The notes under the pieces were generated by a model, which made no database searches, was not told the DNA's origin, and was given only the letters and a program-made list of their open reading frames with translations. Shown here in pieces: positions 1-64,000 of a stretch of DNA of 64,000 nt (position 1 is its first letter; the number at the start of each line of letters is the position of its first letter). Location: positions 186,001-250,000 of the forward strand of contig NZ_QDKM01000005.1 in NCBI RefSeq assembly GCF_003076755.1. The letters run 5' to 3'. The stretch comes from Pararhodobacter oceanensis. Lineage in GTDB: Bacteria; Pseudomonadota; Alphaproteobacteria; Rhodobacterales; Rhodobacteraceae. Position numbers and translations under genes: made by a program.

Positions 1-2
1 CC

Positions 3-917
3 ATTCAGAACTACGGCTATCTCTATCTGGCGGATAACGAGGGGTTCGCCGAGACATTGCGCGCCAATCAGAAGGTGCAACTGGCGGCGGGGGCGGAAAC
101 GCGGCTGTTGAGCGCCGAGGACATCCGCGCCGAATATCCGTTTATGCAGGTGGATGATATTCTCTTGGGGTCGATCAACACCAAGGATGAGGGCTATTGG
201 GACGGCGGCACGGTGTTTGACTGGTGGCGGCGGTCGGCGCGGGCGCGGGGTGTGGAGTATATCAGTAATGAAGTGGTCGCGATGACCCGCAAGGGCGCAC
301 GGGTGGAGAGCGTGACCTTGGCCAGCGGCGAGGTGGTGGCTTGCGGGACAGTGGTCAATGCCTCGGGGCCACGGGCGGCGCGCACGGCAAAGATGGCGGG
401 GGTCGAGTTACCGGTGGAGCCGCGCAAGCGTTACACATGGATTTTCACCGCCGAGACGCCGCTGCCGCGCGATTTGCCGCTGACCATTGACCCCTCGGGC
501 GTGCATATGCGTCAGGACGGGCCGACGACCTATATGGTCGGCTCGCGCGGAGAGCCTGATCCGGCGGTGGAGCCTGATGATTTCGTCATGGATCACAGCC
601 TCTGGGAGGAGCATGTCTGGCCGATTGTCGCCACCCGCATTCCGCAGTTCGAGGCGATCCGGCTGGTTACCGAATGGGCCGGACATTACGCCTATAACAC
701 GCTGGATCAGAACGCTGTGCTGGGGCCGCATCCGGAGGTGGAGAATTTCATCTTTCTCAACGGGTTCTCGGGCCACGGGCTCCAGCAATCGGCGGCAATG
801 GGGCGCGGGGTGGCGGAACTCATCACCCACGGCGCCTATCAGACGCTCGATCTGACGCCGTTTTCCTATGCGCGGATTGCGGCGGGGCAGCCGATGATTG
901 AACAAGCGGTGATCTGA
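3..917 (+). CDS. FAD-dependent oxidoreductase (DAO family), 5' end outside window
   Basis: This is the C-terminal 304 residues of a D-amino-acid-oxidase-type flavoprotein. The reading frame is open from base 3, so the N-terminal dinucleotide-binding fold lies upstream of the window. A TTG inside the frame at 57 is not the real start. Visible family features are a strand-turn segment ending in VVNASGPRAA, which in DAO enzymes precedes the substrate domain, and a C-terminal GFSGHGLQQSAAMGRG block that closes over FAD. Members oxidise amines or amino acids to imines with release of ammonia or an aldehyde. The substrate cannot be read from this fragment. The next gene starts about 50 bases downstream on the same strand, so the two may be co-transcribed. 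Confidence 0.85.
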   Translation: MQNYGYLYLADNEGFAETLRANQKVQLAAGAETRLLSAEDIRAEYPFMQVDDILLGSINTKDEGYWDGGTVFDWWRRSARARGVEYISNEVVAMTRKGARVESVTLASGEVVACGTVVNASGPRAARTAKMAGVELPVEPRKRYTWIFTAETPLPRDLPLTIDPSGVHMRQDGPTTYMVGSRGEPDPAVEPDDFVMDHSLWEEHVWPIVATRIPQFEAIRLVTEWAGHYAYNTLDQNAVLGPHPEVENFIFLNGFSGHGLQQSAAMGRGVAELITHGAYQTLDLTPFSYARIAAGQPMIEQAVI

Positions 918-965
918 CGCGGCCGCTAGGTCGGGTATGGCACCAAGGATATGAAGGAGCGATTT

Positions 966-1805
966 ATGATGAAGAAACTTGTGCTGACCGGCGCGGCGGG
1001 GCGTTTGGGGTCCTATCTGCGCGAGCCGCTGAGCAAGCTCTGCGAAGAACTGGTCTCGACGGATATCGTTGATGACATCGGCACGCTTTACCAAGGTGAG
1101 CGCTATGAGAAGGCCGATCTGGCGCAGATGAGTGAGATTGCGCCGGTGATCGCGGGCGCCGATATGGTGGTGCATTTCGGTGCGATTGGCGATGAACGCC
1201 CGTTTGAGGTGCTGCTGGGGCCGAATTTCATCGGCGCCTATAACGTCTGGGAGGCCGCCTATCAGCACGGGGTGCGGCGCGTGGTCTATGCCAGCTCGAT
1301 CCATGCGGTGGGCATGCATAAAAAGCAGGATTTCATCGGCATTGATGCGCCGCACCGGCCCGATACCTTCTATGGGTTGGCGAAATGCTTTGCCGAGGAT
1401 CTGGCCTCGATGTATTGGGACAAGCGCGGGCTTGAGGCGGTGTGTCTGCGCATTCTTTCGGCGGCGCAGGTCAACAACCCGCGTGCGCTGGGCTCGTGGC
1501 TCAGCTATGATGACCTGATCCAACTGGTCACCCGCGCGATCGACACGCCGACCACGGGATTCTCGGTGATCTACGGGGTTTCAAACAACGACCGCGCGCC
1601 GGTGGACAATCATCTGGCGTCCTATCTTGGCTACCGGCCCAAGGATAACGCCGAGCAATTTGCCGAACAGGTTCTGGCCGAGGCGCCACCTGCCGACCCC
1701 ACCGACGCGGCGCAAATGTATCACGGCGGGCCGTTCGCTTCGGTGCCTTTGGGCGAGAGCGGCGTCGCCTCGATGAATATCATCAATGACAAGAAAGAAG
1801 TGTGA
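966..1805 (+). CDS. NAD-dependent epimerase/dehydratase family, uronate-dehydrogenase-like
   Basis: This is an extended short-chain dehydrogenase of 279 residues. The NAD-binding glycine motif TGAAGRLGSYL is at the N-terminus, and the catalytic Tyr and Lys sit in YGLAKCFAEDLA. The segment SYDDLIQLVTRAI and the closing block GYRPKDNAEQFAEQV resemble uronate dehydrogenase (Udh), which oxidises galacturonate or glucuronate to the aldarolactone. I chose ATG 966 because an AAGGAG ribosome site at 954-959 sits six bases before it. ATG 951 lies upstream of that site and is less likely. The protein is cytosolic and follows a flavoprotein gene on the same strand. The sugar-acid substrate is inferred from family resemblance only. 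Confidence 0.8.
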   Translation: MMKKLVLTGAAGRLGSYLREPLSKLCEELVSTDIVDDIGTLYQGERYEKADLAQMSEIAPVIAGADMVVHFGAIGDERPFEVLLGPNFIGAYNVWEAAYQHGVRRVVYASSIHAVGMHKKQDFIGIDAPHRPDTFYGLAKCFAEDLASMYWDKRGLEAVCLRILSAAQVNNPRALGSWLSYDDLIQLVTRAIDTPTTGFSVIYGVSNNDRAPVDNHLASYLGYRPKDNAEQFAEQVLAEAPPADPTDAAQMYHGGPFASVPLGESGVASMNIINDKKEV

Positions 1806-1808
1806 ACT

Positions 1809-1964
1809 ATGGCTGACTACGGCAAATCGGGGAGTTCGAAAGGCAACCGCAAGGAGCCACGCAACCCCTATCCGCAAAGCGGTAAGGCTGACGACAAGGC
1901 CGAACTGCTGGCGCGGATGAAAGCGGCGGCGGAGAAGGCGAAAGCCGCACCCGAGGCCGATTGA
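1809..1964 (+). CDS. Small basic hypothetical protein (51 aa)
   Basis: This short reading frame starts four bases after the stop of the preceding dehydrogenase. It encodes 51 residues rich in Lys, Ala, Gly and Ser, with no membrane segment. The C-terminal half, LLARMKAAAEKAKAA, should form an amphipathic helix, while the N-terminal half looks disordered. Its tight spacing, in-frame bacterial codon use and position within the transcript support a real gene. I do not recognise the family and assign no function. It would usually be missed by length cut-offs. Confidence 0.55.
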   Translation: MADYGKSGSSKGNRKEPRNPYPQSGKADDKAELLARMKAAAEKAKAAPEAD

Positions 1965-2015
1965 TCTGCGGTCCGGTCGCTGTGGCCGGACCGTGGCGGC
2001 GACGCCCCTCAGGAT

Positions 2016-2047
2016 AAAAAAAAGGCCCCGGCACAAGAGGCCGGGGC
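2016..2047 (-). terminator. Rho-independent terminator of ccrM
   Basis: A perfect 8-bp stem (GCCCCGGC at 2025-2032 with its complement at 2040-2047) and a 7-base loop are preceded on the plus strand by a run of A at 2016-2023. Read on the minus strand this is a hairpin followed by a U tract, placed 55 bases after the ccrM stop. Confidence 0.85.
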
Positions 2048-2101
2048 ATAGGTTGCATCTGGGCCTTGGGGGCCCGGATGCAGGCGGTAAACCGGGGGGC
2101 G

Positions 2102-3309
<1,208 letters not shown>

Positions 3310-3328
3310 AGGGCGTTATTTAGTTGTC

Positions 3329-3988
3329 TTAACACAACATCTTGCGGACTGGCGCGAAGCTGATTCGATGATGTGGGGTGGGTCCGAGGCGGATTAGCGC
3401 CTCGCGGTGCTGCGCGGTCGGGTAGCCCATGTTGCGATCCCAGCCGAAATCGGGGTGTTCAAGGGCCAGTTCGCGCATGATCCGGTCACGCTCGACCTTG
3501 GCGAGGATCGAGGCGGCGGCAATCGACAGGGAGCGCGCGTCGCCCTTGACCACGGTTTGCGCGGGTTGCGCCATGGCGGGGGGCAGGCGGTTGCCGTCGA
3601 CCAGCGCGAAATCGGCGGCGGGGGCAAGGGCCTGCAGAGCCTTGTCCATCGCGAAGAGGCTGGCGTGGAGGATGTTGAGCTGGTCGATCTCGGCGACCGT
3701 GGCATGGGCGATGGACCAGGCGAGCGCCATCTGTTTGATCTCCGCCGCCAGCCTGAGCCGCGCGGTCTCGTTGAGCCGTTTGCTATCGTTGATCCCCTGC
3801 GGCAGGCGCGCGGGGTCAAGGATGACGGCGGCGGCGGTGACCGGACCGGCGAGGGGGCCGCGGCCGACCTCATCAACACCGGCAATCCGCGCGAAGCCCC
3901 GCGCCTTGGCGGCATCCTCGAGGGCGAAATCGGGGGCGGGTTTGGTGGCGGGTTTGGGGAGGTCACTGGGCATGCGGGTATCAACCAT
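3329..3988 (-). CDS. rnhB: Ribonuclease HII
   Basis: RNase HII removes single ribonucleotides and RNA primers from DNA. The acidic active site is visible: the Asp and Glu of [16 protein letters not shown], the Asp of [10 protein letters not shown], and an Asp in the final third ([14 protein letters not shown]). [18 protein letters not shown] is the conserved central block. The frame stays open to 4282, but that extension runs through an intergenic repeat and is translated noise. Starts at 3988 (219 aa) or 3973 (214 aa) fit the family length, and neither has a strong ribosome site. In many alphaproteobacteria rnhB neighbours ccrM, as here (ccrM start 118 bases from the rnhB stop), which supports both calls. 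Confidence 0.93.
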
Positions 3989-4048
3989 GCACGGCGATAG
4001 GCTGCAAGCGGGAAGGGCCACGCCGCTCTCCCGTTCGGCACCGCTCTT

Positions 4049-4202
4049 CTGTTTGGCCCGGCGGCACCCCGGGCCGCGCCCGACCCTCCCCATGGGAGGG
4101 CGCCTTGGCGATGCTGTGTGTGGCTCGGGCGACATTTCAGCTTTCAAGCGCCGCGCTGTGTGGTGAAGGCAGTGGCGCCCACCCAGGGTCGGGCGCGTCC
4201 CT
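4049..4202 (+). repeat. Dispersed intergenic repeat, copy 1
   Basis: This is one of four copies of a ~150-bp element. It begins CTGTTTGGCCCGG, carries a hairpin-forming block CCCTCCCCATGGGAGGG, then GGCGATG, and ends CCCACCCAGGGTCGGGCG. The ends are best conserved and the centre is variable. Copies 3 and 4 at 25 and 44 kb are in the opposite orientation. Confidence 0.8.
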
Positions 4203-4347
4203 ATGCGCGTTGCGAAGGGCTTTGAAACACGGTGCGCTCCAGGGGATGCCAGCCTCCTGAAAGCGAAACGAACCCAGTTCAATGCGCCCTCTTACCGGCA
4301 ACGCATAAACCACAGCCCCCAGCAGAGCCACATCCCCACCCTTCCCA

Positions 4348-4494
4348 CCCGTGGGAACCCACGGGCCGCGCCCGACCCTCCCCCCGGGAGGGCGCATTGG
4401 CGATGGTCTTCACCGCGCGGGCGACATGCGTGCTTTTGAGTGCGGCGCGTTGTGGCGAGGGCAGGGCGCCCACCCAGGGTCGGGCGCGACCCTT
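4348..4494 (+). repeat. Dispersed intergenic repeat, copy 2
   Basis: Same orientation as copy 1. The left end is the perfect hairpin CCCGTGGGAACCCACGGG, followed by the CCCTCC-GGAGGG palindrome, a GCGCATTGGCGATG block, and a right end CACCCAGGGTCGGGCGCG that matches copy 1. Confidence 0.8.
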
Positions 4495-4543
4495 TGCACC
4501 ACGGGGGTGGCGAAAGGGCGGACCAGATGGCCCGCCCGTATCC

Positions 4544-5221
4544 TCAGTTGCGGTAGCCTGCGTTATAGAGGCATTGCGCGTTGAACAGCCGGTCGCCGTC
4601 GCGGGTGCGCAGGCGGCAGTTCTGCGGCATATTGCGGAACCCGCTGTCGCGCAGGCAGCTGGCCCAATAGCCCTGAATGCTGCGCCCGTTCTGGCGATAG
4701 CGCATCAGGCAGCTGGTCGGCAGCCGGTCGCTATGGCCATAGGTCGGCGGGCTCGGCACGAAGGGCGGGTTGTTGTGGCGCGGCGGCTGGCTCCAGCCAT
4801 TGGCGCGGGTGAAACCGGCGTCCCAGAGGCATTGCGCCACATAGCCGCGACGGTTGCGGCCATTGACCCGAAAGTTCCGCTCGCAGCGCTGCGGCAGCCC
4901 GTGGTAATTGCCCCGGTTCAGGCAGCGTTTGTTATAGACCTGAATGTTGCGCCAATCGACACGGACGGTCTCCATACAGGAATCGGGCAGCGCCGAAGAG
5001 CCGTAGTAGCGCGGCGTGTGGTGGTCATCGATGGCATTGACGATGGCACCGACAATCACCGCTCCGGCAAGGAATCGCAGGATATCCTCGGCATTGGCGC
5101 GGGCGGGTTTGGTGCTTGCCGCCATGCCTGCGAACGCAATCGCGACAGCGGCAAGCATGACGGTTAAACGTCTGGAATTCTGTCTGAATCTCGGCCCGTT
5201 GGCGGGCAATACATAGGTCAT
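4544..5221 (-). CDS. Exported or membrane-anchored protein with four Cys-pair repeats
   Basis: I do not recognise this 225-residue protein by name. Residues 19-36 form a hydrophobic signal or anchor, and a second short hydrophobic stretch is at 48-63. After these come four units of about 28 residues (around 79-106, 109-137, 168-195, 199-223). Each has a leading (L/M)PxxC and a later C-L-x-x-x-G-(F/Y). Cys spacing is 18 residues in the first three (82/100, 113/131, 171/189) and 15 in the last (202/217). Even cysteine number and export suggest four disulfide-bonded modules in the periplasm or outside. ATG 5221 is chosen because an AAAGG site precedes it, and the frame's upstream extension to 5437 is probably untranslated. 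Confidence 0.7.
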   Translation of the reverse strand: MTYVLPANGPRFRQNSRRLTVMLAAVAIAFAGMAASTKPARANAEDILRFLAGAVIVGAIVNAIDDHHTPRYYGSSALPDSCMETVRVDWRNIQVYNKRCLNRGNYHGLPQRCERNFRVNGRNRRGYVAQCLWDAGFTRANGWSQPPRHNNPPFVPSPPTYGHSDRLPTSCLMRYRQNGRSIQGYWASCLRDSGFRNMPQNCRLRTRDGDRLFNAQCLYNAGYRN

Positions 5222-5461
5222 GGAAAGGCCTTTCGGTTGGCAATTGAGGGCAGGGAGCGGGCGGCAAATAACGGCTTCGCCCGTATCTCTGCGCAATCCT
5301 GCGCCTGCCCCCCGTGACAGGCAATAACGGGGCCGCGTTATTGGATAACCAGCGCCGCGCAGGGCCAAAGCGGGGGGCCGATATTGCATAGCAGGCCTGC
5401 CAGCGGCATGTTCAGCAGCAGAGCAATCAATTCGCATTCCAGTTTACAAGGACCACCCGCT

Positions 5462-5755
5462 ATGAAGTTTCGACCGTTCCTCTTGACCCTAGGCGCATCG
5501 CTGATGCTGGCACTGCCGGCCTCGGCCCAGTGTTACGCCGAATACCGCGCCCAGCAGATCGGTGCGGTGATCTTTCACACCGGCGTGGCGACGATTTCCG
5601 ACGCCGCCTGCGGTAACAATGCTGCGGCCTATAATGAACTCGTCGGCAGATTGCAGCGGAATGGCTGGACCTTGGCCAATGTTTCGTCCACGTTCAGAGA
5701 GGATGGACTAGCGTCGAGACGAAGCCGTGCAGGACAATACTACCTTAGATACTAA
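5462..5755 (+). CDS. Small secreted protein (97 aa)
   Basis: A clear Sec signal peptide (KFRPF then a hydrophobic core and the cleavage site ASA-QC at about residues 20-23) is followed by a mature domain of about 75 residues with two cysteines and a Tyr-rich tail. The start at 5462 follows an AAGGA site. I do not recognise the domain. The last 29 bases overlap the next gene, which begins at a GTG in another frame, so translation of the two is probably linked. It is divergent from the Cys-repeat protein at 4544-5221. Confidence 0.7.
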   Translation: MKFRPFLLTLGASLMLALPASAQCYAEYRAQQIGAVIFHTGVATISDAACGNNAAAYNELVGRLQRNGWTLANVSSTFREDGLASRRSRAGQYYLRY

Positions 5756-6431
5756 CCTGACGCGCGTTGGCTCGCGCGCCATTGTTCTGGGCTTGGCGGC
5801 GATTGTCGCGATCCTGGCGGTGGCGGCGGTTTTGCTGTTCATCAACCTGCCCGACACCAATGCGTTCAACGCGCGGGTCGAGCGGATATTTATTGAAAAC
5901 ACCAATCTGAGCGAGCAGGCCGAGTTGCGTCTGCTGGAGATACTGGCGCAATCGGGGACAACGTTTTCCGAGGTTCTGGTCAGCTATAGGATGGTGATTT
6001 TTGTGCTTTTGGTCTTTGCCAGCGCGCTGTTGATCACCTCGCTGGTCTTGGTGCTGTCGCTGATCGGGTTGAACCGGCGCTTGGCGACGGTGCAGAAGGC
6101 GGGGATTCAAGTGTCCTCGCTGGTGATCAGCCGCGCCGAGCGCAAGGTCTATATCAACGATCTGGAATTCAACCTGACCGAAGCCGCGGTCGAGACCCTC
6201 GCGGTGCTGGCCGAGGCGCGGATGGATGGCGATATGCTGTCCGGCACGCAGCTGGAATCGGTGATTTCGGGGCGGCGTGAGGCGGATTGCGAAGAGGCCG
6301 CCGGCGCGACGCGGATCAAACGGCTGCGCGATTCCCTTGGCAACCAGATCGTTACCGAGCTGTTGGTGCGCAATATCGCGCGGCAGGGCTATATGCTGAC
6401 GGTGGAAAAAGACGTGATCCGGATGATCTGA
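5727..6431 (+). CDS. Two-pass membrane protein with C-terminal winged-helix-like domain
   Basis: This 234-residue protein has two strong membrane segments (about 18-40 and 88-115) around a 47-residue loop. Positive residues at the ends place the loop outside and the C-terminus in the cytoplasm. Residues about 130-225 resemble the OmpR/PhoB DNA-binding fold, with a strand pair, a helix beginning LTEAAVETLAVL, then IKRLRDSLGNQIV and IARQGYML, like the recognition helix and wing of response regulators. If right, this is a membrane-bound one-component regulator with the DNA-binding domain after the membrane part, the reverse of ToxR/CadC. No receiver domain is present. It starts at GTG 5727 inside the preceding gene, and the fold call is by eye. 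Confidence 0.65.
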   Translation: MQDNTTLDTNLTRVGSRAIVLGLAAIVAILAVAAVLLFINLPDTNAFNARVERIFIENTNLSEQAELRLLEILAQSGTTFSEVLVSYRMVIFVLLVFASALLITSLVLVLSLIGLNRRLATVQKAGIQVSSLVISRAERKVYINDLEFNLTEAAVETLAVLAEARMDGDMLSGTQLESVISGRREADCEEAAGATRIKRLRDSLGNQIVTELLVRNIARQGYMLTVEKDVIRMI

Positions 6432-6473
6432 GGCGGCAGGGATGCTGCCGCCCCGATTGGGTGTTTTGCGCGG

Positions 6474-7742
6474 TTATTGCGCGGCGATGCGGATCTCGTC
6501 CTGCGCTGCCAATGTCTCCAGATGATCGGCAATCGCGGCGGCAATCGCGGCTTTATTCTCGATCGGTGTCACCCCGTCGGGCCGCACCATCAGCGCGCGC
6601 TGCTCGGTGCCGCGAGTATCCTCACCACGGGTGGCAACGACAAGGCTGGCACGGTCAAGCCGTTGACCGGCGACGCGGATCAGCTCTTCCTCCGAGACGC
6701 CCTCAAGGTATTTGAACGCAATCGAATGCATCGCAGGCGCGGCTTTCATCGCCAGATCAATCACCTTTTCGGTGGGCTCCAGCTCCAGCATCAATGACGA
6801 CTGCCCCGAGGTGATCTTGCCCGCCACCGCCTGTTTCGGGCGGTAATCGGCGACACCCGCCGAGAAGATCGCCGCCCAGAGGCCGGAATTGGCGCGCGCG
6901 ACCACGGTGTCGCGGTAGGCGTCAAAGGTGCGGGTGACGGTCAGTGCCAAGGGCGCCTTGGGCCGCCATGCGCCATCGCCAAGCACCAGTTCGGCCTCGG
7001 CCCCGCGCCAGGTCAGTTCTTCGGCGATCTGCGCGCCCAAGCGGCCACGGAAGCGGTTGACGATACGGCGCACGCCGTCGATCGGCACCGGCGTCGGACC
7101 GGCGGTGACCATGATGCGTTTGCCAGCCAGCGGCGAGGTGCTGAGCGCGCGACCGACAGCGATGCAAAGCGTCTGCGTGTCGGGCAGGTTATGCTTGCCA
7201 TAGGCGTCGCGCGGGGCGACAAAATGCACCCCCTGCGCGGCCAGCCGTTTGGCGTTATCCACCAGTTGCGCGTTATGCATCGTGCCATGCATGGTTGGCG
7301 CGACCAGAATTTGGGTCTCGCCGCGCTCCATCCGGCCAAGTGCCGAGATCAGCGCCGAGGTCACCACCGTATCGCCAATGCCATGGGCCATTTTGGCAAT
7401 CGTCGAATGGGTGGCGGGGGCGAGGAGATAGGCGTCGAAAGGCGCGCCATCGCTGAGGTGCTCGGCCTGATAGGTCAGACCGGTGATCACCGGCGAGAGC
7501 GTCGCCCATTCCAGCGCCTCGCGCGCCACATAGCGCAGCGCATCCTCGCTGGCGAAAGCGACGACTTCGGCGCCGTGACGCCGCAAGCCGCGGGCCACTT
7601 CGGGGGTCTTCATCGCGGCAATGCCGCCGGTGACCAAAAGCGCAATGCGCCGCCCCGCCAAGCGAGTGGAGGCGGGGGGCACATCATGGTCGCCCATGTC
7701 GGAAGGGGTCGGTGCAGAAAAGTCCCAGTCGAAGTGACTCAT
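6474..7742 (-). CDS. CoaBC-like flavoprotein lacking decarboxylase residues
   Basis: The order is that of bifunctional CoaBC: an N-terminal flavoprotein domain (about 31-200) and a C-terminal ligase domain (about 208-400). CoaBC makes and decarboxylates 4'-phosphopantothenoylcysteine. The FMN-domain histidine (H95) and PAT motif are present. However, the usual PAMN motif reads PTMH (149-152), and the flexible loop with its ACG cysteine is replaced by PRDAYGKHNLPD. The ligase half keeps IDGVRRIVNRFRG and the Lys of AGKITSG. It is probably a divergent paralogue rather than the housekeeping enzyme. Its start overlaps the stop of the transglutaminase-like gene (ATGA, 7739-7742), so the two are translationally coupled. 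Confidence 0.75.
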   Translation of the reverse strand: MSHFDWDFSAPTPSDMGDHDVPPASTRLAGRRIALLVTGGIAAMKTPEVARGLRRHGAEVVAFASEDALRYVAREALEWATLSPVITGLTYQAEHLSDGAPFDAYLLAPATHSTIAKMAHGIGDTVVTSALISALGRMERGETQILVAPTMHGTMHNAQLVDNAKRLAAQGVHFVAPRDAYGKHNLPDTQTLCIAVGRALSTSPLAGKRIMVTAGPTPVPIDGVRRIVNRFRGRLGAQIAEELTWRGAEAELVLGDGAWRPKAPLALTVTRTFDAYRDTVVARANSGLWAAIFSAGVADYRPKQAVAGKITSGQSSLMLELEPTEKVIDLAMKAAPAMHSIAFKYLEGVSEEELIRVAGQRLDRASLVVATRGEDTRGTEQRALMVRPDGVTPIENKAAIAAAIADHLETLAAQDEIRIAAQ

Positions 7743-8821
7743 CGGCGGGCCTCTTCACGCTCGGTCTCGATGATCTGGGCGACGCGGCCCCAATGGCGAT
7801 GGACGCCACGGGCGCGGTCAACGCGGGTGTTCAGCGCTTCGAAATGGCGCGGCAGAAAGCGGCTGCGCTTGCCCATCTCATTGGCGATGCTGTCGACCAC
7901 GGTGATGTCAAACAAATCGGCATGCTGGATTTCCAGCGCCGGAATATAGGGGCTGCCCTCGGTGAGGGTGGGGGTTTCGCGGTGGGCCATCCAGGGGAAC
8001 ATCTCCAGGAAAATACGGTAGCTGGCCACATCATAGGAGGAATCGGCGCCATGCCAAACCCCGTTCAGCTTAACGGCGGCAAAGTAGTGTTTGACGGTCG
8101 GACGCTGCAGCGCCAGCCAGCCGCTGGGCATCAGCTTGCCAAGCACGCTGGTTTCCATCGGAATTTCGGCAAAACCGGCCTCGAGACCGGCGGCACGCAT
8201 CAGCGCGACCTGCAGGTTGGTCTTGGTGGTGCACATGCCGACACCGCGCGACAGCGTGTCCGAGGCGCGTTCTTGCCAGGCGCCAAAGCGGTAGGGGAAA
8301 CTGTGGACAAAACGCAACACCGCTTCGGCGGTGCTGGCCTGTGTGGCGCGGCGCAGACGGGTCGCCTGACGCTGGATATCGGGGTGATCAATGTCACACA
8401 GCGTCTCTGGCTCGGGCAGAATCGCGGGCGGCGTGGCATTCGCCTCGGCCGAATCAGCAGCGATCAGGGCTTTGGTCATCGCCCGACGCAGGCTGCGGTT
8501 GCCGGGGGCCGTCCAGGCGGGGGCGCCAAGGTCGATGGTCCAGATCCGCGCCGGCAGATCGACCGCGCTCAGGGTCTGGCCGCTGGTCTCGAAATGGTTG
8601 CCGGGTCCGAACCAGTCACGGGCGCCGGCGACACGGCCATCGAGCACGATATGCAGGGGCCGAATCCCTTTATTACTTAGGGTTGCGCCCGGAATCAGCT
8701 TGTGGATCACCCCGGCGTTGAACACTTGCGGACAGTCATCATCGAGAAAGAGTCCGAGAGTTGAATCGCTAAATTGGTCGAGCAATTCAGGGTTGTGCTG
8801 CATCGCAATCGTGTTTGTCAT
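7739..8821 (-). CDS. Transglutaminase-like cysteine-protease-fold protein
   Basis: This cytosolic 360-residue protein carries a transglutaminase-core triad. Cys197 in RGVGMCTTKTNLQVALMRAAG is the nucleophile helix with the typical follow-on AGLEAGF, His245 is in VKHYFAAV, and Asp260 is in WHGADSSYD. There is no signal peptide. The family forms or hydrolyses amide bonds, and the substrate is unknown. ATG 8821 is preceded by a G-rich ribosome site, and the frame's longer upstream part is intergenic. It is the first gene of a two-gene unit with the CoaBC-like flavoprotein and is transcribed divergently from an ABC transporter operon, suggesting a shared physiological role. Confidence 0.8.
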   Translation of the reverse strand: MTNTIAMQHNPELLDQFSDSTLGLFLDDDCPQVFNAGVIHKLIPGATLSNKGIRPLHIVLDGRVAGARDWFGPGNHFETSGQTLSAVDLPARIWTIDLGAPAWTAPGNRSLRRAMTKALIAADSAEANATPPAILPEPETLCDIDHPDIQRQATRLRRATQASTAEAVLRFVHSFPYRFGAWQERASDTLSRGVGMCTTKTNLQVALMRAAGLEAGFAEIPMETSVLGKLMPSGWLALQRPTVKHYFAAVKLNGVWHGADSSYDVASYRIFLEMFPWMAHRETPTLTEGSPYIPALEIQHADLFDITVVDSIANEMGKRSRFLPRHFEALNTRVDRARGVHRHWGRVAQIIETEREEARR

Positions 8822-9145
8822 AAGTCCCCCAACAAGATTTATTTTACGGTGTAGGGCGCCGGTACTTTTGATACGGGCAGCTCGTGAACTGGCGCTGTCA
8901 CCACAATACCGCCGTAATTCGCCCAAAAAAAGCCATATTTTACATTTGTTCAACAAAATCACCGGGCGAGGCCTATTGTTCATGGCTCAAATGGGGGTGG
9001 TTTCCGTTACGTCGCCCTCAGGTCGGGGTAAGAAAATTACTTGAAACGTTGATGAGTTGCGGCAATCCTGAAGACAGGCGCCTCACGGTTAACTGACACC
9101 GGCGGGAAACGGCGGGTCTGGGGCGCCGGTCTGGGAGGGCCATTC
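8822..9145. promoter_or_regulatory. Divergent promoter region with a 13-bp palindrome
   Basis: These 324 bases separate the transglutaminase-like gene and the transporter operon. The middle is AT-rich. A perfect inverted repeat TTTGTTCAACAAA (8945-8957) is a plausible operator. Nearer livH, ACCGGCG and CGCCGGT can pair as a leader hairpin. No transcription factor gene is adjacent. Confidence 0.5.
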
Positions 9146-10021
9146 ATGGAATTTCTACAACTGCTGTTGAGCGGGCTCGCCAACGGCTGCGTTTACGGGC
9201 TTGTCGCTCTGGGCTTCGTGCTCATCTACAAGGCGACCGAAGCGGTGAATTTCGCACAGGGCGATTTCATGATGCTGGGCGCCTTTGTGATGGTTGGTCT
9301 GGTCAATCCGCAGTTCCTCGGGCTGAACTTCTGGCTGGCGGTGCCGCTGGCGCTCTTGGTGATGGGGGTGTTCGGCTATCTGCTGGATCTGGCGGTGCTG
9401 CGCTTCATGTTTGGCCAGAGCCAGATCGCGGTGGTGATCCTGACGATTTCCTTGGGCTTTGTGATCCGCTTTGTCGCCGGTCTGATCTGGGGGCATGAGC
9501 CGTTGAACCTGCATTCGCCGCTGGCCTTTGGCGATCTGCGGCTCGGTGATGTGGTGATCAGTTTCGCCGATATCTCGGTGATCGTGGTCACCGTGTTGAT
9601 GACCCTGTTCCTCTGGCAGTTCTTTCAGCGCACCAAACTGGGGCTGGCGATGCAGGCGGCGAGCCAGAACCAGATGGCGGCCTATTACATGGGCATTCCG
9701 GTAAAGCGCGTTCAGGGCGCGGTCTGGGCCTTGGCCGGTGTCGTCGCCTGTGTGGCGGGGATCCTCTATGCCTCGAAGGGCACGCTGGATATCTCGGCCG
9801 GTTTCATCGGTATCAAAGCCTTTGCGGCGGCGGTGATCGGCGGTTTCGGCAGTCTGCCCGGTGCCTTGATGGGCGGGTTGATCGTCGGGGTGATCGAGCC
9901 TTTCGCCTCGCGCTATCTGCCCGCCGGTTACAGCCAGATTGCCCCCTATGCCCTGCTGATCATCGTCTTGGTGTTCCGCCCGAACGGTCTGTTCTCGCAG
10001 GTCCGGATAAAGAAGGTCTGA
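9146..10021 (+). CDS. livH: Branched-chain-amino-acid-type ABC transporter permease (LivH family)
   Basis: This is an inner-membrane permease of the hydrophobic amino acid transporter (HAAT) class, 291 residues with about eight membrane spans. The opening block LANGCVYGLVALGFVLIYK and the following VNFAQGDFMMLGAF are family signatures. AFAAAVIGGFGSLPGALMGG near the C-terminus is the coupling loop that contacts the ATPases. It is the first gene of a six-gene operon. An acyl-CoA ligase lies in the same operon, so the solute may be a carboxylic acid rather than leucine, and the liv name denotes family only. Confidence 0.92.
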   Translation: MEFLQLLLSGLANGCVYGLVALGFVLIYKATEAVNFAQGDFMMLGAFVMVGLVNPQFLGLNFWLAVPLALLVMGVFGYLLDLAVLRFMFGQSQIAVVILTISLGFVIRFVAGLIWGHEPLNLHSPLAFGDLRLGDVVISFADISVIVVTVLMTLFLWQFFQRTKLGLAMQAASQNQMAAYYMGIPVKRVQGAVWALAGVVACVAGILYASKGTLDISAGFIGIKAFAAAVIGGFGSLPGALMGGLIVGVIEPFASRYLPAGYSQIAPYALLIIVLVFRPNGLFSQVRIKKV

Positions 10022-10025
10022 CATC

Positions 10026-11105
10026 ATGAGATTTCACTTCAAAACCCATTATGATCAGGACATTAGGCTGTTTCCCGACTGGTGGAACTTCTCGCTTTAT
10101 GCCGCACTTCTGGTGGTGCTGATCGTGCTGCCGATGGTGATCGACAGTTTCTATCTGGGTGAGGTCACCAATGTGTTGATCTGGGCCGTCGCCGGTCTCG
10201 GGCTGATGCTGCTGACCGGACAGACCGGGCAGGTGAGCCTTGGCCATTCGGCGTTTATGGCGCTGGGCTGCTATACCTGCGTGAACCTGATGGAAACCGG
10301 CATGCCGTTTTTGCTGGCGTTTGTGCTGGCGGGGATCATCACCGGCGTGATCGGCGCGGTGATCGCGATACCGGCGCTGAAATTGCACGGTGTTTATCTG
10401 ACTATCGCAACGCTGGCGCTGGCGATCTTGGCCGATGATATCATCGTTATTCTGGATCACTGGACCGGCGGGGTGAACGGCTATTTCGCGCCGGAGATCT
10501 GGATTTTCGGCATTGAGGTCAACCGCTGGATCAACCCCGCTGCGTGGTATTATCTGGCGCTGGGCACGGCTTTGGTGGTGACTTTGCTTTACCGCAACCT
10601 CTTGCGCTCGCCCTTGGGCCGCGCCTTTGCGGCGGTGCGGGATAGTGAGATTTCGGCGCAGGCGATGGGCGTCGATGTGGCGCGCACCAAGACGATTGCC
10701 TTTGGCCTGTCTTGCGCCTTTGCGGGCTTGGGCGGCGCGCTGATGGGGCTGTTTGCGGGGGCGTTTAACAATGAGACCTTCAACTTCCTGATCGCGATTC
10801 AACTGTTGATGATGATCATCATCGGCGGGCTGGGGTTCATCCACGGCGCGTTTCTGGGCGCGATTGTGATCGCCTTCCTGCCGCAGCTTTTGTCGATCTC
10901 CACCGATTTCTTGGGCTCGTCCTCGATCCCCGGATTGGAGACCGGCGTCTTCGGGATGATCCTGATCGCGTTCATCCTGTTCGAGCCGATGGGGCTTTAC
11001 GGGCGATGGCTGAAAATCCGCACATGGCTTGAACTCTTCCCCTTCGCGCGGCGCGATATGTTCCGCCGCCAGAAAACCTATTTGAAAACGGAGCGCCTGA
11101 GATGA
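10026..11105 (+). CDS. livM: Branched-chain-amino-acid-type ABC transporter permease (LivM family)
   Basis: This is the second permease of the HAAT transporter (359 aa), starting four bases after livH stops. It has about ten hydrophobic spans. LLTGQTGQVSLGHSAFMALG and LHGVYLTIATLALA are LivM signatures. MIIIGGLGFIHGAFLGAI is the EAA-like loop that docks on LivG/LivF. The N-terminal 25 residues are polar and cytosolic. Its stop overlaps the start of the ATPase gene (ATGA, 11102-11105), so the stoichiometry is probably set by coupled translation. Confidence 0.92.
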   Translation: MRFHFKTHYDQDIRLFPDWWNFSLYAALLVVLIVLPMVIDSFYLGEVTNVLIWAVAGLGLMLLTGQTGQVSLGHSAFMALGCYTCVNLMETGMPFLLAFVLAGIITGVIGAVIAIPALKLHGVYLTIATLALAILADDIIVILDHWTGGVNGYFAPEIWIFGIEVNRWINPAAWYYLALGTALVVTLLYRNLLRSPLGRAFAAVRDSEISAQAMGVDVARTKTIAFGLSCAFAGLGGALMGLFAGAFNNETFNFLIAIQLLMMIIIGGLGFIHGAFLGAIVIAFLPQLLSISTDFLGSSSIPGLETGVFGMILIAFILFEPMGLYGRWLKIRTWLELFPFARRDMFRRQKTYLKTERLR

Positions 11106-11902
11106 GCCTCCTTGAGCTGGAAAATGTGACGCTGAAATTCGGCGGCGTTACCGCGGTGAACAACCTGTCGATGTCGGTCGAAGAGGGCGAGGTCTTCGCG
11201 CTGGTCGGCCCCAATGGCGCGGGCAAATCCACCGTGTTCAATATGATCTCGCGGTTCTACCGCCCGTTTCGCGGCTCGATCCGCTTTGACGGTAAGGACC
11301 TGCTGAAGCAAAAGCCGAATCAGGTGTCGAGCCAAGGCATCGCGCGGACCTTCCAGAACATCGAATTGTTCGAACGCGCGACGGTGCTGCAAAACCTGCT
11401 GGTCGGGCGGCATCGGCACCGCAAGACCATGCTGCTGGAGGAAATGCTGTTTATTGGCCGCGCCCGCGCGCAGGAGCGCGAGAACCGGCTGGCGGTGGAG
11501 GAGGTGATCGATTTCCTCGATCTGCAAGCCTACCGCGACCAGCATATCGCCGGATTGCCCTACGGGGTGCGCAAAGTGGTGGAACTGGCGCGCGCATTGG
11601 CGACAAAACCGCGGCTGTTGCTGCTCGATGAACCGGCGTCGGGCCTAAGCGTCGAGGAAACGCAGGATATGCGCTGGTGGATCGAGGATATCCGCCGCCA
11701 GATGGGCATCACCGTGCTGATGGTCGAGCATGACATGGGGCTGGTCGGCAAGGTTTGCGACCGCGTGCTGGCGCTGGCCGATGGCGCGGAACTGGCGCAG
11801 GGCACACCGGCACAGGTGCAGGCGCATCCGGCGGTGATCGAGGCGTATCTGGGCACCTCGGCGATTTCCAAGACCGCGAACGCACAGGGAGAGCGGGTAT
11901 GA
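11102..11902 (+). CDS. livG: ABC transporter ATP-binding protein (LivG family)
   Basis: This is a cytosolic ATPase subunit of 266 residues. Walker A is GPNGAGKST (about 37-45) and Walker B LLLLDEPASGLS (about 179-190). The switch histidine is in MVEHDMG. In place of the LSGGQ consensus this subunit has LPYGVRKVVELARAL, a common LivG variant. An insertion between Walker A and the signature (FERATVLQNLLVGRHRHRK) is typical of LivG and distinguishes it from LivF. It overlaps livM by four bases and livF by four bases. Confidence 0.94.
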   Translation: MSLLELENVTLKFGGVTAVNNLSMSVEEGEVFALVGPNGAGKSTVFNMISRFYRPFRGSIRFDGKDLLKQKPNQVSSQGIARTFQNIELFERATVLQNLLVGRHRHRKTMLLEEMLFIGRARAQERENRLAVEEVIDFLDLQAYRDQHIAGLPYGVRKVVELARALATKPRLLLLDEPASGLSVEETQDMRWWIEDIRRQMGITVLMVEHDMGLVGKVCDRVLALADGAELAQGTPAQVQAHPAVIEAYLGTSAISKTANAQGERV

Positions 11903-12669
11903 GCGCGCTTTTGGAAGTTCGCAATCTCGAGACGTTTTACGGCCCGATCATGGCGATCAGGGGTGTGTCGCTGGAGGTGCATAAGGGGCAGGTGGTGACG
12001 GTTCTGGGCGCCAATGGCGCGGGGAAAACCACGCTGTTGAAAACCATCTCCGGCATTATGGACCCTGAAAAGGGGCAGATCGTCTTTGAAGGCGAGGAAA
12101 TTCAGGGCCGCGAGCCGCATCAGATCGTGCGCCGCGGCGTGGTGCAGGTGCCCGAGGGGCGCGAGGTGTTTCCGCTGCTGACGGTTGAGGAAAACCTCTC
12201 GCTCGGCGCTTATACCCGCTCGGACCGTGCGGAAATCGCCCGCGACCGCGATCTGGTCTATAGCTATTTCCCGATCCTCAAGGACCGCCGCCAGCAAGAG
12301 GCGGGCACGCTTTCAGGCGGGCAGCAACAGATGCTGGCGATCGGGCGCGGGTTGATGCTGCGACCCAAGATCATGCTGCTGGATGAGCCGAGCCTTGGCC
12401 TCTCGCCGCTGTTGACGCAGGAAATCTTTGAAATCCTCAAGCGGCTGAATGTCGATGAGGGGGTGACAATGATGCTGGTCGAGCAAAACGCCGCGGTGGC
12501 GCTGGATCTGGCCGACACCGGCTATGTGATGGAGTTGGGCCGCATCGTGATGGCCGATACGGCGGAGAAACTCTCGGCCTCGGAGGATATCCAGAGCTTT
12601 TATCTGGGCCACGCGAATGAGGGGGCGCGCGGTGAGCGGCGCTGGAAGAAAAGGAAGACCTGGCGATGA
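11899..12669 (+). CDS. livF: ABC transporter ATP-binding protein (LivF family)
   Basis: This is the second ATPase of the HAAT transporter, 256 residues. Walker A is GANGAGKTT, the signature is LSGGQQQMLAIGRGL, Walker B is IMLLDEPSLGLSP and the switch histidine is replaced by Gln in MLVEQNAA, as usual in LivF. ATG 11899 overlaps the livG stop (ATGA). The C-terminus carries a basic tail (RRWKKRKTWR) that overlaps the start of the ligase gene by four bases. The chain of overlaps from livM to the ligase argues for one transcript and one function. Confidence 0.94.
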   Translation: MSALLEVRNLETFYGPIMAIRGVSLEVHKGQVVTVLGANGAGKTTLLKTISGIMDPEKGQIVFEGEEIQGREPHQIVRRGVVQVPEGREVFPLLTVEENLSLGAYTRSDRAEIARDRDLVYSYFPILKDRRQQEAGTLSGGQQQMLAIGRGLMLRPKIMLLDEPSLGLSPLLTQEIFEILKRLNVDEGVTMMLVEQNAAVALDLADTGYVMELGRIVMADTAEKLSASEDIQSFYLGHANEGARGERRWKKRKTWR

Positions 12670-14534
12670 ATGCACCGACCGAAACGCTGCTGAAGGGTGT
12701 GCGGGTCAATGCGTTGCCCGACCAGAGCCCCGCCCATATCGACGGGCATACCACCGTGCCGGCACTGCTGCGCGCGCGCTGTCTGGCGAATGCCGAAAAG
12801 ACCGCGCACCGCGAGAAAGACCTCGGCATCTGGCAGGCCTACACTTGGACCGATTACCTGAACCACGCGCGCTGGATCGGCATGGGGCTGCGCGCCCTTG
12901 GCCTGCAACGCGGCGATGTGATCAGCATCCTGTCCGAGGACAATAAGGAATGGATGTATTGCGACATGGCGGCGCAATGCATGGGGGCGGTGTCCTCGGG
13001 GGTCTATACCACCGATGCGGCGGGGCAATTGGCCTATCTGGTCAATGACAGCCAGACCAAATTCCTGTTTGTCGAGAATGACGAGCAACTGGATAAGTTT
13101 CTCGAGGTCGAGGACCAGATGCCCAGCCTGATCAAGGTGATCATCTTTGATCCCGAGGGGCTGCATGATTTCCAGAACGACAAATGCATGTTGCTGTCCG
13201 ATCTTTATGAACTGGGCCGCGCCAATGATGATGAGGCGGTGTTCAATGCCGAGATCGACGCGGTAACACCCGAAAGCGTTGGCGTGTTGATCTATACCTC
13301 GGGCACCACCGGCCAGCCCAAAGGCGTGATGCTGACGCAGGAGAATATCCTCGCCGGTATGGCCAGCGGGCTTTACAGCCTGCCGTTCGACCAGAGCGCC
13401 GAGCAACTGTGTTTCCTGCCGCTGTGCCATATTCTGGAAAAGCTGGTCTCGCTCTATACGCCGCTGATTGTGTCCTCGACGGTGAATTTCGCCGAAAGCC
13501 CCGAGACGGTGTTCGACAATCTGCGCGAGGTTTCGCCGCACGGGTTTGTCGCGGTGCCACGGGTGTGGGAAAAGATCTATTCCCGTGTTCTGGTGATGGC
13601 GCAGGAGAGCACCGTGATCGGGCGCTGGGCCTTTGCGCAGGCGATCAAGGCCGGTCATGCGCGCGCCGCCTATACGATGGAGAACCAAGAGGTGCCATCA
13701 AGCGTGGCGCTGCGTTACCGGATCTGGGATTTTCTGGTGCTGGCCAATCTGCGGCGGCTTCTGGGGATGAACCGGATGCAGCGCGGGCTGACCGGTGCGG
13801 CGCCGATCTCGCCGGAGCTGCTCAAGTGGTATCACGCGATCGGCGTGCCGCTGTTCGAGGGTTTCGGCATGTCCGAAACCGCCGGTGTCGCCACGATCAA
13901 CCTGCCGGAGGCGAATAAGACCGGCTCGGTCGGGCAGACCATCCGCGGTGTCGATGTGCGGATTGCACCGGACGGGGAAATCCAGATCAGGGGTCTGGTG
14001 GTGTTCAAAGGCTATCTGAACAAGCCCGAGCAAACCGCCGAAACCTTCACCGAGGACGGCTGGCTGAAAACCGGCGATGTCGGGCGGATTGATAACGAGA
14101 GATTCGTCACCATCACCGGACGGATCAAAGATATTATCATCACTGCCGGCGGCAAGAACATCACCCCCGCCGAGATCGAGAGCAGCCTGAAGTTCAGCCA
14201 TTATATCTCGGATGCGGTGGTGATCGGCGACAAGCGCAAATATCTGACCTGCCTGATTATGATTGATCAGGAGAACGTCGAGAAATTCGCGCAGGACCAT
14301 AAAGTGCCCTTTGGCGATTTCCGCAGCCTGTGCCGCGCGCCCGAGGTTGTCGAGCTGATCCAGCGCGAGGTCGAGCGCACCAATAAAGAGTTCGCGCAGG
14401 TCGAGCAGATCAAGAAGTTCCGGCTGATTGATGTGCTGCTGACCGCCGAGGACGAAGAGTTGACGGCCACAATGAAACTAAAGCGTGCGAGTGTCGAAAA
14501 ACGCCACAAGGCGTTGATTGATGATATGTATTGA
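12666..14534 (+). CDS. AMP-forming acyl-CoA synthetase (long-chain type)
   Basis: This 622-residue member of the ANL superfamily activates a carboxylate through an acyl-adenylate to its CoA thioester. The P-loop is IYTSGTTGQPKGVML (about 211-225). The adenine-binding region is LFEGFGMSETAG, the hinge block WLKTGDVGRID, and the C-terminal lysine region ITAGGKNITPAEIE. Length and the large insert resemble the bacterial long-chain ligase group (FAA1-like). Placement inside a HAAT operon, with overlaps on the upstream side, suggests import and CoA activation of the same acid. Which acid cannot be read from sequence. Confidence 0.9.
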   Translation: MNAPTETLLKGVRVNALPDQSPAHIDGHTTVPALLRARCLANAEKTAHREKDLGIWQAYTWTDYLNHARWIGMGLRALGLQRGDVISILSEDNKEWMYCDMAAQCMGAVSSGVYTTDAAGQLAYLVNDSQTKFLFVENDEQLDKFLEVEDQMPSLIKVIIFDPEGLHDFQNDKCMLLSDLYELGRANDDEAVFNAEIDAVTPESVGVLIYTSGTTGQPKGVMLTQENILAGMASGLYSLPFDQSAEQLCFLPLCHILEKLVSLYTPLIVSSTVNFAESPETVFDNLREVSPHGFVAVPRVWEKIYSRVLVMAQESTVIGRWAFAQAIKAGHARAAYTMENQEVPSSVALRYRIWDFLVLANLRRLLGMNRMQRGLTGAAPISPELLKWYHAIGVPLFEGFGMSETAGVATINLPEANKTGSVGQTIRGVDVRIAPDGEIQIRGLVVFKGYLNKPEQTAETFTEDGWLKTGDVGRIDNERFVTITGRIKDIIITAGGKNITPAEIESSLKFSHYISDAVVIGDKRKYLTCLIMIDQENVEKFAQDHKVPFGDFRSLCRAPEVVELIQREVERTNKEFAQVEQIKKFRLIDVLLTAEDEELTATMKLKRASVEKRHKALIDDMY

Positions 14535-14568
14535 TCTGAGTCTTGGACTCGTTATGGGGAGGAAAACC

Positions 14569-15735
14569 ATGAAAAAACTGACAACTCTGATGGCGGCAGC
14601 GGCGGCGACCACGCTGGCGGTGGGCGCGCAGGCGCAGACCCGCGGTGTCACCGATGACGAAATCCGCATCGGCGGCGTGCATGACCTGTCCGGCGTCTTC
14701 GCCGCGGTCTCGACGCCTGCGGTCTCGGGCGCCAATCTCTATTTCGATATGGTCAATGAAAACGGCGGCGTGCATGGCCGGATGATCAACTATATGACCG
14801 AGGATCACGGTTACCAACTGCCGCGCGCGACGCAGGCCTATAACAAGCTGATCGAGCGCGATCAGGTGTTCGCCATGCTGCTCAACCTCGGCACCCCGCA
14901 TAACCTGGCGCATTACCCGCTGATGGAGCGTCGCGGCGTGCCGAATGTGGCGCCCCTGACCGCCGCACGGGCGATCCTGCCCGATCCGCCCTTGATGAAC
15001 TTCTCTTCGTTCTCAAGCTATTACGACCAGATCGCGCAGGGCATCGAGTATCTGCACAATGAGAACGGTCGCGACACGGTCTGCGCGATGTATCTGCCGA
15101 CGGATTTCGGCGAAGAGATCGCGATCTCCAGCCGCGAGACCGCCGAGGCGCTGGGTCTGACCTTTGCCGATGAGACCACGCATCGTCCTGATGATCAGGA
15201 TTTCGTCGGTTCGGTCAGCCGGTTGCGCGCTGCCGAATGCGATATCGTGACCATCGCGCTGGGCGTGCGCGCCTCGATCACCGTGGTCGGCACCGCCAAG
15301 CAGCTGGGCTGGGATGACGTTGATTTTCTGGTCTCCTCGGCCGGTTTCCTTGAGCCGGTGGCAATGGTTCCGGGCGGGGTGACGGACGGGCTCTATGGTG
15401 CCTCGGGCTGGCAGGATCTGCGCGCCCGCGCCACCGAAGAAGCGCCCGCCGCCTTCATCGCCGCCTATGAAGAGCGTTATGGCCAGCCGGCAAGTGGTTT
15501 CGCCATGCTCGGCTATACCGCCGCGCAGCAGATGGTGATGGCGCTGGAGGCCGCAGGGCCGGATCTGACCGTCGAGAGTTTCATGGACGGGATGCATTCG
15601 CTTGATTACGACGATGCGCTGTTGGGGACGCATGTGAACTTCACCCCCGAGGATCATCAGGGCGCAAATGATGTGTTCATCAGCCAGGTGGGTGATGGCC
15701 ATTGGAACACGCTGGCCACGATCAGCGGCGAGTAA
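14569..15735 (+). CDS. Periplasmic substrate-binding protein of HAAT ABC transporter
   Basis: This is a type I periplasmic binding protein of 388 residues. It has a Sec signal (MKKLTTLMAAAAATTLAVGAQAQ is a basic start plus hydrophobic core, cut after AQA). The family opening VTDDEIRIGGVHDLSG follows. The N-lobe segment FAMLLNLGTPHNLAHYPLME holds the usual ligand loop. A strong GGGGAGGA-like ribosome site precedes ATG 14569, overruling the longer frame from 14518. It is the last gene of the operon and is followed by a terminator at 15757. The binding pocket residues do not let me name the ligand. Confidence 0.9.
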   Translation: MKKLTTLMAAAAATTLAVGAQAQTRGVTDDEIRIGGVHDLSGVFAAVSTPAVSGANLYFDMVNENGGVHGRMINYMTEDHGYQLPRATQAYNKLIERDQVFAMLLNLGTPHNLAHYPLMERRGVPNVAPLTAARAILPDPPLMNFSSFSSYYDQIAQGIEYLHNENGRDTVCAMYLPTDFGEEIAISSRETAEALGLTFADETTHRPDDQDFVGSVSRLRAAECDIVTIALGVRASITVVGTAKQLGWDDVDFLVSSAGFLEPVAMVPGGVTDGLYGASGWQDLRARATEEAPAAFIAAYEERYGQPASGFAMLGYTAAQQMVMALEAAGPDLTVESFMDGMHSLDYDDALLGTHVNFTPEDHQGANDVFISQVGDGHWNTLATISGE

Positions 15736-15756
15736 TTCGCTGGACTATGGCGGGAG

Positions 15757-15780
15757 AGGGGGCCTGAGGGCCCCCTTTTT
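15757..15780 (+). terminator. Rho-independent terminator of the liv operon
   Basis: A GGGGGCC/GGCCCCC stem (15758-15764 with 15769-15775) and a 4-base loop run directly into TTTTT at 15776-15780, 21 bases after the binding-protein stop. Confidence 0.92.
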
Positions 15781-15802
15781 CATGCGCGGCCTATGACGAG
15801 AA

Positions 15803-15980
15803 GCGCATTGCCAGTCCGCGGGATGGCGAGCCGAGCGTGGAGCGGGGCGCTTTATAGTGGCTAGGTTCGGCCCCCTTTTGCACGATGCGACCTTGGCGGC
15901 ACAGACCAAGCCGCGCATTGCCAGGCCGCGGGATGGCGAGCCAAGTGTGGAGCAATGCGCTTTATGGTGGCTAAGTTCGG
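15803..15980. repeat. Direct repeat pair B (68-bp units, 110-bp period)
   Basis: Two near-identical 68-bp units, 15803-15870 and 15913-15980, each run from GCGCATTGCCAG through GATGGCGAGCC to GGCTA-GTTCGG. They differ at only a few positions. The GCCAG...TGGC block is also the core of repeat pair C next to it. Confidence 0.8.
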
Positions 15981-16016
15981 GCGACATTCAAGCGACGTGC
16001 CAACAGCAACCAGATC

Positions 16017-16176
16017 GCCAGCCCCGTGGGCGGTCTGGCGATGCGCGGCGACTTCGTCTTGATTCCGCGCAGGGCGGTATGCGGCGGTTGCGGTATTGGA
16101 CCAATAGACAACGGCTAGTCAGCCAGTCCGCGGGGCGGACTGGCGATGCGCGGCGGCTCCGCCTTGATTCCGCGCG
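16017..16176. repeat. Direct repeat pair C with palindromic core
   Basis: Two units of about 55 bp at 16017-16070 and 16122-16176 (105-bp period). Each starts with a hairpin (GCCAGTCCGC-GGGGCGGACTGGC in the second copy), then GATGCGCGGCG and CTTGATTCCGCGC. The layout resembles REP/BIME-type extragenic palindromes. Confidence 0.75.
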
Positions 16177-16216
16177 GGCGAGGGCGGCGGGGCGGCGCGA
16201 AACCGCCCCACGCGCG

Positions 16217-19200
16217 TTACTCCGCAGGCATCGCCGGGGCTTCGACCAGCAGGGGCTGCGGCAGGTGCACCAGCATTTCCTTGGGGCAAATCTGCACGAA
16301 ATTCGCCTTTTCGATATCCCAACGCCGCAGGATCTCGGCGCCCTTGGCGCTTTCGGTCTGCGCCACATGCCGCTCGATCAGGGCTTTCAACTCCTGCTCC
16401 CAATGCGCGACACTCACCGGACAGGTGACCAGCGTTTCCATATTGATCAGCGGGGTCGAGACCCCCTCGGGATCATAGAGATAGGCCATCCCGCCGGTCA
16501 TACCGGCGCCGAAATTCGCCCCGATCGAGCCCAGAATAACCGCCGTGCCGCCGGTCATATACTCGCAACCGTTCGAGCCACAGCCCTCGATCACCACGGT
16601 GGCGCCCGAGTTGCGCACCGCGAAACGCTCACCGGCGCGGCCTGCGGCAAACAGCTCACCCGCCGTCGCGCCATACAAAACGGTATTGCCGATGATCGTG
16701 TTCTGCGCGGCGACCAGCGGTGAGGACATGCGCGGACGCACCACGATCAGCCCGCCGGACAAGCCCTTGCCGACATAGTCATTGGCATCGCCGTAGACCT
16801 CGAGTTTCAGCCCGCGCACGGCAAAGGCGCCCAAGGACTGCCCCGCGCTACCGGCCAGTTTCACCGTCAGATGATCCGATTGCAGCGCGTTATTCATCCC
16901 GAATTCGCTGACGATATGGCTCGAGGCGCGGGTGCCGACGGTGCGATGGGTGTTGCGGATCGCATAGCTCAGCTGCATCTTCTCGCCCTCGCCAAAGAAA
17001 CGCGCGGCGTCGCGGATGATCTCGCTGTCCAGCGTCTCGGGCACCGCATTGCGCGGCTTGTCGCGGTCATAGCGGATGTTGCGGGTGCCATCGACGGTGA
17101 TCAGCATCGGGTTCATATCGAGGTCATCGAGATGCGCCGAGCCACGGCTGACCTGCGCCAGCAGATCGGCGCGCCCGATGATCTCGTCAATCGAGCGCGC
17201 ACCCAATTCGGCGAGAATCTCGCGGACCTCCTGCGCATAGAAGGTGATCAGATTGACCACTTTATCAGCGCTGCCGGTGAATTTGCTGCGCAGGAAATCA
17301 TCCTGCGTGCAGACGCCGACCGGACAGGTGTTCGACTGGCATTGCCGCACCATAATACAGCCCATGGCGATCAGCGCGGCGGTGCCGATGCCGAATTCCT
17401 CGGCGCCGAGCATCGCGGCAATGACAATGTCGCGGCCGGTGCGCAGCCCGCCATCGGTGCGCAGGGTGACGCGGTCGCGCAGGTTGTTCATCGCCAAGAC
17501 CTGATGCGCCTCGGTCAGCCCCATCTCCCATGGCAGACCGGCGTATTTGATCGAAGTGCCGGGCGAGGCACCGGTGCCGCCGTTATGGCCGGAGATCAGG
17601 ATGATATCCGCCTTGGCCTTGGCGACACCGGCGGCAATCGTGCCAACGCCGGACGAGGCCACCAGTTTCACCGTCACCTTGGCGCGCGGGTTGATCTGTT
17701 TGAGGTCATAGATCAGCTGCGCGAGGTCTTCGATGGAATAAATGTCATGATGCGGCGGCGGCGAGATCAGGGTCACGCCGGGGGTCGAATGGCGCAGTTT
17801 GGCGATCAGTTTGGTCACCTTCATGCCGGGCAATTGCCCGCCCTCGCCGGGTTTGGCACCCTGCGCGACCTTGATCTCCAATTCTTCGCAGTTCAGCAGA
17901 TATTCCGCAGTGACACCAAAGCGGCCCGAGGCGACCTGTTTGATCTTGGCGCTGGCGTTGTCGCCATTGGGCTCAGGGGTGAAATCATCGGGGCTTTCGC
18001 CGCCCTCGCCACTGTCGGATTTCGCGCCGATCCGGTTCATCGCAATCGACAGGGTGCGGTGCGCCTCGGGCGAGAGCGCGCCCAGCGACATGCCCGGCGT
18101 GACGAAGCGCTTGCGGATGGCGGTGATCGATTCCACCTCCTCCAGCGGGATCGCGCGGCCTAGCGGCTTGAAATCCAGCAGATCGCGCAGATGAATCGGC
18201 TGGTTGGCGCGCATTGCGGCGGAATATTTGCGCCACATATCATAGGAGGCGCGGTCGCAGGCCGATTGCAACAAATGCATGGTCTGCGCTTCCCAAGCGT
18301 GTTTCTCGCCCGAGCGGCGCGCCTTATAGAAGCCCCCGACCGGCAGCGGGGCTGCGGCACTTTTCCATGCCTTTTCATGCACTTGATCGGCTTTGCGCTG
18401 CAACCCGTGCAGGCCGATACCGGAAATGCGGCTGTGCATACCGGGGAAATATTCGGCGACCAGCGCGCGGCTGAGACCGACGGATTCAAAGTTCAACCCG
18501 CCGCGATAGGAGGAAATCACCGAAATCCCCATCTTCGACATGATCTTCAGCAGGCCAGCGTCAATCGCATCGCGGTAGCGCAGAATCGCATCGGTCAGCG
18601 AGCCTTCGATCAGCCCGCGCTCGATGCGTTCGGCAATCGTATCCTGCGCCAGATAGGCGTTGACCGTGGTCGCGCCGCAGCCGATCAGCACGGCGAAATA
18701 ATGCGGATCGACACATTCGGCGGCGCGCACATTGACCGAGGTAAAGGTGCGCAGCCCTTTGCGGGTGAGCCATGAATGCACCGCGCTGGTCGCCAATATC
18801 ATCGGCATCGCCACGCGGCCCTCGCCCTGATGTTCATCGGTCAGCACCAGATGGCCGGTGCCCGAGCGCACCGCGTCTTCGGCGGCGGCGCGGATGCGTT
18901 CCAGCCCCTGCCGTAGCATGTCCTCGCCACCTTCGGCGGGGTAGGTGCAGTCGATGAAACTGACGCTATTGTTGAACTGCTCGACCATCACCTTGAATTC
19001 TTCATTGGCAATGAACGGGCTTTCCAGCACCAGAATCTCGGTCTGCGCGCTGCTTTCATCGAGCACGTTTTTCAGGTTGCCGAAGCGGGTTTTCAGGCTC
19101 ATCACCCGGCTTTCGCGCAGGCTGTCAATCGGCGGGTTGGTCACCTGAGAGAAGTTCTGCCGGAAGTAGTGGCTGAGCGGGCGGTAGGTCTGGCTGAGCA

Positions 19201-20770
19201 CCGCCGAGGGGGTGTCATCCCCCATCGAGGCGATCATTTCCTTGCCATCCTCGGCCATTGGCGCCAGCACCTGCTCGATTTCCTCGATCGAATAGCCGGC
19301 GGCGATCTGGCGGCGGCGCAATTCATCGCCGCGGTGCATCGGCTGCTCGGGCACGGTGATCAGCAGGCTGTTGAGGTTGATCACCTTCTCGATCCAGTCG
19401 CCAAAGGGCTGCGAGGCGGCCAGCTTGTCCTTCATCTCGGCGTCATGGAACAGCCGCCCTTCCTGCATATCGACGGCGATCATCTGGCCGGGGCCAAGCG
19501 CGCCTTTTTCGACCACAGTCATCTCGTCGACCGGCACCATTCCGGCCTCGGAGCCCGCGATCAGCAGCCCGTCGCCGGTGACCACATAGCGCATCGGGCG
19601 CAAGCCGTTGCGGTCGAGCCCGCCGCAGACCCAGCGCCCGTCGGTCATCGCCAGCGCGGCAGGTCCGTCCCAAGGCTCGATGACAGCGTTGCAATAGGCA
19701 TACATATCCTGCCACGCCTGCGGCAACTCGACGGTGGATTTCGACCACGCCTCGGGGATCAGCATGGTTTTCGCCATCGGCGCATTGCGGCCGCTGCGCA
19801 CCAGCACTTCGAACACCGCATCCAGCGCGCCCGAATCCGAGGCACCGGCGGGGATGATCGGTTTGATATCCTCGGCCATCTCGCCAAAGGCGGACGAGGC
19901 CATGCGGATTTCATGGCTGCGCATCCAGTTGACGTTGCCCTTGAGGGTGTTGATCTCGCCGTTATGCGCCAACATGCGGAAGGGCTGCGCCAGCCACCAC
20001 TGCGGGAAGGTGTTGGTCGAATAGCGCTGGTGATAGATCGCAAAGGAGGATTCGAACGCGGTGTCTTGCAGGTCGGGGTAGAAAACCGCGACCTCCTCGG
20101 CCAGCATCATGCCTTTATAGATCACCGAGCGGCAGGACAGCGAACACAGATACAGCCCCTGAATTTGCGCGGCGGCGGCGGCTTTCTCGATGCGGCGGCG
20201 GATCACATAAAGCTCGCGCTCAAAGGATTCTTCGCCCAGCCCTTTGGTGTCCTTGATCAGGATCTGCTCGATCTCGGGGCGGGTGGCGTTGGCCTTGTCG
20301 CCCAGCACCGAGGTATCAACCGGCACATGCCGCCAGCCATAGATATTATAGCCCATGCGCAGCACTTCGGTCTCGACAATGCTGCGGCAGCGTTCTTGGG
20401 CGCCGAAATCGCTGCGCGGCAGGAACACCTGACCGACGGCGATCAGCGCGTCTTTGTCGGGCTCATGGCCGGTGCGGCGGATCTGGTCGTGAAAGAAGGG
20501 CACCGGGATTTGCACATGGATACCGGCGCCATCACCGGTCTTGCCATCGGCATCAACCGCACCACGGTGCCAGATCGCTTTCAGCGCGTTGATCCCCGCC
20601 TCGACCACTTTGCGGCTGGGCTTGCCGTCAATCGAGACCACCAGACCGACGCCGCAGGACGAATGCTCATCCTCGCTGCGGTAAAGGCCGGTCTCGGCGA
20701 TACGGGCGCGTTTTGCTTCCTCGGCAGCAACCCAGGAGGCGTCATAGATAGGGGTGTCAAAACGGGTCAT
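16217..20770 (-). CDS. gltB: Glutamate synthase (NADPH) large subunit
   Basis: GltB (1517 aa) makes two glutamates from glutamine and 2-oxoglutarate with electrons from GltD. The N-terminal amidotransferase nucleophile is Cys39 (HSSCGVGLVVS), exposed after removal of a 38-residue propeptide. The central and FMN-binding synthase domain carries GGKSDSGEGGE-like residues (here GAKSDSGEGGE) and the cysteine cluster CIMVRQCQSNTCPVGVC that binds the 3Fe-4S centre. The C-terminal beta-helix (GSUX) has the Gly-rich repeats around NGCEYMTGGTAVILG. Its start overlaps the stop of the GFA gene by four bases, placing it last in a gltD-gfa-gltB unit. Confidence 0.97.
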   Translation of the reverse strand: MTRFDTPIYDASWVAAEEAKRARIAETGLYRSEDEHSSCGVGLVVSIDGKPSRKVVEAGINALKAIWHRGAVDADGKTGDGAGIHVQIPVPFFHDQIRRTGHEPDKDALIAVGQVFLPRSDFGAQERCRSIVETEVLRMGYNIYGWRHVPVDTSVLGDKANATRPEIEQILIKDTKGLGEESFERELYVIRRRIEKAAAAAQIQGLYLCSLSCRSVIYKGMMLAEEVAVFYPDLQDTAFESSFAIYHQRYSTNTFPQWWLAQPFRMLAHNGEINTLKGNVNWMRSHEIRMASSAFGEMAEDIKPIIPAGASDSGALDAVFEVLVRSGRNAPMAKTMLIPEAWSKSTVELPQAWQDMYAYCNAVIEPWDGPAALAMTDGRWVCGGLDRNGLRPMRYVVTGDGLLIAGSEAGMVPVDEMTVVEKGALGPGQMIAVDMQEGRLFHDAEMKDKLAASQPFGDWIEKVINLNSLLITVPEQPMHRGDELRRRQIAAGYSIEEIEQVLAPMAEDGKEMIASMGDDTPSAVLSQTYRPLSHYFRQNFSQVTNPPIDSLRESRVMSLKTRFGNLKNVLDESSAQTEILVLESPFIANEEFKVMVEQFNNSVSFIDCTYPAEGGEDMLRQGLERIRAAAEDAVRSGTGHLVLTDEHQGEGRVAMPMILATSAVHSWLTRKGLRTFTSVNVRAAECVDPHYFAVLIGCGATTVNAYLAQDTIAERIERGLIEGSLTDAILRYRDAIDAGLLKIMSKMGISVISSYRGGLNFESVGLSRALVAEYFPGMHSRISGIGLHGLQRKADQVHEKAWKSAAAPLPVGGFYKARRSGEKHAWEAQTMHLLQSACDRASYDMWRKYSAAMRANQPIHLRDLLDFKPLGRAIPLEEVESITAIRKRFVTPGMSLGALSPEAHRTLSIAMNRIGAKSDSGEGGESPDDFTPEPNGDNASAKIKQVASGRFGVTAEYLLNCEELEIKVAQGAKPGEGGQLPGMKVTKLIAKLRHSTPGVTLISPPPHHDIYSIEDLAQLIYDLKQINPRAKVTVKLVASSGVGTIAAGVAKAKADIILISGHNGGTGASPGTSIKYAGLPWEMGLTEAHQVLAMNNLRDRVTLRTDGGLRTGRDIVIAAMLGAEEFGIGTAALIAMGCIMVRQCQSNTCPVGVCTQDDFLRSKFTGSADKVVNLITFYAQEVREILAELGARSIDEIIGRADLLAQVSRGSAHLDDLDMNPMLITVDGTRNIRYDRDKPRNAVPETLDSEIIRDAARFFGEGEKMQLSYAIRNTHRTVGTRASSHIVSEFGMNNALQSDHLTVKLAGSAGQSLGAFAVRGLKLEVYGDANDYVGKGLSGGLIVVRPRMSSPLVAAQNTIIGNTVLYGATAGELFAAGRAGERFAVRNSGATVVIEGCGSNGCEYMTGGTAVILGSIGANFGAGMTGGMAYLYDPEGVSTPLINMETLVTCPVSVAHWEQELKALIERHVAQTESAKGAEILRRWDIEKANFVQICPKEMLVHLPQPLLVEAPAMPAE

Positions 20771-21225
20771 GCTTGGCCTTCCTTGTCCGAAATCCCGAGT
20801 TGCGCCAGTATCTGCGCGCGCGTTAGCCGCTCGCGCTCGCCGGCATAGGCAAAGCTGTCGGGTTTGTGGTCGATATAAATCTCGCGGTTGAAGCTCAGCC
20901 CGCTGGCGTCATCGAGCGCGCCGAGGCAAAGCTCCAGATTGTCCGCCATCGGGTCGTCCAGTGTGACATGGTAGTAGAGCGCCGAGCCGCAGGTGTCGCA
21001 ATTGGCGCGCTCTGCCCAATCCGAGCTTTGCATGCGGCGGATATGTTCGGCGCCCTGCCAAGTGATATTCGCCATGGGCATGGTGATCCCCAGCAGCGCC
21101 GAGCCGGTCCAGCGGCGGCACATCTCGCAGTGGCAGGCGCCGAATTCCGCGCTGGTCAGCGTCGCGCTGAAGCGCACCGCGCCGCACATGCAGCCGCCGG
21201 TTCTGATGTCCGGTGCGGCTCTCAT
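20767..21225 (-). CDS. GFA family zinc protein between gltD and gltB
   Basis: This is a glutathione-dependent formaldehyde-activating (GFA/CENP-V) fold protein of 152 residues. The zinc cysteines are in GGCMCGAVRF (C12, C14), CHCEMC (C31, C33, C36) and CDTCG (C76, C79), the full family set. The best-known member binds formaldehyde-glutathione, but most homologues are uncharacterised. Both ends overlap glt genes by four bases (21222-21225 with gltD; 20767-20770 with gltB), so it is translated as part of the glutamate synthase unit. A link to glutamate synthase function is inferred from that coupling only. Confidence 0.88.
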   Translation of the reverse strand: MRAAPDIRTGGCMCGAVRFSATLTSAEFGACHCEMCRRWTGSALLGITMPMANITWQGAEHIRRMQSSDWAERANCDTCGSALYYHVTLDDPMADNLELCLGALDDASGLSFNREIYIDHKPDSFAYAGERERLTRAQILAQLGISDKEGQA

Positions 21226-22658
21226 TGCGCCGCCACTGCATCGGCCTGCGCCAGATAGTCGAGCATCGCATCGGCGGCCTCGCGCCCGTCGCGGATCGCC
21301 CAGACCACCAAAGAGGCGCCGCGCACGATGTCGCCAACGGCAAAGACACCGGGCAGGGCGCTCATATGGGTTTTGTGATCACAGCGGATCGTGCCCCAGC
21401 GGGTCACGGTCAGTTCCGGCGTATTCCACAGGGTCGGCAGGTCCTCGGGCTCGAACCCGAGCGCCTTGATCACCAGATCGGCTGGCTCGATATAATCAGC
21501 ACCCTCAATGAGTTCCGGCGCGCGGCGACCCGAGGCATCGGCGACGCCAAGGCGCATACGCTGCACGATCACCCCGTCGACCTGCGCCTCGCCGGTAAAC
21601 CCCGCAGGCGCGGTCAGCCAGACGAAATCGACGCCCTCTTCCTCGGCATTCTGCACTTCGCGCTGCGAGCCGGGCATGTTCTCGCGGTCGCGGCGATAGA
21701 GCAGTTTCACGCTACTCGCGCCTTGGCGCACGGCGGTGCGCACGCAGTCCATCGCGGTATCACCGCCGCCGATCACCACCACCCGCTTGCCGCGCGCATC
21801 GAGCGCGCCATTGTCAAACGCCTCGACCTCATCGCCAAAGCTGTTGCGGTTCGATGCGGTCAGGTAGTCAATCGCCTTCTCGATCCCCGCCAGACCCGAG
21901 CCCGGCCCGCCGAGATCGCGCGAGGTATAGACGCCGGTGGCAATCAGCACCGCGTCATGCTTGCCGCGAATGGCGTCAAAGCTGATATCCTCACCGACAT
22001 TGCAATTGAGCACGAATTGCACGCCGCTGGCCTCAAGCTGTTCGATCCGGCGCATCACCACCGGCTTTTCCAGTTTGAAGCTGGGAATGCCGTAGGTCAT
22101 CAAGCCGCCCGCGCGGTCATAGCGGTCGTAGACGGTGACCTGCACACCGGCTTGACGCAGACGGTCGGCGGCGGCCAGACCACCGGGGCCAGCGCCGATG
22201 ATGCCGACGGATTCGCCGCGCTCTTGGCGCGGTTGCACCGGCTGCACCCAGCCCTGCTCCCATGCCGTATCGGTGATGTATTTTTCGACCGCGCCGATGG
22301 TGACGGTGCCATGACCGGATTGCTCGATGACGCAATTGCCCTCGCAGAGCCGGTCCTGCGGGCAAATCCGGCCGCAAATCTCGGGAAAGGTATTGGTCGC
22401 CTGCGACATCTCATAGGCCTCGCGCAGCCGTCCGGTGGCGGTCAGCATCAGCCAGTCGGGGATATTGTTGTGCAAGGGGCAATGGGTCTGGCAATAGGGC
22501 ACGCCGCATTGGCTGCAGCGGCTGGCCTGTTCTTCGGCTTTTTCGGCCGCAAATTCGCGGTAGATCTCGTCAAAATCCTCGCGACGGTCCTCGGCCTGTC
22601 GCTTGTCGGGCATCTGGCGCGCGGTCTGCACGAATTTGAGCATCGGTTGCTGTGCCAT
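21222..22658 (-). CDS. gltD: Glutamate synthase (NADPH) small subunit
   Basis: GltD (478 aa) passes NADPH electrons through FAD and iron-sulfur centres to GltB. The N-terminal cysteine cluster CSQCGVPYCQTHC (C48, C51, C56, C60) and CGRICPQDRLCEGNC bind two 4Fe-4S clusters. The FAD fold begins at IIGAGPGGLAAADRL and the NADPH fold at VVVIGGGDTAMDCV. GVFAVGDIVRGASLVVWAI is the C-terminal FAD-contact block. ATG 22658 has a GGGAGGA ribosome site seven bases upstream, so the longer frame to 22709 is rejected. It is the first gene of the gltD-gfa-gltB unit. Confidence 0.96.
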   Translation of the reverse strand: MAQQPMLKFVQTARQMPDKRQAEDRREDFDEIYREFAAEKAEEQASRCSQCGVPYCQTHCPLHNNIPDWLMLTATGRLREAYEMSQATNTFPEICGRICPQDRLCEGNCVIEQSGHGTVTIGAVEKYITDTAWEQGWVQPVQPRQERGESVGIIGAGPGGLAAADRLRQAGVQVTVYDRYDRAGGLMTYGIPSFKLEKPVVMRRIEQLEASGVQFVLNCNVGEDISFDAIRGKHDAVLIATGVYTSRDLGGPGSGLAGIEKAIDYLTASNRNSFGDEVEAFDNGALDARGKRVVVIGGGDTAMDCVRTAVRQGASSVKLLYRRDRENMPGSQREVQNAEEEGVDFVWLTAPAGFTGEAQVDGVIVQRMRLGVADASGRRAPELIEGADYIEPADLVIKALGFEPEDLPTLWNTPELTVTRWGTIRCDHKTHMSALPGVFAVGDIVRGASLVVWAIRDGREAADAMLDYLAQADAVAAQ

Positions 22659-22872
22659 TCTCGGGTCCTCCCTGTGTGCTGCGCTGGATAATTGCACGAG
22701 GTCGGGCAATATCGGTCAACATAGTTTACCTAATTACCCATATTTATACTTGGCCCAGAGTGCCGCGCAAGAAAAAACGTGATAATAGGTCAGCATATGA
22801 TACCCAATTATCGCATTTCGCTTTCCCCAAAAGCCTGTAGTCTGCGCCAAACCTTTCAAAACGCGGTTTTCC

Positions 22873-23676
22873 ATGACTTTGTTTCATTTGATTATTTTGG
22901 CCGTCATCCAAGGCGTGACCGAGTTCCTGCCGATCTCCTCCTCGGGGCATCTGATCTTGCTGCCGGAACTGACCGGCATGGCGGATCAGGGGCTGGTGAT
23001 CGATGTGGCGGTGCATGTCGGCACTTTGTTCGCGGTGATGCTGTTTTTCCACCGCGATATGGCGCAGATTTTCCGCGGATTGCCCGAGTTGCTGCGCGGG
23101 CGTGCCGAATCAACCGGCGCGCGGATGGCGCTTTTGCTGATCATCTCGACGATTCCGGTGATGGTCGTCGGCCTGCTGCTGAAAGTGACCGGATTGGTCG
23201 ATCAGTTCCGCAGCATCGCGGTGATCGGCTGGGCGATGCTGGTCTTCGGGATCGTGCTCTATATCGCTGACCGGCGCGGCGCAGAAACCCGCCAAGCCGA
23301 GGGCTGGACCTTGCGCGACGCGGTGATCCTGGGGCTCTGGCAGGCGGTGGCACTGATCCCGGGCACCTCGCGCTCGGGCATCACCATCACCGGCGCGCGA
23401 ATACTGGGATTCGAGCGGCAGGAGGCGGCGCGGCTGTCGATGCTGATGTCGATCCCGACGATCATCGCCTCGGCGGGGCTGACCGCACTGGGGCTGGTCG
23501 GATCACTGAGCGCAGAGGTGCTGATCGACGGCAGTATCGCCGCCGCGCTGGCCTTTGTCGCCGCGCTGCTGGCGCTGAGCCTGATGATGCGGCTGCTGCG
23601 CTCGGTCAGCTACACGCCCTATGTGATCTACCGGATCATTCTGGGCGTGCTGCTATTGGTATTGGCTTATTCCTGA
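22873..23676 (+). CDS. uppP: Undecaprenyl-diphosphatase
   Basis: UppP (BacA) recycles the lipid carrier for peptidoglycan and O-antigen by removing a phosphate from undecaprenyl diphosphate. This 267-residue inner-membrane protein has both signature blocks: the Glu-rich VTEFLPISSSGHL near the N-terminus and PGTSRSGITITGARILG in the middle, which form the active site. Around eight hydrophobic spans follow. Overexpression of family members gives bacitracin resistance. No strong ribosome site precedes the ATG. The gene ends tail-to-tail with its neighbour, with a ten-base overlap of the stops. Confidence 0.96.
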   Translation: MTLFHLIILAVIQGVTEFLPISSSGHLILLPELTGMADQGLVIDVAVHVGTLFAVMLFFHRDMAQIFRGLPELLRGRAESTGARMALLLIISTIPVMVVGLLLKVTGLVDQFRSIAVIGWAMLVFGIVLYIADRRGAETRQAEGWTLRDAVILGLWQAVALIPGTSRSGITITGARILGFERQEAARLSMLMSIPTIIASAGLTALGLVGSLSAEVLIDGSIAAALAFVAALLALSLMMRLLRSVSYTPYVIYRIILGVLLLVLAYS

Positions 23677-24656
23677 GAGCGCAGGCTGGCGGCGGATTCG
23701 TTGATCGCGGTGTATTGGCCGGTGGGGCGGAAGCGCCAGAGGTAATCGGGCAGGATCAGTTCCATCGGCGTCGGGGTGATGCCCAGCTCTGCAAAGCCCT
23801 TGGCGCCCTCAGAGACCACATTGTCGCGGCCCAAATTCTTGATCTGGTCCAGCGTCAGCGTGGAATTGGTGAACAATCCGGCAGTGAGGAACTGCGCCGC
23901 GCCGAGCAGCCTTGCGATGATCCGCGCGACAAAACCCGGCAGGTTGACGATCACCCGCTTGCGGCGGATCTCGTCAAGCATGCGCTGCATCAGCTCGCGG
24001 AAGGTCTCGATATCCGGCCCGCCGAGTTCATAGACACCGGCCTCGACCTGACCCATCGCCGCTTTGGCCGCTGCCTGCGCGGTGTCATCGACATAGACCG
24101 GCTGGAACCGCGAGTCGGCGCCTGCAATCGGCAGCACCGGCGCGAAACGCACCATTCCGGCGAAGCGGTTAAAGAACTGGTCCTCGGTGCCGAACATGAT
24201 CGACGGGCGCAGGATCACCGCAGAGGGGAAATGCTCCAGCACCGCGGCCTCGCCCTCGGCTTTGCTGCGCGCATAGTCGCTGTCGGAATTCGCATCGGCG
24301 CCGATCGCCGAGATATGCACCAGTTGCGGCACCCCGTGCAGCGCTGCAAACCGCGCCACCCGCGCCGCGCCTTCGACCTGCACCGCGTCAAACGAGTTCT
24401 TGCCGCTTTCCAGCAGGATGCCCGCGCAGTTCACCACCGCATCGGCACCGGCAATCGCCGCGCTCACCGAAGCGTCATCGCGGATGTTGCACAGGATCGG
24501 CTCGACCTGACCGACATCGCCGTAGGTGCGCACATACATGCGTTCATTGGGCCGACGGGTCGCCACACGCACACGCCAACCAGCCCGCGCCATCCGCCGG
24601 GCCACATAGCGCCCGACAAAGCCCGAGCCGCCCAGGATCGTGACCAGTTTTGTCAT
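23667..24656 (-). CDS. Complex I NDUFA9-like atypical SDR protein
   Basis: This is an NAD(P)-binding protein of 329 residues in the atypical short-chain dehydrogenase group that includes mitochondrial complex I subunit NDUFA9. The binding motif is ILGGSGFVGRYVARRMARAG at the N-terminus. VRTYGDVGQVEPILCNI and the block FQPVYVDDTAQA are family features. The usual catalytic Tyr-x3-Lys is present as YARSKAEGE. In alphaproteobacteria the family is usually assigned a role near respiratory complex I, but no nuo gene is here. ATG 24656 follows GGAGGG. It is convergent with uppP. Confidence 0.88.
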   Translation of the reverse strand: MTKLVTILGGSGFVGRYVARRMARAGWRVRVATRRPNERMYVRTYGDVGQVEPILCNIRDDASVSAAIAGADAVVNCAGILLESGKNSFDAVQVEGAARVARFAALHGVPQLVHISAIGADANSDSDYARSKAEGEAAVLEHFPSAVILRPSIMFGTEDQFFNRFAGMVRFAPVLPIAGADSRFQPVYVDDTAQAAAKAAMGQVEAGVYELGGPDIETFRELMQRMLDEIRRKRVIVNLPGFVARIIARLLGAAQFLTAGLFTNSTLTLDQIKNLGRDNVVSEGAKGFAELGITPTPMELILPDYLWRFRPTGQYTAINESAASLRSQE

Positions 24657-24884
24657 CTCGCCCTCCGAAGTACATCGCTTAAGTGCATCGCTAAAGTGCA
24701 TCGCTTATCTTCGGTCAATACCTTCCAGCGCGCAGGCAAACAAGCCCAAAGCAAGACCGGCGCCCAGCCGGTGACGCGACATCTTTGCGCGGCGTCGACG
24801 ATATCTTTGACCGCGAGGAGGTTTTTTGAAAGATCGCCGTTGACACCCACGCGCGTCAGGGCTAATCACCCGCTCACGCAGCCT

Positions 24885-24971
24885 GCCCAGGTGGCGGAAT
24901 TGGTAGACGCGCTAGCTTCAGGTGCTAGTTTCCGTAAGGAAGTGGAGGTTCGAGTCCTCTCCTGGGCACCA
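24885..24971 (+). tRNA. tRNA-Leu(CAG)
   Basis: A full cloverleaf is visible. The 7-bp acceptor GCCCAGG (24885-24891) pairs with CCTGGGC (24961-24967). It has a class II long variable arm, a CTAGC/GCTAG anticodon stem around loop TTCAGGT (anticodon CAG), a T-loop GGTTCGAGTCC and an encoded CCA end. The long variable arm and CAG anticodon identify leucine (codon CUG). Confidence 0.97.
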
Positions 24972-25010
24972 TTTGCAAGATAAGACTTCGGTAAAATCTG
25001 TGTTTGTTTT

Positions 25011-25037
25011 AACCCGCCGGTTGTGCGGGTTTTTTTT
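25011..25037 (+). terminator. Rho-independent terminator after tRNA-Leu
   Basis: AACCCGC (25011-25017) pairs with GCGGGTT (25025-25031) over a 7-base loop and leads into a run of T to 25037, 40 bases after the tRNA. Confidence 0.93.
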
Positions 25038-25112
25038 GTGGTTTGGTGGGCTGGAAATCATTGGGGATTTTGGCAAGCGCCCGTTTGCTCTCAATCCTTT
25101 GAGCCAAGTGCG

Positions 25113-25260
25113 AAGGGACGCGCCCGACCATGGGTGGGCGCTTGCAAGCCTTCCACAACGCGCTGCGCTTAAAAGCATTGGTCGCGTCCGAGCCGCACGC
25201 CACATCGCCAAAGCGCCCTCCCGGGGGGGGCGCGGCCCGGGGTGCCCCCGGGCCAAACAG
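25113..25260 (-). repeat. Dispersed intergenic repeat, copy 3
   Basis: Reverse orientation to copies 1 and 2. Read on the minus strand it starts CTGTTTGGCCCGG, includes the CCCGGGAGGG palindrome block and GCGCTTTGGCGATG, and ends CCCACCCATGGTCGGGCG. It ends 12 bases before the TRAP permease stop codon. Confidence 0.8.
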
Positions 25261-25272
25261 AATTCTAGCGCC

Positions 25273-26649
25273 TCAGAACAACACCGCCGGCAGCCAAGTC
25301 GCCAAGGCGGGGAAACCCGCCAGCAGCGCTAGACCCAGCATCTGCAGTCCGACAAAGGGGATCACCCCGCGGTAGATGTCGGTGGTCTTGATCTCGGGCG
25401 GGGCCACCGAGCGTAGGTAGAACAGCGAGAAGCCAAACGGCGGGGTCAGGAAGCTGGTCTGCAGGTTGACCGCGATCATGATCCCGAACCAGATCGGCGA
25501 GATGTCGAACATCAGCATGATCGGGGCGACAATCGGCAGCACCAAAAACATGATCTCGATGAAATCCAGCACAAAGCCGAGCACAAAGATAACCAGCATC
25601 ACAAACAGCATCGCCGAGAACACACCACCGGGCATGCCGTGGAGGAAGGCCTCGACCAACTGGTCACCGTCATACATGCGGAACACCAAAGAGAACAGCG
25701 AGGCGCCGATCAGGATCAGGAAGATCATCGAGGACATCATCAGCGTCGAATGCATCGCTTCGCGCATCAGTTTCAGGTTGAGCTTGCCCTGCAACGCGGC
25801 CAGCAGCACCGCACCGATGGCCCCGATGGCGGCGGCCTCGGTGGCGGTGGCGAGCCCCATCAGGATCGAGCCGAGCACCGCACCAATCAGCGCCAGCGGC
25901 GCCAGCAGCGCCTTGAGTACGCGGCGGCCAAGATGGGCTGCATCCTCTTCGGGTTCCAGCGCAGGGCATTTCTCGCCACGGAAAATCGCCACATAGATCA
26001 TGTAAAGCGCATAGAGGCCGACCAGCATCAATCCGGGGATGAAGGCACCGGCGAAGAGTTCCACCACCGAGATCGGCTCGGGCGCGAAATTGCCCTTGGC
26101 CATCTGCGCCTGTGAATTCGCCCCCTGCAGGATATCGGCAAGCAGGATCAGCACCGTCGAGGGCGGTATGATCTGGCCCAAAGTGCCCGAGGTGCAGATC
26201 ACCCCGGCGGCGAGCTTTTTGTCATAGCCCGCGCGCATCATCGCCGGCAGGCTCAGCAGCCCCATAGTGACCACGCTGGCACCAACCACGCCGGTAGAGG
26301 CGGCCATCAAGGCGCCGACAAAGATCACCGAGAGGCCCAGGCCGCCGCGCATCCGTCCGAACAAGGCGCCCAGAACCAGCAGCAAGTCCTCGGCGATCCG
26401 CGAGCGCTCGAGCACCACGCCCATGAACACGAATAGCGGGATCGCGACAAACACAAGGTTGGTCATAATCCCGTAGATCCGCGACGGCACGCTGTTCATC
26501 AGCGCGAGGTCGATAATGTCAAAGCCCCAGCCGAATACGGCGAAACCGATAGCGACACCGCTGAGGGTAAAGGCGACCGGATAGCCGAGCAGCAGCACGG
26601 CGATCACGGCGGGAAACATCAGAATCCCGATCAGTTCAGGTGCGATCAC
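25273..26649 (-). CDS. dctM: TRAP transporter large permease (DctM), system 1
   Basis: This 458-residue inner-membrane permease of the tripartite ATP-independent periplasmic family uses a sodium gradient. About twelve hydrophobic spans are visible. Family blocks include FMGVVLERSRIAEDLLL, VVGASVVTMGLLSLPAMMRAGYDKKLAAG and the substrate-site loop ICTSGTLGQIIPPSTVLIL. Its start overlaps the DctQ stop by four bases (26646-26649). An insertion of about 35 residues after residue 165 (around GANSQAQMAKGNFAPEP) fits the large DctM subgroup that pairs with TakP-type binding proteins. Confidence 0.93.
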   Translation of the reverse strand: MIAPELIGILMFPAVIAVLLLGYPVAFTLSGVAIGFAVFGWGFDIIDLALMNSVPSRIYGIMTNLVFVAIPLFVFMGVVLERSRIAEDLLLVLGALFGRMRGGLGLSVIFVGALMAASTGVVGASVVTMGLLSLPAMMRAGYDKKLAAGVICTSGTLGQIIPPSTVLILLADILQGANSQAQMAKGNFAPEPISVVELFAGAFIPGLMLVGLYALYMIYVAIFRGEKCPALEPEEDAAHLGRRVLKALLAPLALIGAVLGSILMGLATATEAAAIGAIGAVLLAALQGKLNLKLMREAMHSTLMMSSMIFLILIGASLFSLVFRMYDGDQLVEAFLHGMPGGVFSAMLFVMLVIFVLGFVLDFIEIMFLVLPIVAPIMLMFDISPIWFGIMIAVNLQTSFLTPPFGFSLFYLRSVAPPEIKTTDIYRGVIPFVGLQMLGLALLAGFPALATWLPAVLF

Positions 26650-27176
26650 TGGTCATTCTCTTTGTCGTTCGAGGTGCCGTGCAGGCTCAGATAGCTGCGG
26701 ATCACCATCGAGACGCCATGCGCTGCGAGGGGAATGCAAAACAGCACCAGCACCGATTTAATCAAATAGACGCCGGGCATGCCGCCGACATTCAGCGTGC
26801 CCTCCCAGCGTTTCCAGGAATCCAGCACATAGGGATAACACAGCCAGGCAATCGCAATCACTGTGGGGAACAGCAGGAACAAGGTGCCGTATAGATCCAC
26901 CCGTGCCTTTCCGCGAAGGCTGAACGCGCCATAAAGGAAATCCACCCGCACGTGGCGGCCAAGCAGAAACGCCGGACCAGCGGCCATCATGAAGGCGACG
27001 GCATTCGCCCAAAGGTAGAGATCCTGCATCCAGCCCCAGCCGACGCCCAGCGTATAGCGCAATACGGCGACAGCGGCGCAGGTCACAACGGTGAGGCCAA
27101 TCAGCCATGACAGCGCGTGGCCCAATAGATCTACGCTGCGGTCGATCCGGTCGGCAATCGTGGCAAGCCTGTTCAT
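26646..27176 (-). CDS. dctQ: TRAP transporter small permease (DctQ), system 1
   Basis: This is a four-span inner-membrane protein of 176 residues that stabilises the large permease. The hydrophobic segments and the GVGWGWMQDLYLWANA loop followed by GRHVRVDFLYG are DctQ features. It lies between the binding protein and DctM and overlaps DctM by four bases. The 170-base gap to the binding-protein gene carries two hairpins, which would let the binding protein be made in larger amounts. Confidence 0.9.
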   Translation of the reverse strand: MNRLATIADRIDRSVDLLGHALSWLIGLTVVTCAAVAVLRYTLGVGWGWMQDLYLWANAVAFMMAAGPAFLLGRHVRVDFLYGAFSLRGKARVDLYGTLFLLFPTVIAIAWLCYPYVLDSWKRWEGTLNVGGMPGVYLIKSVLVLFCIPLAAHGVSMVIRSYLSLHGTSNDKENDQ

Positions 27177-27203
27177 CCTTCACTCCCTTTGAAATCTGGT
27201 CAT

Positions 27204-27345
27204 GCGCCGGTCACGTCACTGTGACGCCGGCGCGATCGCGGCGGGTTAGGCCCATCGGGCTAAGCCGCGCGGGATCGACAGAGTGCAGGATTTCCGCGCC
27301 CTGTCGAACCCTTTTTGCATCACCTCTGCCCAATTGCGGGCAGAG
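27204..27345 (-). other. Two mRNA hairpins between TRAP binding protein and dctQ
   Basis: A perfect 8-bp hairpin with a 6-base loop (CTCTGCCC 27324-27331 with 27338-27345) lies just after the binding-protein stop. A second, imperfect hairpin (27204-27233, GTCAC/GTGAC extended by GCGCCG/CGGCGC) precedes dctQ. Neither has a U tract, so they suit 3'-end stabilisation or partial termination. Confidence 0.55.
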
Positions 27346-27347
27346 TG

Positions 27348-28442
27348 TTAGTTGCCACTCAACGCGCCGTATTCATAATCGAGCGCCCGCGCCTGCATCA
27401 CCGCGCGTTCGCTGATATCGGTGTTGCTCAGCGATTTGTCGCGGAAGGTCAGCAGGCTGTCGAGGATCTCGCGGCTCAGCGGGTCTTGCGAGGCGAGATC
27501 GTTGAGCATTGTGCCGGTGGTATTGGCCAGCGAGACCAGCGTGTCGTCGCTGAAACGGCGCAATTCGACGCCTTCATCGACCAAGGCGCGCAGCGCTTCG
27601 GGGTTGCGCACCATCATCTGGTTGAGAACATAATTGTTCATCTTCTCGGCACCGGCGGCGACGATTGCTTGCAGATCTTCAGGCAGGTCGTTCCATTCAT
27701 CAAGGTTGATGAACAGATCATTGATCCCCGAGGGTTCCTGCCAGCCCGGATAGTAGTAATAGCTGGCGACGCGGTGGAAGCCGAAGGCCATATCCAGATA
27801 GGGGCCGATCCATTCGCAGGCGTCGATGGCGCCCGATTGCATCGACGGCAGCAGCTCGCCGCCTGGCAGGTTGACAATGGTGGTGCCAAGCTGGTTGAGC
27901 ACCTCGCCGCCGAGCCCCGGAATACGCATCTTGAGGCCGCTGAGATCATCGACCGAGTTGATCTCGCGGTTGAACCAGCCGCCCATCTGGGTGCCCGAAT
28001 TGCCCGCGACGAAGAACTTGCAGTTCAGCTCGTCATAGGCGCGCTGGGTCAGCTCTTGGCCGCCCGAGGCGAACCATGCGTTCTGCTCCTGTGCGGTCAG
28101 GCCAAAGGGCATGCCGGTGACGAATTGCAGCGCCGGAACCTTGCCCTTCCAGTAGTAGGAGGTGCCAAAGCCGATCTGTGCGGTGCCATTGCTGACCGCG
28201 TCGATGGTCTCGAAGGCGGGGACCACTTCACCGGCGCCAAAGACCTGCACATTGAGCCGTCCGCCCGAGGCCGCGTTGACGAATTCGGCAAAAATATCTG
28301 GTGCAATACCGTAGATCGGATAGCCCTTGGGGTAGGCATGGACCAGACGCCAGCGCCGTGTGTCCTGCGCAATGGCGGGGGCGGCAGCGGCGCTGCCCAG
28401 CGCCGCGACACCGGCGCCCTGAATAAACTGACGACGTTTCAT
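27348..28442 (-). CDS. TRAP substrate-binding protein, TakP-like (2-oxoacid type), system 1
   Basis: This is a periplasmic solute receptor of 364 residues. The N-terminus MKRRQFIQGAGVAALG looks like a Tat-type signal with AAPAIA cleavage. Large parts resemble Rhodobacter TakP, which binds 2-oxo acids through sodium. Examples are GTSYYWKGK, GNSGTQMGGWFNREI, LKMRIPGLGG with the ligand-binding Arg, AIDACEWIGPY and the YYYYPGWQEP block. A monocarboxylic or 2-oxo acid ligand is therefore likely, but I cannot say which. A TGCATACA site lies 57 bases upstream (28499-28506). It is the first gene of the DctP-Q-M transcript. Confidence 0.92.
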   Translation of the reverse strand: MKRRQFIQGAGVAALGSAAAAPAIAQDTRRWRLVHAYPKGYPIYGIAPDIFAEFVNAASGGRLNVQVFGAGEVVPAFETIDAVSNGTAQIGFGTSYYWKGKVPALQFVTGMPFGLTAQEQNAWFASGGQELTQRAYDELNCKFFVAGNSGTQMGGWFNREINSVDDLSGLKMRIPGLGGEVLNQLGTTIVNLPGGELLPSMQSGAIDACEWIGPYLDMAFGFHRVASYYYYPGWQEPSGINDLFINLDEWNDLPEDLQAIVAAGAEKMNNYVLNQMMVRNPEALRALVDEGVELRRFSDDTLVSLANTTGTMLNDLASQDPLSREILDSLLTFRDKSLSNTDISERAVMQARALDYEYGALSGN

Positions 28443-28880
28443 ACATAGTCTCCCTGTTGTTCACTGGGGCGCGTATTGTGCGCGACCCATCGCTCCCGTG
28501 CATACAGCATGTGACATTTTGTATTATCTGTGAATACGCTAAATTATTAATTTTCGCCCCATGCGCGCCGTTTGCACGGGTTTTCTGCCCGTCAAACACA
28601 CTGCTTTGTGGGTTAAGTTACTAATTAATAACAATATGTATGGGATTCGGCATCTGTTTCAGCGTCCCGATTTGCAAAGATCTATGCGGTTTGCGCTCCT
28701 TTCGCCAGCCCCTCCGCGCGCGGATTTAGCTTTTCTAAACTGCAAGCCAGTTTCCCTCGCTTCCCCGAGGTCAGGCGGGGCCGTAACACTAAAGGTAAGT
28801 CGGGTCTGCATCTTCACAGGCCTGCTGTTTGTGACGGTGGCCATAGGGCCGACCGAAGGAAAACTCACGGAGGAAAGCAA
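28443..28880. promoter_or_regulatory. Divergent region between TRAP system 1 and the di-iron gene
   Basis: These 438 bases are notably AT-rich in the middle (28500-28640) compared with the surrounding DNA. They contain the TGCATACA box near the TRAP gene and a GGAGG ribosome site before 28881. I see no open frame that looks coding. Confidence 0.55.
28499..28506. promoter_or_regulatory. TGCATACA box 1 (TRAP system 1)
   Basis: TGCATACA lies 57 bases before the TakP-like gene. The same 8-mer (either strand) occurs in four other promoter regions here, at 30831, 40067, 43022 and 49781. It is proposed as an operator for the GntR/FCD protein at 43084. Confidence 0.55.
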
Positions 28881-29576
28881 ATGGTTGATGTGCGTCAAGT
28901 CAGGGGTGGGGACGGTCTGACCGGCATCCGCGAGGAAGTCGACGCGATGCTGGATGCGGTGGTCGAGAACACCCGCCAGGCGACGGTGTCTTTCTTTGAT
29001 AAATATGCCGAGAACCCCGATCCGAAGATTCTGGCCGCATGGCTGGAGCCACGGGCATGGCGCGAAATCGACTATGTGTTCCTGCTCAATGAACAGATCC
29101 GCCGCTACGGCATGCAGTTCTCGCGCAAGCATATCACGCTATTGGCCAAACAGTCGTTCCAAGAGGCCGAGCATTACGAAGACGTCGGCCGGGTGATTGA
29201 ATCGCTGGGCGGCACGGTGCCGACCTCGGTGCCGGAATCGGCGAAGCCGTGGAGCGACTTTCTCTGGGAGTGCCTCGACCGTCACCCGCTGGCCGCGATT
29301 GCCGCGTGGAACCTGTCGGAAACCTCGGCCTCGGGCAGCTTTGAGCCGACCTTTGAAGCGGGCGAGAAATTCGGCTTCGATACGGTGGTGAAAGTCTACA
29401 AAAAGATCGCCATCGACGAGAAATTCCACGTCGGTCTGGGCACCCAGATCCTGGCCGATTACGCGAAAACCGACCACGACCGCGAGGAAATCCTGCGCGC
29501 GATGCGCGGCATGCGCGACATCGCGTGGAAGACTTTCACGCCGGAATCGGTCGCTGAAAGCATGGCGGCGCAGTAA
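28881..29576 (+). CDS. Ferritin-like di-iron protein, candidate oxygenase
   Basis: I do not recognise a named family, but this 231-residue, all-helical, soluble protein carries the classic di-iron ligand set. Glu95-x2-His98 is in FQEAEHYED, Glu147 in NLSETSA, Glu180-x2-His183 in IDEKFHVG, and Glu62 or Glu71 supplies the first helix. Such four-helix carboxylate-bridged sites activate oxygen in oxygenases and oxidases, or store iron. The next gene is a VanB-type reductase with flavin and 2Fe-2S domains, the usual electron donor for an oxygenase. ATG 28881 follows GGAGG. A 9-bp hairpin separates it from the reductase. Confidence 0.75.
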   Translation: MVDVRQVRGGDGLTGIREEVDAMLDAVVENTRQATVSFFDKYAENPDPKILAAWLEPRAWREIDYVFLLNEQIRRYGMQFSRKHITLLAKQSFQEAEHYEDVGRVIESLGGTVPTSVPESAKPWSDFLWECLDRHPLAAIAAWNLSETSASGSFEPTFEAGEKFGFDTVVKVYKKIAIDEKFHVGLGTQILADYAKTDHDREEILRAMRGMRDIAWKTFTPESVAESMAAQ

Positions 29577-29658
29577 CCGCCGCACCGCAAACGGGGCCCG
29601 CCGCGCACCGCATGCGGGACCCGTCGCTGACGCTTGCCTCCCTATAGCGTCGCACTTG

Positions 29659-29686
29659 CCCTTCGCCAAAACTGTCCGGCGAAGGG
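29659..29686 (+). other. Hairpin between di-iron protein and reductase
   Basis: CCCTTCGCC (29659-29667) and GGCGAAGGG (29678-29686) form a perfect 9-bp stem with a 10-base loop. Only a weak T run follows, so it may reduce rather than stop read-through into the reductase gene. Confidence 0.55.
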
Positions 29687-29713
29687 CTATTTCACCCAGC
29701 ATTGAGGATCGCC

Positions 29714-30679
29714 ATGATAATGGAAGACAGCATCGTTTCTGCCGCGCAGCTCGAGGTCGAGATCGCGCAGATCACGCAGGAAGCCGAGGGCGTGGTCTCG
29801 CTGATCCTGCGCGCGCCCGATGGCACGGCGCTGCCGACATGGCAGGCAGGAGCCCATATCGATGTGATCCTGCCGAACGGGCTGGTGCGGCAGTATTCGC
29901 TCTGCGGTGACGCGCAAGATTGCAGCACATGGCGGATTTCGATCCTGCATGAGCGCGAGGGGCGCGGCGGCTCGGCCTATCTGCACGGGCATATCAAAGC
30001 CGGCGACCGCATCCGCGTCTCGCAGCCGCGCAACAATTTCAAACTGGCCGAGGCCGAACATTACAAATTTGTCGCCGGTGGCATCGGTATCACCCCGATT
30101 CTGGCGATGATTCATGAGGCCGAGGCAGCGGGTAAATCCTGGTCGCTGCTCTATGGCGGGCGTTCACGCAACACGATGGCGTTTCTGGACGACCTCGCGC
30201 GGTTTGGCGACAAGGTGACAATCGCCCCGCAAGATGAGGTCGGTCTGCTGGATCTGGGCGGCTATCTTGGCGCCGATGACGATGGCGCCCATGCCTATGT
30301 CTGCGGTCCCGGCCCGCTGATCGACGCGGTCGAAGCGCAATGCGCGTCTTGGCCTGCGGGCAGGCTGCACCGCGAGCGATTTGCGCCCAAGCAAAAGATC
30401 ACCGCCGAGCCCGGTGGCTTCGAGGTGCAGCTGGCGCAATCGGGTGAGCGGATCTATGTGCCGCCCGATGAAAGCCTGCTCGACGTGCTGCAAGACGCCG
30501 GTCACGAGGTCACCAATTCCTGCACGGCAGGGATTTGTGGCACCTGTCTGGTCAATGTTCTGGCCGGTGAGCCGGATCATCAAGATGACGTCCTGTCCGA
30601 CGCAGATCGCGCCTCGGGCAAGATGATGCTGGTCTGTGTGTCGCGCTCGAAATCGGATCTTCTGGTGCTCGACCTGTGA
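29714..30679 (+). CDS. PDR/VanB-family oxygenase reductase
   Basis: This soluble reductase (321 aa) moves electrons from NAD(P)H through FMN and a 2Fe-2S centre to an oxygenase. The flavin motif RQYSLCGD is at 59-66, the nucleotide-binding GGIGITP at 122-128, and VCGPGPLI at 196-203. The C-terminal plant-type ferredoxin has Cys270, Cys275, Cys278 (SCTAGICGTC) and Cys308. The order is that of phthalate dioxygenase reductase and VanB. ATG 29714 is preferred to the TTG at 29702. It follows a ferritin-like di-iron gene by 137 bases, so it is probably its partner. Confidence 0.92.
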   Translation: MIMEDSIVSAAQLEVEIAQITQEAEGVVSLILRAPDGTALPTWQAGAHIDVILPNGLVRQYSLCGDAQDCSTWRISILHEREGRGGSAYLHGHIKAGDRIRVSQPRNNFKLAEAEHYKFVAGGIGITPILAMIHEAEAAGKSWSLLYGGRSRNTMAFLDDLARFGDKVTIAPQDEVGLLDLGGYLGADDDGAHAYVCGPGPLIDAVEAQCASWPAGRLHRERFAPKQKITAEPGGFEVQLAQSGERIYVPPDESLLDVLQDAGHEVTNSCTAGICGTCLVNVLAGEPDHQDDVLSDADRASGKMMLVCVSRSKSDLLVLDL

Positions 30680-30717
30680 TGTAAAACCCCCGATCCGGCG
30701 ATGATTTTTATACCTCC

Positions 30718-30740
30718 TCCCCTCCGCGGGAGGGGGTTTT
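30718..30740 (+). terminator. Rho-independent terminator after the reductase gene
   Basis: CCCCTCC (30719-30725) pairs with GGAGGGG (30729-30735) over a 3-base loop and is followed by G and TTTT, 40 bases after the stop codon. This separates the di-iron/reductase pair from TRAP system 2. Confidence 0.8.
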
Positions 30741-30813
30741 CGGCGTTCCCTAAATTCCAGAGAAACACCAGAGACACGCTTTGAAATCAATGGCTTATGC
30801 AGGTTCAAAACTG

Positions 30814-30838
30814 TTGACAGGCTGGATGGCTGTATGCA
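30814..30838 (+). promoter_or_regulatory. TGTATGCA box 2 with nearby TTGACA (TRAP system 2)
   Basis: TTGACA (30814-30819) is a good -35 element. TGTATGCA (30831-30838) lies in the spacer or -10 zone behind it, about 97 bases before the binding-protein start. A regulator bound there would block RNA polymerase. The -10 hexamer itself is not obvious. Confidence 0.55.
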
Positions 30839-30934
30839 GAGTCACCTGAATTGCGTGTAATTTGATAGTCAGTGTGCGCAAATTGAGCGAGTGGAAAAAC
30901 ACCGCCATCCCCACCAACACGAGGAAGACCATCT

Positions 30935-31933
30935 ATGAAATTCTTCAGCAAACTCACTGCGGCAACCGCGCTGGTTTCGGCCATGGCGGTTGTTCCGGCC
31001 GTCGCCGCCGAATTCGAGTTCAAATTCGCCAATGTCGAAGCCCCGCAAAGCATCGGTGGCCAAGCGACACAGGCCTTCGCCAATTGTGTGCAAGAGGGCA
31101 GCAACGAGCGGATCAATATCACCATCTTCCCGTCGGGCGCTTTGGGCAACCAGACCGACAATCTGGAATCGATCCGCACCAATCTGATCGACTTCACGCA
31201 GGTGGTGTCGCCGATCGTCACCGTGGATCCGCTGCTGTCGGTGTTCACGCTGCCTTATATCTTCCGCGACCGTGACCATGTCGACCGCGTGATGCATGGG
31301 CCGGTGGGCAGTTTCGTCGCCGAGCGTCTGGCTGCGCGCAATGTGATTGCGATTGGCTATTGGGAAGGCGGTTTCCGCCAAATCACCAACAATGTGCGCC
31401 CGATCCATACACCCGCCGATCTGGAAGGTATCAAGCTGCGCACGCCCAGCGACCTGAGCCGCATCATGCTGTTCCAATCGCTCGGTGCGAACGCCTCGGC
31501 GCTGCCCTGGTCCGAGGTCTATTCGGCGCTGCAAACCGGCGTCTATGACGGGCAGGAAAACCCCGCACTCTATGTCGAGGATGCCAATCTCTTCGAGGTG
31601 CAGAACTACCTGTCGTTCACCTCGCATGTCTACGGCGTCAGCTATCTGGTGATGTCCGAGCAAGCCTACGACTCGCTGCCGCAGGATCTGCGCGTGGTGG
31701 TGCGGGAATGCGGGCGGATCTCGGGTGAGGAATCGGTGGCCTACGGTGCCCAGGCCGATGCCGAGGCCGAAGAGCGGGCGATCGCGCGCGGCATGGAGGT
31801 GAACACCGCCGATGTCGCTGCTTTCATGGCCGCCGCGCAGCCGCTGCATATGGAAATGATCAGCAACACAATGTCGGACGAGGATGCCGAGACCGCGCGT
31901 GCGCTGCTGACCAGTATCCAGAACACGCATTGA
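30935..31933 (+). CDS. dctP: TRAP substrate-binding protein (DctP), system 2
   Basis: This periplasmic receptor of 332 residues has a Sec signal (KLTAATALVSAMAVVPAVAA). The family features are LPYIFRDRDHVDRVM, an Arg-centred loop in LEGIKLRTPSDLSRIMLFQSLG, and ALPWSEVYSALQTGVYDGQENP, all typical of the DctP clade that binds C4 or other organic acids through the conserved Arg. It is distinct from the TakP type at 27348. It is the first gene of a five-gene transcript that continues through both permeases, a proline-racemase-family enzyme and a hydroxyacid dehydrogenase. The solute is probably the substrate of those enzymes. Confidence 0.92.
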   Translation: MKFFSKLTAATALVSAMAVVPAVAAEFEFKFANVEAPQSIGGQATQAFANCVQEGSNERINITIFPSGALGNQTDNLESIRTNLIDFTQVVSPIVTVDPLLSVFTLPYIFRDRDHVDRVMHGPVGSFVAERLAARNVIAIGYWEGGFRQITNNVRPIHTPADLEGIKLRTPSDLSRIMLFQSLGANASALPWSEVYSALQTGVYDGQENPALYVEDANLFEVQNYLSFTSHVYGVSYLVMSEQAYDSLPQDLRVVVRECGRISGEESVAYGAQADAEAEERAIARGMEVNTADVAAFMAAAQPLHMEMISNTMSDEDAETARALLTSIQNTH

Positions 31934-31973
31934 TCGGAATCCGCTGATTAACGGTTTGGGAGGAAAGTGAACC

Positions 31974-32510
31974 ATGTGGATATTCGACAAACTACTCGAA
32001 GTCGCAGTGGGGGCGTTGATCGTCATCGCCACTGTCGTCGGTTTCGCCGAGGTGGTCTCGCGCTATGCGCTGGGCGGGTCCATTGGCTGGTCATATGAGT
32101 TTTTGCAGATCGTTTTGGTCTACATCACCTTTGTGGGCGGGTTCTTGGCAACGCGGACCAGCAGTCATCTGCGGGTGACGGTCATCGTCGAGGCGCTACC
32201 GCGGAATATCCGGTTCATCTGCTTTCTGGTGGCAAAGTCTGGCATTGCCATCACCACCGTCGTGATGACGATCTGGGGCTGGGAATACGCGTTCCGTTTT
32301 TCCGGCTCCGCCACTGATATCCTGCGGGTGCCGGTGGTCTATCTTTACATCGTCGTGCCGATCTGCGGGTTTGCGATGACCCTTCAGGTGATCGCGGATC
32401 TCGTCTTGGGCATTTGGAAATTCTTCACCGAGGGCGAGGCCGAGACGTTTGACTTCACGCTGCCCGGCTTTGGCGAGGAAATGGACGCAGAAAAGGGTCT
32501 TCAGACATGA
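31974..32510 (+). CDS. dctQ: TRAP transporter small permease (DctQ), system 2
   Basis: This 178-residue membrane protein has four hydrophobic segments. Family motifs are the RYALGGSIGWSYEFLQIVLV block, the loop TRTSSHLRVTVIVE, and the ending with an acidic C-terminal tail. A ribosome site (GGGAGGAAAG) precedes ATG 31974. The stop overlaps the DctM start by four bases (32507-32510). Confidence 0.9.
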   Translation: MWIFDKLLEVAVGALIVIATVVGFAEVVSRYALGGSIGWSYEFLQIVLVYITFVGGFLATRTSSHLRVTVIVEALPRNIRFICFLVAKSGIAITTVVMTIWGWEYAFRFSGSATDILRVPVVYLYIVVPICGFAMTLQVIADLVLGIWKFFTEGEAETFDFTLPGFGEEMDAEKGLQT

Positions 32511-33787
32511 TGTTCGCGGCTTTCGGAGGCCTGTTGGTCGCGATTGGAATCGGCATGCCGATTGCCTTCGCCCTGTCCACCATCTCGATTATTATCCTCT
32601 GGTATGCGGATGTCAGCATGCTGGTCGCGGTGCAGCGGATTTACCAAGGCACCAATAAATTCCCCTTCCTTGCGGTGCCCCTGTTTATCTTTGCGGGTTC
32701 GCTGATGAACCAAGCGGATATCTCGCGCCGCTTGGTTGATTTCGCTGCGACGCTGGTCGGGCGGATGCGCGGCGGGCTGGCGGGGGTCAATGTGATCACC
32801 AGCATGTTGTTTGCCGGTATGAGCGGCACCTCGATGTCCGACACCGCAGCCGTCGGCGGGATCATGATCCCCAATATGATCAAACGCGGCTATGACCGCG
32901 CCTTTACCGCCGCCGTCACCGCTGCGTCCTCGACCATCGGTGTGCTGCTGCCGCCGAGCCTGCCGATGGTGGTCTTGGCCTCCTATATGGGGATCTCGAC
33001 AGGGGCCTTGTTCATCGCCGGCGTGGTGCCGGGGCTGTTGGTCGGTTTCGGCCTGATCATCGCCGCTTGGATCATCTCGGTGATCCGCGAATATCCGGTG
33101 GAAGAGAAATTCGAACTTGGCCGCTTTCTGCGCGCCTTTGTCGCCGCGATCCCGCCGCTACTGATGCCCTTGATCATCATCGGTGGCATTCTGGGTGGCG
33201 TGTTTACTGCCACCGAGGCGGCGGGGATTGCCTGTATCTACGGGATCATCGCCGGTTTCTTCATCCTGCGCACGCTGAACATGCTCAAGCTCTACTATGC
33301 GATCCGCGACGCCGCGATCCTGACCGGCGCGACGATGTTCGTCACCGCCACCGCGCATGTGCTGGGCTTTACCTTCACCTTTCAGCAGTTCAGCGCCACC
33401 ATCACCGGCTATTTCAACACCGCCGATATGGGCCCGCTGGCCGTGCTCTTCACCCTGTCGCTGGTGATGATCCTTCTGGGCATCTTCCTTGACGGGTTCG
33501 CGATGATGTTCATCGTCGTACCGCTGTTCCTGCCGACCGCGATCTCGGTGGGCATCGAGCCGATCCACTTTGCCATGGTGCTGATCATGTGCTGGGGGCT
33601 TGGCCAGCAGACACCACCGATGGCCTCGGCCCTGTTCCTGACCAGCCTGATGGCCCGCGTCGATGTGATTTCGATCACCCGCGCCAATCTGTGGTTCATT
33701 CTGGTGATGGGTGGAATTCTCGGCCTCGTCATCCTGTTCCCGTATCAAACGGTGCTTTGGCTTCCGCAAAAAGCCGGTCTTCTCTGA
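32507..33787 (+). CDS. dctM: TRAP transporter large permease (DctM), system 2
   Basis: This is the large permease of 426 residues with about twelve membrane spans. Typical blocks are FAGSLMNQADISRRLVDFA, FAGMSGTSMSDTAAVGGIMIP and VGPTEAAG-like sequence (here FTATEAAG), plus the closing LMARVDVISITRANLWF. It lacks the insertion seen in the system-1 DctM. It is followed after 42 bases, on the same strand, by the proline-racemase-family gene, so transport and metabolism are probably on one mRNA. Confidence 0.93.
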   Translation: MMFAAFGGLLVAIGIGMPIAFALSTISIIILWYADVSMLVAVQRIYQGTNKFPFLAVPLFIFAGSLMNQADISRRLVDFAATLVGRMRGGLAGVNVITSMLFAGMSGTSMSDTAAVGGIMIPNMIKRGYDRAFTAAVTAASSTIGVLLPPSLPMVVLASYMGISTGALFIAGVVPGLLVGFGLIIAAWIISVIREYPVEEKFELGRFLRAFVAAIPPLLMPLIIIGGILGGVFTATEAAGIACIYGIIAGFFILRTLNMLKLYYAIRDAAILTGATMFVTATAHVLGFTFTFQQFSATITGYFNTADMGPLAVLFTLSLVMILLGIFLDGFAMMFIVVPLFLPTAISVGIEPIHFAMVLIMCWGLGQQTPPMASALFLTSLMARVDVISITRANLWFILVMGGILGLVILFPYQTVLWLPQKAGLL

Positions 33788-33829
33788 GCGAGAAATCCGG
33801 CCCACTTCCCTGACTGATAGGAGTTTACC

Positions 33830-34846
33830 ATGAAAGTCGCCGCCTATGTTGATGTCTCGTATACCCAGACCGAGGGTATGACGACGGCGCTGATCAACAA
33901 CCAGTTCCACTTCCCTGCCGGGCTCGATATTCTGGGCAAGCGCGAATATTTCAAAGAGCATTACGACTGGATCCGCGCCGGTATCATGCGCGAGCCGCGC
34001 GGTCATAATAACCAGTTCGGCGGCGTCATCGTTCCGTCCTCGACGCCCGAGGCCGATATCGGGGTGATCTGGATCGACTGCGTCGGCTACGGCGATATGT
34101 GCGGACATGGCACGATTGCGACCTCGACGCTGATGGCCTCGAACAACCTGCTGCCGCGTCAGGACGGTGAAAGCCGCCTGCGTCTGGAAACCCCCGCCGG
34201 TATCGTCACCTCCGAGGTGTTCACCGAAGGCGACCAGATCACCGGCTGCCGGTTCCAGAACGTGCCCGGCTATCTGGCCGAAAAGGATATCACCGTGACC
34301 GTGCCCGAACTGGGCGACATCCAGGTCGATATTGCCTTTGGCGGCAACTACTTCATCACCGTCAAGCTCGATCCGGCGGTGAAGCAGGTCAGCCCCGAGA
34401 ATTCGGCATGGCTGGGCCATATGGGCAATGTGATCAAGAACCAGATCAACGCGCGCTTCCAGCTGACCCATCCCGAAAAGCCGCATATCACCGAGATTGA
34501 CCTGGTCACCTTCTACCACGAAGTACCGGGCGATAACGCCGATTACCGCTGGGTCCATGCCTACCGCGATGGCAGTCTCGACCGCTCGCCGGGCGGCACC
34601 GGCACCTCGGCGATGCTGGCGATGCTGGAAGGCCGCGGGTTGATCAAGATGAACGAGAAGGTGCGCGCGCAGGGTATGTTGGGCCTTGGCACCTTTGAGG
34701 GTGAATTGATCGGCGAGACCAAGATCGGCAACCACCGCGGTGTGGTCTCGACGGTCAAGGGCCGCTCGAAGCTGATCGGTTTCGGCAAATGGTTCATGGA
34801 CCCAACCGATCCGGTGGGCCGCGGCTACGACGTCGCTCAGCTGTAA
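33830..34846 (+). CDS. Proline-racemase-family enzyme with Cys/Gly active site
   Basis: This 338-residue protein belongs to the proline racemase/4-hydroxyproline epimerase/trans-3-hydroxyproline dehydratase family. The first catalytic residue, Cys91, is intact in CVGYGDMCGHGTIA. The second position, Cys in racemases and epimerases or Thr in the dehydratases, is Gly255 (DRSPGGTGTS). A family member with one thiol only is more likely to catalyse a dehydration or a one-base reaction than racemisation. GGNYFITV and SPENSAW are other family contacts. It sits in the TRAP system-2 transcript, directly before an FMN hydroxyacid dehydrogenase. Confidence 0.85.
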   Translation: MKVAAYVDVSYTQTEGMTTALINNQFHFPAGLDILGKREYFKEHYDWIRAGIMREPRGHNNQFGGVIVPSSTPEADIGVIWIDCVGYGDMCGHGTIATSTLMASNNLLPRQDGESRLRLETPAGIVTSEVFTEGDQITGCRFQNVPGYLAEKDITVTVPELGDIQVDIAFGGNYFITVKLDPAVKQVSPENSAWLGHMGNVIKNQINARFQLTHPEKPHITEIDLVTFYHEVPGDNADYRWVHAYRDGSLDRSPGGTGTSAMLAMLEGRGLIKMNEKVRAQGMLGLGTFEGELIGETKIGNHRGVVSTVKGRSKLIGFGKWFMDPTDPVGRGYDVAQL

Positions 34847-34848
34847 CC

Positions 34849-36024
34849 ATGAATAATGCCGCGCCCAAAATCCGCCGGCTGTCGGAGGCCCTCAATATCG
34901 AGGACCTCCGCACGCTCGCCCGCCGCCGAATCCCCAATTTCGCGTTTGAATACGTCGATGGCGGGGCCGAGGATCAGGTGACCATGGCCGCCAACCGCAA
35001 CAGCTTTCGCCAGATCCGTCTGGTGCCACGGCAGCTGCGGGATGTGTCGCGCATTGATCTTGCGACACAGTTTTTCGGGCGCGGCGTCAAACGCCCGTTT
35101 GCGATCTGTCCGACCGGCTACAACGGCATGCTGACCCACCACGGCGACCTGAAACTGGCGCGCGCGGCGGCGAAATTCGGCATTCCGTTCATTCAAAGCA
35201 CGATGTCGACCTCGTCAATCGAAGAGATCGCCGCCGAGATGAAGGGTGGCGAGCATTGGTTCCAGCTTTACGTGCTCAAGGACCGCGCGATCAGCAAACG
35301 GTTGATGGAGCGCGCCCATACGGCGGGCTGCACGACGCTGGTGATCACCACCGATGCGGTGATCCTTGGCAACCGCGAGAGCGATCGGCGGAATTTCTCC
35401 AAGCCGCAGGTGCCGACATGGCGCAACAAGATCGACACCGCGCTGAAGCCGCGCTGGATTTTCGATGTGCTGGTGCCGCATGGCATCCCGATCTTCGGCA
35501 ACCTGACCGAGTTCCTGCCGAAAAGCCAATGGTCGGCGGCGGATGGGGCGCGGTTTATCTCGGAGCAGATGGAGCGCGCGCTGAATTGGCAGCGCATTGA
35601 AGAGCTGCGCGCGGATTGGCCCGGAAAGCTGGTGATCAAGGGTTTGATGCATCCCGAGGACGTCAAACGCGCGGTTCAGGCCGGGGCCGATGGCGTTGTG
35701 GTCTCGAACCACGGCGGGCGGCAGCTTGACGGATCAGCCACGCCTCTGGACCAGATCGCGCAAATCAAAGACGCGGTCGGCGACAGTTGCGAAATCTACG
35801 CCGACAGCGGGTTTCGCCGGGGCTCGGATGTCGCCAAAGCGCTGTCTCTTGGCGCGCGCGGCGCCTTCTTCGGCCGCGCCACGCTTTACGGGCTGGGCGC
35901 TGGCGGGCAGGCGGGGGTCGAGGCGGCGCTGGGCATGTTGTCCAATGAGCTCGAGACCTGCATGGGCCAGATCGGCTGCACCAGCATCGACGGGCTGCGC
36001 GAGATCGAGATGGTCCGCGATTGA
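34849..36024 (+). CDS. FMN-dependent alpha-hydroxy acid dehydrogenase
   Basis: This 391-residue TIM-barrel flavoprotein oxidises a 2-hydroxy acid to a 2-oxo acid, like lactate, mandelate and glycolate oxidising enzymes. The base His288, with Arg291, lies in SNHGGRQLDGS. Earlier FMN contacts are in ICPTGYNGMLTHHGD, QSTMSTSS and QLYVLKDR. The substrate Tyr in FEYVDGGA is also present. ATG 34849 lies two bases past the previous stop. The protein has no membrane segment. An lldD or mdlB name would be over-reach because the acid is not identified. The neighbour chain (isomerase, this enzyme, a ThDP enzyme, an aldehyde dehydrogenase) mirrors mandelate-type degradation. Confidence 0.9.
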   Translation: MNNAAPKIRRLSEALNIEDLRTLARRRIPNFAFEYVDGGAEDQVTMAANRNSFRQIRLVPRQLRDVSRIDLATQFFGRGVKRPFAICPTGYNGMLTHHGDLKLARAAAKFGIPFIQSTMSTSSIEEIAAEMKGGEHWFQLYVLKDRAISKRLMERAHTAGCTTLVITTDAVILGNRESDRRNFSKPQVPTWRNKIDTALKPRWIFDVLVPHGIPIFGNLTEFLPKSQWSAADGARFISEQMERALNWQRIEELRADWPGKLVIKGLMHPEDVKRAVQAGADGVVVSNHGGRQLDGSATPLDQIAQIKDAVGDSCEIYADSGFRRGSDVAKALSLGARGAFFGRATLYGLGAGGQAGVEAALGMLSNELETCMGQIGCTSIDGLREIEMVRD

Positions 36025-36029
36025 GCTCG

Positions 36030-36061
36030 ATTGGGCGCGTGCCCCGTGAGCGCGCGCCAAT
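36030..36061. terminator. Hairpin between convergent genes
   Basis: ATTGGGCGCG (36030-36039) pairs with CGCGCGCCAAT (36051-36061) with a one-base bulge, between the hydroxyacid dehydrogenase stop and the LysR gene stop. It has no clear U tract. It is a possible bidirectional terminator. Confidence 0.45.
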
Positions 36062-36089
36062 ATGTGCGCGTGCCCGCTCCACACCCGTC

Positions 36090-37031
36090 TTAGACCTTGA
36101 ACGCTTTGGGCCGTGAGAACGACATAATCCAGTCGCGCAGTTTCGGGCTGAAGGGTTTCGAAAAACTCGACCGGTCCCACGCCAGATAATAGGCGTCCTG
36201 TAAGCGTAGCCTATGGTCAATCGGGATGATCAGCCGTCCTGTGCGCAGGTCTTCCGAGATCATCGCTATCTGCCCCAGCGCCACGCCGCGTCCGCTGATC
36301 GCCGCGTCAATTGCCACCGAGGAATGCGAAAAGGTCAGTTCCCGCAGCGGCGCACGCGGAGTGACGCCCATGCTTTGCGCCCAATCGCTCCATGTCGGTG
36401 CGGGCGGCAGGGTCATATCCCATTCGATGCCCAGAAGTGGCTGTTCGAGCAGGTCTTCGGCACTATAGACGCCGGAATGCGCCAGAAACGCGGGCGCGCA
36501 GACCGGCACCACGGAATCGGTGAACAATTCGACAAAATGGTCATGGCCGGCAATGCGGCGGCTGTAGGTGATCCGGTAATCGACGCCTGAATTCCCCAGA
36601 TCCGGCTCAACATCGCTGCTGACCAGCCGCACATTCGCATCGGGGAATTTCGCCTGCCAGTCGCACAGGCTGGGGCCGAGCCATTTGTTCGCCAGAGAGG
36701 GCAGCGTCGACAGGGTGATCGTGCCATACCCGCGGGCTTGGTCGATCTTGTCCTCGGCGCTGCGGATCAGGGTAAACGCCTTGGCGATATCCTCGTGATA
36801 CATCTGCCCCCAAGAGGTGAGCCGCATCTGGTTTCCGGCCCGCTCGATCAGTTGCAGCCCGAGATGCGCCTCAAGCTTGCGCAACTGCTGGCTGACCGCG
36901 CCGGAGGTCACGCCAAGCGCCTCGGCGGTCTCGCCGACGCTGTGGAGGCGGCCAAACAGATCGAACGCCTGCAGGGCCTTGAGCGGCGGCGGTTCGCGGC
37001 GCGGAGCGGCATCGGCTTTGTCTTGCGGCAT
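36090..37031 (-). CDS. LysR-family transcriptional regulator
   Basis: This 313-residue regulator has a winged-helix DNA-binding domain at about 15-75 (FGRLHSVGETAEALGVTSGAVSQQ in parts) and a two-lobe effector-binding domain. It resembles the GcvA/AmpR-like group in its layout. ATG 37031 is preceded by an AGGAGGAG ribosome site, so the longer frame to 37142 is rejected. It faces the TRAP system-2 genes tail-to-tail and lies near the ammonia-lyase gene on the same strand. It could control either. No autoregulatory T-N11-A box was identified with confidence. Confidence 0.9.
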   Translation of the reverse strand: MPQDKADAAPRREPPPLKALQAFDLFGRLHSVGETAEALGVTSGAVSQQLRKLEAHLGLQLIERAGNQMRLTSWGQMYHEDIAKAFTLIRSAEDKIDQARGYGTITLSTLPSLANKWLGPSLCDWQAKFPDANVRLVSSDVEPDLGNSGVDYRITYSRRIAGHDHFVELFTDSVVPVCAPAFLAHSGVYSAEDLLEQPLLGIEWDMTLPPAPTWSDWAQSMGVTPRAPLRELTFSHSSVAIDAAISGRGVALGQIAMISEDLRTGRLIIPIDHRLRLQDAYYLAWDRSSFSKPFSPKLRDWIMSFSRPKAFKV

Positions 37032-37208
37032 GTCTCCTCCTGTGGCGCGCGACAATGCACCCTCGGCAATTAGGCGACGCGCGCGGGGTAAGTTCAAGCG
37101 GATTGTCGGGTAACCCGCTGGGCGCCCGCAAACCGGCCCCATAAAGCGCGAAACGCCACCGCATATCTGCGGTGACGTTGGTGTTGCTAACCTGCGCTCA
37201 AGGACCGG

Positions 37209-38402
37209 CTACGCCGCGTCCTGTTCCTCCATGATACGCGCGAAAATCGCCGCATCGGTGACGCCTTCCGAGCCGATCAGCAAAACGCGGGCCGACATAT
37301 CGAGCCCCAGATCCACCGCCAAGGTCTCGTCCTGACGCGCCGCGATCAGCGCCGCCAGACCGGCGACTGCGCTTTCACCGGCCTCGACCGGGGTGTCGCC
37401 AGCCAAGGGGCGGGCCAACAGGCGCACGGCAGGGGCGACGAGTTCCTCGGGGATGGTGACGAAATCGCTGGCCTCTTCGGTGAGGATTTCCCACGCGAGT
37501 TCCGAGGGTTCACCGCAGGACAGACCCGCCATCAGCGTTTCTTCCTGAATCGCAAAGGCGGTCGGTTTTCCGGCCTTACCGCTTTCAAACAAACAGGCGG
37601 CAAGCTCGGGCTCGACAATCACCACCCGCGGCGCGTCCTCGCCGTAATGCTGGCGCAGCGCGGCGGCGACACCGGCGGCCAGACCGCCGACGCCGCCCTG
37701 CAAGAACACATGTGTGGGCGCGGCGTCGAGCGCGTCGCATATTTCCTGCACCATCACGCCGTAGCCCGCTTTCACATCACGCGGCGGCTGCGAATACCCC
37801 TCCCACGAGGTGTCGGAGACCACAAACCAGCCGTTCTCTTGGGCTTCGGATTTGGCCAGATCGACCGAATCATCATAGTCGCCTTCGATACGGATCACCT
37901 CGGCACCAAGCGCGCGCATCGCCTCGGCGCGGCCCTCGGAGACCAGCGCGTGGATATAGATTTTGCACGGCGCGCCAAAGCGTTGGCAGCCCCAGGCGAG
38001 CGAACGCCCGTGGTTGCCATCGGTGGCCGAGACCAGCGTGATCCCGGCGGCTTCTTCCTTGTGTTTGCCGTTGCGGATATCGGCCAGCGCCACCTCGCGG
38101 CCCAGTTTGCGGCTGATCTCGCGCTGCAACACGCGCAGACCGGCATAGGCGCCGCCAAGCGCCTTGAAGCTGCCCAGACCAAAGCGCGGGCCTTCGTCCT
38201 TATAGTAGATATCCGCGACGTCGATCTCCTTGGCCAGCGCCGAAAGCGTCACCAAAGGCGTCGGCGCGTAGCCCTCCCATTGGGTGATCTCGGCAGTGGC
38301 GGTGGCGAAGGCTTCGCGGCTGATCACTCGCTCGGAGGCATCGCCGCTGCGGCGCTCATAGGGGATGTGACGGACGCCGGTGGCGGGGAAACGTTCATGC
38401 AT
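37209..38402 (-). CDS. dpaL: Diaminopropionate ammonia-lyase
   Basis: DpaL (PLP, fold type II) converts 2,3-diaminopropionate to pyruvate and two ammonia. This 397-residue protein matches E. coli YgeX in length. The PLP lysine is Lys80 (GLGSFKALGGAY). The two general-base aspartates correspond to Asp128 (SATDGNHG) and Asp197 (VVSDTSWEGY), which in E. coli act on D- and L-substrate. QGGVGGLAAGVAAAL is the phosphate-binding loop. ATG 38402 has an AAAGGA site about eight bases upstream. It lies 169 bases after the aldehyde dehydrogenase stop on the same strand. A second, divergent relative is at 58812. Confidence 0.93.
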   Translation of the reverse strand: MHERFPATGVRHIPYERRSGDASERVISREAFATATAEITQWEGYAPTPLVTLSALAKEIDVADIYYKDEGPRFGLGSFKALGGAYAGLRVLQREISRKLGREVALADIRNGKHKEEAAGITLVSATDGNHGRSLAWGCQRFGAPCKIYIHALVSEGRAEAMRALGAEVIRIEGDYDDSVDLAKSEAQENGWFVVSDTSWEGYSQPPRDVKAGYGVMVQEICDALDAAPTHVFLQGGVGGLAAGVAAALRQHYGEDAPRVVIVEPELAACLFESGKAGKPTAFAIQEETLMAGLSCGEPSELAWEILTEEASDFVTIPEELVAPAVRLLARPLAGDTPVEAGESAVAGLAALIAARQDETLAVDLGLDMSARVLLIGSEGVTDAAIFARIMEEQDAA

Positions 38403-38533
38403 GTCATAGATCCTTTCGGTTGCGCAGTCGCAGCGTGAGCGGCGGGGTTGCGCCAAACTGTGTGCAGGGGGTCTGCGATTGTCGACCTACTGTCGTAACG
38501 ATTTGCCGCAGGGTAGCGCCCCGCAGCGCTGGC

Positions 38534-38562
38534 GCCAAGGCCGCCTGTGTGGCGGCCTTGGC
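38534..38562 (-). other. Strong 12-bp hairpin between aldehyde dehydrogenase and dpaL
   Basis: GCCAAGGCCGCC (38534-38545) pairs perfectly with 38551-38562 over a 5-base loop, nine bases after the aldehyde dehydrogenase stop. No U tract follows, so it may stabilise the 3' end or attenuate read-through into dpaL. Confidence 0.6.
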
Positions 38563-38570
38563 TGGAAGCT

Positions 38571-40025
38571 TTAGGCGAAGGGATGGCGGATGCAGATGTT
38601 TTTCACCTGCTGGTAGGCCGAGATCGCCTCGAGCCCTTTCTCGCGGCCAAAGCCCGAAAGCTTGTAGCCGCCGAAGGGGAACTCGACATCCAGACCCACG
38701 CCAAAGCTGTTGATCCAGACCTGCCCGACGCGCAGACGCTCGGCGGCGGCCAGCGCGTTCGAGATGTTCTGCGTGTGCACACCGGCAACCAGCCCGAAGG
38801 GCGAATCATTGGCGATCTGCACGGCCTCTTCGGCGGTGTCGAAGGGGATCACAGTGAGCAGCGGGCCGAACACCTCTTCGCGCGCGACACGGGCGGTGTT
38901 ATCGACACCGGCGACGATGGCTGGACGCACGAAAGCGCCATTGGCGAGGGCTGCATCGCCGGGCAGATCGGCGCCGAGCAACAGCTCGCCTTCCTTGGCG
39001 GCGATCTCGTAATACTCCTCGACACTGGCCTTTTGCGCGTTGCTGACCAGCGGGCCCATGTCGGGGTCGTCGATGCCGGCGCCCAACGTCATACCCTTGA
39101 TTTTGTCGTGCAGCTTCGAGACCACTTCGTCATGCACCGAGCGCTGCACCAACAGCCGCGTGCCGGCGTTACAGACCTGTCCGCAATGGGTGAAGACACC
39201 GCCCAGAACCATCGGCATCGCGGCGTCCATATCGGCGTCGGCAAACAGCAATTGTGCTGATTTTCCACCGAGTTCCATGTTCGACGGGATCGCATGCGAG
39301 GCCGCGGCTTCAAGCACTCGCTGGCCGGTCGGCACCGAGCCGGTAAAGGTGATCTGGTCGACACCGGGGTGACGCGCCAGCAGGTCGCCGACCACGGAGC
39401 CACGGCCGTTGATCAGGTTGACCTGACCCTCGGGCAGACCGGCTTCGCGGCAGATCTGGATGAAATTCCACGCCGACATCGGGGTTTCCGTCGCCGGTTT
39501 GATGATCACCGAACAGCCCGCCGCCAAGGCCGGTGCGACACCGCGCGCGATCAGCTGGAACGAGTAATTCCACGGGATGATGTGCAGGCTGACCCCGATG
39601 CCCTCTAAGGTGGTCCAATCCGAGTAATTCGGCCCCAAGGGGATCGAATTGCCCTGCATCTTGTCGACAAAACCGCCGTAGAATTCAAAGAACCGCGCCG
39701 CGCAATCGACTTCCCAATAGGCGTCGCGCAGGGGTTTGCCGCTGTCTTCGGTCTCGATCCGCGCGATCTCGTCGCGGCGTTCCAGCATCAATTCACCGAT
39801 CCGCTGCAGGATGCGCCCGCGCTCGAACGGGCGCATGCGGCCCCATGCGCCCTCGTCAAAGGCTTTGCGCGCGGCGTTCACCGCCATGTTCACTTCGACC
39901 TCACCGGCCATAGCGAAATGGCTGAGCAAAGCGCCGGTGGCGGGGTTGCGGGTTTCGCCGACACCGCCGCTGGCCTCGGTGAGGGTGGCATCGCCAATGG
40001 CGAGGGGGATCATTGAGTTGGTCAT
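38571..40025 (-). CDS. NAD-dependent aldehyde dehydrogenase
   Basis: This 484-residue ALDH-superfamily enzyme oxidises an aldehyde to a carboxylate in the cytosol. The catalytic Cys285 is in VCNAGTR, the general base Glu251 in ELGGKSAQLLF, and Asn153 in PWNYSFQL. Lys176 in KPATETP binds the cofactor. The sequence resembles the betaine-aldehyde/aminobutyraldehyde branch in layout, but substrate specificity cannot be read. ATG 40025 follows a strong AAAGGAGA site. It is divergent from the SDR-ThDP-cupin operon. A TGTATGCA box lies 42 bases upstream. Confidence 0.92.
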   Translation of the reverse strand: MTNSMIPLAIGDATLTEASGGVGETRNPATGALLSHFAMAGEVEVNMAVNAARKAFDEGAWGRMRPFERGRILQRIGELMLERRDEIARIETEDSGKPLRDAYWEVDCAARFFEFYGGFVDKMQGNSIPLGPNYSDWTTLEGIGVSLHIIPWNYSFQLIARGVAPALAAGCSVIIKPATETPMSAWNFIQICREAGLPEGQVNLINGRGSVVGDLLARHPGVDQITFTGSVPTGQRVLEAAASHAIPSNMELGGKSAQLLFADADMDAAMPMVLGGVFTHCGQVCNAGTRLLVQRSVHDEVVSKLHDKIKGMTLGAGIDDPDMGPLVSNAQKASVEEYYEIAAKEGELLLGADLPGDAALANGAFVRPAIVAGVDNTARVAREEVFGPLLTVIPFDTAEEAVQIANDSPFGLVAGVHTQNISNALAAAERLRVGQVWINSFGVGLDVEFPFGGYKLSGFGREKGLEAISAYQQVKNICIRHPFA

Positions 40026-40066
40026 ACTTGGTCTCCTTTCATCACTGCATAAAGCCATGACGCGAG

Positions 40067-40095
40067 TGTATGCAAGATAATTATTACTGTCGACA
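40067..40095. promoter_or_regulatory. TGTATGCA box 3 and TGTCGACA palindrome
   Basis: TGTATGCA (40067-40074) and the perfect palindrome TGTCGACA (40088-40095) lie in the 128-base divergent promoter between the aldehyde dehydrogenase and the SDR gene. The first is shared with four other promoters in this window. The palindrome is a second operator candidate. Confidence 0.5.
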
Positions 40096-40153
40096 ATGTT
40101 TGACGGATTGGCAACAAGGTGGTATCAACATTGAAACTTTACGGAGAGCTGAG

Positions 40154-40942
40154 ATGAACCTGGAACTGGACGGCAAGCGCGTTCTGATCACTGCCGCCTC
40201 ACGCGGGCTGGGCCGGGCTGCAGCCCTGGCGCTGGCCGCCGAGGGCGCCAGTCTGGCGGTCGCGGGGCGCAATATTGCGGCGATGGGCGATCTGCTGGAG
40301 GAGTTGCGCGCCGCCGGTGCCGCGAAGGCGGTGGCGGTGCATATCGACCTTTCCGACCGCGACACACTGGCCAAAGGCGTTGCCGAAGCGGCCAAAGAAC
40401 TCGGCGGTATTGATGTCTTTCTGGGCAACACCGGCGGCCCTGATTCGGGCCCCTTTGTCGATGTCCCGCGCGCCGCATGGGAAGAAGCCTTGGGCGATAG
40501 CCTGCTGCCGCTGGTCGATCTGACCCATGCGGTGCTGCCGCATATGCAGAAAAACGGCTGGGGCCGGATCATGTATGTGACCACCGTCGGCGTGAAGATG
40601 GTGCAGCCGAATATGGTGCTGTCCGATTCGATCCGGCTGGCGATTGTCGGCATGGCGAAATCGCTGTCGATCGAGGTCGCGCATGAGGGGATCACGGTCA
40701 ATTGCCTGTGCCCCGGCCCGTTCAAAACCGACCGTATGGAGTATCTCGTCACCTCCTCGATGGAGCGCGACAACATCGACCGCGCCGCCGCCGAGGCGCT
40801 CTGGCTGGATGAGGTTCCCGCCGGTCAGTTCGGCGATCCGGCGGATTTCGGCGCCATGGTGGCGCTGCTCTCGTCAAAGCGCGGCAGCTTTATCACCGGT
40901 CAGGCCATCGCTCTCGATGGCGGCAAATCACGAGCATATTGA
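40154..40942 (+). CDS. SDR-family protein lacking the usual catalytic Tyr-x3-Lys
   Basis: This 262-residue short-chain dehydrogenase fold has a variant cofactor motif TAASRGLGRAAAL (13-25). NTGGPDSGPF takes the usual NNAG place. The catalytic Tyr and Lys are missing: around residue 156 the chain reads QPNMVLSDSIRLAIVGMAKSL where YxxxK is normal. A named subgroup (BKR-like SDR-like) is known to have this pattern, so loss of oxidoreductase activity or a different chemistry is likely. CPGPFKTDRME and GQAIALDGGKSR are normal for the fold. It is the first gene of the SDR-ThDP-cupin operon. Confidence 0.85.
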   Translation: MNLELDGKRVLITAASRGLGRAAALALAAEGASLAVAGRNIAAMGDLLEELRAAGAAKAVAVHIDLSDRDTLAKGVAEAAKELGGIDVFLGNTGGPDSGPFVDVPRAAWEEALGDSLLPLVDLTHAVLPHMQKNGWGRIMYVTTVGVKMVQPNMVLSDSIRLAIVGMAKSLSIEVAHEGITVNCLCPGPFKTDRMEYLVTSSMERDNIDRAAAEALWLDEVPAGQFGDPADFGAMVALLSSKRGSFITGQAIALDGGKSRAY

Positions 40943-40950
40943 GGCAAATC

Positions 40951-42612
40951 ATGAAAGATCAAACCAACATGACACACACCGAGACGACGGAAATCGACGG
41001 TGGCGCAGCGATTATCAGCTGGTTCCGCGCGGCCGGAATTAACCATGTGTATTCGGTCTCGGGTGGGCCGATCAATCCGATCTACAAAGCCTGCGCCGAG
41101 CAGGGTGTGCAACTGATCCACACCCGCCACGAGGCCGCCGCTGGCTATATGACCGAGGCCGAAGGCCGCGTCACCGGCCAGCCCGCGGCCTTGGTCGTCA
41201 CCCTTGGACCGGGGGTCAGCAATGCGGTGACACCAGCGCTGGTCGCGCAGATGGCGGGCACGCCGCTGTTGATCGTCGGCGCGCAGGCCGCGACCCATAA
41301 CAACCAACGCGGCGCGGGGATGGATTATGACGTGATGCCGGCGATGACTTCGGTCACCAAATGGGCGGGCCGCTGCATCGATCCTTCGCGGTTGACCGAG
41401 TATCTCGACATCGCTTGGCGCAAGATGTGGGCGGGCCGCCCCGGCGCCGTGTTCCTTGAGGTGCCGACCGATGTGCTCCACGCCAGTTTCACCCCGAAAG
41501 CCGCGCCGCAAGCGCCGGTGAAACCGGGTACCGCAGGCATTTCGCCCAAGGATCTGGAGGCTTTGGTCGCGGAACTCAACGCCGCCGAACGTCCGCTGCT
41601 GCTGCTGGGGGATGAGCTGTTCTTCAACCGCTGCGGCAAGCTGGAAGCGCTGATCGATGAGGTCAATCTGCCGTTCATGACCCTGCGTCTGGCGCGCGGC
41701 ATCGTTGACGAGCGGCATCCGAACTGGGCCGGTCCGGGCTATGTGCCCTGCAACGAGACCCTGCGCGACGCGCTCAAAGAGGCTGACCGCGTCTTTGTTC
41801 TCGGCCATCATTTCGAGTTCGACCTCGGCTTTGGCGACGGGCTTGGCGAGGACGTGCGGGTGATCCAGATTGCCTCGGACCCCGAGCTGTTGCACCGCAA
41901 CCGCCGCGCCGATCTGGCGATTGCCGCGAGCCCGGCTTGGGCAGTTTCTGCCGCCCATGGTGCCGGGATCAAAGCCAAAGACGGCGCTTGGACGAAGAAG
42001 CTCACCGCCGCCTGGCAAGCCGAGCGTGCCGCGCAACTCGGCGAGGGCGACGCCAATGGCATCCATCCGGTCGCCGCGATCGACGCGGTCAGCGATGCCG
42101 CACCGGAAGAGACGATCTTTGTCACCTCCCATGGCAACGTCGACTTCTGGGCCGATGCCCGCCTGCAGATCAACGCGCCGGGCCGCTATCTGCGCGCCGG
42201 CCAGTCGGGAACGCTGGGCGCCGAGGTGCCTTACGGCGCCGGTGCGGCGATGGCCAACCCCGATGTGCCGGTGGTGGTCTTTGTCGGCGACGGCGGCGTC
42301 GGCTACCATGTCACCGAGTTGGACACGCTTGAGCGTCAGGGCCGCGCGATGATCATTGTCGTGCTCGATGACGAGATGTGGGGCGCGATTTCGTTGCCGC
42401 AGGCGCAGCAATACGGCGAGACCTATGCGATGAACCTGCCGCGCCGCGACTGGACCAAGGTTGCCGAAGGTCTGGGTGGCAACGGCTATATCGCCCGCTC
42501 GCAGGACGAGATCGGCGAGGCGGTCAAGGCGGCGATTGCTGCGGGCAAACCGGCGATCATTCAGGTGCCGGTGCGCAGCGTGATCAGCCCCTACATGCAG
42601 TTCATTTCGTAA
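40951..42612 (+). CDS. Thiamine-diphosphate-dependent enzyme, acetolactate-synthase-like
   Basis: This 553-residue ThDP enzyme has the acetohydroxyacid synthase/pyruvate oxidase fold. The cofactor-activating glutamate is Glu61 (TRHEAAAGYMTEAEG). The diphosphate and metal motif starts at GDGGVGYH (about 446) but ends in VVLDDEMWG where most relatives have NN. Without a paired small subunit and in a catabolic cluster, it is more likely to decarboxylate a 2-oxo acid, or cleave or condense its carbonyl, than to make acetolactate. It starts nine bases after the SDR stop, with GAGG as ribosome site. The cupin gene follows after 67 bases. Confidence 0.85.
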   Translation: MKDQTNMTHTETTEIDGGAAIISWFRAAGINHVYSVSGGPINPIYKACAEQGVQLIHTRHEAAAGYMTEAEGRVTGQPAALVVTLGPGVSNAVTPALVAQMAGTPLLIVGAQAATHNNQRGAGMDYDVMPAMTSVTKWAGRCIDPSRLTEYLDIAWRKMWAGRPGAVFLEVPTDVLHASFTPKAAPQAPVKPGTAGISPKDLEALVAELNAAERPLLLLGDELFFNRCGKLEALIDEVNLPFMTLRLARGIVDERHPNWAGPGYVPCNETLRDALKEADRVFVLGHHFEFDLGFGDGLGEDVRVIQIASDPELLHRNRRADLAIAASPAWAVSAAHGAGIKAKDGAWTKKLTAAWQAERAAQLGEGDANGIHPVAAIDAVSDAAPEETIFVTSHGNVDFWADARLQINAPGRYLRAGQSGTLGAEVPYGAGAAMANPDVPVVVFVGDGGVGYHVTELDTLERQGRAMIIVVLDDEMWGAISLPQAQQYGETYAMNLPRRDWTKVAEGLGGNGYIARSQDEIGEAVKAAIAAGKPAIIQVPVRSVISPYMQFIS

Positions 42613-42679
42613 TCCCTTAGCCAACATATCGCGCGCGCCACCCGCAGGCGGGCGCCCTCAAACACAGACGGAGAGAGCA

Positions 42680-43012
42680 ATGAAAATCTGGAAAGATGGC
42701 GATAAAACCGGCGTCACGCCACCGGCGCATTTTGGCGACCTGAAGGTGCTGGATGTGGTGCCCTTTGGCGACGGCGATTTCAGCGTGCAGATCTCGCGCG
42801 CCCCCAAGGGCGGTGGCGGCGAGTTGCACCATCACGATACATGGTCGCAGGTGTTTTTCATCATGGAAGGCGCGCTGACCTTTGACACCGGTTCGGAACG
42901 CTTCACCCTGACCCAAGGGCAGGCGGTGCTCTTCGAGCCCAAAGACCCGCATTACACGCTGAACGAGCAGGATGGTGATTGCGTCGCCATGGTCATCACG
43001 GTAAAACATTGA
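42680..43012 (+). CDS. Small cupin-domain protein
   Basis: This is a single-domain beta-barrel cupin of 110 residues. The first cupin motif is GGGGELHHHDTWSQVFFIMEG, with its histidines and a Gln, and the second runs FEPKDPHYTLNEQDGD. The histidines would bind a metal. Such proteins are dioxygenases, isomerases or sensors. Nothing here distinguishes them. It follows the ThDP enzyme with a GGAGAGAG ribosome site and precedes the GntR gene on the same strand, so it may modify an intermediate or sense one. Confidence 0.85.
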   Translation: MKIWKDGDKTGVTPPAHFGDLKVLDVVPFGDGDFSVQISRAPKGGGGELHHHDTWSQVFFIMEGALTFDTGSERFTLTQGQAVLFEPKDPHYTLNEQDGDCVAMVITVKH

Positions 43013-43021
43013 TCGGCGATC

Positions 43022-43040
43022 TGCATACATTTGGCGTATG
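43022..43040 (+). promoter_or_regulatory. TGCATACA box 4 (GntR promoter)
   Basis: TGCATACA (43022-43029) lies 62 bases before the GntR start. Its CATAC core pairs with GTATG (43036-43040) across seven bases. This fits autoregulation by a dimeric GntR-type protein. Confidence 0.55.
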
Positions 43041-43083
43041 ATCTGGTCAAAGCCGGTTGTCCGCGTGTGTGGTTAAAGGAAGA

Positions 43084-43776
43084 ATGCGTCACATGACCAA
43101 AGTTGCTCCTGCCGTCTCATCGACCGCAAATATTATTTCTGTGCTCGAAGACGAGATCTTGAACGGCACCCTCGCACCCGAAGACCGGCTTGACGAACAG
43201 GGGCTGGCGCGACGCTTTAATGTGTCGCGCACGCCGATCCGCGAGGCGCTGCGGCATCTGGCCTCCAGCGGTCTGGTGGATATCAAACCCAATCAAGGCA
43301 CCACCGTGCGCCGGTTGACCACCTCGGATCTGATCGAGATGTTTCAGGTTTTTGGTGAGCTCTGCGGGCTCGGCGCGCAATTGGGCGCCCGCCGGCTGAG
43401 TTCCGCCGAAATCGACAAGCTGCGCGCGCTCAATCAGGTCTGTGCCGATGCCGCCGAGGAAGATGACGCCGACAAGTTTTTCCGCGCCAATCTCGAGTTC
43501 CACGATTTCCTCGATGCGCGGTCAAAGAACAATTACCTGCTGTCCGAGATCCACAAGATGTCGAAGCATCTGAATGCCTACCGGCGCTTCATCACTCTGC
43601 AGCCGCGGCGGATGATGCGCTCGGTCGAGGAGCACAACCAGATCATCGACGCAATCGGCAAGGGTGACGAAGAGGCGGCGCATATCCTGATGCGCAAACA
43701 CGTCAACCTGCTGGCCGGATCGGCGACGGATGTGCTGATCGCGCTGGAAAACAAGCACGGGCCGAGCGACGGGTAG
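43084..43776 (+). CDS. GntR/FCD-family transcriptional regulator
   Basis: This 230-residue regulator has an N-terminal winged helix (LARRFNVSRTPIREALRHL and LVDIKPNQGTTVR) and a C-terminal all-helical FCD domain. The FCD metal-binding residues are in FRANLEFHDFL and HNQIIDAI, with a late His in MRKHVNLL. FCD proteins usually repress and are released by an organic acid. Start 43084 (MRHMTK) is used, and ATG 43093 is an alternative because AAGGA is at 43076-43080. It ends the SDR-ThDP-cupin group. It is the only GntR in the window and the prime candidate to bind the TGCATACA boxes. Confidence 0.9.
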   Translation: MRHMTKVAPAVSSTANIISVLEDEILNGTLAPEDRLDEQGLARRFNVSRTPIREALRHLASSGLVDIKPNQGTTVRRLTTSDLIEMFQVFGELCGLGAQLGARRLSSAEIDKLRALNQVCADAAEEDDADKFFRANLEFHDFLDARSKNNYLLSEIHKMSKHLNAYRRFITLQPRRMMRSVEEHNQIIDAIGKGDEEAAHILMRKHVNLLAGSATDVLIALENKHGPSDG

Positions 43777-43796
43777 GTTGCTGCGCCCTAGGCATG

Positions 43797-43831
43797 GAAA
43801 AACCCGCGTCCTGATGGAGGCGGGTTTTTTG
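43797..43831. terminator. Terminator after the GntR gene
   Basis: AACCCGC (43801-43807) pairs with GCGGGTT (43820-43826), flanked by A's on the left and TTTT on the right. It would stop transcription of the GntR gene and could also work in reverse. Confidence 0.88.
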
Positions 43832-43853
43832 TTTGTTATCAATGTTATGAGAT

Positions 43854-44007
43854 AAGGGACGCGCCCGACACTGGGTGGGCGCGTGCTGCGCTTGAGCAGG
43901 GCGCGCGCTCAAAAGCATCCAAGTCATGCAAGCGGTGAGCGACATCGCCAAAGCGCCCTCCCGGGGGGAGGGTCGGGCGCGGCCCGTGGTTCCCACGGGC
44001 CAAACAG
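43854..44007 (-). repeat. Dispersed intergenic repeat, copy 4
   Basis: Reverse orientation. On the minus strand it starts CTGTTTGGCCCGTGGG (hairpin with the following CCACGGG), then CCCTCCCC-GGGAGGG and GCGCTTTGGCGATG, and ends CCCACCCAGTGTCGGGCG. It fills most of the gap between the GntR terminator and the pyruvate carboxylase stop. Confidence 0.8.
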
Positions 44008-44039
44008 TGGAGTTTCGCGCTCAGAACGCCCAAGCCCCC

Positions 44040-47000
44040 TCACGCCAATTCCACCAGCAGATCCTTCGCGTCGATCTGCCCGCCCGGCACCACATGCACC
44101 GCCTTCACCACCGCGTCGCGCTCGGCGTAAAGCCCGGTTTCCATCTTCATCGCCTCGACGGTCAGCAACAGGTCATTGGCCTTCACGTCGCGCCCGACCT
44201 CCACCGAGACACTGGCCACCACGCCGGGCATCGGCGCGCCGATATGCGCGGGGTTGCCCGCCTCGGCCTTGGGTCGCGCTTTGGTCGCAGATTTGACCAG
44301 ACGGTTGGGCACCCGCACCACCCGCGGCTGGCCGTTAAGCTCAAAGAACACCCGAACCTCGCCGTCGTCATCGGTCTCGCTGAGTGCTTGCAGGCGGATT
44401 TCCAAGGTTTTGCCGGGGTCGATCTCGGCGGTGATTTCCTCGCCCGGTTCCATCCCGTAAAAGAACGTCCGCGTCGGCAAGGAACGCACCGGCCCATAGC
44501 TGCGGTGACGCCCCATATAGTCGAGAAACACCTTGGGATACATCAGATAGCCGTTGAGATCCTCGTCATCCACCGCGCGCCCGTCCAACTTGGCGCTGAG
44601 CTCCGCGCGGGTGGCCTCAAGATCCACCGGCGGCAGCGATTTGCCGGGGCGCTCCAGACAGGGGCGCTCGCCCTTGAGCGCCTTGTCCAAAAGTGCGGGC
44701 GGAAAACCCCCCGGCGGCTGGCCGAGATTGCCGCGCAGCATGTCGAGAACGGAATCCGGAAACGACACCTCGCGTTTGGGGTCTTCGACCTGCGCGCGGG
44801 TCAGCCCCTGCGTGACCATCATCAGCGCCATATCGCCGACCACCTTTGACGAGGGCGTGACCTTGACGATATCGCCGAACATCTGGTTCACATCGGCATA
44901 GGTCTGCGCGACCTCGGGCCAGCGATCCTCGAGCCCCATGGCGCGGGCCTGCTCTTTGAGGTTGGTGAACTGGCCACCGGGCATCTCATGCAGGTAAACC
45001 TCGGAGGAGGGCGCGGAGGAGCCGGATTCAAACGCCGCGTAATGGCCCCGCACCCCCTCCCAATAATCGGAAATCTCGCGCACCGCAGCGATATTCAGCC
45101 CCGTACAGCGCTCGCTATGCGCCAGCGCCTCGACAATCGAGCCCAGCGGCGCCTGCGAGGTGTTCCCCGCCAGCGCATCCATCGCGCAATCCACCGCATC
45201 GACACCGGCATCGGCGGCGGCGAGGATCGTCGCGCTGGCCATGCCGCCGGTGTCATGGGTGTGGAAATGGATCGGCAGCCCGACCTCTTCTTTCAGCGCG
45301 CGGATCAACACGCGGGCGGCGGCGGGTTTCAACAATCCGGCCATATCCTTAAGGCCCAAGACATGCGCGCCAGCCGCCTCCAACTCGCGGGCCATGCCGA
45401 GGTAATACTTCAGATCATATTTGGCGCGGTCGGGGTTCAGGATATCGCCGGTATAGCAGATCGTGGCTTCGCACAGCTTACCGGCGTCAATCACCGCATC
45501 CATCGCCACGCGCATATTCTCGACCCAGTTCAGACTGTCGAACACGCGAAACAGATCAACGCCGGTCTCGGCGGCGCGGGCGACAAAGGCCTGCACCACA
45601 TTGTCCGGGTAATTGGTGTAGCCAACCCCGTTCGAGCCGCGCAGCAGCATCTGGGTCATCACATTGGGCAGGGCCGCGCGCAGATCGCGCAGCCGCTGCC
45701 ACGGGCATTCCTGCAAGAACCGATACGCCACATCAAAGGTCGCCCCGCCCCAGCATTCGACCGAGAAGAGCTCGGGCAGATGCGCGGCATAGGCAGGGGC
45801 CACGCGGATCATATCGCGGCTGCGCATACGGGTGGCCAGCAGGGACTGGTGCCCGTCGCGCATGGTGGTGTCGGTGATCAACAGCCGCTGTTGCTGCTTC
45901 ATCCAATCCGCCACCGCCTGCGCCCCGTGTTGTTCCAGCAGGTTGCGGGTGCCCATCTGCGGGGTGACGCGGGGCTTGGGCGCGCGCGCCTCTTTCAACG
46001 CCGGATCAGGGCGCGGGCGGTCCTTGGTCTCGGGGTGCCCGTTGACGGTGATATCGGCGATATAGGTCAGCACCTTGGTGCCCCGGTCGCGGCGCTTGGC
46101 GAAATCAAACAGCGCGGGCGTCTGGTCGATGAATTTGGTGGTGTAGTCATTGCTCAGGAAGGTCGGGTGTTTCAGCAGGTTTTCGACAAAGGCGATATTG
46201 GTGGAAACCCCGCGAATGCGGAACTCGCGCAGCGCACGGTCCATCCGCGCAATAGCGGTCTCGGGCGTCTGTGCATGGGTGGTGATCTTGACCAGCAGAC
46301 TGTCGTAATAGCGGGTGATCACCCCGCCCGAATAGGCGGTGCCACCATCCAGCCGCACGCCCATGCCGGTGGCCTCACGAAAGGCGGTGATGCGGCCATA
46401 ATCGGGGATGAAATTATTCTGCGGGTCTTCGGTGGTGATCCGCGTTTGCAGGGCATGGCCGCGTAGCTCGATCTCGTCTTGCGAGGCTTTGCGCGTGGCC
46501 TCAGCCAAGGTTTTACCCTCGGCAATCATGATCTGCGCCTGCACGATGTCGATGCCGGTGACCTCCTCGGTCACCGTATGTTCGACCTGCACGCGCGGGT
46601 TCACCTCGATGAAATAGAAGCGCCCGGTATCCATATCCATGAGGAATTCAACGGTGCCGGCGCATTCGTAATTCACATGTTTGCAAATCTTATAGCCCAG
46701 CTCGCAGACCTCGGCGCGCTGCGCGTCCGTCAGATAGGGGGCGGGCGCGCGTTCGACGACCTTCTGGTTGCGCCGCTGCACCGAGCAATCGCGCTCATAG
46801 AGGTGATACATATTGCCGTGTTTGTCACCAAGGATCTGCACCTCGACGTGGCGCGCGCGCAGGATCATCTTTTCCAGATAGCCTTCGCTGTTGCCAAAGG
46901 CAGCGGCGGCCTCGCGGCGACCCTCCAAGAGCTTTTCCTCCAGCTCCTCGGGGCCTTCAATCGCGCGCATCCCGCGCCCGCCGCCGCCCCATGACGCCTT

Positions 47001-47480
47001 GAGCATCAGGGGATAGCCCAACGCCTCGGCCTCGGCGCGGATCGCGTCGAAATCATCGCCCAGCACATCCGTGGCGGGGATCACCGGCACGCCCGCCTCG
47101 ACGGCAATGCGCCGCGCGCTGGCCTTGTCGCCGACCTGCCGCATGGTCTTCGCCTGCGGGCCGATGAAAGTGATTCCGTTGGCGACGCAGGCATCGACGA
47201 AATCGGGGTTTTCGGCCAGCAGACCATAGCCCGGGTGGATCGCATCGGCACCGCATTCGCGGGCAACGCGGATGATCTCGTCGATGCTTAAGTAAGCGGC
47301 GACCGGCCCCAGACCTTCGCCGATCCTATAGGCTTCATCGGCCTTGAACCGGTGCAGGGACAGCTTGTCCTCTTCGGCAAAGACCGCGACGGTGCGTTTG
47401 CCCATCTCGTTGGCGGCGCGCATGATGCGAATGGCAATCTCGCCGCGGTTGGCGATCAGGATCTTGGTGAATTCGGTCAT
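44040..47480 (-). CDS. pyc: Pyruvate carboxylase
   Basis: This single-chain 1146-residue enzyme carboxylates pyruvate to oxaloacetate for anaplerosis. The order is biotin carboxylase (residues 1-~450: ILIANRGEIAIRIMRAAN and the ATP-grasp GGGGRGMRAI), carboxyltransferase TIM-barrel (~535-800: DTTMRDGHQSLLATRMRS, and the metal site around HFHTHDTGG), allosteric linker, and biotin carrier with the lysine in VEAMKMETGLY at about 1112. It matches full-length bacterial PYC. The gene is not obviously co-transcribed with its neighbours. It could refill oxaloacetate when the nearby catabolic routes yield pyruvate, but that is inference. Confidence 0.97.
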   Translation of the reverse strand: MTEFTKILIANRGEIAIRIMRAANEMGKRTVAVFAEEDKLSLHRFKADEAYRIGEGLGPVAAYLSIDEIIRVARECGADAIHPGYGLLAENPDFVDACVANGITFIGPQAKTMRQVGDKASARRIAVEAGVPVIPATDVLGDDFDAIRAEAEALGYPLMLKASWGGGGRGMRAIEGPEELEEKLLEGRREAAAAFGNSEGYLEKMILRARHVEVQILGDKHGNMYHLYERDCSVQRRNQKVVERAPAPYLTDAQRAEVCELGYKICKHVNYECAGTVEFLMDMDTGRFYFIEVNPRVQVEHTVTEEVTGIDIVQAQIMIAEGKTLAEATRKASQDEIELRGHALQTRITTEDPQNNFIPDYGRITAFREATGMGVRLDGGTAYSGGVITRYYDSLLVKITTHAQTPETAIARMDRALREFRIRGVSTNIAFVENLLKHPTFLSNDYTTKFIDQTPALFDFAKRRDRGTKVLTYIADITVNGHPETKDRPRPDPALKEARAPKPRVTPQMGTRNLLEQHGAQAVADWMKQQQRLLITDTTMRDGHQSLLATRMRSRDMIRVAPAYAAHLPELFSVECWGGATFDVAYRFLQECPWQRLRDLRAALPNVMTQMLLRGSNGVGYTNYPDNVVQAFVARAAETGVDLFRVFDSLNWVENMRVAMDAVIDAGKLCEATICYTGDILNPDRAKYDLKYYLGMARELEAAGAHVLGLKDMAGLLKPAAARVLIRALKEEVGLPIHFHTHDTGGMASATILAAADAGVDAVDCAMDALAGNTSQAPLGSIVEALAHSERCTGLNIAAVREISDYWEGVRGHYAAFESGSSAPSSEVYLHEMPGGQFTNLKEQARAMGLEDRWPEVAQTYADVNQMFGDIVKVTPSSKVVGDMALMMVTQGLTRAQVEDPKREVSFPDSVLDMLRGNLGQPPGGFPPALLDKALKGERPCLERPGKSLPPVDLEATRAELSAKLDGRAVDDEDLNGYLMYPKVFLDYMGRHRSYGPVRSLPTRTFFYGMEPGEEITAEIDPGKTLEIRLQALSETDDDGEVRVFFELNGQPRVVRVPNRLVKSATKARPKAEAGNPAHIGAPMPGVVASVSVEVGRDVKANDLLLTVEAMKMETGLYAERDAVVKAVHVVPGGQIDAKDLLVELA

Positions 47481-47685
47481 CAGCAGTCTTTCCTGCGTTG
47501 GAAGGCATGGCGCGCGAAAACCCCGCAGAGCCTGCGCCCACAGCCTTGCAAGGCATTGATAATCTTGAGGTTAGCTGGCGGCAGCAACCGGTTTCAGCGG
47601 GGCAAGGGGGTGCGGGCGACCGAGGTTTTTGCCAAGGATCGCCCGCCCGCCATCACTGCCCGCCATCATCGGCCCGCAGCTGCGC

Positions 47686-48321
47686 TTAACCGCGGGCGAA
47701 AATCCGCCCGAGACTGTTGCGCAGCACCGCCCAAAGCAGCGTGAGCGCGTTCAGCTCGTTCTTTTTCTGCCGCGCGGGGCGGGCAGGGGCAGCAGCGGGG
47801 GCCTCACCGGCATTGGCGGCAGGTGCAGCGCCGGCTTCTGGCGCCACCGCGGCAACGGGTTGCGCCTCGGCAGCGAGTTCGGCGTTCAGGTTCTCGGCGA
47901 AATCGCGGGTGATCTGCGCCGCCACGGCGTCGACAATCCCGCCACGGGCAAATTGCGCCAAAGTGCCGCTGATCGTGTAATCGACCACCACTTTGACCAG
48001 CGTTGCAGCACCACCCTCGGCCTCTTCGAGGTGATAGTTCACCTTCCCCTTGGCCCGCGCGCCGTGCTTTTTATCGCTGCCCAGCCCGTTGATCAGCCCG
48101 CTTTGCGCCGCTTCATCGGGAATGATCGTCGCCTCGCCGGTGAAATTCGCTTTCACCGGACCCAGTTTGACGGTCATCTGGCCGGTCACCTTGCCGTCGA
48201 CGGGCGGCGCTTCGAGCGAGGCGCCCGGGATGCAACCGACAATCTTCGGGATGTCCTGAAAAGCCTCCCAGACCTTCGCGCGGGGCTGGTTGACGGTGAA
48301 TTGTTGTTTGATCTCGGGCAT
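47686..48321 (-). CDS. CoxG-like SRPBCC protein
   Basis: This 211-residue protein opens with an SRPBCC/CoxG domain (PEIKQQFTVNQPRAKVWEAFQD, CIPGASLE, and YTISGTLAQFARGGIVDAVA), a fold that binds hydrophobic ligands and is often found with aerobic CO dehydrogenase-type operons. A Pro/Ala-rich linker follows, then a C-terminal hydrophobic or amphipathic segment (LTLLWAVLRNSLGRIF) that may attach it to the membrane. A molybdenum hydroxylase of the Cox type lies 1.5 kb away, across the deacylase. ATG 48321 is preferred to GTG 48330. Confidence 0.85.
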   Translation of the reverse strand: MPEIKQQFTVNQPRAKVWEAFQDIPKIVGCIPGASLEAPPVDGKVTGQMTVKLGPVKANFTGEATIIPDEAAQSGLINGLGSDKKHGARAKGKVNYHLEEAEGGAATLVKVVVDYTISGTLAQFARGGIVDAVAAQITRDFAENLNAELAAEAQPVAAVAPEAGAAPAANAGEAPAAAPARPARQKKNELNALTLLWAVLRNSLGRIFARG

Positions 48322-48375
48322 ATTAGGCACTCGCTTTCGTTAGTTCGGAGGGCTTTGCGGTAAGTTAGGCGGCGA

Positions 48376-49647
48376 TCACTCCTCGACGCCGCACCAGTCC
48401 ATCAGGCAAAGCGCCATCACTTTGATCGAAGTGATGTAGTCGTCGATCGACACATATTCGTCGTTGGAATGCATCACCGCGGTCGAGCCGGGGCCGAAGA
48501 TCACCGTCGGCGTATCGGCGTATTCATTGAGGAACCGCGTGTCAGCCGCGCCCTGACGGCCCGAGATTTCCGGCTGTTTGCCAGTGATCTCGGTATAGGC
48601 CGAGGACACCAGATCAACCACCGGATGATCGACGGGGATTTCCGACGCCTGCGCGTCATAGCCGACAAACCGCACCACCGGCGGGTGGTCGCGCATCCAC
48701 TCATCGGTCTCGGCCAGCGCCGCGATCTTGTCGACGAGGCTTTGCTTGACGCCCTCGTGATCCTCGCCCGGCACGGTGCCGATCGAACCCTTCAGCAGCG
48801 CGGTATCGGGGAAGGCGCTGGGATAGTTGCCGGCCTGAAACGAGCCGATGATACAGGGCAGCGAATCCACCGCGCTGGGATAGAGCGGATGGGTCACGGT
48901 GGCGATGCGCTCGGCCTCCAATTCGGCGACCGCAGCGGCGACCTTATTGCCCAGATCAATGCCGCTGATGCCGTTATAGCGCTGCTGGATACCGGCGGGT
49001 TTGCCCTGCACCGAAATCTCGAACCAGATGCGCCCGATACAGGCCGGCTGCACCGCCAGATCGCTGGTCTCGCCCGAGATACCGGCGTCGGCCTTATAGC
49101 CGCGCATCACCGTGTCCAAAGTGCCGTGGCCCGAGACTTCCTCGTCGATCACCACGTTGATATAGACGTCGCCCTTGAGCTTGACGCCCATCTGCTTGAG
49201 GTATTCGACCGCCAGAATATGGCTGGCGACACCGCTTTTCATATCCGCCGTGCCGCGCCCGTAGATGCGGCCGTTTTCGATTTTCGCCGACCACGGATCA
49301 TCGCTCCAGCCTTCGCCTTTGCCGACGGGGATCACATCGGTATGGCCGTTGAGCAAAAGCGAGCGCCCGCCGCCGGTGCCTTTATAGGTGGCGACGATAT
49401 TGGGGCGGCCCTCATAGCCCATGGCGACCGGACGATAGCCCGGGTGTTTCTTGAGCTCGTCCCAATCCGTCTCCCACATGTCGACATCAAGGCCGATTTT
49501 GTTCATATAGTCGGCGACGAACTTCTGGATCGCGCCCTCGTCGCCGGTGACGCTGGGGATCGCCACCATCTCTTGCAGGAACGCCACCGCATGGTCGCGC
49601 TTCTGGTCAATGGTGCTTAGGATTTTCTGCCGGTTTGCGCTGCTCAT
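48376..49647 (-). CDS. ArgE/DapE-family M20 deacylase
   Basis: This is an M20 zinc amidohydrolase of 423 residues. The metal and base residues are His102 and Asp104 (GHTDVIP), Asp135 (GTADMKSG), and Glu169/Glu170 (IDEEVSGHG). The dimerisation domain sits between. Members cleave N-acyl amino acids or succinyl-diaminopimelate. Specificity is not shown by the sequence, though the length is that of acetylornithine-deacetylase-like proteins. ATG 49647 follows GAGGA. It is divergent from the Mo-hydroxylase operon, with a TGCATACA box between them, and its product could feed or follow that enzyme. Confidence 0.9.
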   Translation of the reverse strand: MSSANRQKILSTIDQKRDHAVAFLQEMVAIPSVTGDEGAIQKFVADYMNKIGLDVDMWETDWDELKKHPGYRPVAMGYEGRPNIVATYKGTGGGRSLLLNGHTDVIPVGKGEGWSDDPWSAKIENGRIYGRGTADMKSGVASHILAVEYLKQMGVKLKGDVYINVVIDEEVSGHGTLDTVMRGYKADAGISGETSDLAVQPACIGRIWFEISVQGKPAGIQQRYNGISGIDLGNKVAAAVAELEAERIATVTHPLYPSAVDSLPCIIGSFQAGNYPSAFPDTALLKGSIGTVPGEDHEGVKQSLVDKIAALAETDEWMRDHPPVVRFVGYDAQASEIPVDHPVVDLVSSAYTEITGKQPEISGRQGAADTRFLNEYADTPTVIFGPGSTAVMHSNDEYVSIDDYITSIKVMALCLMDWCGVEE

Positions 49648-49780
49648 CTGGGTGTCCTCATTGATCACTATGCTGGCGGTGTTGCTGTTGCGGCCCCGCG
49701 CGTGGATAGATGTCGCAAGGGGCACATGTGAATCAGACCATAAACACGGCCCTACAATATGTCTACAACATCTTTATTAT

Positions 49781-49788
49781 TGCATACA
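49781..49788. promoter_or_regulatory. TGCATACA box 5 (deacylase / Mo-hydroxylase)
   Basis: TGCATACA lies in the 221-base divergent promoter, 134 bases before the deacylase and 81 before the Mo-hydroxylase medium subunit. The flanks are AT-rich (TCTTTATTAT before it). Confidence 0.55.
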
Positions 49789-49868
49789 GCAATCCGCTGA
49801 ACTAGGCTGAAGGCAGTTTAACTGTCGGCTCCCGCCACGACTGCGGGCCTTTAACTGCGGAGATTCAG

Positions 49869-50738
49869 GTGCGCCCAGCCCCCTTCAGCTATCATAAAGC
49901 CGAGCGCCTCGATCAGGCGCTCGCCCTGCTTGCCGAGTTCGGCGAGGATGCTCGCCCGATTGCCGGTGGCCAGTCCTTGGTGCCGATGATGAACCTGCGT
50001 CTGGCGCGGCCCTCGCATCTGGTCGATATCAATGCGCTGGACCTCGACACGATCGAGCTGCGCAGTGATCACCTGCATATCGGCGCCTTGGTGCGCCATG
50101 AGCGTTACGCGCGCGAGTCATTGATTGCGCAGCATTTTCCCGCCTTTGCCGAGGGGGTGGAATGGATCGGCCATCCGACGATCCGGCGGCGCGGGACCTT
50201 GGGCGGCAGCATCTCGCATGCCGATCCGACCGCCGAACTGCCCGCGCTCTGCGTGCTGCTCGGCGCCGAGATCATCGCCCAATCCGCCGAGGGCAGCCGC
50301 CGCATTCCCGCCGCCGAGTTCTTCATCAGCGCCTATGTCACCAGCCTTGAAGCGGGCGAGATGGTCACCGGCATCGACCTGCCGCTGCCCAAGGGCAAGA
50401 GCAGCGGCGCCTTTGAGGAATTCGCCGAGCGCAGCGGTGATTTCGCGATCATCAGCGCCGGTGTGACCCTAGAGCATGACGGGCGCGCGATTACCGATGC
50501 CCGCGTCGTCTGGTCCGGCGTCGATCTGGCGCCGGTCATGGCCGAGAGGGCCGGTGATCTCTTGCGCGGCAAACCCCTCAGCGCGCCTGAGGCCGAGGCC
50601 GCCGCACAGGCAATGAGCGCTGGGATCACGCCCTTGGATGACCCGATGGCCAGCGCCGAGTTCCGCCACAGCCTGATTGTCGAATTGACCCAACGCGCGC
50701 TGACCCGCGCCTGTGAAAAAGCGATGCAAGCGTCATGA
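49869..50738 (+). CDS. Mo-hydroxylase FAD subunit (CoxM family)
   Basis: This is the medium, FAD-binding subunit (289 aa) of a xanthine-oxidase-family molybdenum hydroxylase. It starts at GTG 49869, preceded by a weak GGAG. The FAD-binding signature AGGQSLVPMMNLRLA and the block IGHPTIRRRGTLGGSISHADPTAE are visible, as is a CO-dehydrogenase-flavoprotein C-terminal domain. It passes electrons from the 2Fe-2S subunit to the acceptor. It is the first gene of the M-S-L operon and its stop overlaps the small-subunit start by four bases. Confidence 0.92.
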   Translation: MRPAPFSYHKAERLDQALALLAEFGEDARPIAGGQSLVPMMNLRLARPSHLVDINALDLDTIELRSDHLHIGALVRHERYARESLIAQHFPAFAEGVEWIGHPTIRRRGTLGGSISHADPTAELPALCVLLGAEIIAQSAEGSRRIPAAEFFISAYVTSLEAGEMVTGIDLPLPKGKSSGAFEEFAERSGDFAIISAGVTLEHDGRAITDARVVWSGVDLAPVMAERAGDLLRGKPLSAPEAEAAAQAMSAGITPLDDPMASAEFRHSLIVELTQRALTRACEKAMQAS

Positions 50739-51229
50739 GCAAAACCACCATCACCGCCAACGGCCAGACCAAAAACCTGAGCCTCGAGCCCCGCCGCCTG
50801 CTCGCCGATGTGCTGCGCGAGGATTTCCGCCTGTCCGGCGTCCATATCGGCTGCGCCCATGGTGCCTGCGGCGCCTGCACCGTGCATGTCGACGGGGTGC
50901 CGCGCCTGTCCTGTCTGACCTTCGCGGTGCAGTGCGACGGCGCTGAAATCAACACCGTCGAAAGCCTCGGCGGCGATGATGCGCATCACCTGTTGCAACG
51001 CGCCTTCCGCGAGGAACACGGGCTGCAATGCGGCTATTGCACGCCCGGATTTCTGATGACCATGGCGCCCTATGTCGAAGAGATGGCGGCGCAGGACCGG
51101 ATGCCCGAGGACGCGGAAATCCGCCACGCGATGAGCGGCAATATCTGCCGTTGCACCGGCTACCAGAGCATTGTCGCCGCCGTCCGTCTGGCGATCACCC
51201 AACGTCGCAACGGGGAGAGCACCCAATGA
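50735..51229 (+). CDS. Mo-hydroxylase 2Fe-2S subunit (CoxS family)
   Basis: This 164-residue iron-sulfur subunit has a plant-type 2Fe-2S cluster from the cysteines in GCAHGACGACTVHV, plus the family's second cluster from QCGYCTPGFLM and NICRCTGY. It shuttles electrons from the molybdenum subunit to the FAD subunit. It overlaps the large-subunit start by four bases (51226-51229). Confidence 0.94.
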   Translation: MSKTTITANGQTKNLSLEPRRLLADVLREDFRLSGVHIGCAHGACGACTVHVDGVPRLSCLTFAVQCDGAEINTVESLGGDDAHHLLQRAFREEHGLQCGYCTPGFLMTMAPYVEEMAAQDRMPEDAEIRHAMSGNICRCTGYQSIVAAVRLAITQRRNGESTQ

Positions 51230-53583
51230 ACGCCCCTATTCCAAACCTGAGCAAGCGCCAGATCGGCGCCCGTGTGCAGCGCTTCGAGGACACCCGCCTG
51301 ATGTCCGGCGCGGCGAAATATATCGCCGATATCACCCTGCCGGATATGCTGCATCTGAGCTTCGTGCGCTCGCAGGTTGCGCATGCCAAAATCCTTGAGG
51401 TGGATACATCCATGCTCGAGGATCTCGATTATCCGGTGCAGGTGTTCACTGGCAAAGACACCGACGGATTGTCGCTTAAGGCCAATCAGGACCTGCCCGG
51501 CGTGCAGCGCTCGGAACAACCCCTGCTGGCGCTCGACCGGCTGCGCTTTGTCGGTGATCCGGCGGCGGTGGTGTTGGCCGATGACCCCTATCTCGCCGAG
51601 GATGCCGCTGAATTGGTGTTCATCGACTTCGACCCGCTGCCGGTGGTCGCCACCATGGAACAGGCGTTGGCCGAGGATACCACGCCGCTGTTTGATGGCT
51701 GGACCGGCAATAAATTTGTCGAGCGGCAGATGAAAGGCGGCGATCTGGAGGCGGCGCGCGCGCAGGCCGCGCATGTGATCCGCCGCACCTACCGCAACCA
51801 GCGCCAGACCGGCGTGCCGATGGAAGGCCGTGGGGTGATTGCCGATTACGACAAGGGCACGCGGGTGCTCACGCTTTGGTCGTCGACGCAGATGCCGCAT
51901 CTGGTGCGCACCTATATCTGCGAGGAGTTGGGCCTGCCGGAATCGCGTATTCGCGTCATTGCCCCTGATGTGGGCGGCGGCTTTGGCGTCAAGGGGCAGG
52001 TCTTCGCCGATGAGGTGCTGATCGCATGGCTGGCGATCCAGACCGGGCGGCCGGTGAAATGGGTTGAGGACCGGCGCGAAAACCTGATCGCCTCGATCCA
52101 CGCCCGCGACCATGAGCACACGCTCGAGGCCTATGTCTCGGCGGAGGGGCGGCTGTTGGGCCTCAAAGCCGATATCAGCACCGATGTCGGCGCCTATTCG
52201 ACCTTTCCCTTCACCGCTGGCGGCGACCCCGGCATGGCCGCCAAAGTGATGCCCGGCCCCTATGATTTTCAGGCCTATGAAGCGACCTTCCGCGCGCTGG
52301 CCACCAATAAATGCCCGCTCGGCACCTATCGCGGCGTGGGGCGCCCCTCGGCGGTGTTCTCGCAAGAGCGGCTGATGGATGTGATCGCGCAGGAAATCGG
52401 CATGGACCCGATCGAGTTCCGGCTGAAAAATGTGGTCAAGGAGTTCCCTTATAAGAACGTTCTCGGCTTCACCTATGATCCCGGATCATACGAGGAATCG
52501 CTGCTGAAAATGCGCGAATTGCTGGCCGAGGATATTAAGGCGGCGGAGGCCTCGAAAGCCTCGCCTGACAGCCGCATCGGCGTCGGCATCGCCTGTTTCA
52601 TCGAGCAAACCGCCCATGGCACCGGCGATTTCACCAAGCGCCGCTCGCCGATTGAAACCGGCTATATTTCGGCGCGGGTCGAGATGTCGACCGATGGCGA
52701 GGTGCTGATCGGCTTGGGGCTGCAAAGCCACGGGCAGGGTCTGGAAACCACCTGCGCGCAGGTCGCCGCCGATGCGCTGGGTGTCGGGCCGCAGCGGGTG
52801 TTTGTGCGCCACGGCGACACGCTGACCTCGCCCTATTCGGTGGGCACTTGGGGCAGCCGCGGCGGGCCTCTGGGCGGCGGTGCGGTGCATATCGCGGCCA
52901 ACAAGATCGCCGATAAACTGCGGCTGATTGCGGCGCATATCCTGCAGGTCGCTGACCCCGCAACGATCCAGCTGGATGAAAACCGCGCCTCGGTGATCGG
53001 CGATCCGGCCCGCTTTGTGCCGATCCCCGAACTGGCGCGCGCGGCCCTGCGCAACGTTGACCGCCTGCCCGAGGGCATGACGCCGGGTCTGACCGAGGAA
53101 TTTTCGCTCGATGGCCCGAAAGACGGCACCTATGCCAACGCGGTGCATGCGGCGATTGTCGAGATCGACGTGAAAACCGGCAAGATGAAGCTGCGCCGCT
53201 TTGTTGTGGTCGAGGATTGCGGCACGATCCTCAATCCGATGATCGTCGACGGGCAGGTGCGCGGCGGCGTGGTGCAGGGCATCGGCTCGGCCATCATGGA
53301 GCATATGATCTATGACGAAGAGGGGCAGCCGCTGACCACCACTTTCGCCGATTACCTGATGCCGCTGGCCACCGAGATGCCCGAGATTGACGTGCATCAC
53401 ATCGAAACCCCGACGCCGCTGACGCCCTTGGGCGCCAAAGGGCTGGGCGAGGGCGGCGCAATCGGCCCGCCCGCCGCGATTGCCAATGCGGTGGCGAATG
53501 CTTTGGGTGTCGAGGTCGAGGCCACGCCGCTCAATGCGCAGGCGATCTGGCGCTTGGCCAAGGCGACCCGCAGCGAAGGTTAA
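51226..53583 (+). CDS. Mo-hydroxylase large subunit (CoxL family, non-CODH)
   Basis: This is the molybdopterin catalytic subunit of 785 residues. Cofactor contacts are in GGGFGVKG (about 249-256), and the base Glu742 sits in GLGEGGAIGP. The decisive point is the active-site loop, CPLGTYRGVGRPS (about 363-375). Form I CO dehydrogenase has AYXCSFR there, so this enzyme oxidises some other substrate, such as a heteroaromatic or aldehyde. A hairpin at 53592-53620 follows the stop. The CoxG-like protein and deacylase nearby may act in the same route. Confidence 0.92.
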   Translation: MNAPIPNLSKRQIGARVQRFEDTRLMSGAAKYIADITLPDMLHLSFVRSQVAHAKILEVDTSMLEDLDYPVQVFTGKDTDGLSLKANQDLPGVQRSEQPLLALDRLRFVGDPAAVVLADDPYLAEDAAELVFIDFDPLPVVATMEQALAEDTTPLFDGWTGNKFVERQMKGGDLEAARAQAAHVIRRTYRNQRQTGVPMEGRGVIADYDKGTRVLTLWSSTQMPHLVRTYICEELGLPESRIRVIAPDVGGGFGVKGQVFADEVLIAWLAIQTGRPVKWVEDRRENLIASIHARDHEHTLEAYVSAEGRLLGLKADISTDVGAYSTFPFTAGGDPGMAAKVMPGPYDFQAYEATFRALATNKCPLGTYRGVGRPSAVFSQERLMDVIAQEIGMDPIEFRLKNVVKEFPYKNVLGFTYDPGSYEESLLKMRELLAEDIKAAEASKASPDSRIGVGIACFIEQTAHGTGDFTKRRSPIETGYISARVEMSTDGEVLIGLGLQSHGQGLETTCAQVAADALGVGPQRVFVRHGDTLTSPYSVGTWGSRGGPLGGGAVHIAANKIADKLRLIAAHILQVADPATIQLDENRASVIGDPARFVPIPELARAALRNVDRLPEGMTPGLTEEFSLDGPKDGTYANAVHAAIVEIDVKTGKMKLRRFVVVEDCGTILNPMIVDGQVRGGVVQGIGSAIMEHMIYDEEGQPLTTTFADYLMPLATEMPEIDVHHIETPTPLTPLGAKGLGEGGAIGPPAAIANAVANALGVEVEATPLNAQAIWRLAKATRSEG

Positions 53584-53591
53584 TCCACTCC

Positions 53592-53620
53592 CGCCGCCGC
53601 CCTGACGATGGGCGGCGGCG
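53592..53620. terminator. Hairpin between coxL-like gene and MgtC-like gene
   Basis: CGCCGCCGCCC (53592-53602) pairs perfectly with 53610-53620 over a 7-base loop between two converging stops. It lacks a clear U tract. It is likely a bidirectional terminator. Confidence 0.65.
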
Positions 53621-53628
53621 AGCGCGGC

Positions 53629-54144
53629 TCACTTCGGCTCGGTCTCTTCCTTCTCGCGTTTGTCGGCGGGGATGGGTTTTACCGGTTTGATGATAAACGG
53701 GATCACCGCCAGGATTGCCAGCAGCAGCACCGTGGCCAGCACCGCCGTCGCGATCATTCCCAGACCCGCCAACACGCCGATCCCTGCGGTCGCCCAGATA
53801 TTTGCCGCGGTGGTCAGCCCCTGCACCGTCTGCGTCGATTTGCGCACGATGATCGCGCCGGCACCCAGAAAGCCAATGCCCTGCACCACGCCCTGAATCA
53901 CCCGCGACAGGTCCTTAACCTCGATCCCCGCCTGCAGCGACCCAGCCACAAAGGCCGCCGAGCCGACCGCGACCAACATATGGGTACGCAGCCCCGCGTT
54001 ATGGTGTTTGACCTCGCGTTCATAGCCCAAGAGGCCGCCCAGAAGCGCGGCAAAGAACAGCCGCATGCCGACGGTGACGAAGGTATGCAGGTCGGGGATA
54101 TCGGAAAATTCGCCGATTATGGAGGTCCAGATGTCTTGCCACAT
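53629..54144 (-). CDS. MgtC/SapB-family membrane protein
   Basis: This 171-residue inner-membrane protein has about five hydrophobic spans. FFAALLGGLLGYEREVKHHNAGLRTHMLVAVGSA and FLGAGAIIVRKSTQTVQGLTTAANIW, quoted in parts, are MgtC/SapB family signatures. The second has the conserved residues used by virulence MgtC to target the ATP synthase and the phosphate sensor. Here only the short SapB-like form is present, without the MgtC cytoplasmic C-terminal domain. Its role in this organism is unknown. It converges on the Mo-hydroxylase operon. Confidence 0.85.
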   Translation of the reverse strand: MWQDIWTSIIGEFSDIPDLHTFVTVGMRLFFAALLGGLLGYEREVKHHNAGLRTHMLVAVGSAAFVAGSLQAGIEVKDLSRVIQGVVQGIGFLGAGAIIVRKSTQTVQGLTTAANIWATAGIGVLAGLGMIATAVLATVLLLAILAVIPFIIKPVKPIPADKREKEETEPK

Positions 54145-54337
54145 AGGGGTTTTTCGAAATTGTTAGGGTTATCATCAACTTTGCGCGTTTGCCCGCGCGG
54201 CGCAAGCGAAACGCGCAGGACAGCCGCGGATCGCCACGATATGCGCGCAAAAACGCGCATGGCTGCCCTCGAAATCCCGCCGGTGATATGCCAGAACAAA
54301 GCCAGTTTGCGCCATAGCACCCGAGGGGGACAGCAGC

Positions 54338-55312
54338 ATGATCGTCATTTCGGCCGAGCACGTTCAACAACATCTACCGATGGCGCAGGCCATTGATCTG
54401 GTCACCGCCACGATGATTGATGTCGCCGAGGGGCGCGCGATCCTGCCCCTGCGCAATGTCATCGAGATCGGCGGCGACAACCGGATCGGGATCATGCCCG
54501 GCGCGCTCTCGGCGGGTGGGTTGTATGGCGTGAAAATCCTCAGCCTGTTTCCCGGAAACCCGGCCAAGGGCCTGTCCTCGCATATCGGCGCGGTGGTGCT
54601 GTTTGATCCCGAGACCGGCGCGCCGACGGCAATGGTCAACGCCGATATGATCACCGCGATCCGCACCTCGGCGGCCTCAGCGGCGGCGACACGGGCCTTG
54701 GCGCGGGCGGATGCGACACGGCTCTCGGTGATCGGCACCAGCGAGCAGGCCGAGTTTCATATCGAAGCGATCGCGCAGGTGCGCCCGATTGCCGAGGTGC
54801 ATATCGCGGGCCGCAGCCACGCCAAAGCCGAGGGCTTCGCCGCCCGTATGGCCGAGAGGTTCCCCGCGCTGACCTTCCACGCGGCGCCCTCGATCCAAGA
54901 GGCAGCATTGCGTGCGGATATCCTCTGCACGGTGACCTCGGCCACCGAATCCATCCTGCCCGCAGATTGGGTGCAGCCCGGCACCCATGTGAATGCGGTC
55001 GGCGCCTCGGTGCCCTTCTGGCAAGAGATCGACAGCGCGCTGATCGCCCGCGCGGTGACCTTTGTCGACTATATGCCCTCGGCCTTGGCGCAGGCCAAAG
55101 ATGTGATCGACGGGCTGGCCAAAGGGCTGTTTGATCAGGCGCATCTGCGCGGCGAGATCGGCACGCTGTTCGCCGGTCAGGTTGTGGGGCGCAGCAGTGA
55201 CGGTGAGATCACGCTCTATCGGTCACTGGGGGTGGCGGCGCAGGATCTGGCCTGCGCGGATCACGTGCAAAAGGCGGCGCGAGCGGCGGGGGCGCAGGAT
55301 CAGCAACTGTAA
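54338..55312 (+). CDS. Ornithine cyclodeaminase-family protein
   Basis: This 324-residue NAD-dependent protein has the ornithine cyclodeaminase/mu-crystallin fold. The N-terminal dimerisation part includes the substrate Lys in YGVKILSLFP and Arg in TAIRTSAAS. The NAD motif is GTSEQAEFHIEAI, with Ser in place of the usual second Gly. Family members act on ornithine, imino acids (pyrroline-2-carboxylate reductase), alanine or ectoine derivatives (EutC). In this locus it stands with a PLP lyase, an M24 hydrolase and an Asp/Glu-racemase-type protein, as in eut loci. The exact substrate is unknown. Confidence 0.88.
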   Translation: MIVISAEHVQQHLPMAQAIDLVTATMIDVAEGRAILPLRNVIEIGGDNRIGIMPGALSAGGLYGVKILSLFPGNPAKGLSSHIGAVVLFDPETGAPTAMVNADMITAIRTSAASAAATRALARADATRLSVIGTSEQAEFHIEAIAQVRPIAEVHIAGRSHAKAEGFAARMAERFPALTFHAAPSIQEAALRADILCTVTSATESILPADWVQPGTHVNAVGASVPFWQEIDSALIARAVTFVDYMPSALAQAKDVIDGLAKGLFDQAHLRGEIGTLFAGQVVGRSSDGEITLYRSLGVAAQDLACADHVQKAARAAGAQDQQL

Positions 55313-55330
55313 CCCCGGCCCCTGCGCGCG

Positions 55331-56344
55331 TCACAACAAAGCGCGGATTTTTGCCAAAGTGGCGGCATTGACTGCGACGCCCTCGGCCTCGGCCCGCTTG
55401 CGGGCGGCGCTGCGCGCATCGCCCGGTGTGCGCACCCCGTCCTGCGCGTGCATCTCGCCGACCAGCGCCTGAATGCGGGCGGCGAAATCGCCCGAAGAGG
55501 TCACCTCGGGATCAATCGCGATAAAGAACTGGCCGGTTTTCGGCGGCCCGCCCGCGGTGCCCGAGAAGGGGCTGGCATCAACGCCCAAACTGGCACCGGT
55601 CATTGCCGCCGCCATCACCTCGACCAAAAGCGCCACGCCGACGCCCTTGTAACCGCCCGAGGGCGCCATCGAGCCCTGTAGCGCCACGGCGGCATCGGTG
55701 GTCGGCTGCCCGTCCGGCCCCAGCCCCCAACCCTCGGGGATCGGCTTGCCCTCGCGGTTGTGCTTCATGATCTCGCTTTTGGCGATCACACTGGCGCTCT
55801 GGTCGATCAACAGCGCAATCCCGCCCTTGCCATCGGGCGCGGCAATCGAGAACGGGTTGGTGCCGACGACCTTGCCGGTGCCACCGACCGGCGCAATCGA
55901 GGCGGGCGCATTGGTGAACCCCAGCCCCAACAGCCCCTCGGCCGCCAGTTGCCGCGTGTGATAGCCCAAGACCCCGCAGTTATACGAGTTGCGCACCGCC
56001 AAAGCCGCGATCCCTTGGCTGCGCGCGAGGGGCATCAATTCGGCGAAACCGGCGGCAATTGCGCTATGGGCAAAGCCGGTGGCGGCATCGGCGACGATCA
56101 CCCCGGGGCGCGGGCGGGTCAGCAGTGGCACGGCGGCCCCGTCAACCTTGCCGCAGGTGACATGCTCGCAATAGACCGGAATATAGGCGAGCCCGTGGCT
56201 GGCGATCCCCTCGGCCTCGGTCGCGGCGGTGGCGATGGCCAGCGGACGGGCGTTCTGCGCCGTGGTGCCGACCGCAAGCAGCGCGTCATAGGCCAGTGTT
56301 TCGATTTCGCTCAGGCTCAGTATCTCGGTCTCGATTGCGCTCAT
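55331..56344 (-). CDS. Ldh2/MDH2-family NAD(P)-dependent dehydrogenase
   Basis: This 337-residue enzyme belongs to the malate/L-lactate dehydrogenase type 2 family (YlbC, DpkA). The substrate His of EAEGIASHGLAYIP, AVRNSYNCGVLGYHTRQLA and the closing KTGQFFIAIDPE are family blocks. Members reduce Delta1-piperideine- or pyrroline-2-carboxylate, or oxidise ureidoglycolate, malate or lactate. It is convergent with the ornithine-cyclodeaminase-family gene and in one orientation with the M19-like protein 98 bases upstream. A cyclic imine substrate would fit the neighbourhood but is inference. Confidence 0.88.
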   Translation of the reverse strand: MSAIETEILSLSEIETLAYDALLAVGTTAQNARPLAIATAATEAEGIASHGLAYIPVYCEHVTCGKVDGAAVPLLTRPRPGVIVADAATGFAHSAIAAGFAELMPLARSQGIAALAVRNSYNCGVLGYHTRQLAAEGLLGLGFTNAPASIAPVGGTGKVVGTNPFSIAAPDGKGGIALLIDQSASVIAKSEIMKHNREGKPIPEGWGLGPDGQPTTDAAVALQGSMAPSGGYKGVGVALLVEVMAAAMTGASLGVDASPFSGTAGGPPKTGQFFIAIDPEVTSSGDFAARIQALVGEMHAQDGVRTPGDARSAARKRAEAEGVAVNAATLAKIRALL

Positions 56345-56441
56345 CAGGCGGTCCTTTCGGGTCAGGTGGTGGCGAAGAGACAGGCGCGGGTGGGGCGCAG
56401 GCTCTTCGCCACAGGTTACGTCGGCGGCTTATAGCGGCGGG

Positions 56442-57422
56442 TTATTCTGGCGTGAAATTCTCGGCAAAGAACCGGTGCCAGTTGTTGCCCATCAGACCAG
56501 CGGTCTCTTCAGCGTTGAAACCGATCTCGCGCAGACCGGCCTCGATATTACCAAAATCGCGGTTGTCGCGGAACCACTCGGGCATCGGCGGGAAACCGGG
56601 GGCGGCGGCCGAGCCTTCGCCATAGTCGATTTCCTTGCTCCAGCGGCCAACGCGCATCCATTCGACCACCGAATCGGGCTGGTCCTGACACAGATCGCTG
56701 CCGATGCCGAAATGCTCGGCGCCGAACTGCTCGGCGGCGCGGGCGATCATCTCGCAAAAGCTGGTCAGCGTGCAGGCGGATTTGTCCTTGAGGTGATGCG
56801 GATAGAGCGAGAAGCCCATCATGCCGCCGTTTTGCGTCACCGCGCGCACCACATCGTCACGCTTGTTGCGCAATGCGGGTTGCCATGCGTGCAGATTGGC
56901 ATGGGTGACGGTGATCGGACGCGTGGACAGATCGGCAGCCTCGATGGTCGAGCGATCCGCCGAATGGCTCATGTCGATGACCAGCCCGACGCGGTTCATC
57001 TCTTTGATCACCTGTTTGCCCATGCGGGTGATACCGGGATCCTCGGCCTCGTAGCAGCCGGTGGCCAGCAGGGACTGGTTGTTATAGCTCAGCTGCATGA
57101 ACCGCGCGCCGAGCTTGTGCAGCACCGCCACCAGACCGATATCATCCTCGATCGGGCTGGGGTTCTGGAAGCCAAAGAAGATCGCCGTGCGGCCGGTCTC
57201 GCGGGCTTTTGCCACGTCGCTGGCCCATTCGCCGTGGAAAATCAGGTCGGGATATTGCTCGAACCAGCGGTTCCACTGCTCGATATTGAGCACCGTCTCG
57301 CGGAAATTCTCGTGGTAGGCGATGGTGACATGCACCGCATCCACGCCGCCCTCGCGCATCTGGCGAAAGATCTTCTCCGACCAATTGGCGTATTGCAGAT
57401 TATCAATCCGGTAGTTCGTCAT
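56442..57422 (-). CDS. M19 membrane-dipeptidase-like protein with incomplete metal site
   Basis: This 326-residue protein has the M19 (renal dipeptidase) barrel. DMSHSADRST with His153, VTHANLHAW with His174, and GIGSDLCQ with Asp243 are intact. The N-terminal His-x-Asp of the family (DGHND) is replaced by YRIDNLQYANW, and the bridging Glu position reads Gln86 (FGFQN). So two or three of the metal ligands are absent, and the enzyme probably uses one metal or acts otherwise. ATG 57422 follows GAGG. The 228-base leader upstream has a perfect 8-bp hairpin and low coding character. Confidence 0.8.
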   Translation of the reverse strand: MTNYRIDNLQYANWSEKIFRQMREGGVDAVHVTIAYHENFRETVLNIEQWNRWFEQYPDLIFHGEWASDVAKARETGRTAIFFGFQNPSPIEDDIGLVAVLHKLGARFMQLSYNNQSLLATGCYEAEDPGITRMGKQVIKEMNRVGLVIDMSHSADRSTIEAADLSTRPITVTHANLHAWQPALRNKRDDVVRAVTQNGGMMGFSLYPHHLKDKSACTLTSFCEMIARAAEQFGAEHFGIGSDLCQDQPDSVVEWMRVGRWSKEIDYGEGSAAAPGFPPMPEWFRDNRDFGNIEAGLREIGFNAEETAGLMGNNWHRFFAENFTPE

Positions 57423-57650
57423 AGTATCCTCATCTCTGGCGGTGCGGCGCGCGTGCATAGGGCCAAAGGGCTTTGGCCTCTGGCAGCGGATGCAACCGGC
57501 GATACCCGCCCCACCCGAGGGTGTCGGAGGCAGCAGGTTCGGATCACAGCGCGCAGCACAGCCCGTTTTGCCCCTGAACGGGCAGGGGGAAGTCTGGACT
57601 CCCAATAAGCCTGCGCGCGAATATTAAATCAAACGCAAAATAATTGATGA
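57423..57650 (-). promoter_or_regulatory. Leader and promoter region of the M19-like gene
   Basis: Several hairpins lie here, including GGCCAAAG/CTTTGGCC (57461-57478, 2-base loop) and an inverted repeat GCCCGTT/AACGGGC around 57561-57582. The far end (57615-57650) is AT-rich, like a promoter. I could not match it to a known riboswitch. Confidence 0.4.
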
Positions 57651-58556
57651 TTATTCAGAAAAACTGAAATCACTATGTCCCCGCAGGTCGCTCGCTGCCG
57701 CCTGCAGGATCGCCTTGGCGAAATCGCGCACCACCGGTGTCGGGCGGATGCGGTCCGAGGTCACCATCCAGACCTCGCGCTGGATCGTCGCATCGGGCAG
57801 CGGCAGGAACACCAGATCGGCGATATCCTCGGGCACCGCCAGACGCGGCAGCACGGTGACCCCGACACCAGCACGGATCAGCGCCAGCAGCGAGGCGGTA
57901 TTGGGCACCTCCAACCGCGCGCCCAAGAGCACCGGCTGAAACTGCGGATCAGTGATCTGTGCGCACAGCCCGTTGGTGATGAACTCCTCGCGGGCGATCG
58001 CCTCCCATGTCAGCGGCAGCCCGGCGCGCGCCAGCGGCGTATCGGCGCGGCAAACCACGCCGAAAGGATCGCGAAACAGCGGTTTGCGCGCCAGCCCCTC
58101 GGTCGGCGGGATGCTGGCCAGCCCGATATCGGCGCGCTCGTTCTGCAAGTCGCGCTGCACGGCGGCGCTGGTCATATCATGCATCTCGATCCGCACGCCG
58201 GGGTGATCGGCCAGAAACGCCTGAATGATCGGCGGCAGGATCATCGCCGCCACTGAGGGCGTCACCGCCAGCCGCACATAGCCCGCCTGCGAGCGCGACA
58301 GACTGTCGATCGTGGCCAGCGAGCGCTCGAAATGCGCCAGCGCCAGCAGCGCCTCCTGATAGACCTGTTCGCCCAGCGTGCTGAGCCGTGACTTGCGGCT
58401 GGTCTCGAACAGGGGCGCGCCGATATGATCCTCAAGCTGCTTGAGCGTCATCGACACCGCCGAGGGGGTGCGGCCCAGCGCCGCCGCCGCATCCGACAGC
58501 CGCCCGTGATCGACCACCGCCTGAAAACACCGCAGCATTTCGATCTTGATCGCCAT
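57651..58556 (-). CDS. LysR-family transcriptional regulator
   Basis: This 301-residue regulator has an N-terminal winged helix (VDHGRLSDAAAALGRTPSAVSMTLKQLE in parts) and the two-lobe co-inducer domain starting at VRLAVTPSVAAM. The block IGLASIPPTEGLARKPLFRDPFGVVCR is typical for CysB/CbbR-like groups. ATG 58556 follows AGGAG eight bases upstream. It lies between the M19-like gene on its own strand and the PLP-lyase operon on the opposite strand, so it is a strong candidate to control that locus. Ectoine loci normally use a MocR-type EnuR, so the regulator type differs. Confidence 0.9.
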   Translation of the reverse strand: MAIKIEMLRCFQAVVDHGRLSDAAAALGRTPSAVSMTLKQLEDHIGAPLFETSRKSRLSTLGEQVYQEALLALAHFERSLATIDSLSRSQAGYVRLAVTPSVAAMILPPIIQAFLADHPGVRIEMHDMTSAAVQRDLQNERADIGLASIPPTEGLARKPLFRDPFGVVCRADTPLARAGLPLTWEAIAREEFITNGLCAQITDPQFQPVLLGARLEVPNTASLLALIRAGVGVTVLPRLAVPEDIADLVFLPLPDATIQREVWMVTSDRIRPTPVVRDFAKAILQAAASDLRGHSDFSFSE

Positions 58557-58811
58557 GACAAAGGCTCCTGCAGCCGCCGGTTGGGGCATCCTGTGCCCGC
58601 GCTCAACCTAAGCGCGGTTGGCCCGCAAGTCGATGCTGCGCAGGCCGGTTTGGCAGCGGGCAAATCCGCCAAATCCGCGATCCGCCTCTCTGCAGTGTTG
58701 CAAAGCGTCGCAAAGCAGCGCATCAAAACCCTCCATCAAGTCAGATCGCTGGGGTGACCGGCGCTGCGCTGCCCGCCCTTGTCCGCCACCGGACCAGCCA
58801 AGGAGAACCCC

Positions 58812-59861
58812 GTGCCCGTCACCTTGCAAAACCCGTTTCGCGGCGCCGGATTGCCCGGGCTGACCGAGTTTCCGCGCAGCAGTTCGCAGGTGGTCGGCGC
58901 GCTTTTGGCGCTCTGTCCGGTCTATGAGCGCACGCCGCTGATCGACGCCGCCGCGGTGGCCGCCGATCTCGGCATTGCCGGTCTGCAGATCAAGGATGAA
59001 CGCCAGCGCATGGGGCTGGGCAGTTTCAAGGCGCTGGGCGCGGCCTTTGTCATCGCCCATGACGCCTCGGAAGTGGTGCGCGGCGATGCTTGGGAGCAGG
59101 CGTTGCGCGGGCGCACCTATGTCGCTGCCAGCGCCGGCAATCACGGGCTTTCGGTGGCTGCGGGGGCGCGGGTTTTCGGCGCGCAGGCGGTGATCTATCT
59201 GGCCGAGACCGTGCCCGAGGCTTTCGCCCGCCGTCTGCGCGATATGGGCGCGCAGGTGGTGCGCGCGGGTGCCAATTACGAGGCCTCGATGGAGGCCGCC
59301 GCGCAGGCCGCCGATGCCAATGATTGGACGCTCTTGTCCGACAGTTCATGGCCCGGCTATATCGAGGTGCCGACGCGGGTGATGGAGGGCTATGTGCAGC
59401 TCGCCGCCGAGATTGTCGCGCAGATGGTCACCCCGCCCAGCCATATCCTGTTGCAGGCCGGTGTCGGCGGGCTTGCCGCTGCCGTCGCTGTCAAAGCCCG
59501 CGCGGCATGGGGCGAGGCGCCGAAAATCATCGTCGTCGAGCCCGATCAGGCGCCCGCCCTTGCCGATAGCATCCGCGCCGGCGCTCTGGTCGAGACGCAG
59601 GGCGGGGTGTCGAATATGGGGCGGCTCGATTGCAAGACGCCCTCGCTGGTGGCGCTGGCCGGACTGGCGCGCGACGCCGATTATTTCGTCACCATCAGCG
59701 ATGCCGAGGCCGAGCGCGGCGTCGCGGTGATGGCGCAGCAGGGGTTCGCCTCGACGCCTTCGGGCGCGGCGGGGCTGGCGGCGCTGATCGCCGGTCTGCC
59801 CGAGATCGGCCCCGAGGCGCAGGTGCTGGCGATCCTCAGCGAAGGCCCCGAGGATGCCTGA
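58812..59861 (+). CDS. PLP-dependent lyase, diaminopropionate/threonine-dehydratase-like
   Basis: This 349-residue fold type II PLP enzyme is a relative of DpaL and EutB. The cofactor lysine is Lys73 (GLGSFKALGAAF). Its DGNHG-position motif reads SAGNHG (Ala108), so the base that acts on D-diaminopropionate in DpaL is missing, while Asp177 (LLSDSSWPGY) remains. It may remove ammonia from an L-amino acid that is not diaminopropionate. GTG 58812 follows AAGGAG and is preferred over TTG 58779. It overlaps the M24 hydrolase gene by eight bases and leads a four-gene unit. Confidence 0.88.
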   Translation: MPVTLQNPFRGAGLPGLTEFPRSSSQVVGALLALCPVYERTPLIDAAAVAADLGIAGLQIKDERQRMGLGSFKALGAAFVIAHDASEVVRGDAWEQALRGRTYVAASAGNHGLSVAAGARVFGAQAVIYLAETVPEAFARRLRDMGAQVVRAGANYEASMEAAAQAADANDWTLLSDSSWPGYIEVPTRVMEGYVQLAAEIVAQMVTPPSHILLQAGVGGLAAAVAVKARAAWGEAPKIIVVEPDQAPALADSIRAGALVETQGGVSNMGRLDCKTPSLVALAGLARDADYFVTISDAEAERGVAVMAQQGFASTPSGAAGLAALIAGLPEIGPEAQVLAILSEGPEDA

Positions 59862-61047
59862 GGCGGCAGCCCCCGCAGCCACACCTCTGCCCGCGCGCGG
59901 CTTTCCGCCCGCGGAATACCAGCGCCGCGTCACCGCCCTGCAAGCATCTATGGCGCAGGCGGGGATGGAGGCGCTGCTGCTGACCACCCCGCCCGATATC
60001 TACTATACCACCGGCTTTCTGACCCGCTTCTGGGAAAGCCCCGCGCGCCCGTGGTTCGTGGTCGTCCCTGCCTTGGGCGCCCCTGTCGCGGTGATCCCCG
60101 CGATTGGCGCCGATCTGATGGCGCGCACATGGGTCCGTGACATCCGCACATGGGAGGCGCCCGATCCGCAGGACGATGGCGTCAGCCTGCTATCCGAGGC
60201 TTTGGCCGAACTGGTGCCGCCATCGGGCGCCATCGGGGTGCCGATGGGGCTGGAGACGCATCTGCGCATGCCCTTGGGCGATTATGCGCGGGTGATCCAG
60301 CGCCTTGCCCCGCGCCGCATCCTCGATGCCACCGCCACGGTGCAGCGGGTGCGCGAGGTGAAATCCGACGCCGAGATCGCCAAGATCCGCGCCATCTGCG
60401 GCATTGCCGATCAGGCCTTCGCGCAGGTGCCCGAGTTCGCCGCCGCGGGTGTGCCTTTGGATCAGGTGTTTCGCGATTTTCAGGTGGCGCTGCTGCAAGC
60501 GGGGGCGGATTGGGTCAGCTATACCGCAGGCGGCGCGGGGCAGGGGGGCTACGGCGATGTGATCTCGCCCGCCGAGGCCGTGCCGCTGCGCAAAGGCGAT
60601 ATAGTGATGCTCGACACCGGCGCGGTGCGTGACGGGTATTTCTGCGATTTTGACCGCAATTATGCCGTCGGCCCACCCTCGGATGATGCGCGCCGCGCCC
60701 ATGACGCGCTCACTCATGCCACCGAAGTCGCGCTCGCCACCTTGCGCCCCGGCATGCGCGCCGCCGATCTGCACCGGATCCTCTGCGACGCCCTAAGCGC
60801 CAAAGGCGCCACGCCGCTGGGCGGGCGCTTGGGCCACGGTTTGGGGCTGACCCTGACCGAATGGCCCTCGCTCACCGCGCGGGACCAGACCGAGCTGCGC
60901 GCGGGCATGGTGCTGACGCTGGAACCGGGGGTTGAGGTGGCCAAGGGCAAGATCCTCGTGCATGAGGAAAACATCGTGCTGCGCGACACGGGGCCGGAGC
61001 TCTTGTCACCTCGCGCTCCCGCCATCCTTCCGGAACTGGCGCTATGA
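59854..61047 (+). CDS. M24 (creatinase/Xaa-Pro) family hydrolase, EutD/DoeA-like
   Basis: This 397-residue pita-bread-fold hydrolase has all five metal residues: Asp254 (MLDTGA), Asp265 (FCDFDRN), His328 (GHGLGL), Glu357 (LEPG) and Glu371 (HEENIV). The N-terminal creatinase domain (about 20-165) is present. DoeA/EutD of this family opens the ectoine ring, and other members cut Xaa-Pro bonds or creatine. Its genomic partners are those of DoeA, but the sequence does not by itself name the substrate. It is translated from a start that overlaps the lyase stop and overlaps the racemase-like gene. Confidence 0.88.
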   Translation: MPEAAAPAATPLPARGFPPAEYQRRVTALQASMAQAGMEALLLTTPPDIYYTTGFLTRFWESPARPWFVVVPALGAPVAVIPAIGADLMARTWVRDIRTWEAPDPQDDGVSLLSEALAELVPPSGAIGVPMGLETHLRMPLGDYARVIQRLAPRRILDATATVQRVREVKSDAEIAKIRAICGIADQAFAQVPEFAAAGVPLDQVFRDFQVALLQAGADWVSYTAGGAGQGGYGDVISPAEAVPLRKGDIVMLDTGAVRDGYFCDFDRNYAVGPPSDDARRAHDALTHATEVALATLRPGMRAADLHRILCDALSAKGATPLGGRLGHGLGLTLTEWPSLTARDQTELRAGMVLTLEPGVEVAKGKILVHEENIVLRDTGPELLSPRAPAILPELAL

Positions 61048-61793
61048 GTCAGCCCTATCGTCTCACCGGTCCGATTGGCCGCAAGACCCTCGGGCTGATT
61101 GTGTTGCAGGTCGATGAGACCATCGAGCAGGACTTCCGCCGCCTCTTCCCCGACCCGCAACTCGCGCTCCATATCAGCCGCATCCCCTCGGGCGCCGATC
61201 TCAACCCCGACACCATCGGGCAAATGGCTGTGGACCTGCCCCGCGCCGCCGCCCTCCTGCCGCCCGCCGCCGCGTTCGACTCTGTCGGCTACGGCTGCAC
61301 CTCGGGCACCACATTGATCGGCGCCGAGGCCGTCGCGGGGATGATCCACTCCGCCTGCAATACCGCACAGGTGGCCGATCCCCTGACTGCCGCGCTGGGC
61401 GCCTTCACCCATCTGCGCACCCGCTCTCTGGCCATTGTCTCGCCCTATATCGAGGCGGTCGCGCAGCCGATCCGCCGCGCTTTTGAGGGCGCCGGTTTCC
61501 ACATCCCTGCCACCCTGTCCTTCGGCGAGACCGTCGAGGCCAATGTCGCGCGCATAGATCCCGCTTCGATCCACGCCGCCGCGCTACAAGCGGGCCGCAC
61601 CGAGGGCGTCGAAGCGGTGTTCATCTCTTGCACCAATCTGCGCACGCTGGATATTCTGGACGATCTGGAGCAGAAACTGGGCCTGCCGGTCATCAGCAGC
61701 AATCAGGCGCTGGCTTGGCAGATGGCGCGGCACTGCGGGCTAACACTGCCCAAGGGCGCGCCGGGCCAATTGCTGCGCGCCCTAACCGAGTGA
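61044..61793 (+). CDS. Asp/Glu racemase-superfamily protein (maleate isomerase / EutA-like)
   Basis: This 249-residue protein has the two-thiol active site of the superfamily, Cys85 (GYGCTSGTT) and Cys196 (ISCTNLRT), as in maleate cis-trans isomerase and arylmalonate decarboxylase relatives. EutA of ectoine loci belongs here. PIGRKTLGLIVLQVDETIE at the N-terminus resembles EutA and maleate isomerase. The start overlaps the M24 hydrolase stop by four bases. It ends seven bases before the FGE gene. The substrate is not identified. Confidence 0.88.
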   Translation: MSQPYRLTGPIGRKTLGLIVLQVDETIEQDFRRLFPDPQLALHISRIPSGADLNPDTIGQMAVDLPRAAALLPPAAAFDSVGYGCTSGTTLIGAEAVAGMIHSACNTAQVADPLTAALGAFTHLRTRSLAIVSPYIEAVAQPIRRAFEGAGFHIPATLSFGETVEANVARIDPASIHAAALQAGRTEGVEAVFISCTNLRTLDILDDLEQKLGLPVISSNQALAWQMARHCGLTLPKGAPGQLLRALTE

Positions 61794-61799
61794 GCCGAG

Positions 61800-62768
61800 A
61801 TGGACACAAAACCCTGCTGCACCCCCGAGATTGACCCGATGGCGGCATTGACCGCGCGCTGCGAGGCGGCGCTGGCAGAGGTCACCCCCGCCACGCCGGA
61901 GGTGCAGGCGGAATTGCGCGACGCACTGGTCGAAATCCCCGGCGGGTTCTTTGACATGGGCACACGGCGCTCGACCTATCCCGACGATGGCGACAGCCCG
62001 CGCCGCAAGGTGCATCTGCGCCCCTATCTGATCGCGCCGACCTCGGTCACCAATGCCGAGTTTGCGCGGTTCACCACAGCCACCGGCTACCGCACCGTTG
62101 CCGAGGCGGAGGGCTGGAGCTTTGTCTTCCACCTTCTACTCGCTGACCCCGAGGCGCATCCGACCAGCCCGCCGGGCCTGAACTGGTGGCGGCAAGTTCA
62201 TGGCGCGTCATGGCAGCACCCCGAGGGGCCGGGCAGCAGTATCACCACCCGCATGGACCATCCGGCGGTGCATATCAGCTGGTTTGACGCACAGGCCTAT
62301 TGCCGCTGGGCCGGTCTGATCCTGCCCAGTGAGGCGCAATGGGAACGCGCCGCCCGCGGCGGGCTGGCGCATAAAAAATACCCCTGGGGCGATACGCTGC
62401 TGCCGCAGGGCCAGCACGCGATGAACATCTTTCAAGGCAGTTTCCCGCAGCAGAACACCGCCGAGGACGGCTATATCGGCACCGCGCCGGTGCGCGCCTA
62501 TCAGCCCAACGCTTACGGCCTCTACAATATGACCGGCAATGTCTGGGAATGGGTGAGCGACCGCTTCGGCCCGCATCCGGCACCGATCAAGGGCAAGCCC
62601 GACCGCGAGCCGCAGGGCGCCGCCACCGGCCATGCACGGGTGCAGCGCGGGGGCTCCTATCTCTGCCACGACAGCTATTGCGACCGGTATCATGTGCATT
62701 CACGCACCCGCAACGACCCCGAAAGCTCCACCGGCAATATCGGGTTTCGCGTCGCCGCGCCCGCCTAG
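61800..62768 (+). CDS. Formylglycine-generating enzyme (sulfatase-modifying factor)
   Basis: This 322-residue FGE fold protein would convert a sulfatase Cys to formylglycine using copper and oxygen. The copper and catalytic cysteines are Cys289 and Cys294 (GGSYLCHDSYCDRY), the pair found in human and actinobacterial FGE. EgtB-type relatives lack it. GLYNMTGNVWEWVSDRF and STGNIGFRVAAP are family blocks. No sulfatase is in the window, so its target lies elsewhere or is not yet recognised. It is the last gene of the lyase-M24-racemase unit, with a seven-base gap. Confidence 0.9.
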   Translation: MDTKPCCTPEIDPMAALTARCEAALAEVTPATPEVQAELRDALVEIPGGFFDMGTRRSTYPDDGDSPRRKVHLRPYLIAPTSVTNAEFARFTTATGYRTVAEAEGWSFVFHLLLADPEAHPTSPPGLNWWRQVHGASWQHPEGPGSSITTRMDHPAVHISWFDAQAYCRWAGLILPSEAQWERAARGGLAHKKYPWGDTLLPQGQHAMNIFQGSFPQQNTAEDGYIGTAPVRAYQPNAYGLYNMTGNVWEWVSDRFGPHPAPIKGKPDREPQGAATGHARVQRGGSYLCHDSYCDRYHVHSRTRNDPESSTGNIGFRVAAPA

Positions 62769-62911
62769 ACGCGGGGTAAACCCGGCCCGAATGGCCGCCC
62801 GAGTTGCCTGACAGCAGCGGATCGGGCAGAAAGCGCTATCGCCGCGCGGGCTAGGCGATTACACCCGCCGCGATCAAACCGCGAATAGGAAACGGGGCCG
62901 AAAGGGGCGCT

Positions 62912-63523
62912 ATGGCAATTCATCTCTATAAAAACGACCTGCCCGATGATCTCGATCTCGGCGCGGTGGTGGCGATTGATTGCGAAACTATGGGGCTGAA
63001 CCCGCAGCGCGACCGGCTCTGTCTGGTGCAGCTATCATGCGGAGACGGCAACGCGCATCTGGTGCAGATCAGCCCAGACCAGAGCGAAGCGCCCAATCTG
63101 ACGCGGCTCTTGGCCGATCCGCAGGTGCTTAAACTCTTTCACTACGGCCGCTTTGATATCGCCGCGCTTTATCACCGCTTTGGCGTTTTGGCGGCACCGG
63201 TCTGGTGCACCAAGATCGCCTCGAAACTGGTGCGCACCTATACCGACCGCCACGGGCTGAAAAACCTGCTCAGCGAACTCCTCAACGTCGATATCTCGAA
63301 ACTGCAACAATCCAGCGACTGGGGCGCGGCGGATATCTCTCAGGCGCAGCGTGACTATGCCGCCTCGGATGTGCTCTATCTGCACCGGCTCAAGGAGCGG
63401 CTGCAATTCATGCTGGTGCGCGAAGACCGCGTGGCCCTCGCGCAGGCGTGTTTCGACTTTCTGCCGCAGCGCGCGCTACTGGATATCGCCGGCTGGTCCG
63501 ACACGGATATCTTCTCGCATTAA
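62912..63523 (+). CDS. rnd: Ribonuclease D
   Basis: This short RNase D of 203 residues has the DEDDy exonuclease core. The residues Asp and Glu of AIDCETMGLN, the Asp of HYGRFDIAALY, and Tyr and Asp in RDYAASDVLYL bind the two metal ions. It lacks the C-terminal HRDC domains of E. coli RNase D, a common alphaproteobacterial form. It is followed after 18 bases by lptC, so it heads the lipopolysaccharide-export operon found in these bacteria. Confidence 0.92.
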   Translation: MAIHLYKNDLPDDLDLGAVVAIDCETMGLNPQRDRLCLVQLSCGDGNAHLVQISPDQSEAPNLTRLLADPQVLKLFHYGRFDIAALYHRFGVLAAPVWCTKIASKLVRTYTDRHGLKNLLSELLNVDISKLQQSSDWGAADISQAQRDYAASDVLYLHRLKERLQFMLVREDRVALAQACFDFLPQRALLDIAGWSDTDIFSH

Positions 63524-63541
63524 CCCACGGAGATCAGGGGC

Positions 63542-64000
63542 ATGGCGCGTCTCATCAGGCAAGGATCACGGCAGGGGGCACGCGCGACGCGCTCGCGGTA
63601 TTCACGGCTGATCGGCGTGCTCAAGATCGTGCTGCCGCTGACCGCGCTGGTGCTGCTGTCGCTGGTGTTCCTGCTGGCGCGCACGATTGACCCGACGCAG
63701 GGGATCTCGATGGCCTCGATTGATGTCGAGGACCGCGCCCGCGATCCGCGTCTGTCCGGCGCGCGCTTTGCCGGTGTCACCGAGGACGGGGCGGCGCTGA
63801 CCATTGTCACCGAGACCGCGCGTTCCGACCCCAATGCAGCGATGCGGCTCGAGGTCACCGGCTTGGATCTGAGCCTTGAGGGCGCCGAGGGCGAGACGCT
63901 GATGGCCCATGCCGAGTCCGGCGTGGTTGACCGCGGCGCCGGCAGCTTCGAGATGAGCGGCGGGCTGCGGCTGAGCGCGACACCGGGCTATGATCTGCGC
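63542..64000 (+). CDS. lptC: LPS export protein LptC, 3' end outside window
   Basis: These are the first 153 residues of LptC, an inner-membrane-anchored periplasmic protein that passes lipopolysaccharide from LptBFG to LptA. One membrane anchor lies at about 26-47, after a basic cytosolic start. The following strand-rich region (SMASIDVEDRARDPRLSGARF) begins the jellyroll. ATG 63542 follows a GGAG site. The frame is open to the last base. It follows RNase D, a typical rhodobacterial order (rnd-lptC, with lptA and lptB expected next). Confidence 0.88.
   Translation, partial: MARLIRQGSRQGARATRSRYSRLIGVLKIVLPLTALVLLSLVFLLARTIDPTQGISMASIDVEDRARDPRLSGARFAGVTEDGAALTIVTETARSDPNAAMRLEVTGLDLSLEGAEGETLMAHAESGVVDRGAGSFEMSGGLRLSATPGYDLR

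Follow-up and report, generated by a model that had tools for sequence, protein, structure and literature searches.

The window analysed here, a stretch of 64,000 nucleotides from Pararhodobacter oceanensis, seems from its sequence to encode one repressor with mostly paired sites two helix turns apart that switches importers and breakdown enzymes together, and the 21-bp spacing is common to many related repressors. The TGCATACA boxes of this region are, with high probability, operators of the FCD/GntR regulator encoded at 43084-43776, which would occupy them as dimers in a 21-bp register and hold an inducible regulon under co-operative repression. This genome alone encodes 14 FCD regulators, a numerous class whose short degenerate palindromes make target prediction difficult; requiring a 21-bp partner narrows the 8-mer from 17 genomic copies to five, of which four (including a weak one) are in the window and the fifth, on contig C4, indicates a target beyond the contig of the window. 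The first-pass annotation had proposed that the boxes unite about 14 enzyme genes with two importers, a scope that we retain as a possible extent of the regulon, and the regulon idea is supported and extended because of the relatives' weight matrix, the 21-bp partners, the rarity of the pair and a second set of relatives.

The catabolic cluster and its boxes

The genes concerned are the following:

25273-28442, minus strand: TRAP system 1, with DctM (25273-26649), the DctQ-position protein (26646-27125) and DctP (27348-28442)
30935-36024, plus strand: TRAP system 2 (DctP, DctQ, DctM), a proline-racemase family protein (33830-34846) and an FMN-dependent dehydrogenase (34849-36024)
36090-37031: LysR-type protein, its gene inside the cluster
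37209-40025, minus strand: aldehyde dehydrogenase (38571-40025), then diaminopropionate ammonia-lyase (37209-38402)
40154-43012, plus strand: SDR (40154-40942), ThDP enzyme (40951-42612) and cupin (42680-43012)
43084-43776, plus strand: FCD/GntR regulator, 230 aa (GntR 1.5e-17, FCD 1.4e-23)
47686-49668, minus strand: M20 deacylase (48376-49668) and CoxG (47686-48321)
49869-53583, plus strand: molybdenum hydroxylase in three genes, the FAD subunit (49869-50738), then the 2Fe-2S and large subunits

In TRAP system 1, DctM and DctP were assigned by family, and the middle protein, without an NCBIfam match, is named by its place; the FAD subunit of the molybdenum hydroxylase was assigned by Pfam, and its 2Fe-2S and large subunits by sequence and by matches to CoxS/CoxL-like genes of S. 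meliloti. TRAP system 2 through the FMN-dependent dehydrogenase probably forms one operon, and the aldehyde dehydrogenase and ammonia-lyase genes are likely to be cotranscribed across a gap of 169 bp. An AlphaFold2 model of the orphan protein at 28881-29576, made from one sequence, was set aside (mean pLDDT 37.6).

Exact copies of TGCATACA stand at the five positions first reported, 28499, 43022 and 49781 on the plus strand and 30831 and 40067 on the minus strand. All five lie outside genes as called, crudely, by our own script and no standard gene finder, in a window whose intergenic share is 12%, and from box centre to the start codons of the genes that they would serve the distances are 60, 100, 46/84, 58 and 116/84 bp. 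The estimate of about one chance copy held, the expectation for the window being 1.00 (sd 0.93) against five observed, a number reached in 0 of 100 shuffles. The proposed scan of the genome (4.08 Mb) returned 17 copies, 11 intergenic and six coding, one of the latter (L003) at a predicted start codon. Five of the 17 fall inside 21.3 kb, a length in which 0.064 would be expected if the density of the remaining 12 copies applied; the Poisson probability of at least five, 8e-9, is uncorrected for the choice among ~33,000 8-mers and ~190 stretches, and after such correction the count alone is only borderline. Neither the degenerate TGYATRCA (5 vs 3.78 expected) nor one-mismatch matches to the box (22 vs 32) are enriched in the window. 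The five sites are confirmed as real, all intergenic and clustered.

Spacing of the sites

The boxes and the sites in register with them are listed below, ranks being those in the relatives' weight matrix within the window:

28499-28506, plus strand: box TGCATACA before TRAP system 1, outside the 25 best matrix positions
28520-28527, unstranded: weak partner TGTATTAT, 21 bp from box 28499
30831-30838, minus strand: box TGCATACA before TRAP system 2, rank 21
30852-30859, unstranded: partner TGCGTGTA, 21 bp from box 30831, rank 10
30873-30880, unstranded: third member of the row at box 30831, TGTGCGCA, at 42 bp
40046-40053, unstranded: additional weak site TGCATAAA, on the opposite flank of box 40067 at one register (21 bp)
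40067-40074, minus strand: box TGCATACA between the aldehyde dehydrogenase and SDR genes, rank 2
40088-40095, unstranded: partner TGTCGACA, 21 bp from box 40067, rank 3
40109-40116, unstranded: additional weak site TGGCAACA, at two registers (42 bp) from box 40067
43022-43029, plus strand: box TGCATACA before the regulator gene (putative autoregulation), rank 9, without a 21-bp partner
49760-49767, unstranded: partner TGTCTACA, 21 bp from box 49781, rank 4
49781-49788, plus strand: box TGCATACA between the deacylase and molybdenum hydroxylase operons, rank 1

Four of the five boxes have a partner exactly 21 bp (two helical turns) away, one of the four being weak; when all spacings around the boxes are compared, 21 bp comes first and 42 bp second. 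The observed partner sum was matched at any spacing by none of 5000 flank shuffles; with the spacing fixed at 21 bp, the five partners combined give P = 1.5e-7, partnerless 43022 included. Outside the window only one of the 12 copies of TGCATACA, at C4:372216, has a 21-bp partner, which is again TGTCGACA as at 40088, and this pair, on a different contig, precedes a complete TRAP operon that encodes a third importer of this type; no partner accompanies the remaining 11 copies, whose scores at +/-21 bp do not exceed -13. The strict pair pattern occurs three times in this genome, once each in 11 of 294 other genomes of the family, and in none of the remaining 283. The partners at 40088 and 49760 had been overlooked in the first-pass annotation, as had the target on the other contig. 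Contig C16, with an 82% ammonia-lyase paralogue and a copy of TGCATACA, was considered as a second cluster and rejected, its box being intragenic, ~15 kb away and partnerless. In a literature search that covered mainly sources other than subscription journals, no report of a 21-bp register in GntR/FCD operators was found in the titles and excerpts consulted.

The regulator and the operators of its relatives

The regulator joins an N-terminal GntR winged HTH (63.4 bits; Pfam cut-off 27) to a C-terminal FCD domain (84.1 bits; cut-off 24.3), which places it in the FCD subfamily of the GntR superfamily, and its start codon is the ATG at 43084 behind AAAGGA, a correction of an earlier start. H140, H184, H206 and N136, invariant in a 17-sequence alignment, correspond to the three histidines and the Asn/Asp of a metal site, and are probably metal ligands on our own reading of the portion covered of an Atu1419 study (PMC7797058). 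The best PDB matches include VanR-group Atu1419 and AlkR, and Atu1419 fits the regulator alignment at 4.6e-30.

The closest relatives are at most about 45% identical. When 84,980 genomes were scanned with the sequence of the regulator, 35 stretches fitted a pattern, none of them a relative; in the family (394 genomes) this genome and one 44% relative alone passed 1e-45, and in the genus (18 genomes) the best foreign match was 43%, so that neither an orthologous regulator nor an orthologous cluster was found in these searches. Orthologous promoters were sought through the deacylase and DctP2, for which, at 1e-150 and 1e-100, this genome alone passes among 295, weaker homologues being present.

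Among relatives of the regulator, TTGTATACAA/TTGTATGCAA is found upstream of the gene in 12 of 20 matches of at least 110 bits and in four of 15 weaker ones (16 of 35 stretches). A weight matrix built from these 16 operators, with no window site in it and one duplicate match left out, ranks 49781, 40067, 40088 and 49760, all intergenic, as its four top positions in the window. In a second set, which may overlap the first (at least 593 relatives confirmed, 80 kept), a box lies near the start in 40 of 80 relatives vs one of 80 control windows (a single 360-base window for each locus, placed 1000 bases beyond the start and truncated where some contigs end), and the other half (40/80) has no such box. 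The best site scores at least 8 in 50 of the 80, and in 39 of those 50 it is an exact TGYATRCA. A partner matching at least 6/8 stands at 21 bp in 16 of the 39, which is the peak, the mean across all spacings being 1.6; when similar flanks are collapsed (39 to 32), the figures are 13 of 32 at 21 bp and 1.1 at other spacings. In these partners TG is clearly enriched, C less so and the last A not at all. Relatives mostly carry TGTATACA, which is absent from this genome, and the boxes of the window are the hybrid TGCATACA. The TG-nnnn-CA palindrome of the FCD operator type TTGTATRCAA is present at the regulator's own box 43022 and in 40/80 and 16/35 of the relatives' upstream stretches. The feature conserved across distant relatives is the operator type together with its spacing.

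Proposed mechanism and alternative explanations

The earlier claim that the boxes are operators of one FCD regulator gains support from the relatives' operators, from their matrix, and from the fact that only one of the 14 FCD genes, that of the window, has a TGYATRCA box in its own stretch. In the mechanism that we propose, a dimer would bind each palindromic site (TG-nnnn-CA), an arginine of the recognition helix reading the TG/CA steps. At importer and enzyme promoters, where the sites are mostly in register at 21 bp, neighbouring dimers would therefore lie on one DNA face over the promoter and jointly hold it off. An imported carboxylate or amino-acid-like compound, or its product, might release the regulator and thereby switch on TRAP systems 1 and 2, the third TRAP system (G000:C4), and the aldehyde dehydrogenase, SDR/ThDP-enzyme and deacylase/molybdenum hydroxylase operons, while the single box at 43022 would serve autoregulation. 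Against this reading count the partnerless box 43022, the poor matrix scores of 28499 and 30831, the hybrid form of the boxes where relatives mostly have TGTATACA, and the 40 of 80 relatives that are boxless.

On the other hand, the boxes could be FCD operators whose 21-bp partners reflect mainly promoter geometry, each promoter then holding a single dimer without cooperative pairing, which we regard as unlikely. The -35/-10 elements resemble TGTnnACA and TGTATACA at a matching distance, promoter-like hexamers overlie 40088 and 40067 (TCGACA/TACACT), 49760 (TAGACA) and 28520 (GATAAT), and TG is more enriched than CA in the relatives' partners. However, promoter elements would be one-sided, whereas the relatives' partners lie on both sides of the box (10 upstream, nine downstream); TGTCGACA and TGTCTACA each have both half-sites, and the second spacing in the window is 42 bp. 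Moreover, no promoter-like site is found in 30680-30940, though the row there has three members; of the TTGACA promoter claimed at box 30831, the hexamer stands (30814-30819) but a promoter scan gave no acceptable sigma-70 site.

It is still less probable that another regulator uses the boxes, such as the LysR-type protein or one of the 13 further FCD proteins of the genome. The LysR gene lies inside the cluster, and three boxes read TGCATACAGC, with ATTGCATACAGCAAT at 49781, which could be a dyad with a 5-bp gap; yet boxes 40067 and 43022 lack the TGCATACAGC extension, a box is absent from the stretches of all 13 other FCD genes, and the sites fit operators beside relatives of the window's own regulator. 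That the cluster is a chance one, picked among many 8-mers, is very improbable: its count is borderline and GGGCCAAA is the one other 8-mer with all five copies in five separate intergenic regions of the window, but the relatives' matrix, the partner spacing and the genome controls are all independent of the 8-mer count.

Beyond the co-operative regulon favoured here, we put forward, tentatively and with somewhat more doubt than belief, that operator rows at exactly two helical turns may be an old and general device of this FCD clade across bacteria, in which neighbouring dimers or tetramer halves would lock together on one DNA face, one strong site and its degenerate neighbours would act as one co-operative switch, and a +/-21 bp partner would predict the regulon.

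Comparison with known systems

The nearest named neighbours of the regulator are MatR-like proteins, which regulate malonate genes. Such MatR-like regulators share ~40-45% identity with it and are linked to malonyl-CoA decarboxylase and MatB, whereas neither is named in the window; among the 20 cluster proteins scanned no malonyl-CoA decarboxylase or synthetase was found, and the cluster thus lacks the malonate signature of a MatR-like system. Across 91 relative loci, malonyl-CoA decarboxylase is nearby in 12 and a MatB-like synthetase in 12; locus L049 carries TTGTATACAA boxes.

Co-operative double sites have been described for FadR- and HutC-subfamily regulators by Suvorova et al. 2015, in whose text, as far as covered, they belong to divergons with the regulator gene, no 21-bp value is given, the extra half-sites are 7-12 nt away from the centre of the site, and positions -20 and -21 served as random background (PMC4494728). 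E. coli NanR, also of the FCD type, places several dimers side by side and co-operatively on one operator, but in the sections covered this consists of (GGTATA)3 direct repeats in close contact, in contrast to the full palindromic sites every 21 bp found here (PMC8012715). AlkR of Pseudomonas aeruginosa, a VanR-group repressor, is described in the available part of the article as having one strong palindrome with a ATTGTCAGACAAT core beside two weak sites, a long fragment being bound with the stoichiometry of a tetramer, and a fixed spacing was not found in that part (PMC12042122).

The VanR-group FCD repressor Atu1419 of Agrobacterium fabrum resembles the present system in its FCD fold and palindromic operators: according to the passages covered, it binds ATGTATACAT, where Arg45 reads a guanine, one such palindrome lying over a -10 box, and represses a catabolic region; its tetramer can hold two palindromes and a degenerate palindrome is also tolerated (PMC7797058). 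However, a DNA loop connects those palindromes over a distance of 190 or 109 bp, whereas the sites described here are adjacent, 21 bp apart and on one helix face, which makes a structural question testable, namely how two dimers would meet at two helical turns, as opposed to the far-apart palindromes in the covered part of the VanR-DNA structure report (PMC7797058).

Boxes and neighbouring genes

The first-pass annotation had placed five copies of the 8-mer box TGCATACA between genes and near start codons, with about one expected by chance. An exact-match search returns exactly these copies (28499, 30831, 40067, 43022 and 49781) and none further in the window, all five intergenic by our own gene calls and centred 46-116 bp away from the start codon of the gene that each would serve, while shuffles give a chance expectation of 1.00. 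A scan of the whole genome for promoter and coding matches gives 17 copies, 11 intergenic vs 6 coding. Since the degenerate TGYATRCA is not enriched within the window and the five-copy count on its own, allowing for the choice of 8-mer and stretch, is borderline, independent tests are needed.

Genes that the boxes would serve
28499: TRAP system 1
30831: TRAP system 2, proline-racemase family protein, FMN dehydrogenase
40067: one flank, aldehyde dehydrogenase and diaminopropionate ammonia-lyase; opposite flank, SDR, ThDP enzyme and cupin
43022: regulator gene (43084-43776)
44040-47480 (no box): pyruvate carboxylase, named from sequence, separating the cluster's two halves
49781: M20 deacylase and CoxG opposite Mo-hydroxylase

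From these enzymes, an amino-acid-like or N-heterocyclic substrate is our guess. A paralogue of the ammonia-lyase (37209-38402), 82% identical to it, is encoded on contig C16 (19719-20906), beside an ABC importer and an amidohydrolase-like gene. An orphan of 231 aa (28881-29576), preceding a ferredoxin-type reductase (29720-30679), is possibly a new oxygenase component; it has no Pfam, NCBIfam or PDB sequence match at the limits used, and searches of 294 other genomes of the family (at 1e-20) and of plasmids did not find it.

The regulator and its relatives' operators

The protein at 43084-43776 carries GntR and FCD domains and is the only one of the genome's 14 FCD genes with a box in its stretch. 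Its relatives in the genomes searched reach at most about 45% identity, and an own-sequence scan of 84,980 genomes found none. Their upstream stretches hold TTGTATACAA, TTGTATGCAA or a near form; in a first set, TGYATRCA lies upstream in 12 of 20 relatives at 110 bits or more and in 4 of 15 below 110 bits, and in a second set (the best 80 of at least 593) it occurs at -300 to +60 in 40/80 vs 1/80 control windows, the other 40 lacking it there. In one genome of the same genus, two FCD genes of this kind are separated by 6 kb (locus L055, 8927 and 15116), one having the box TTGTATACAA and the other CTGTATGCAA.

A weight matrix built from 16 relatives' sites, window sites excluded, ranks 49781, 40067, 40088 and 49760 as the four best window positions; 49781 and 40067 being boxes, this supports their earlier assignment to the local FCD regulator. 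Site 43022 ranks 9th, 30852 10th and 30831 21st, and 28499 is absent from the 25 listed best positions. Recognition-helix Arg45 of Atu1419 (Agrobacterium fabrum; PMC7797058) reads the guanine of ATGTATACAT. We read R49-T50 of our regulator, invariant in the alignment, as the corresponding residues; this would account for a constant TG and CA around four variable middle bases.

A 21-bp register

The two unexpected top-ranked sites, 40088 and 49760, are each separated from a box by precisely 21 bp. When all offsets around the five boxes are compared, 21 is best and 42 second; none of 5000 flank shuffles attains the observed partner sum at any spacing, and with 21 bp fixed the combined P of the five partners is 1.5e-7, the single site 43022 counted in.

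Rows of sites
28499/28520 (28520 weak)
30831/30852/30873
40046 (weak)/40067/40088/40109 (weak)
49760/49781
43022 (single, no row)

The mean partner score is also best at 21 bp around the 16 operators of the first set, from which the matrix itself derives. In the second set (from the best 80 of at least 593) it peaks at 21 bp, 4.9 sd over the mean; a partner matching at least 6/8 stands at this distance in 16/39 (all-spacing mean 1.6), and in 13/32 vs 1.1 at other spacings once similar flanks are collapsed. Promoter geometry may add to this signal, as TG is enriched more than CA in these 39 relatives' partners, the last A being unenriched, and promoter-like hexamers overlap the sites in 3 of 4 regions scanned. 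On the other hand, the partners lie on either side of the box (upstream 10, downstream 9, both 3), and this speaks against an effect of -35/-10 elements alone.

Occurrence elsewhere in the genome

Outside the window, 1 of 12 TGCATACA copies has a 21-bp partner, at C4:372216, upstream of a TRAP operon that is complete (Pfam assigns DctP, DctQ and DctM); this partner, TGTCGACA, has the same letters as site 40088, and the remaining 11 copies score -13 or lower at 21 bp. This third TRAP operon with its operator pair (5250-9917 of locus L104, C4:362300-382261) lies 0.15 kb from the end of what we read as a tripartite tricarboxylate-type transporter gene set, with an MttB-family methyltransferase nearby. 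TGYnnRCA-N13-TGYnnRCA occurs at five places (the 40067, 49781 and C4:372216 pairs, C10:72559, and C17:4799 inside a gene) vs one for the reversed control. The C10 place (72559-72587, L109) is a perfect tandem TGTGCACA-N13-TGTGCACA between two genes by our calls; with the same register and a different core, it perhaps belongs to another regulator. TGYnnRCA-N13-TGCATACA is found three times here, whereas of 294 other genomes of the family 11 have it once and 283 never; most of the eight GC-rich-spacer places in other genomes with a locus or listed match look, in our reading, like one conserved coding stretch.

The genome seems to avoid this palindrome type: against first-order expectations, TGCATGCA occurs 25 times vs 178, TGCATACA 17 vs 59 and the perfect TGTATACA 0 vs 4.9. 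The most symmetric copy in the genome, TTTGCATACAAA (C1:213474; 8475 of L105), lacks a 21-bp partner and lies between a ferredoxin gene and one for an AMP-binding synthetase whose sequence resembles MatB.

Distribution of the gene set

At strict thresholds, the 28881 protein, the deacylase and DctP2 have no match in the family sample beyond the own genome, and the regulator has one 44% relative, which suggests a lineage-specific, perhaps acquired, gene set. The deacylase (48376-49668) shares about 80% identity with a deacylase encoded on S. meliloti pSymA (L194). Beside the latter stand genes related to those of the Mo-hydroxylase, of CoxG and of the ammonia-lyase (49% for the last), together with F420 genes (cofE, an F420-dependent LLM oxidoreductase), hinting at a breakdown pathway in common. 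The locus shares genes without window-type operators, its only TGYATRCA, a TGCATGCA, lying some 3.9 kb ahead of the deacylase gene.

Proposed mechanism and known systems

Site position and analogy with Atu1419, NanR (E. coli) and AlkR (Pseudomonas aeruginosa), described in PMC7797058, PMC8012715 and PMC12042122, suggest that the regulator is most likely a repressor, whose dimers would sit on in-phase sites covering the promoter until released by the imported substrate or its product. Among FCD systems, side-by-side co-operativity is already known from NanR, and Suvorova 2015 (PMC4494728) describes double sites whose spacing is constant; the present arrangement is a variant of these, in which the sites are full palindromes set 21 bp apart and the register recurs in distant relatives.
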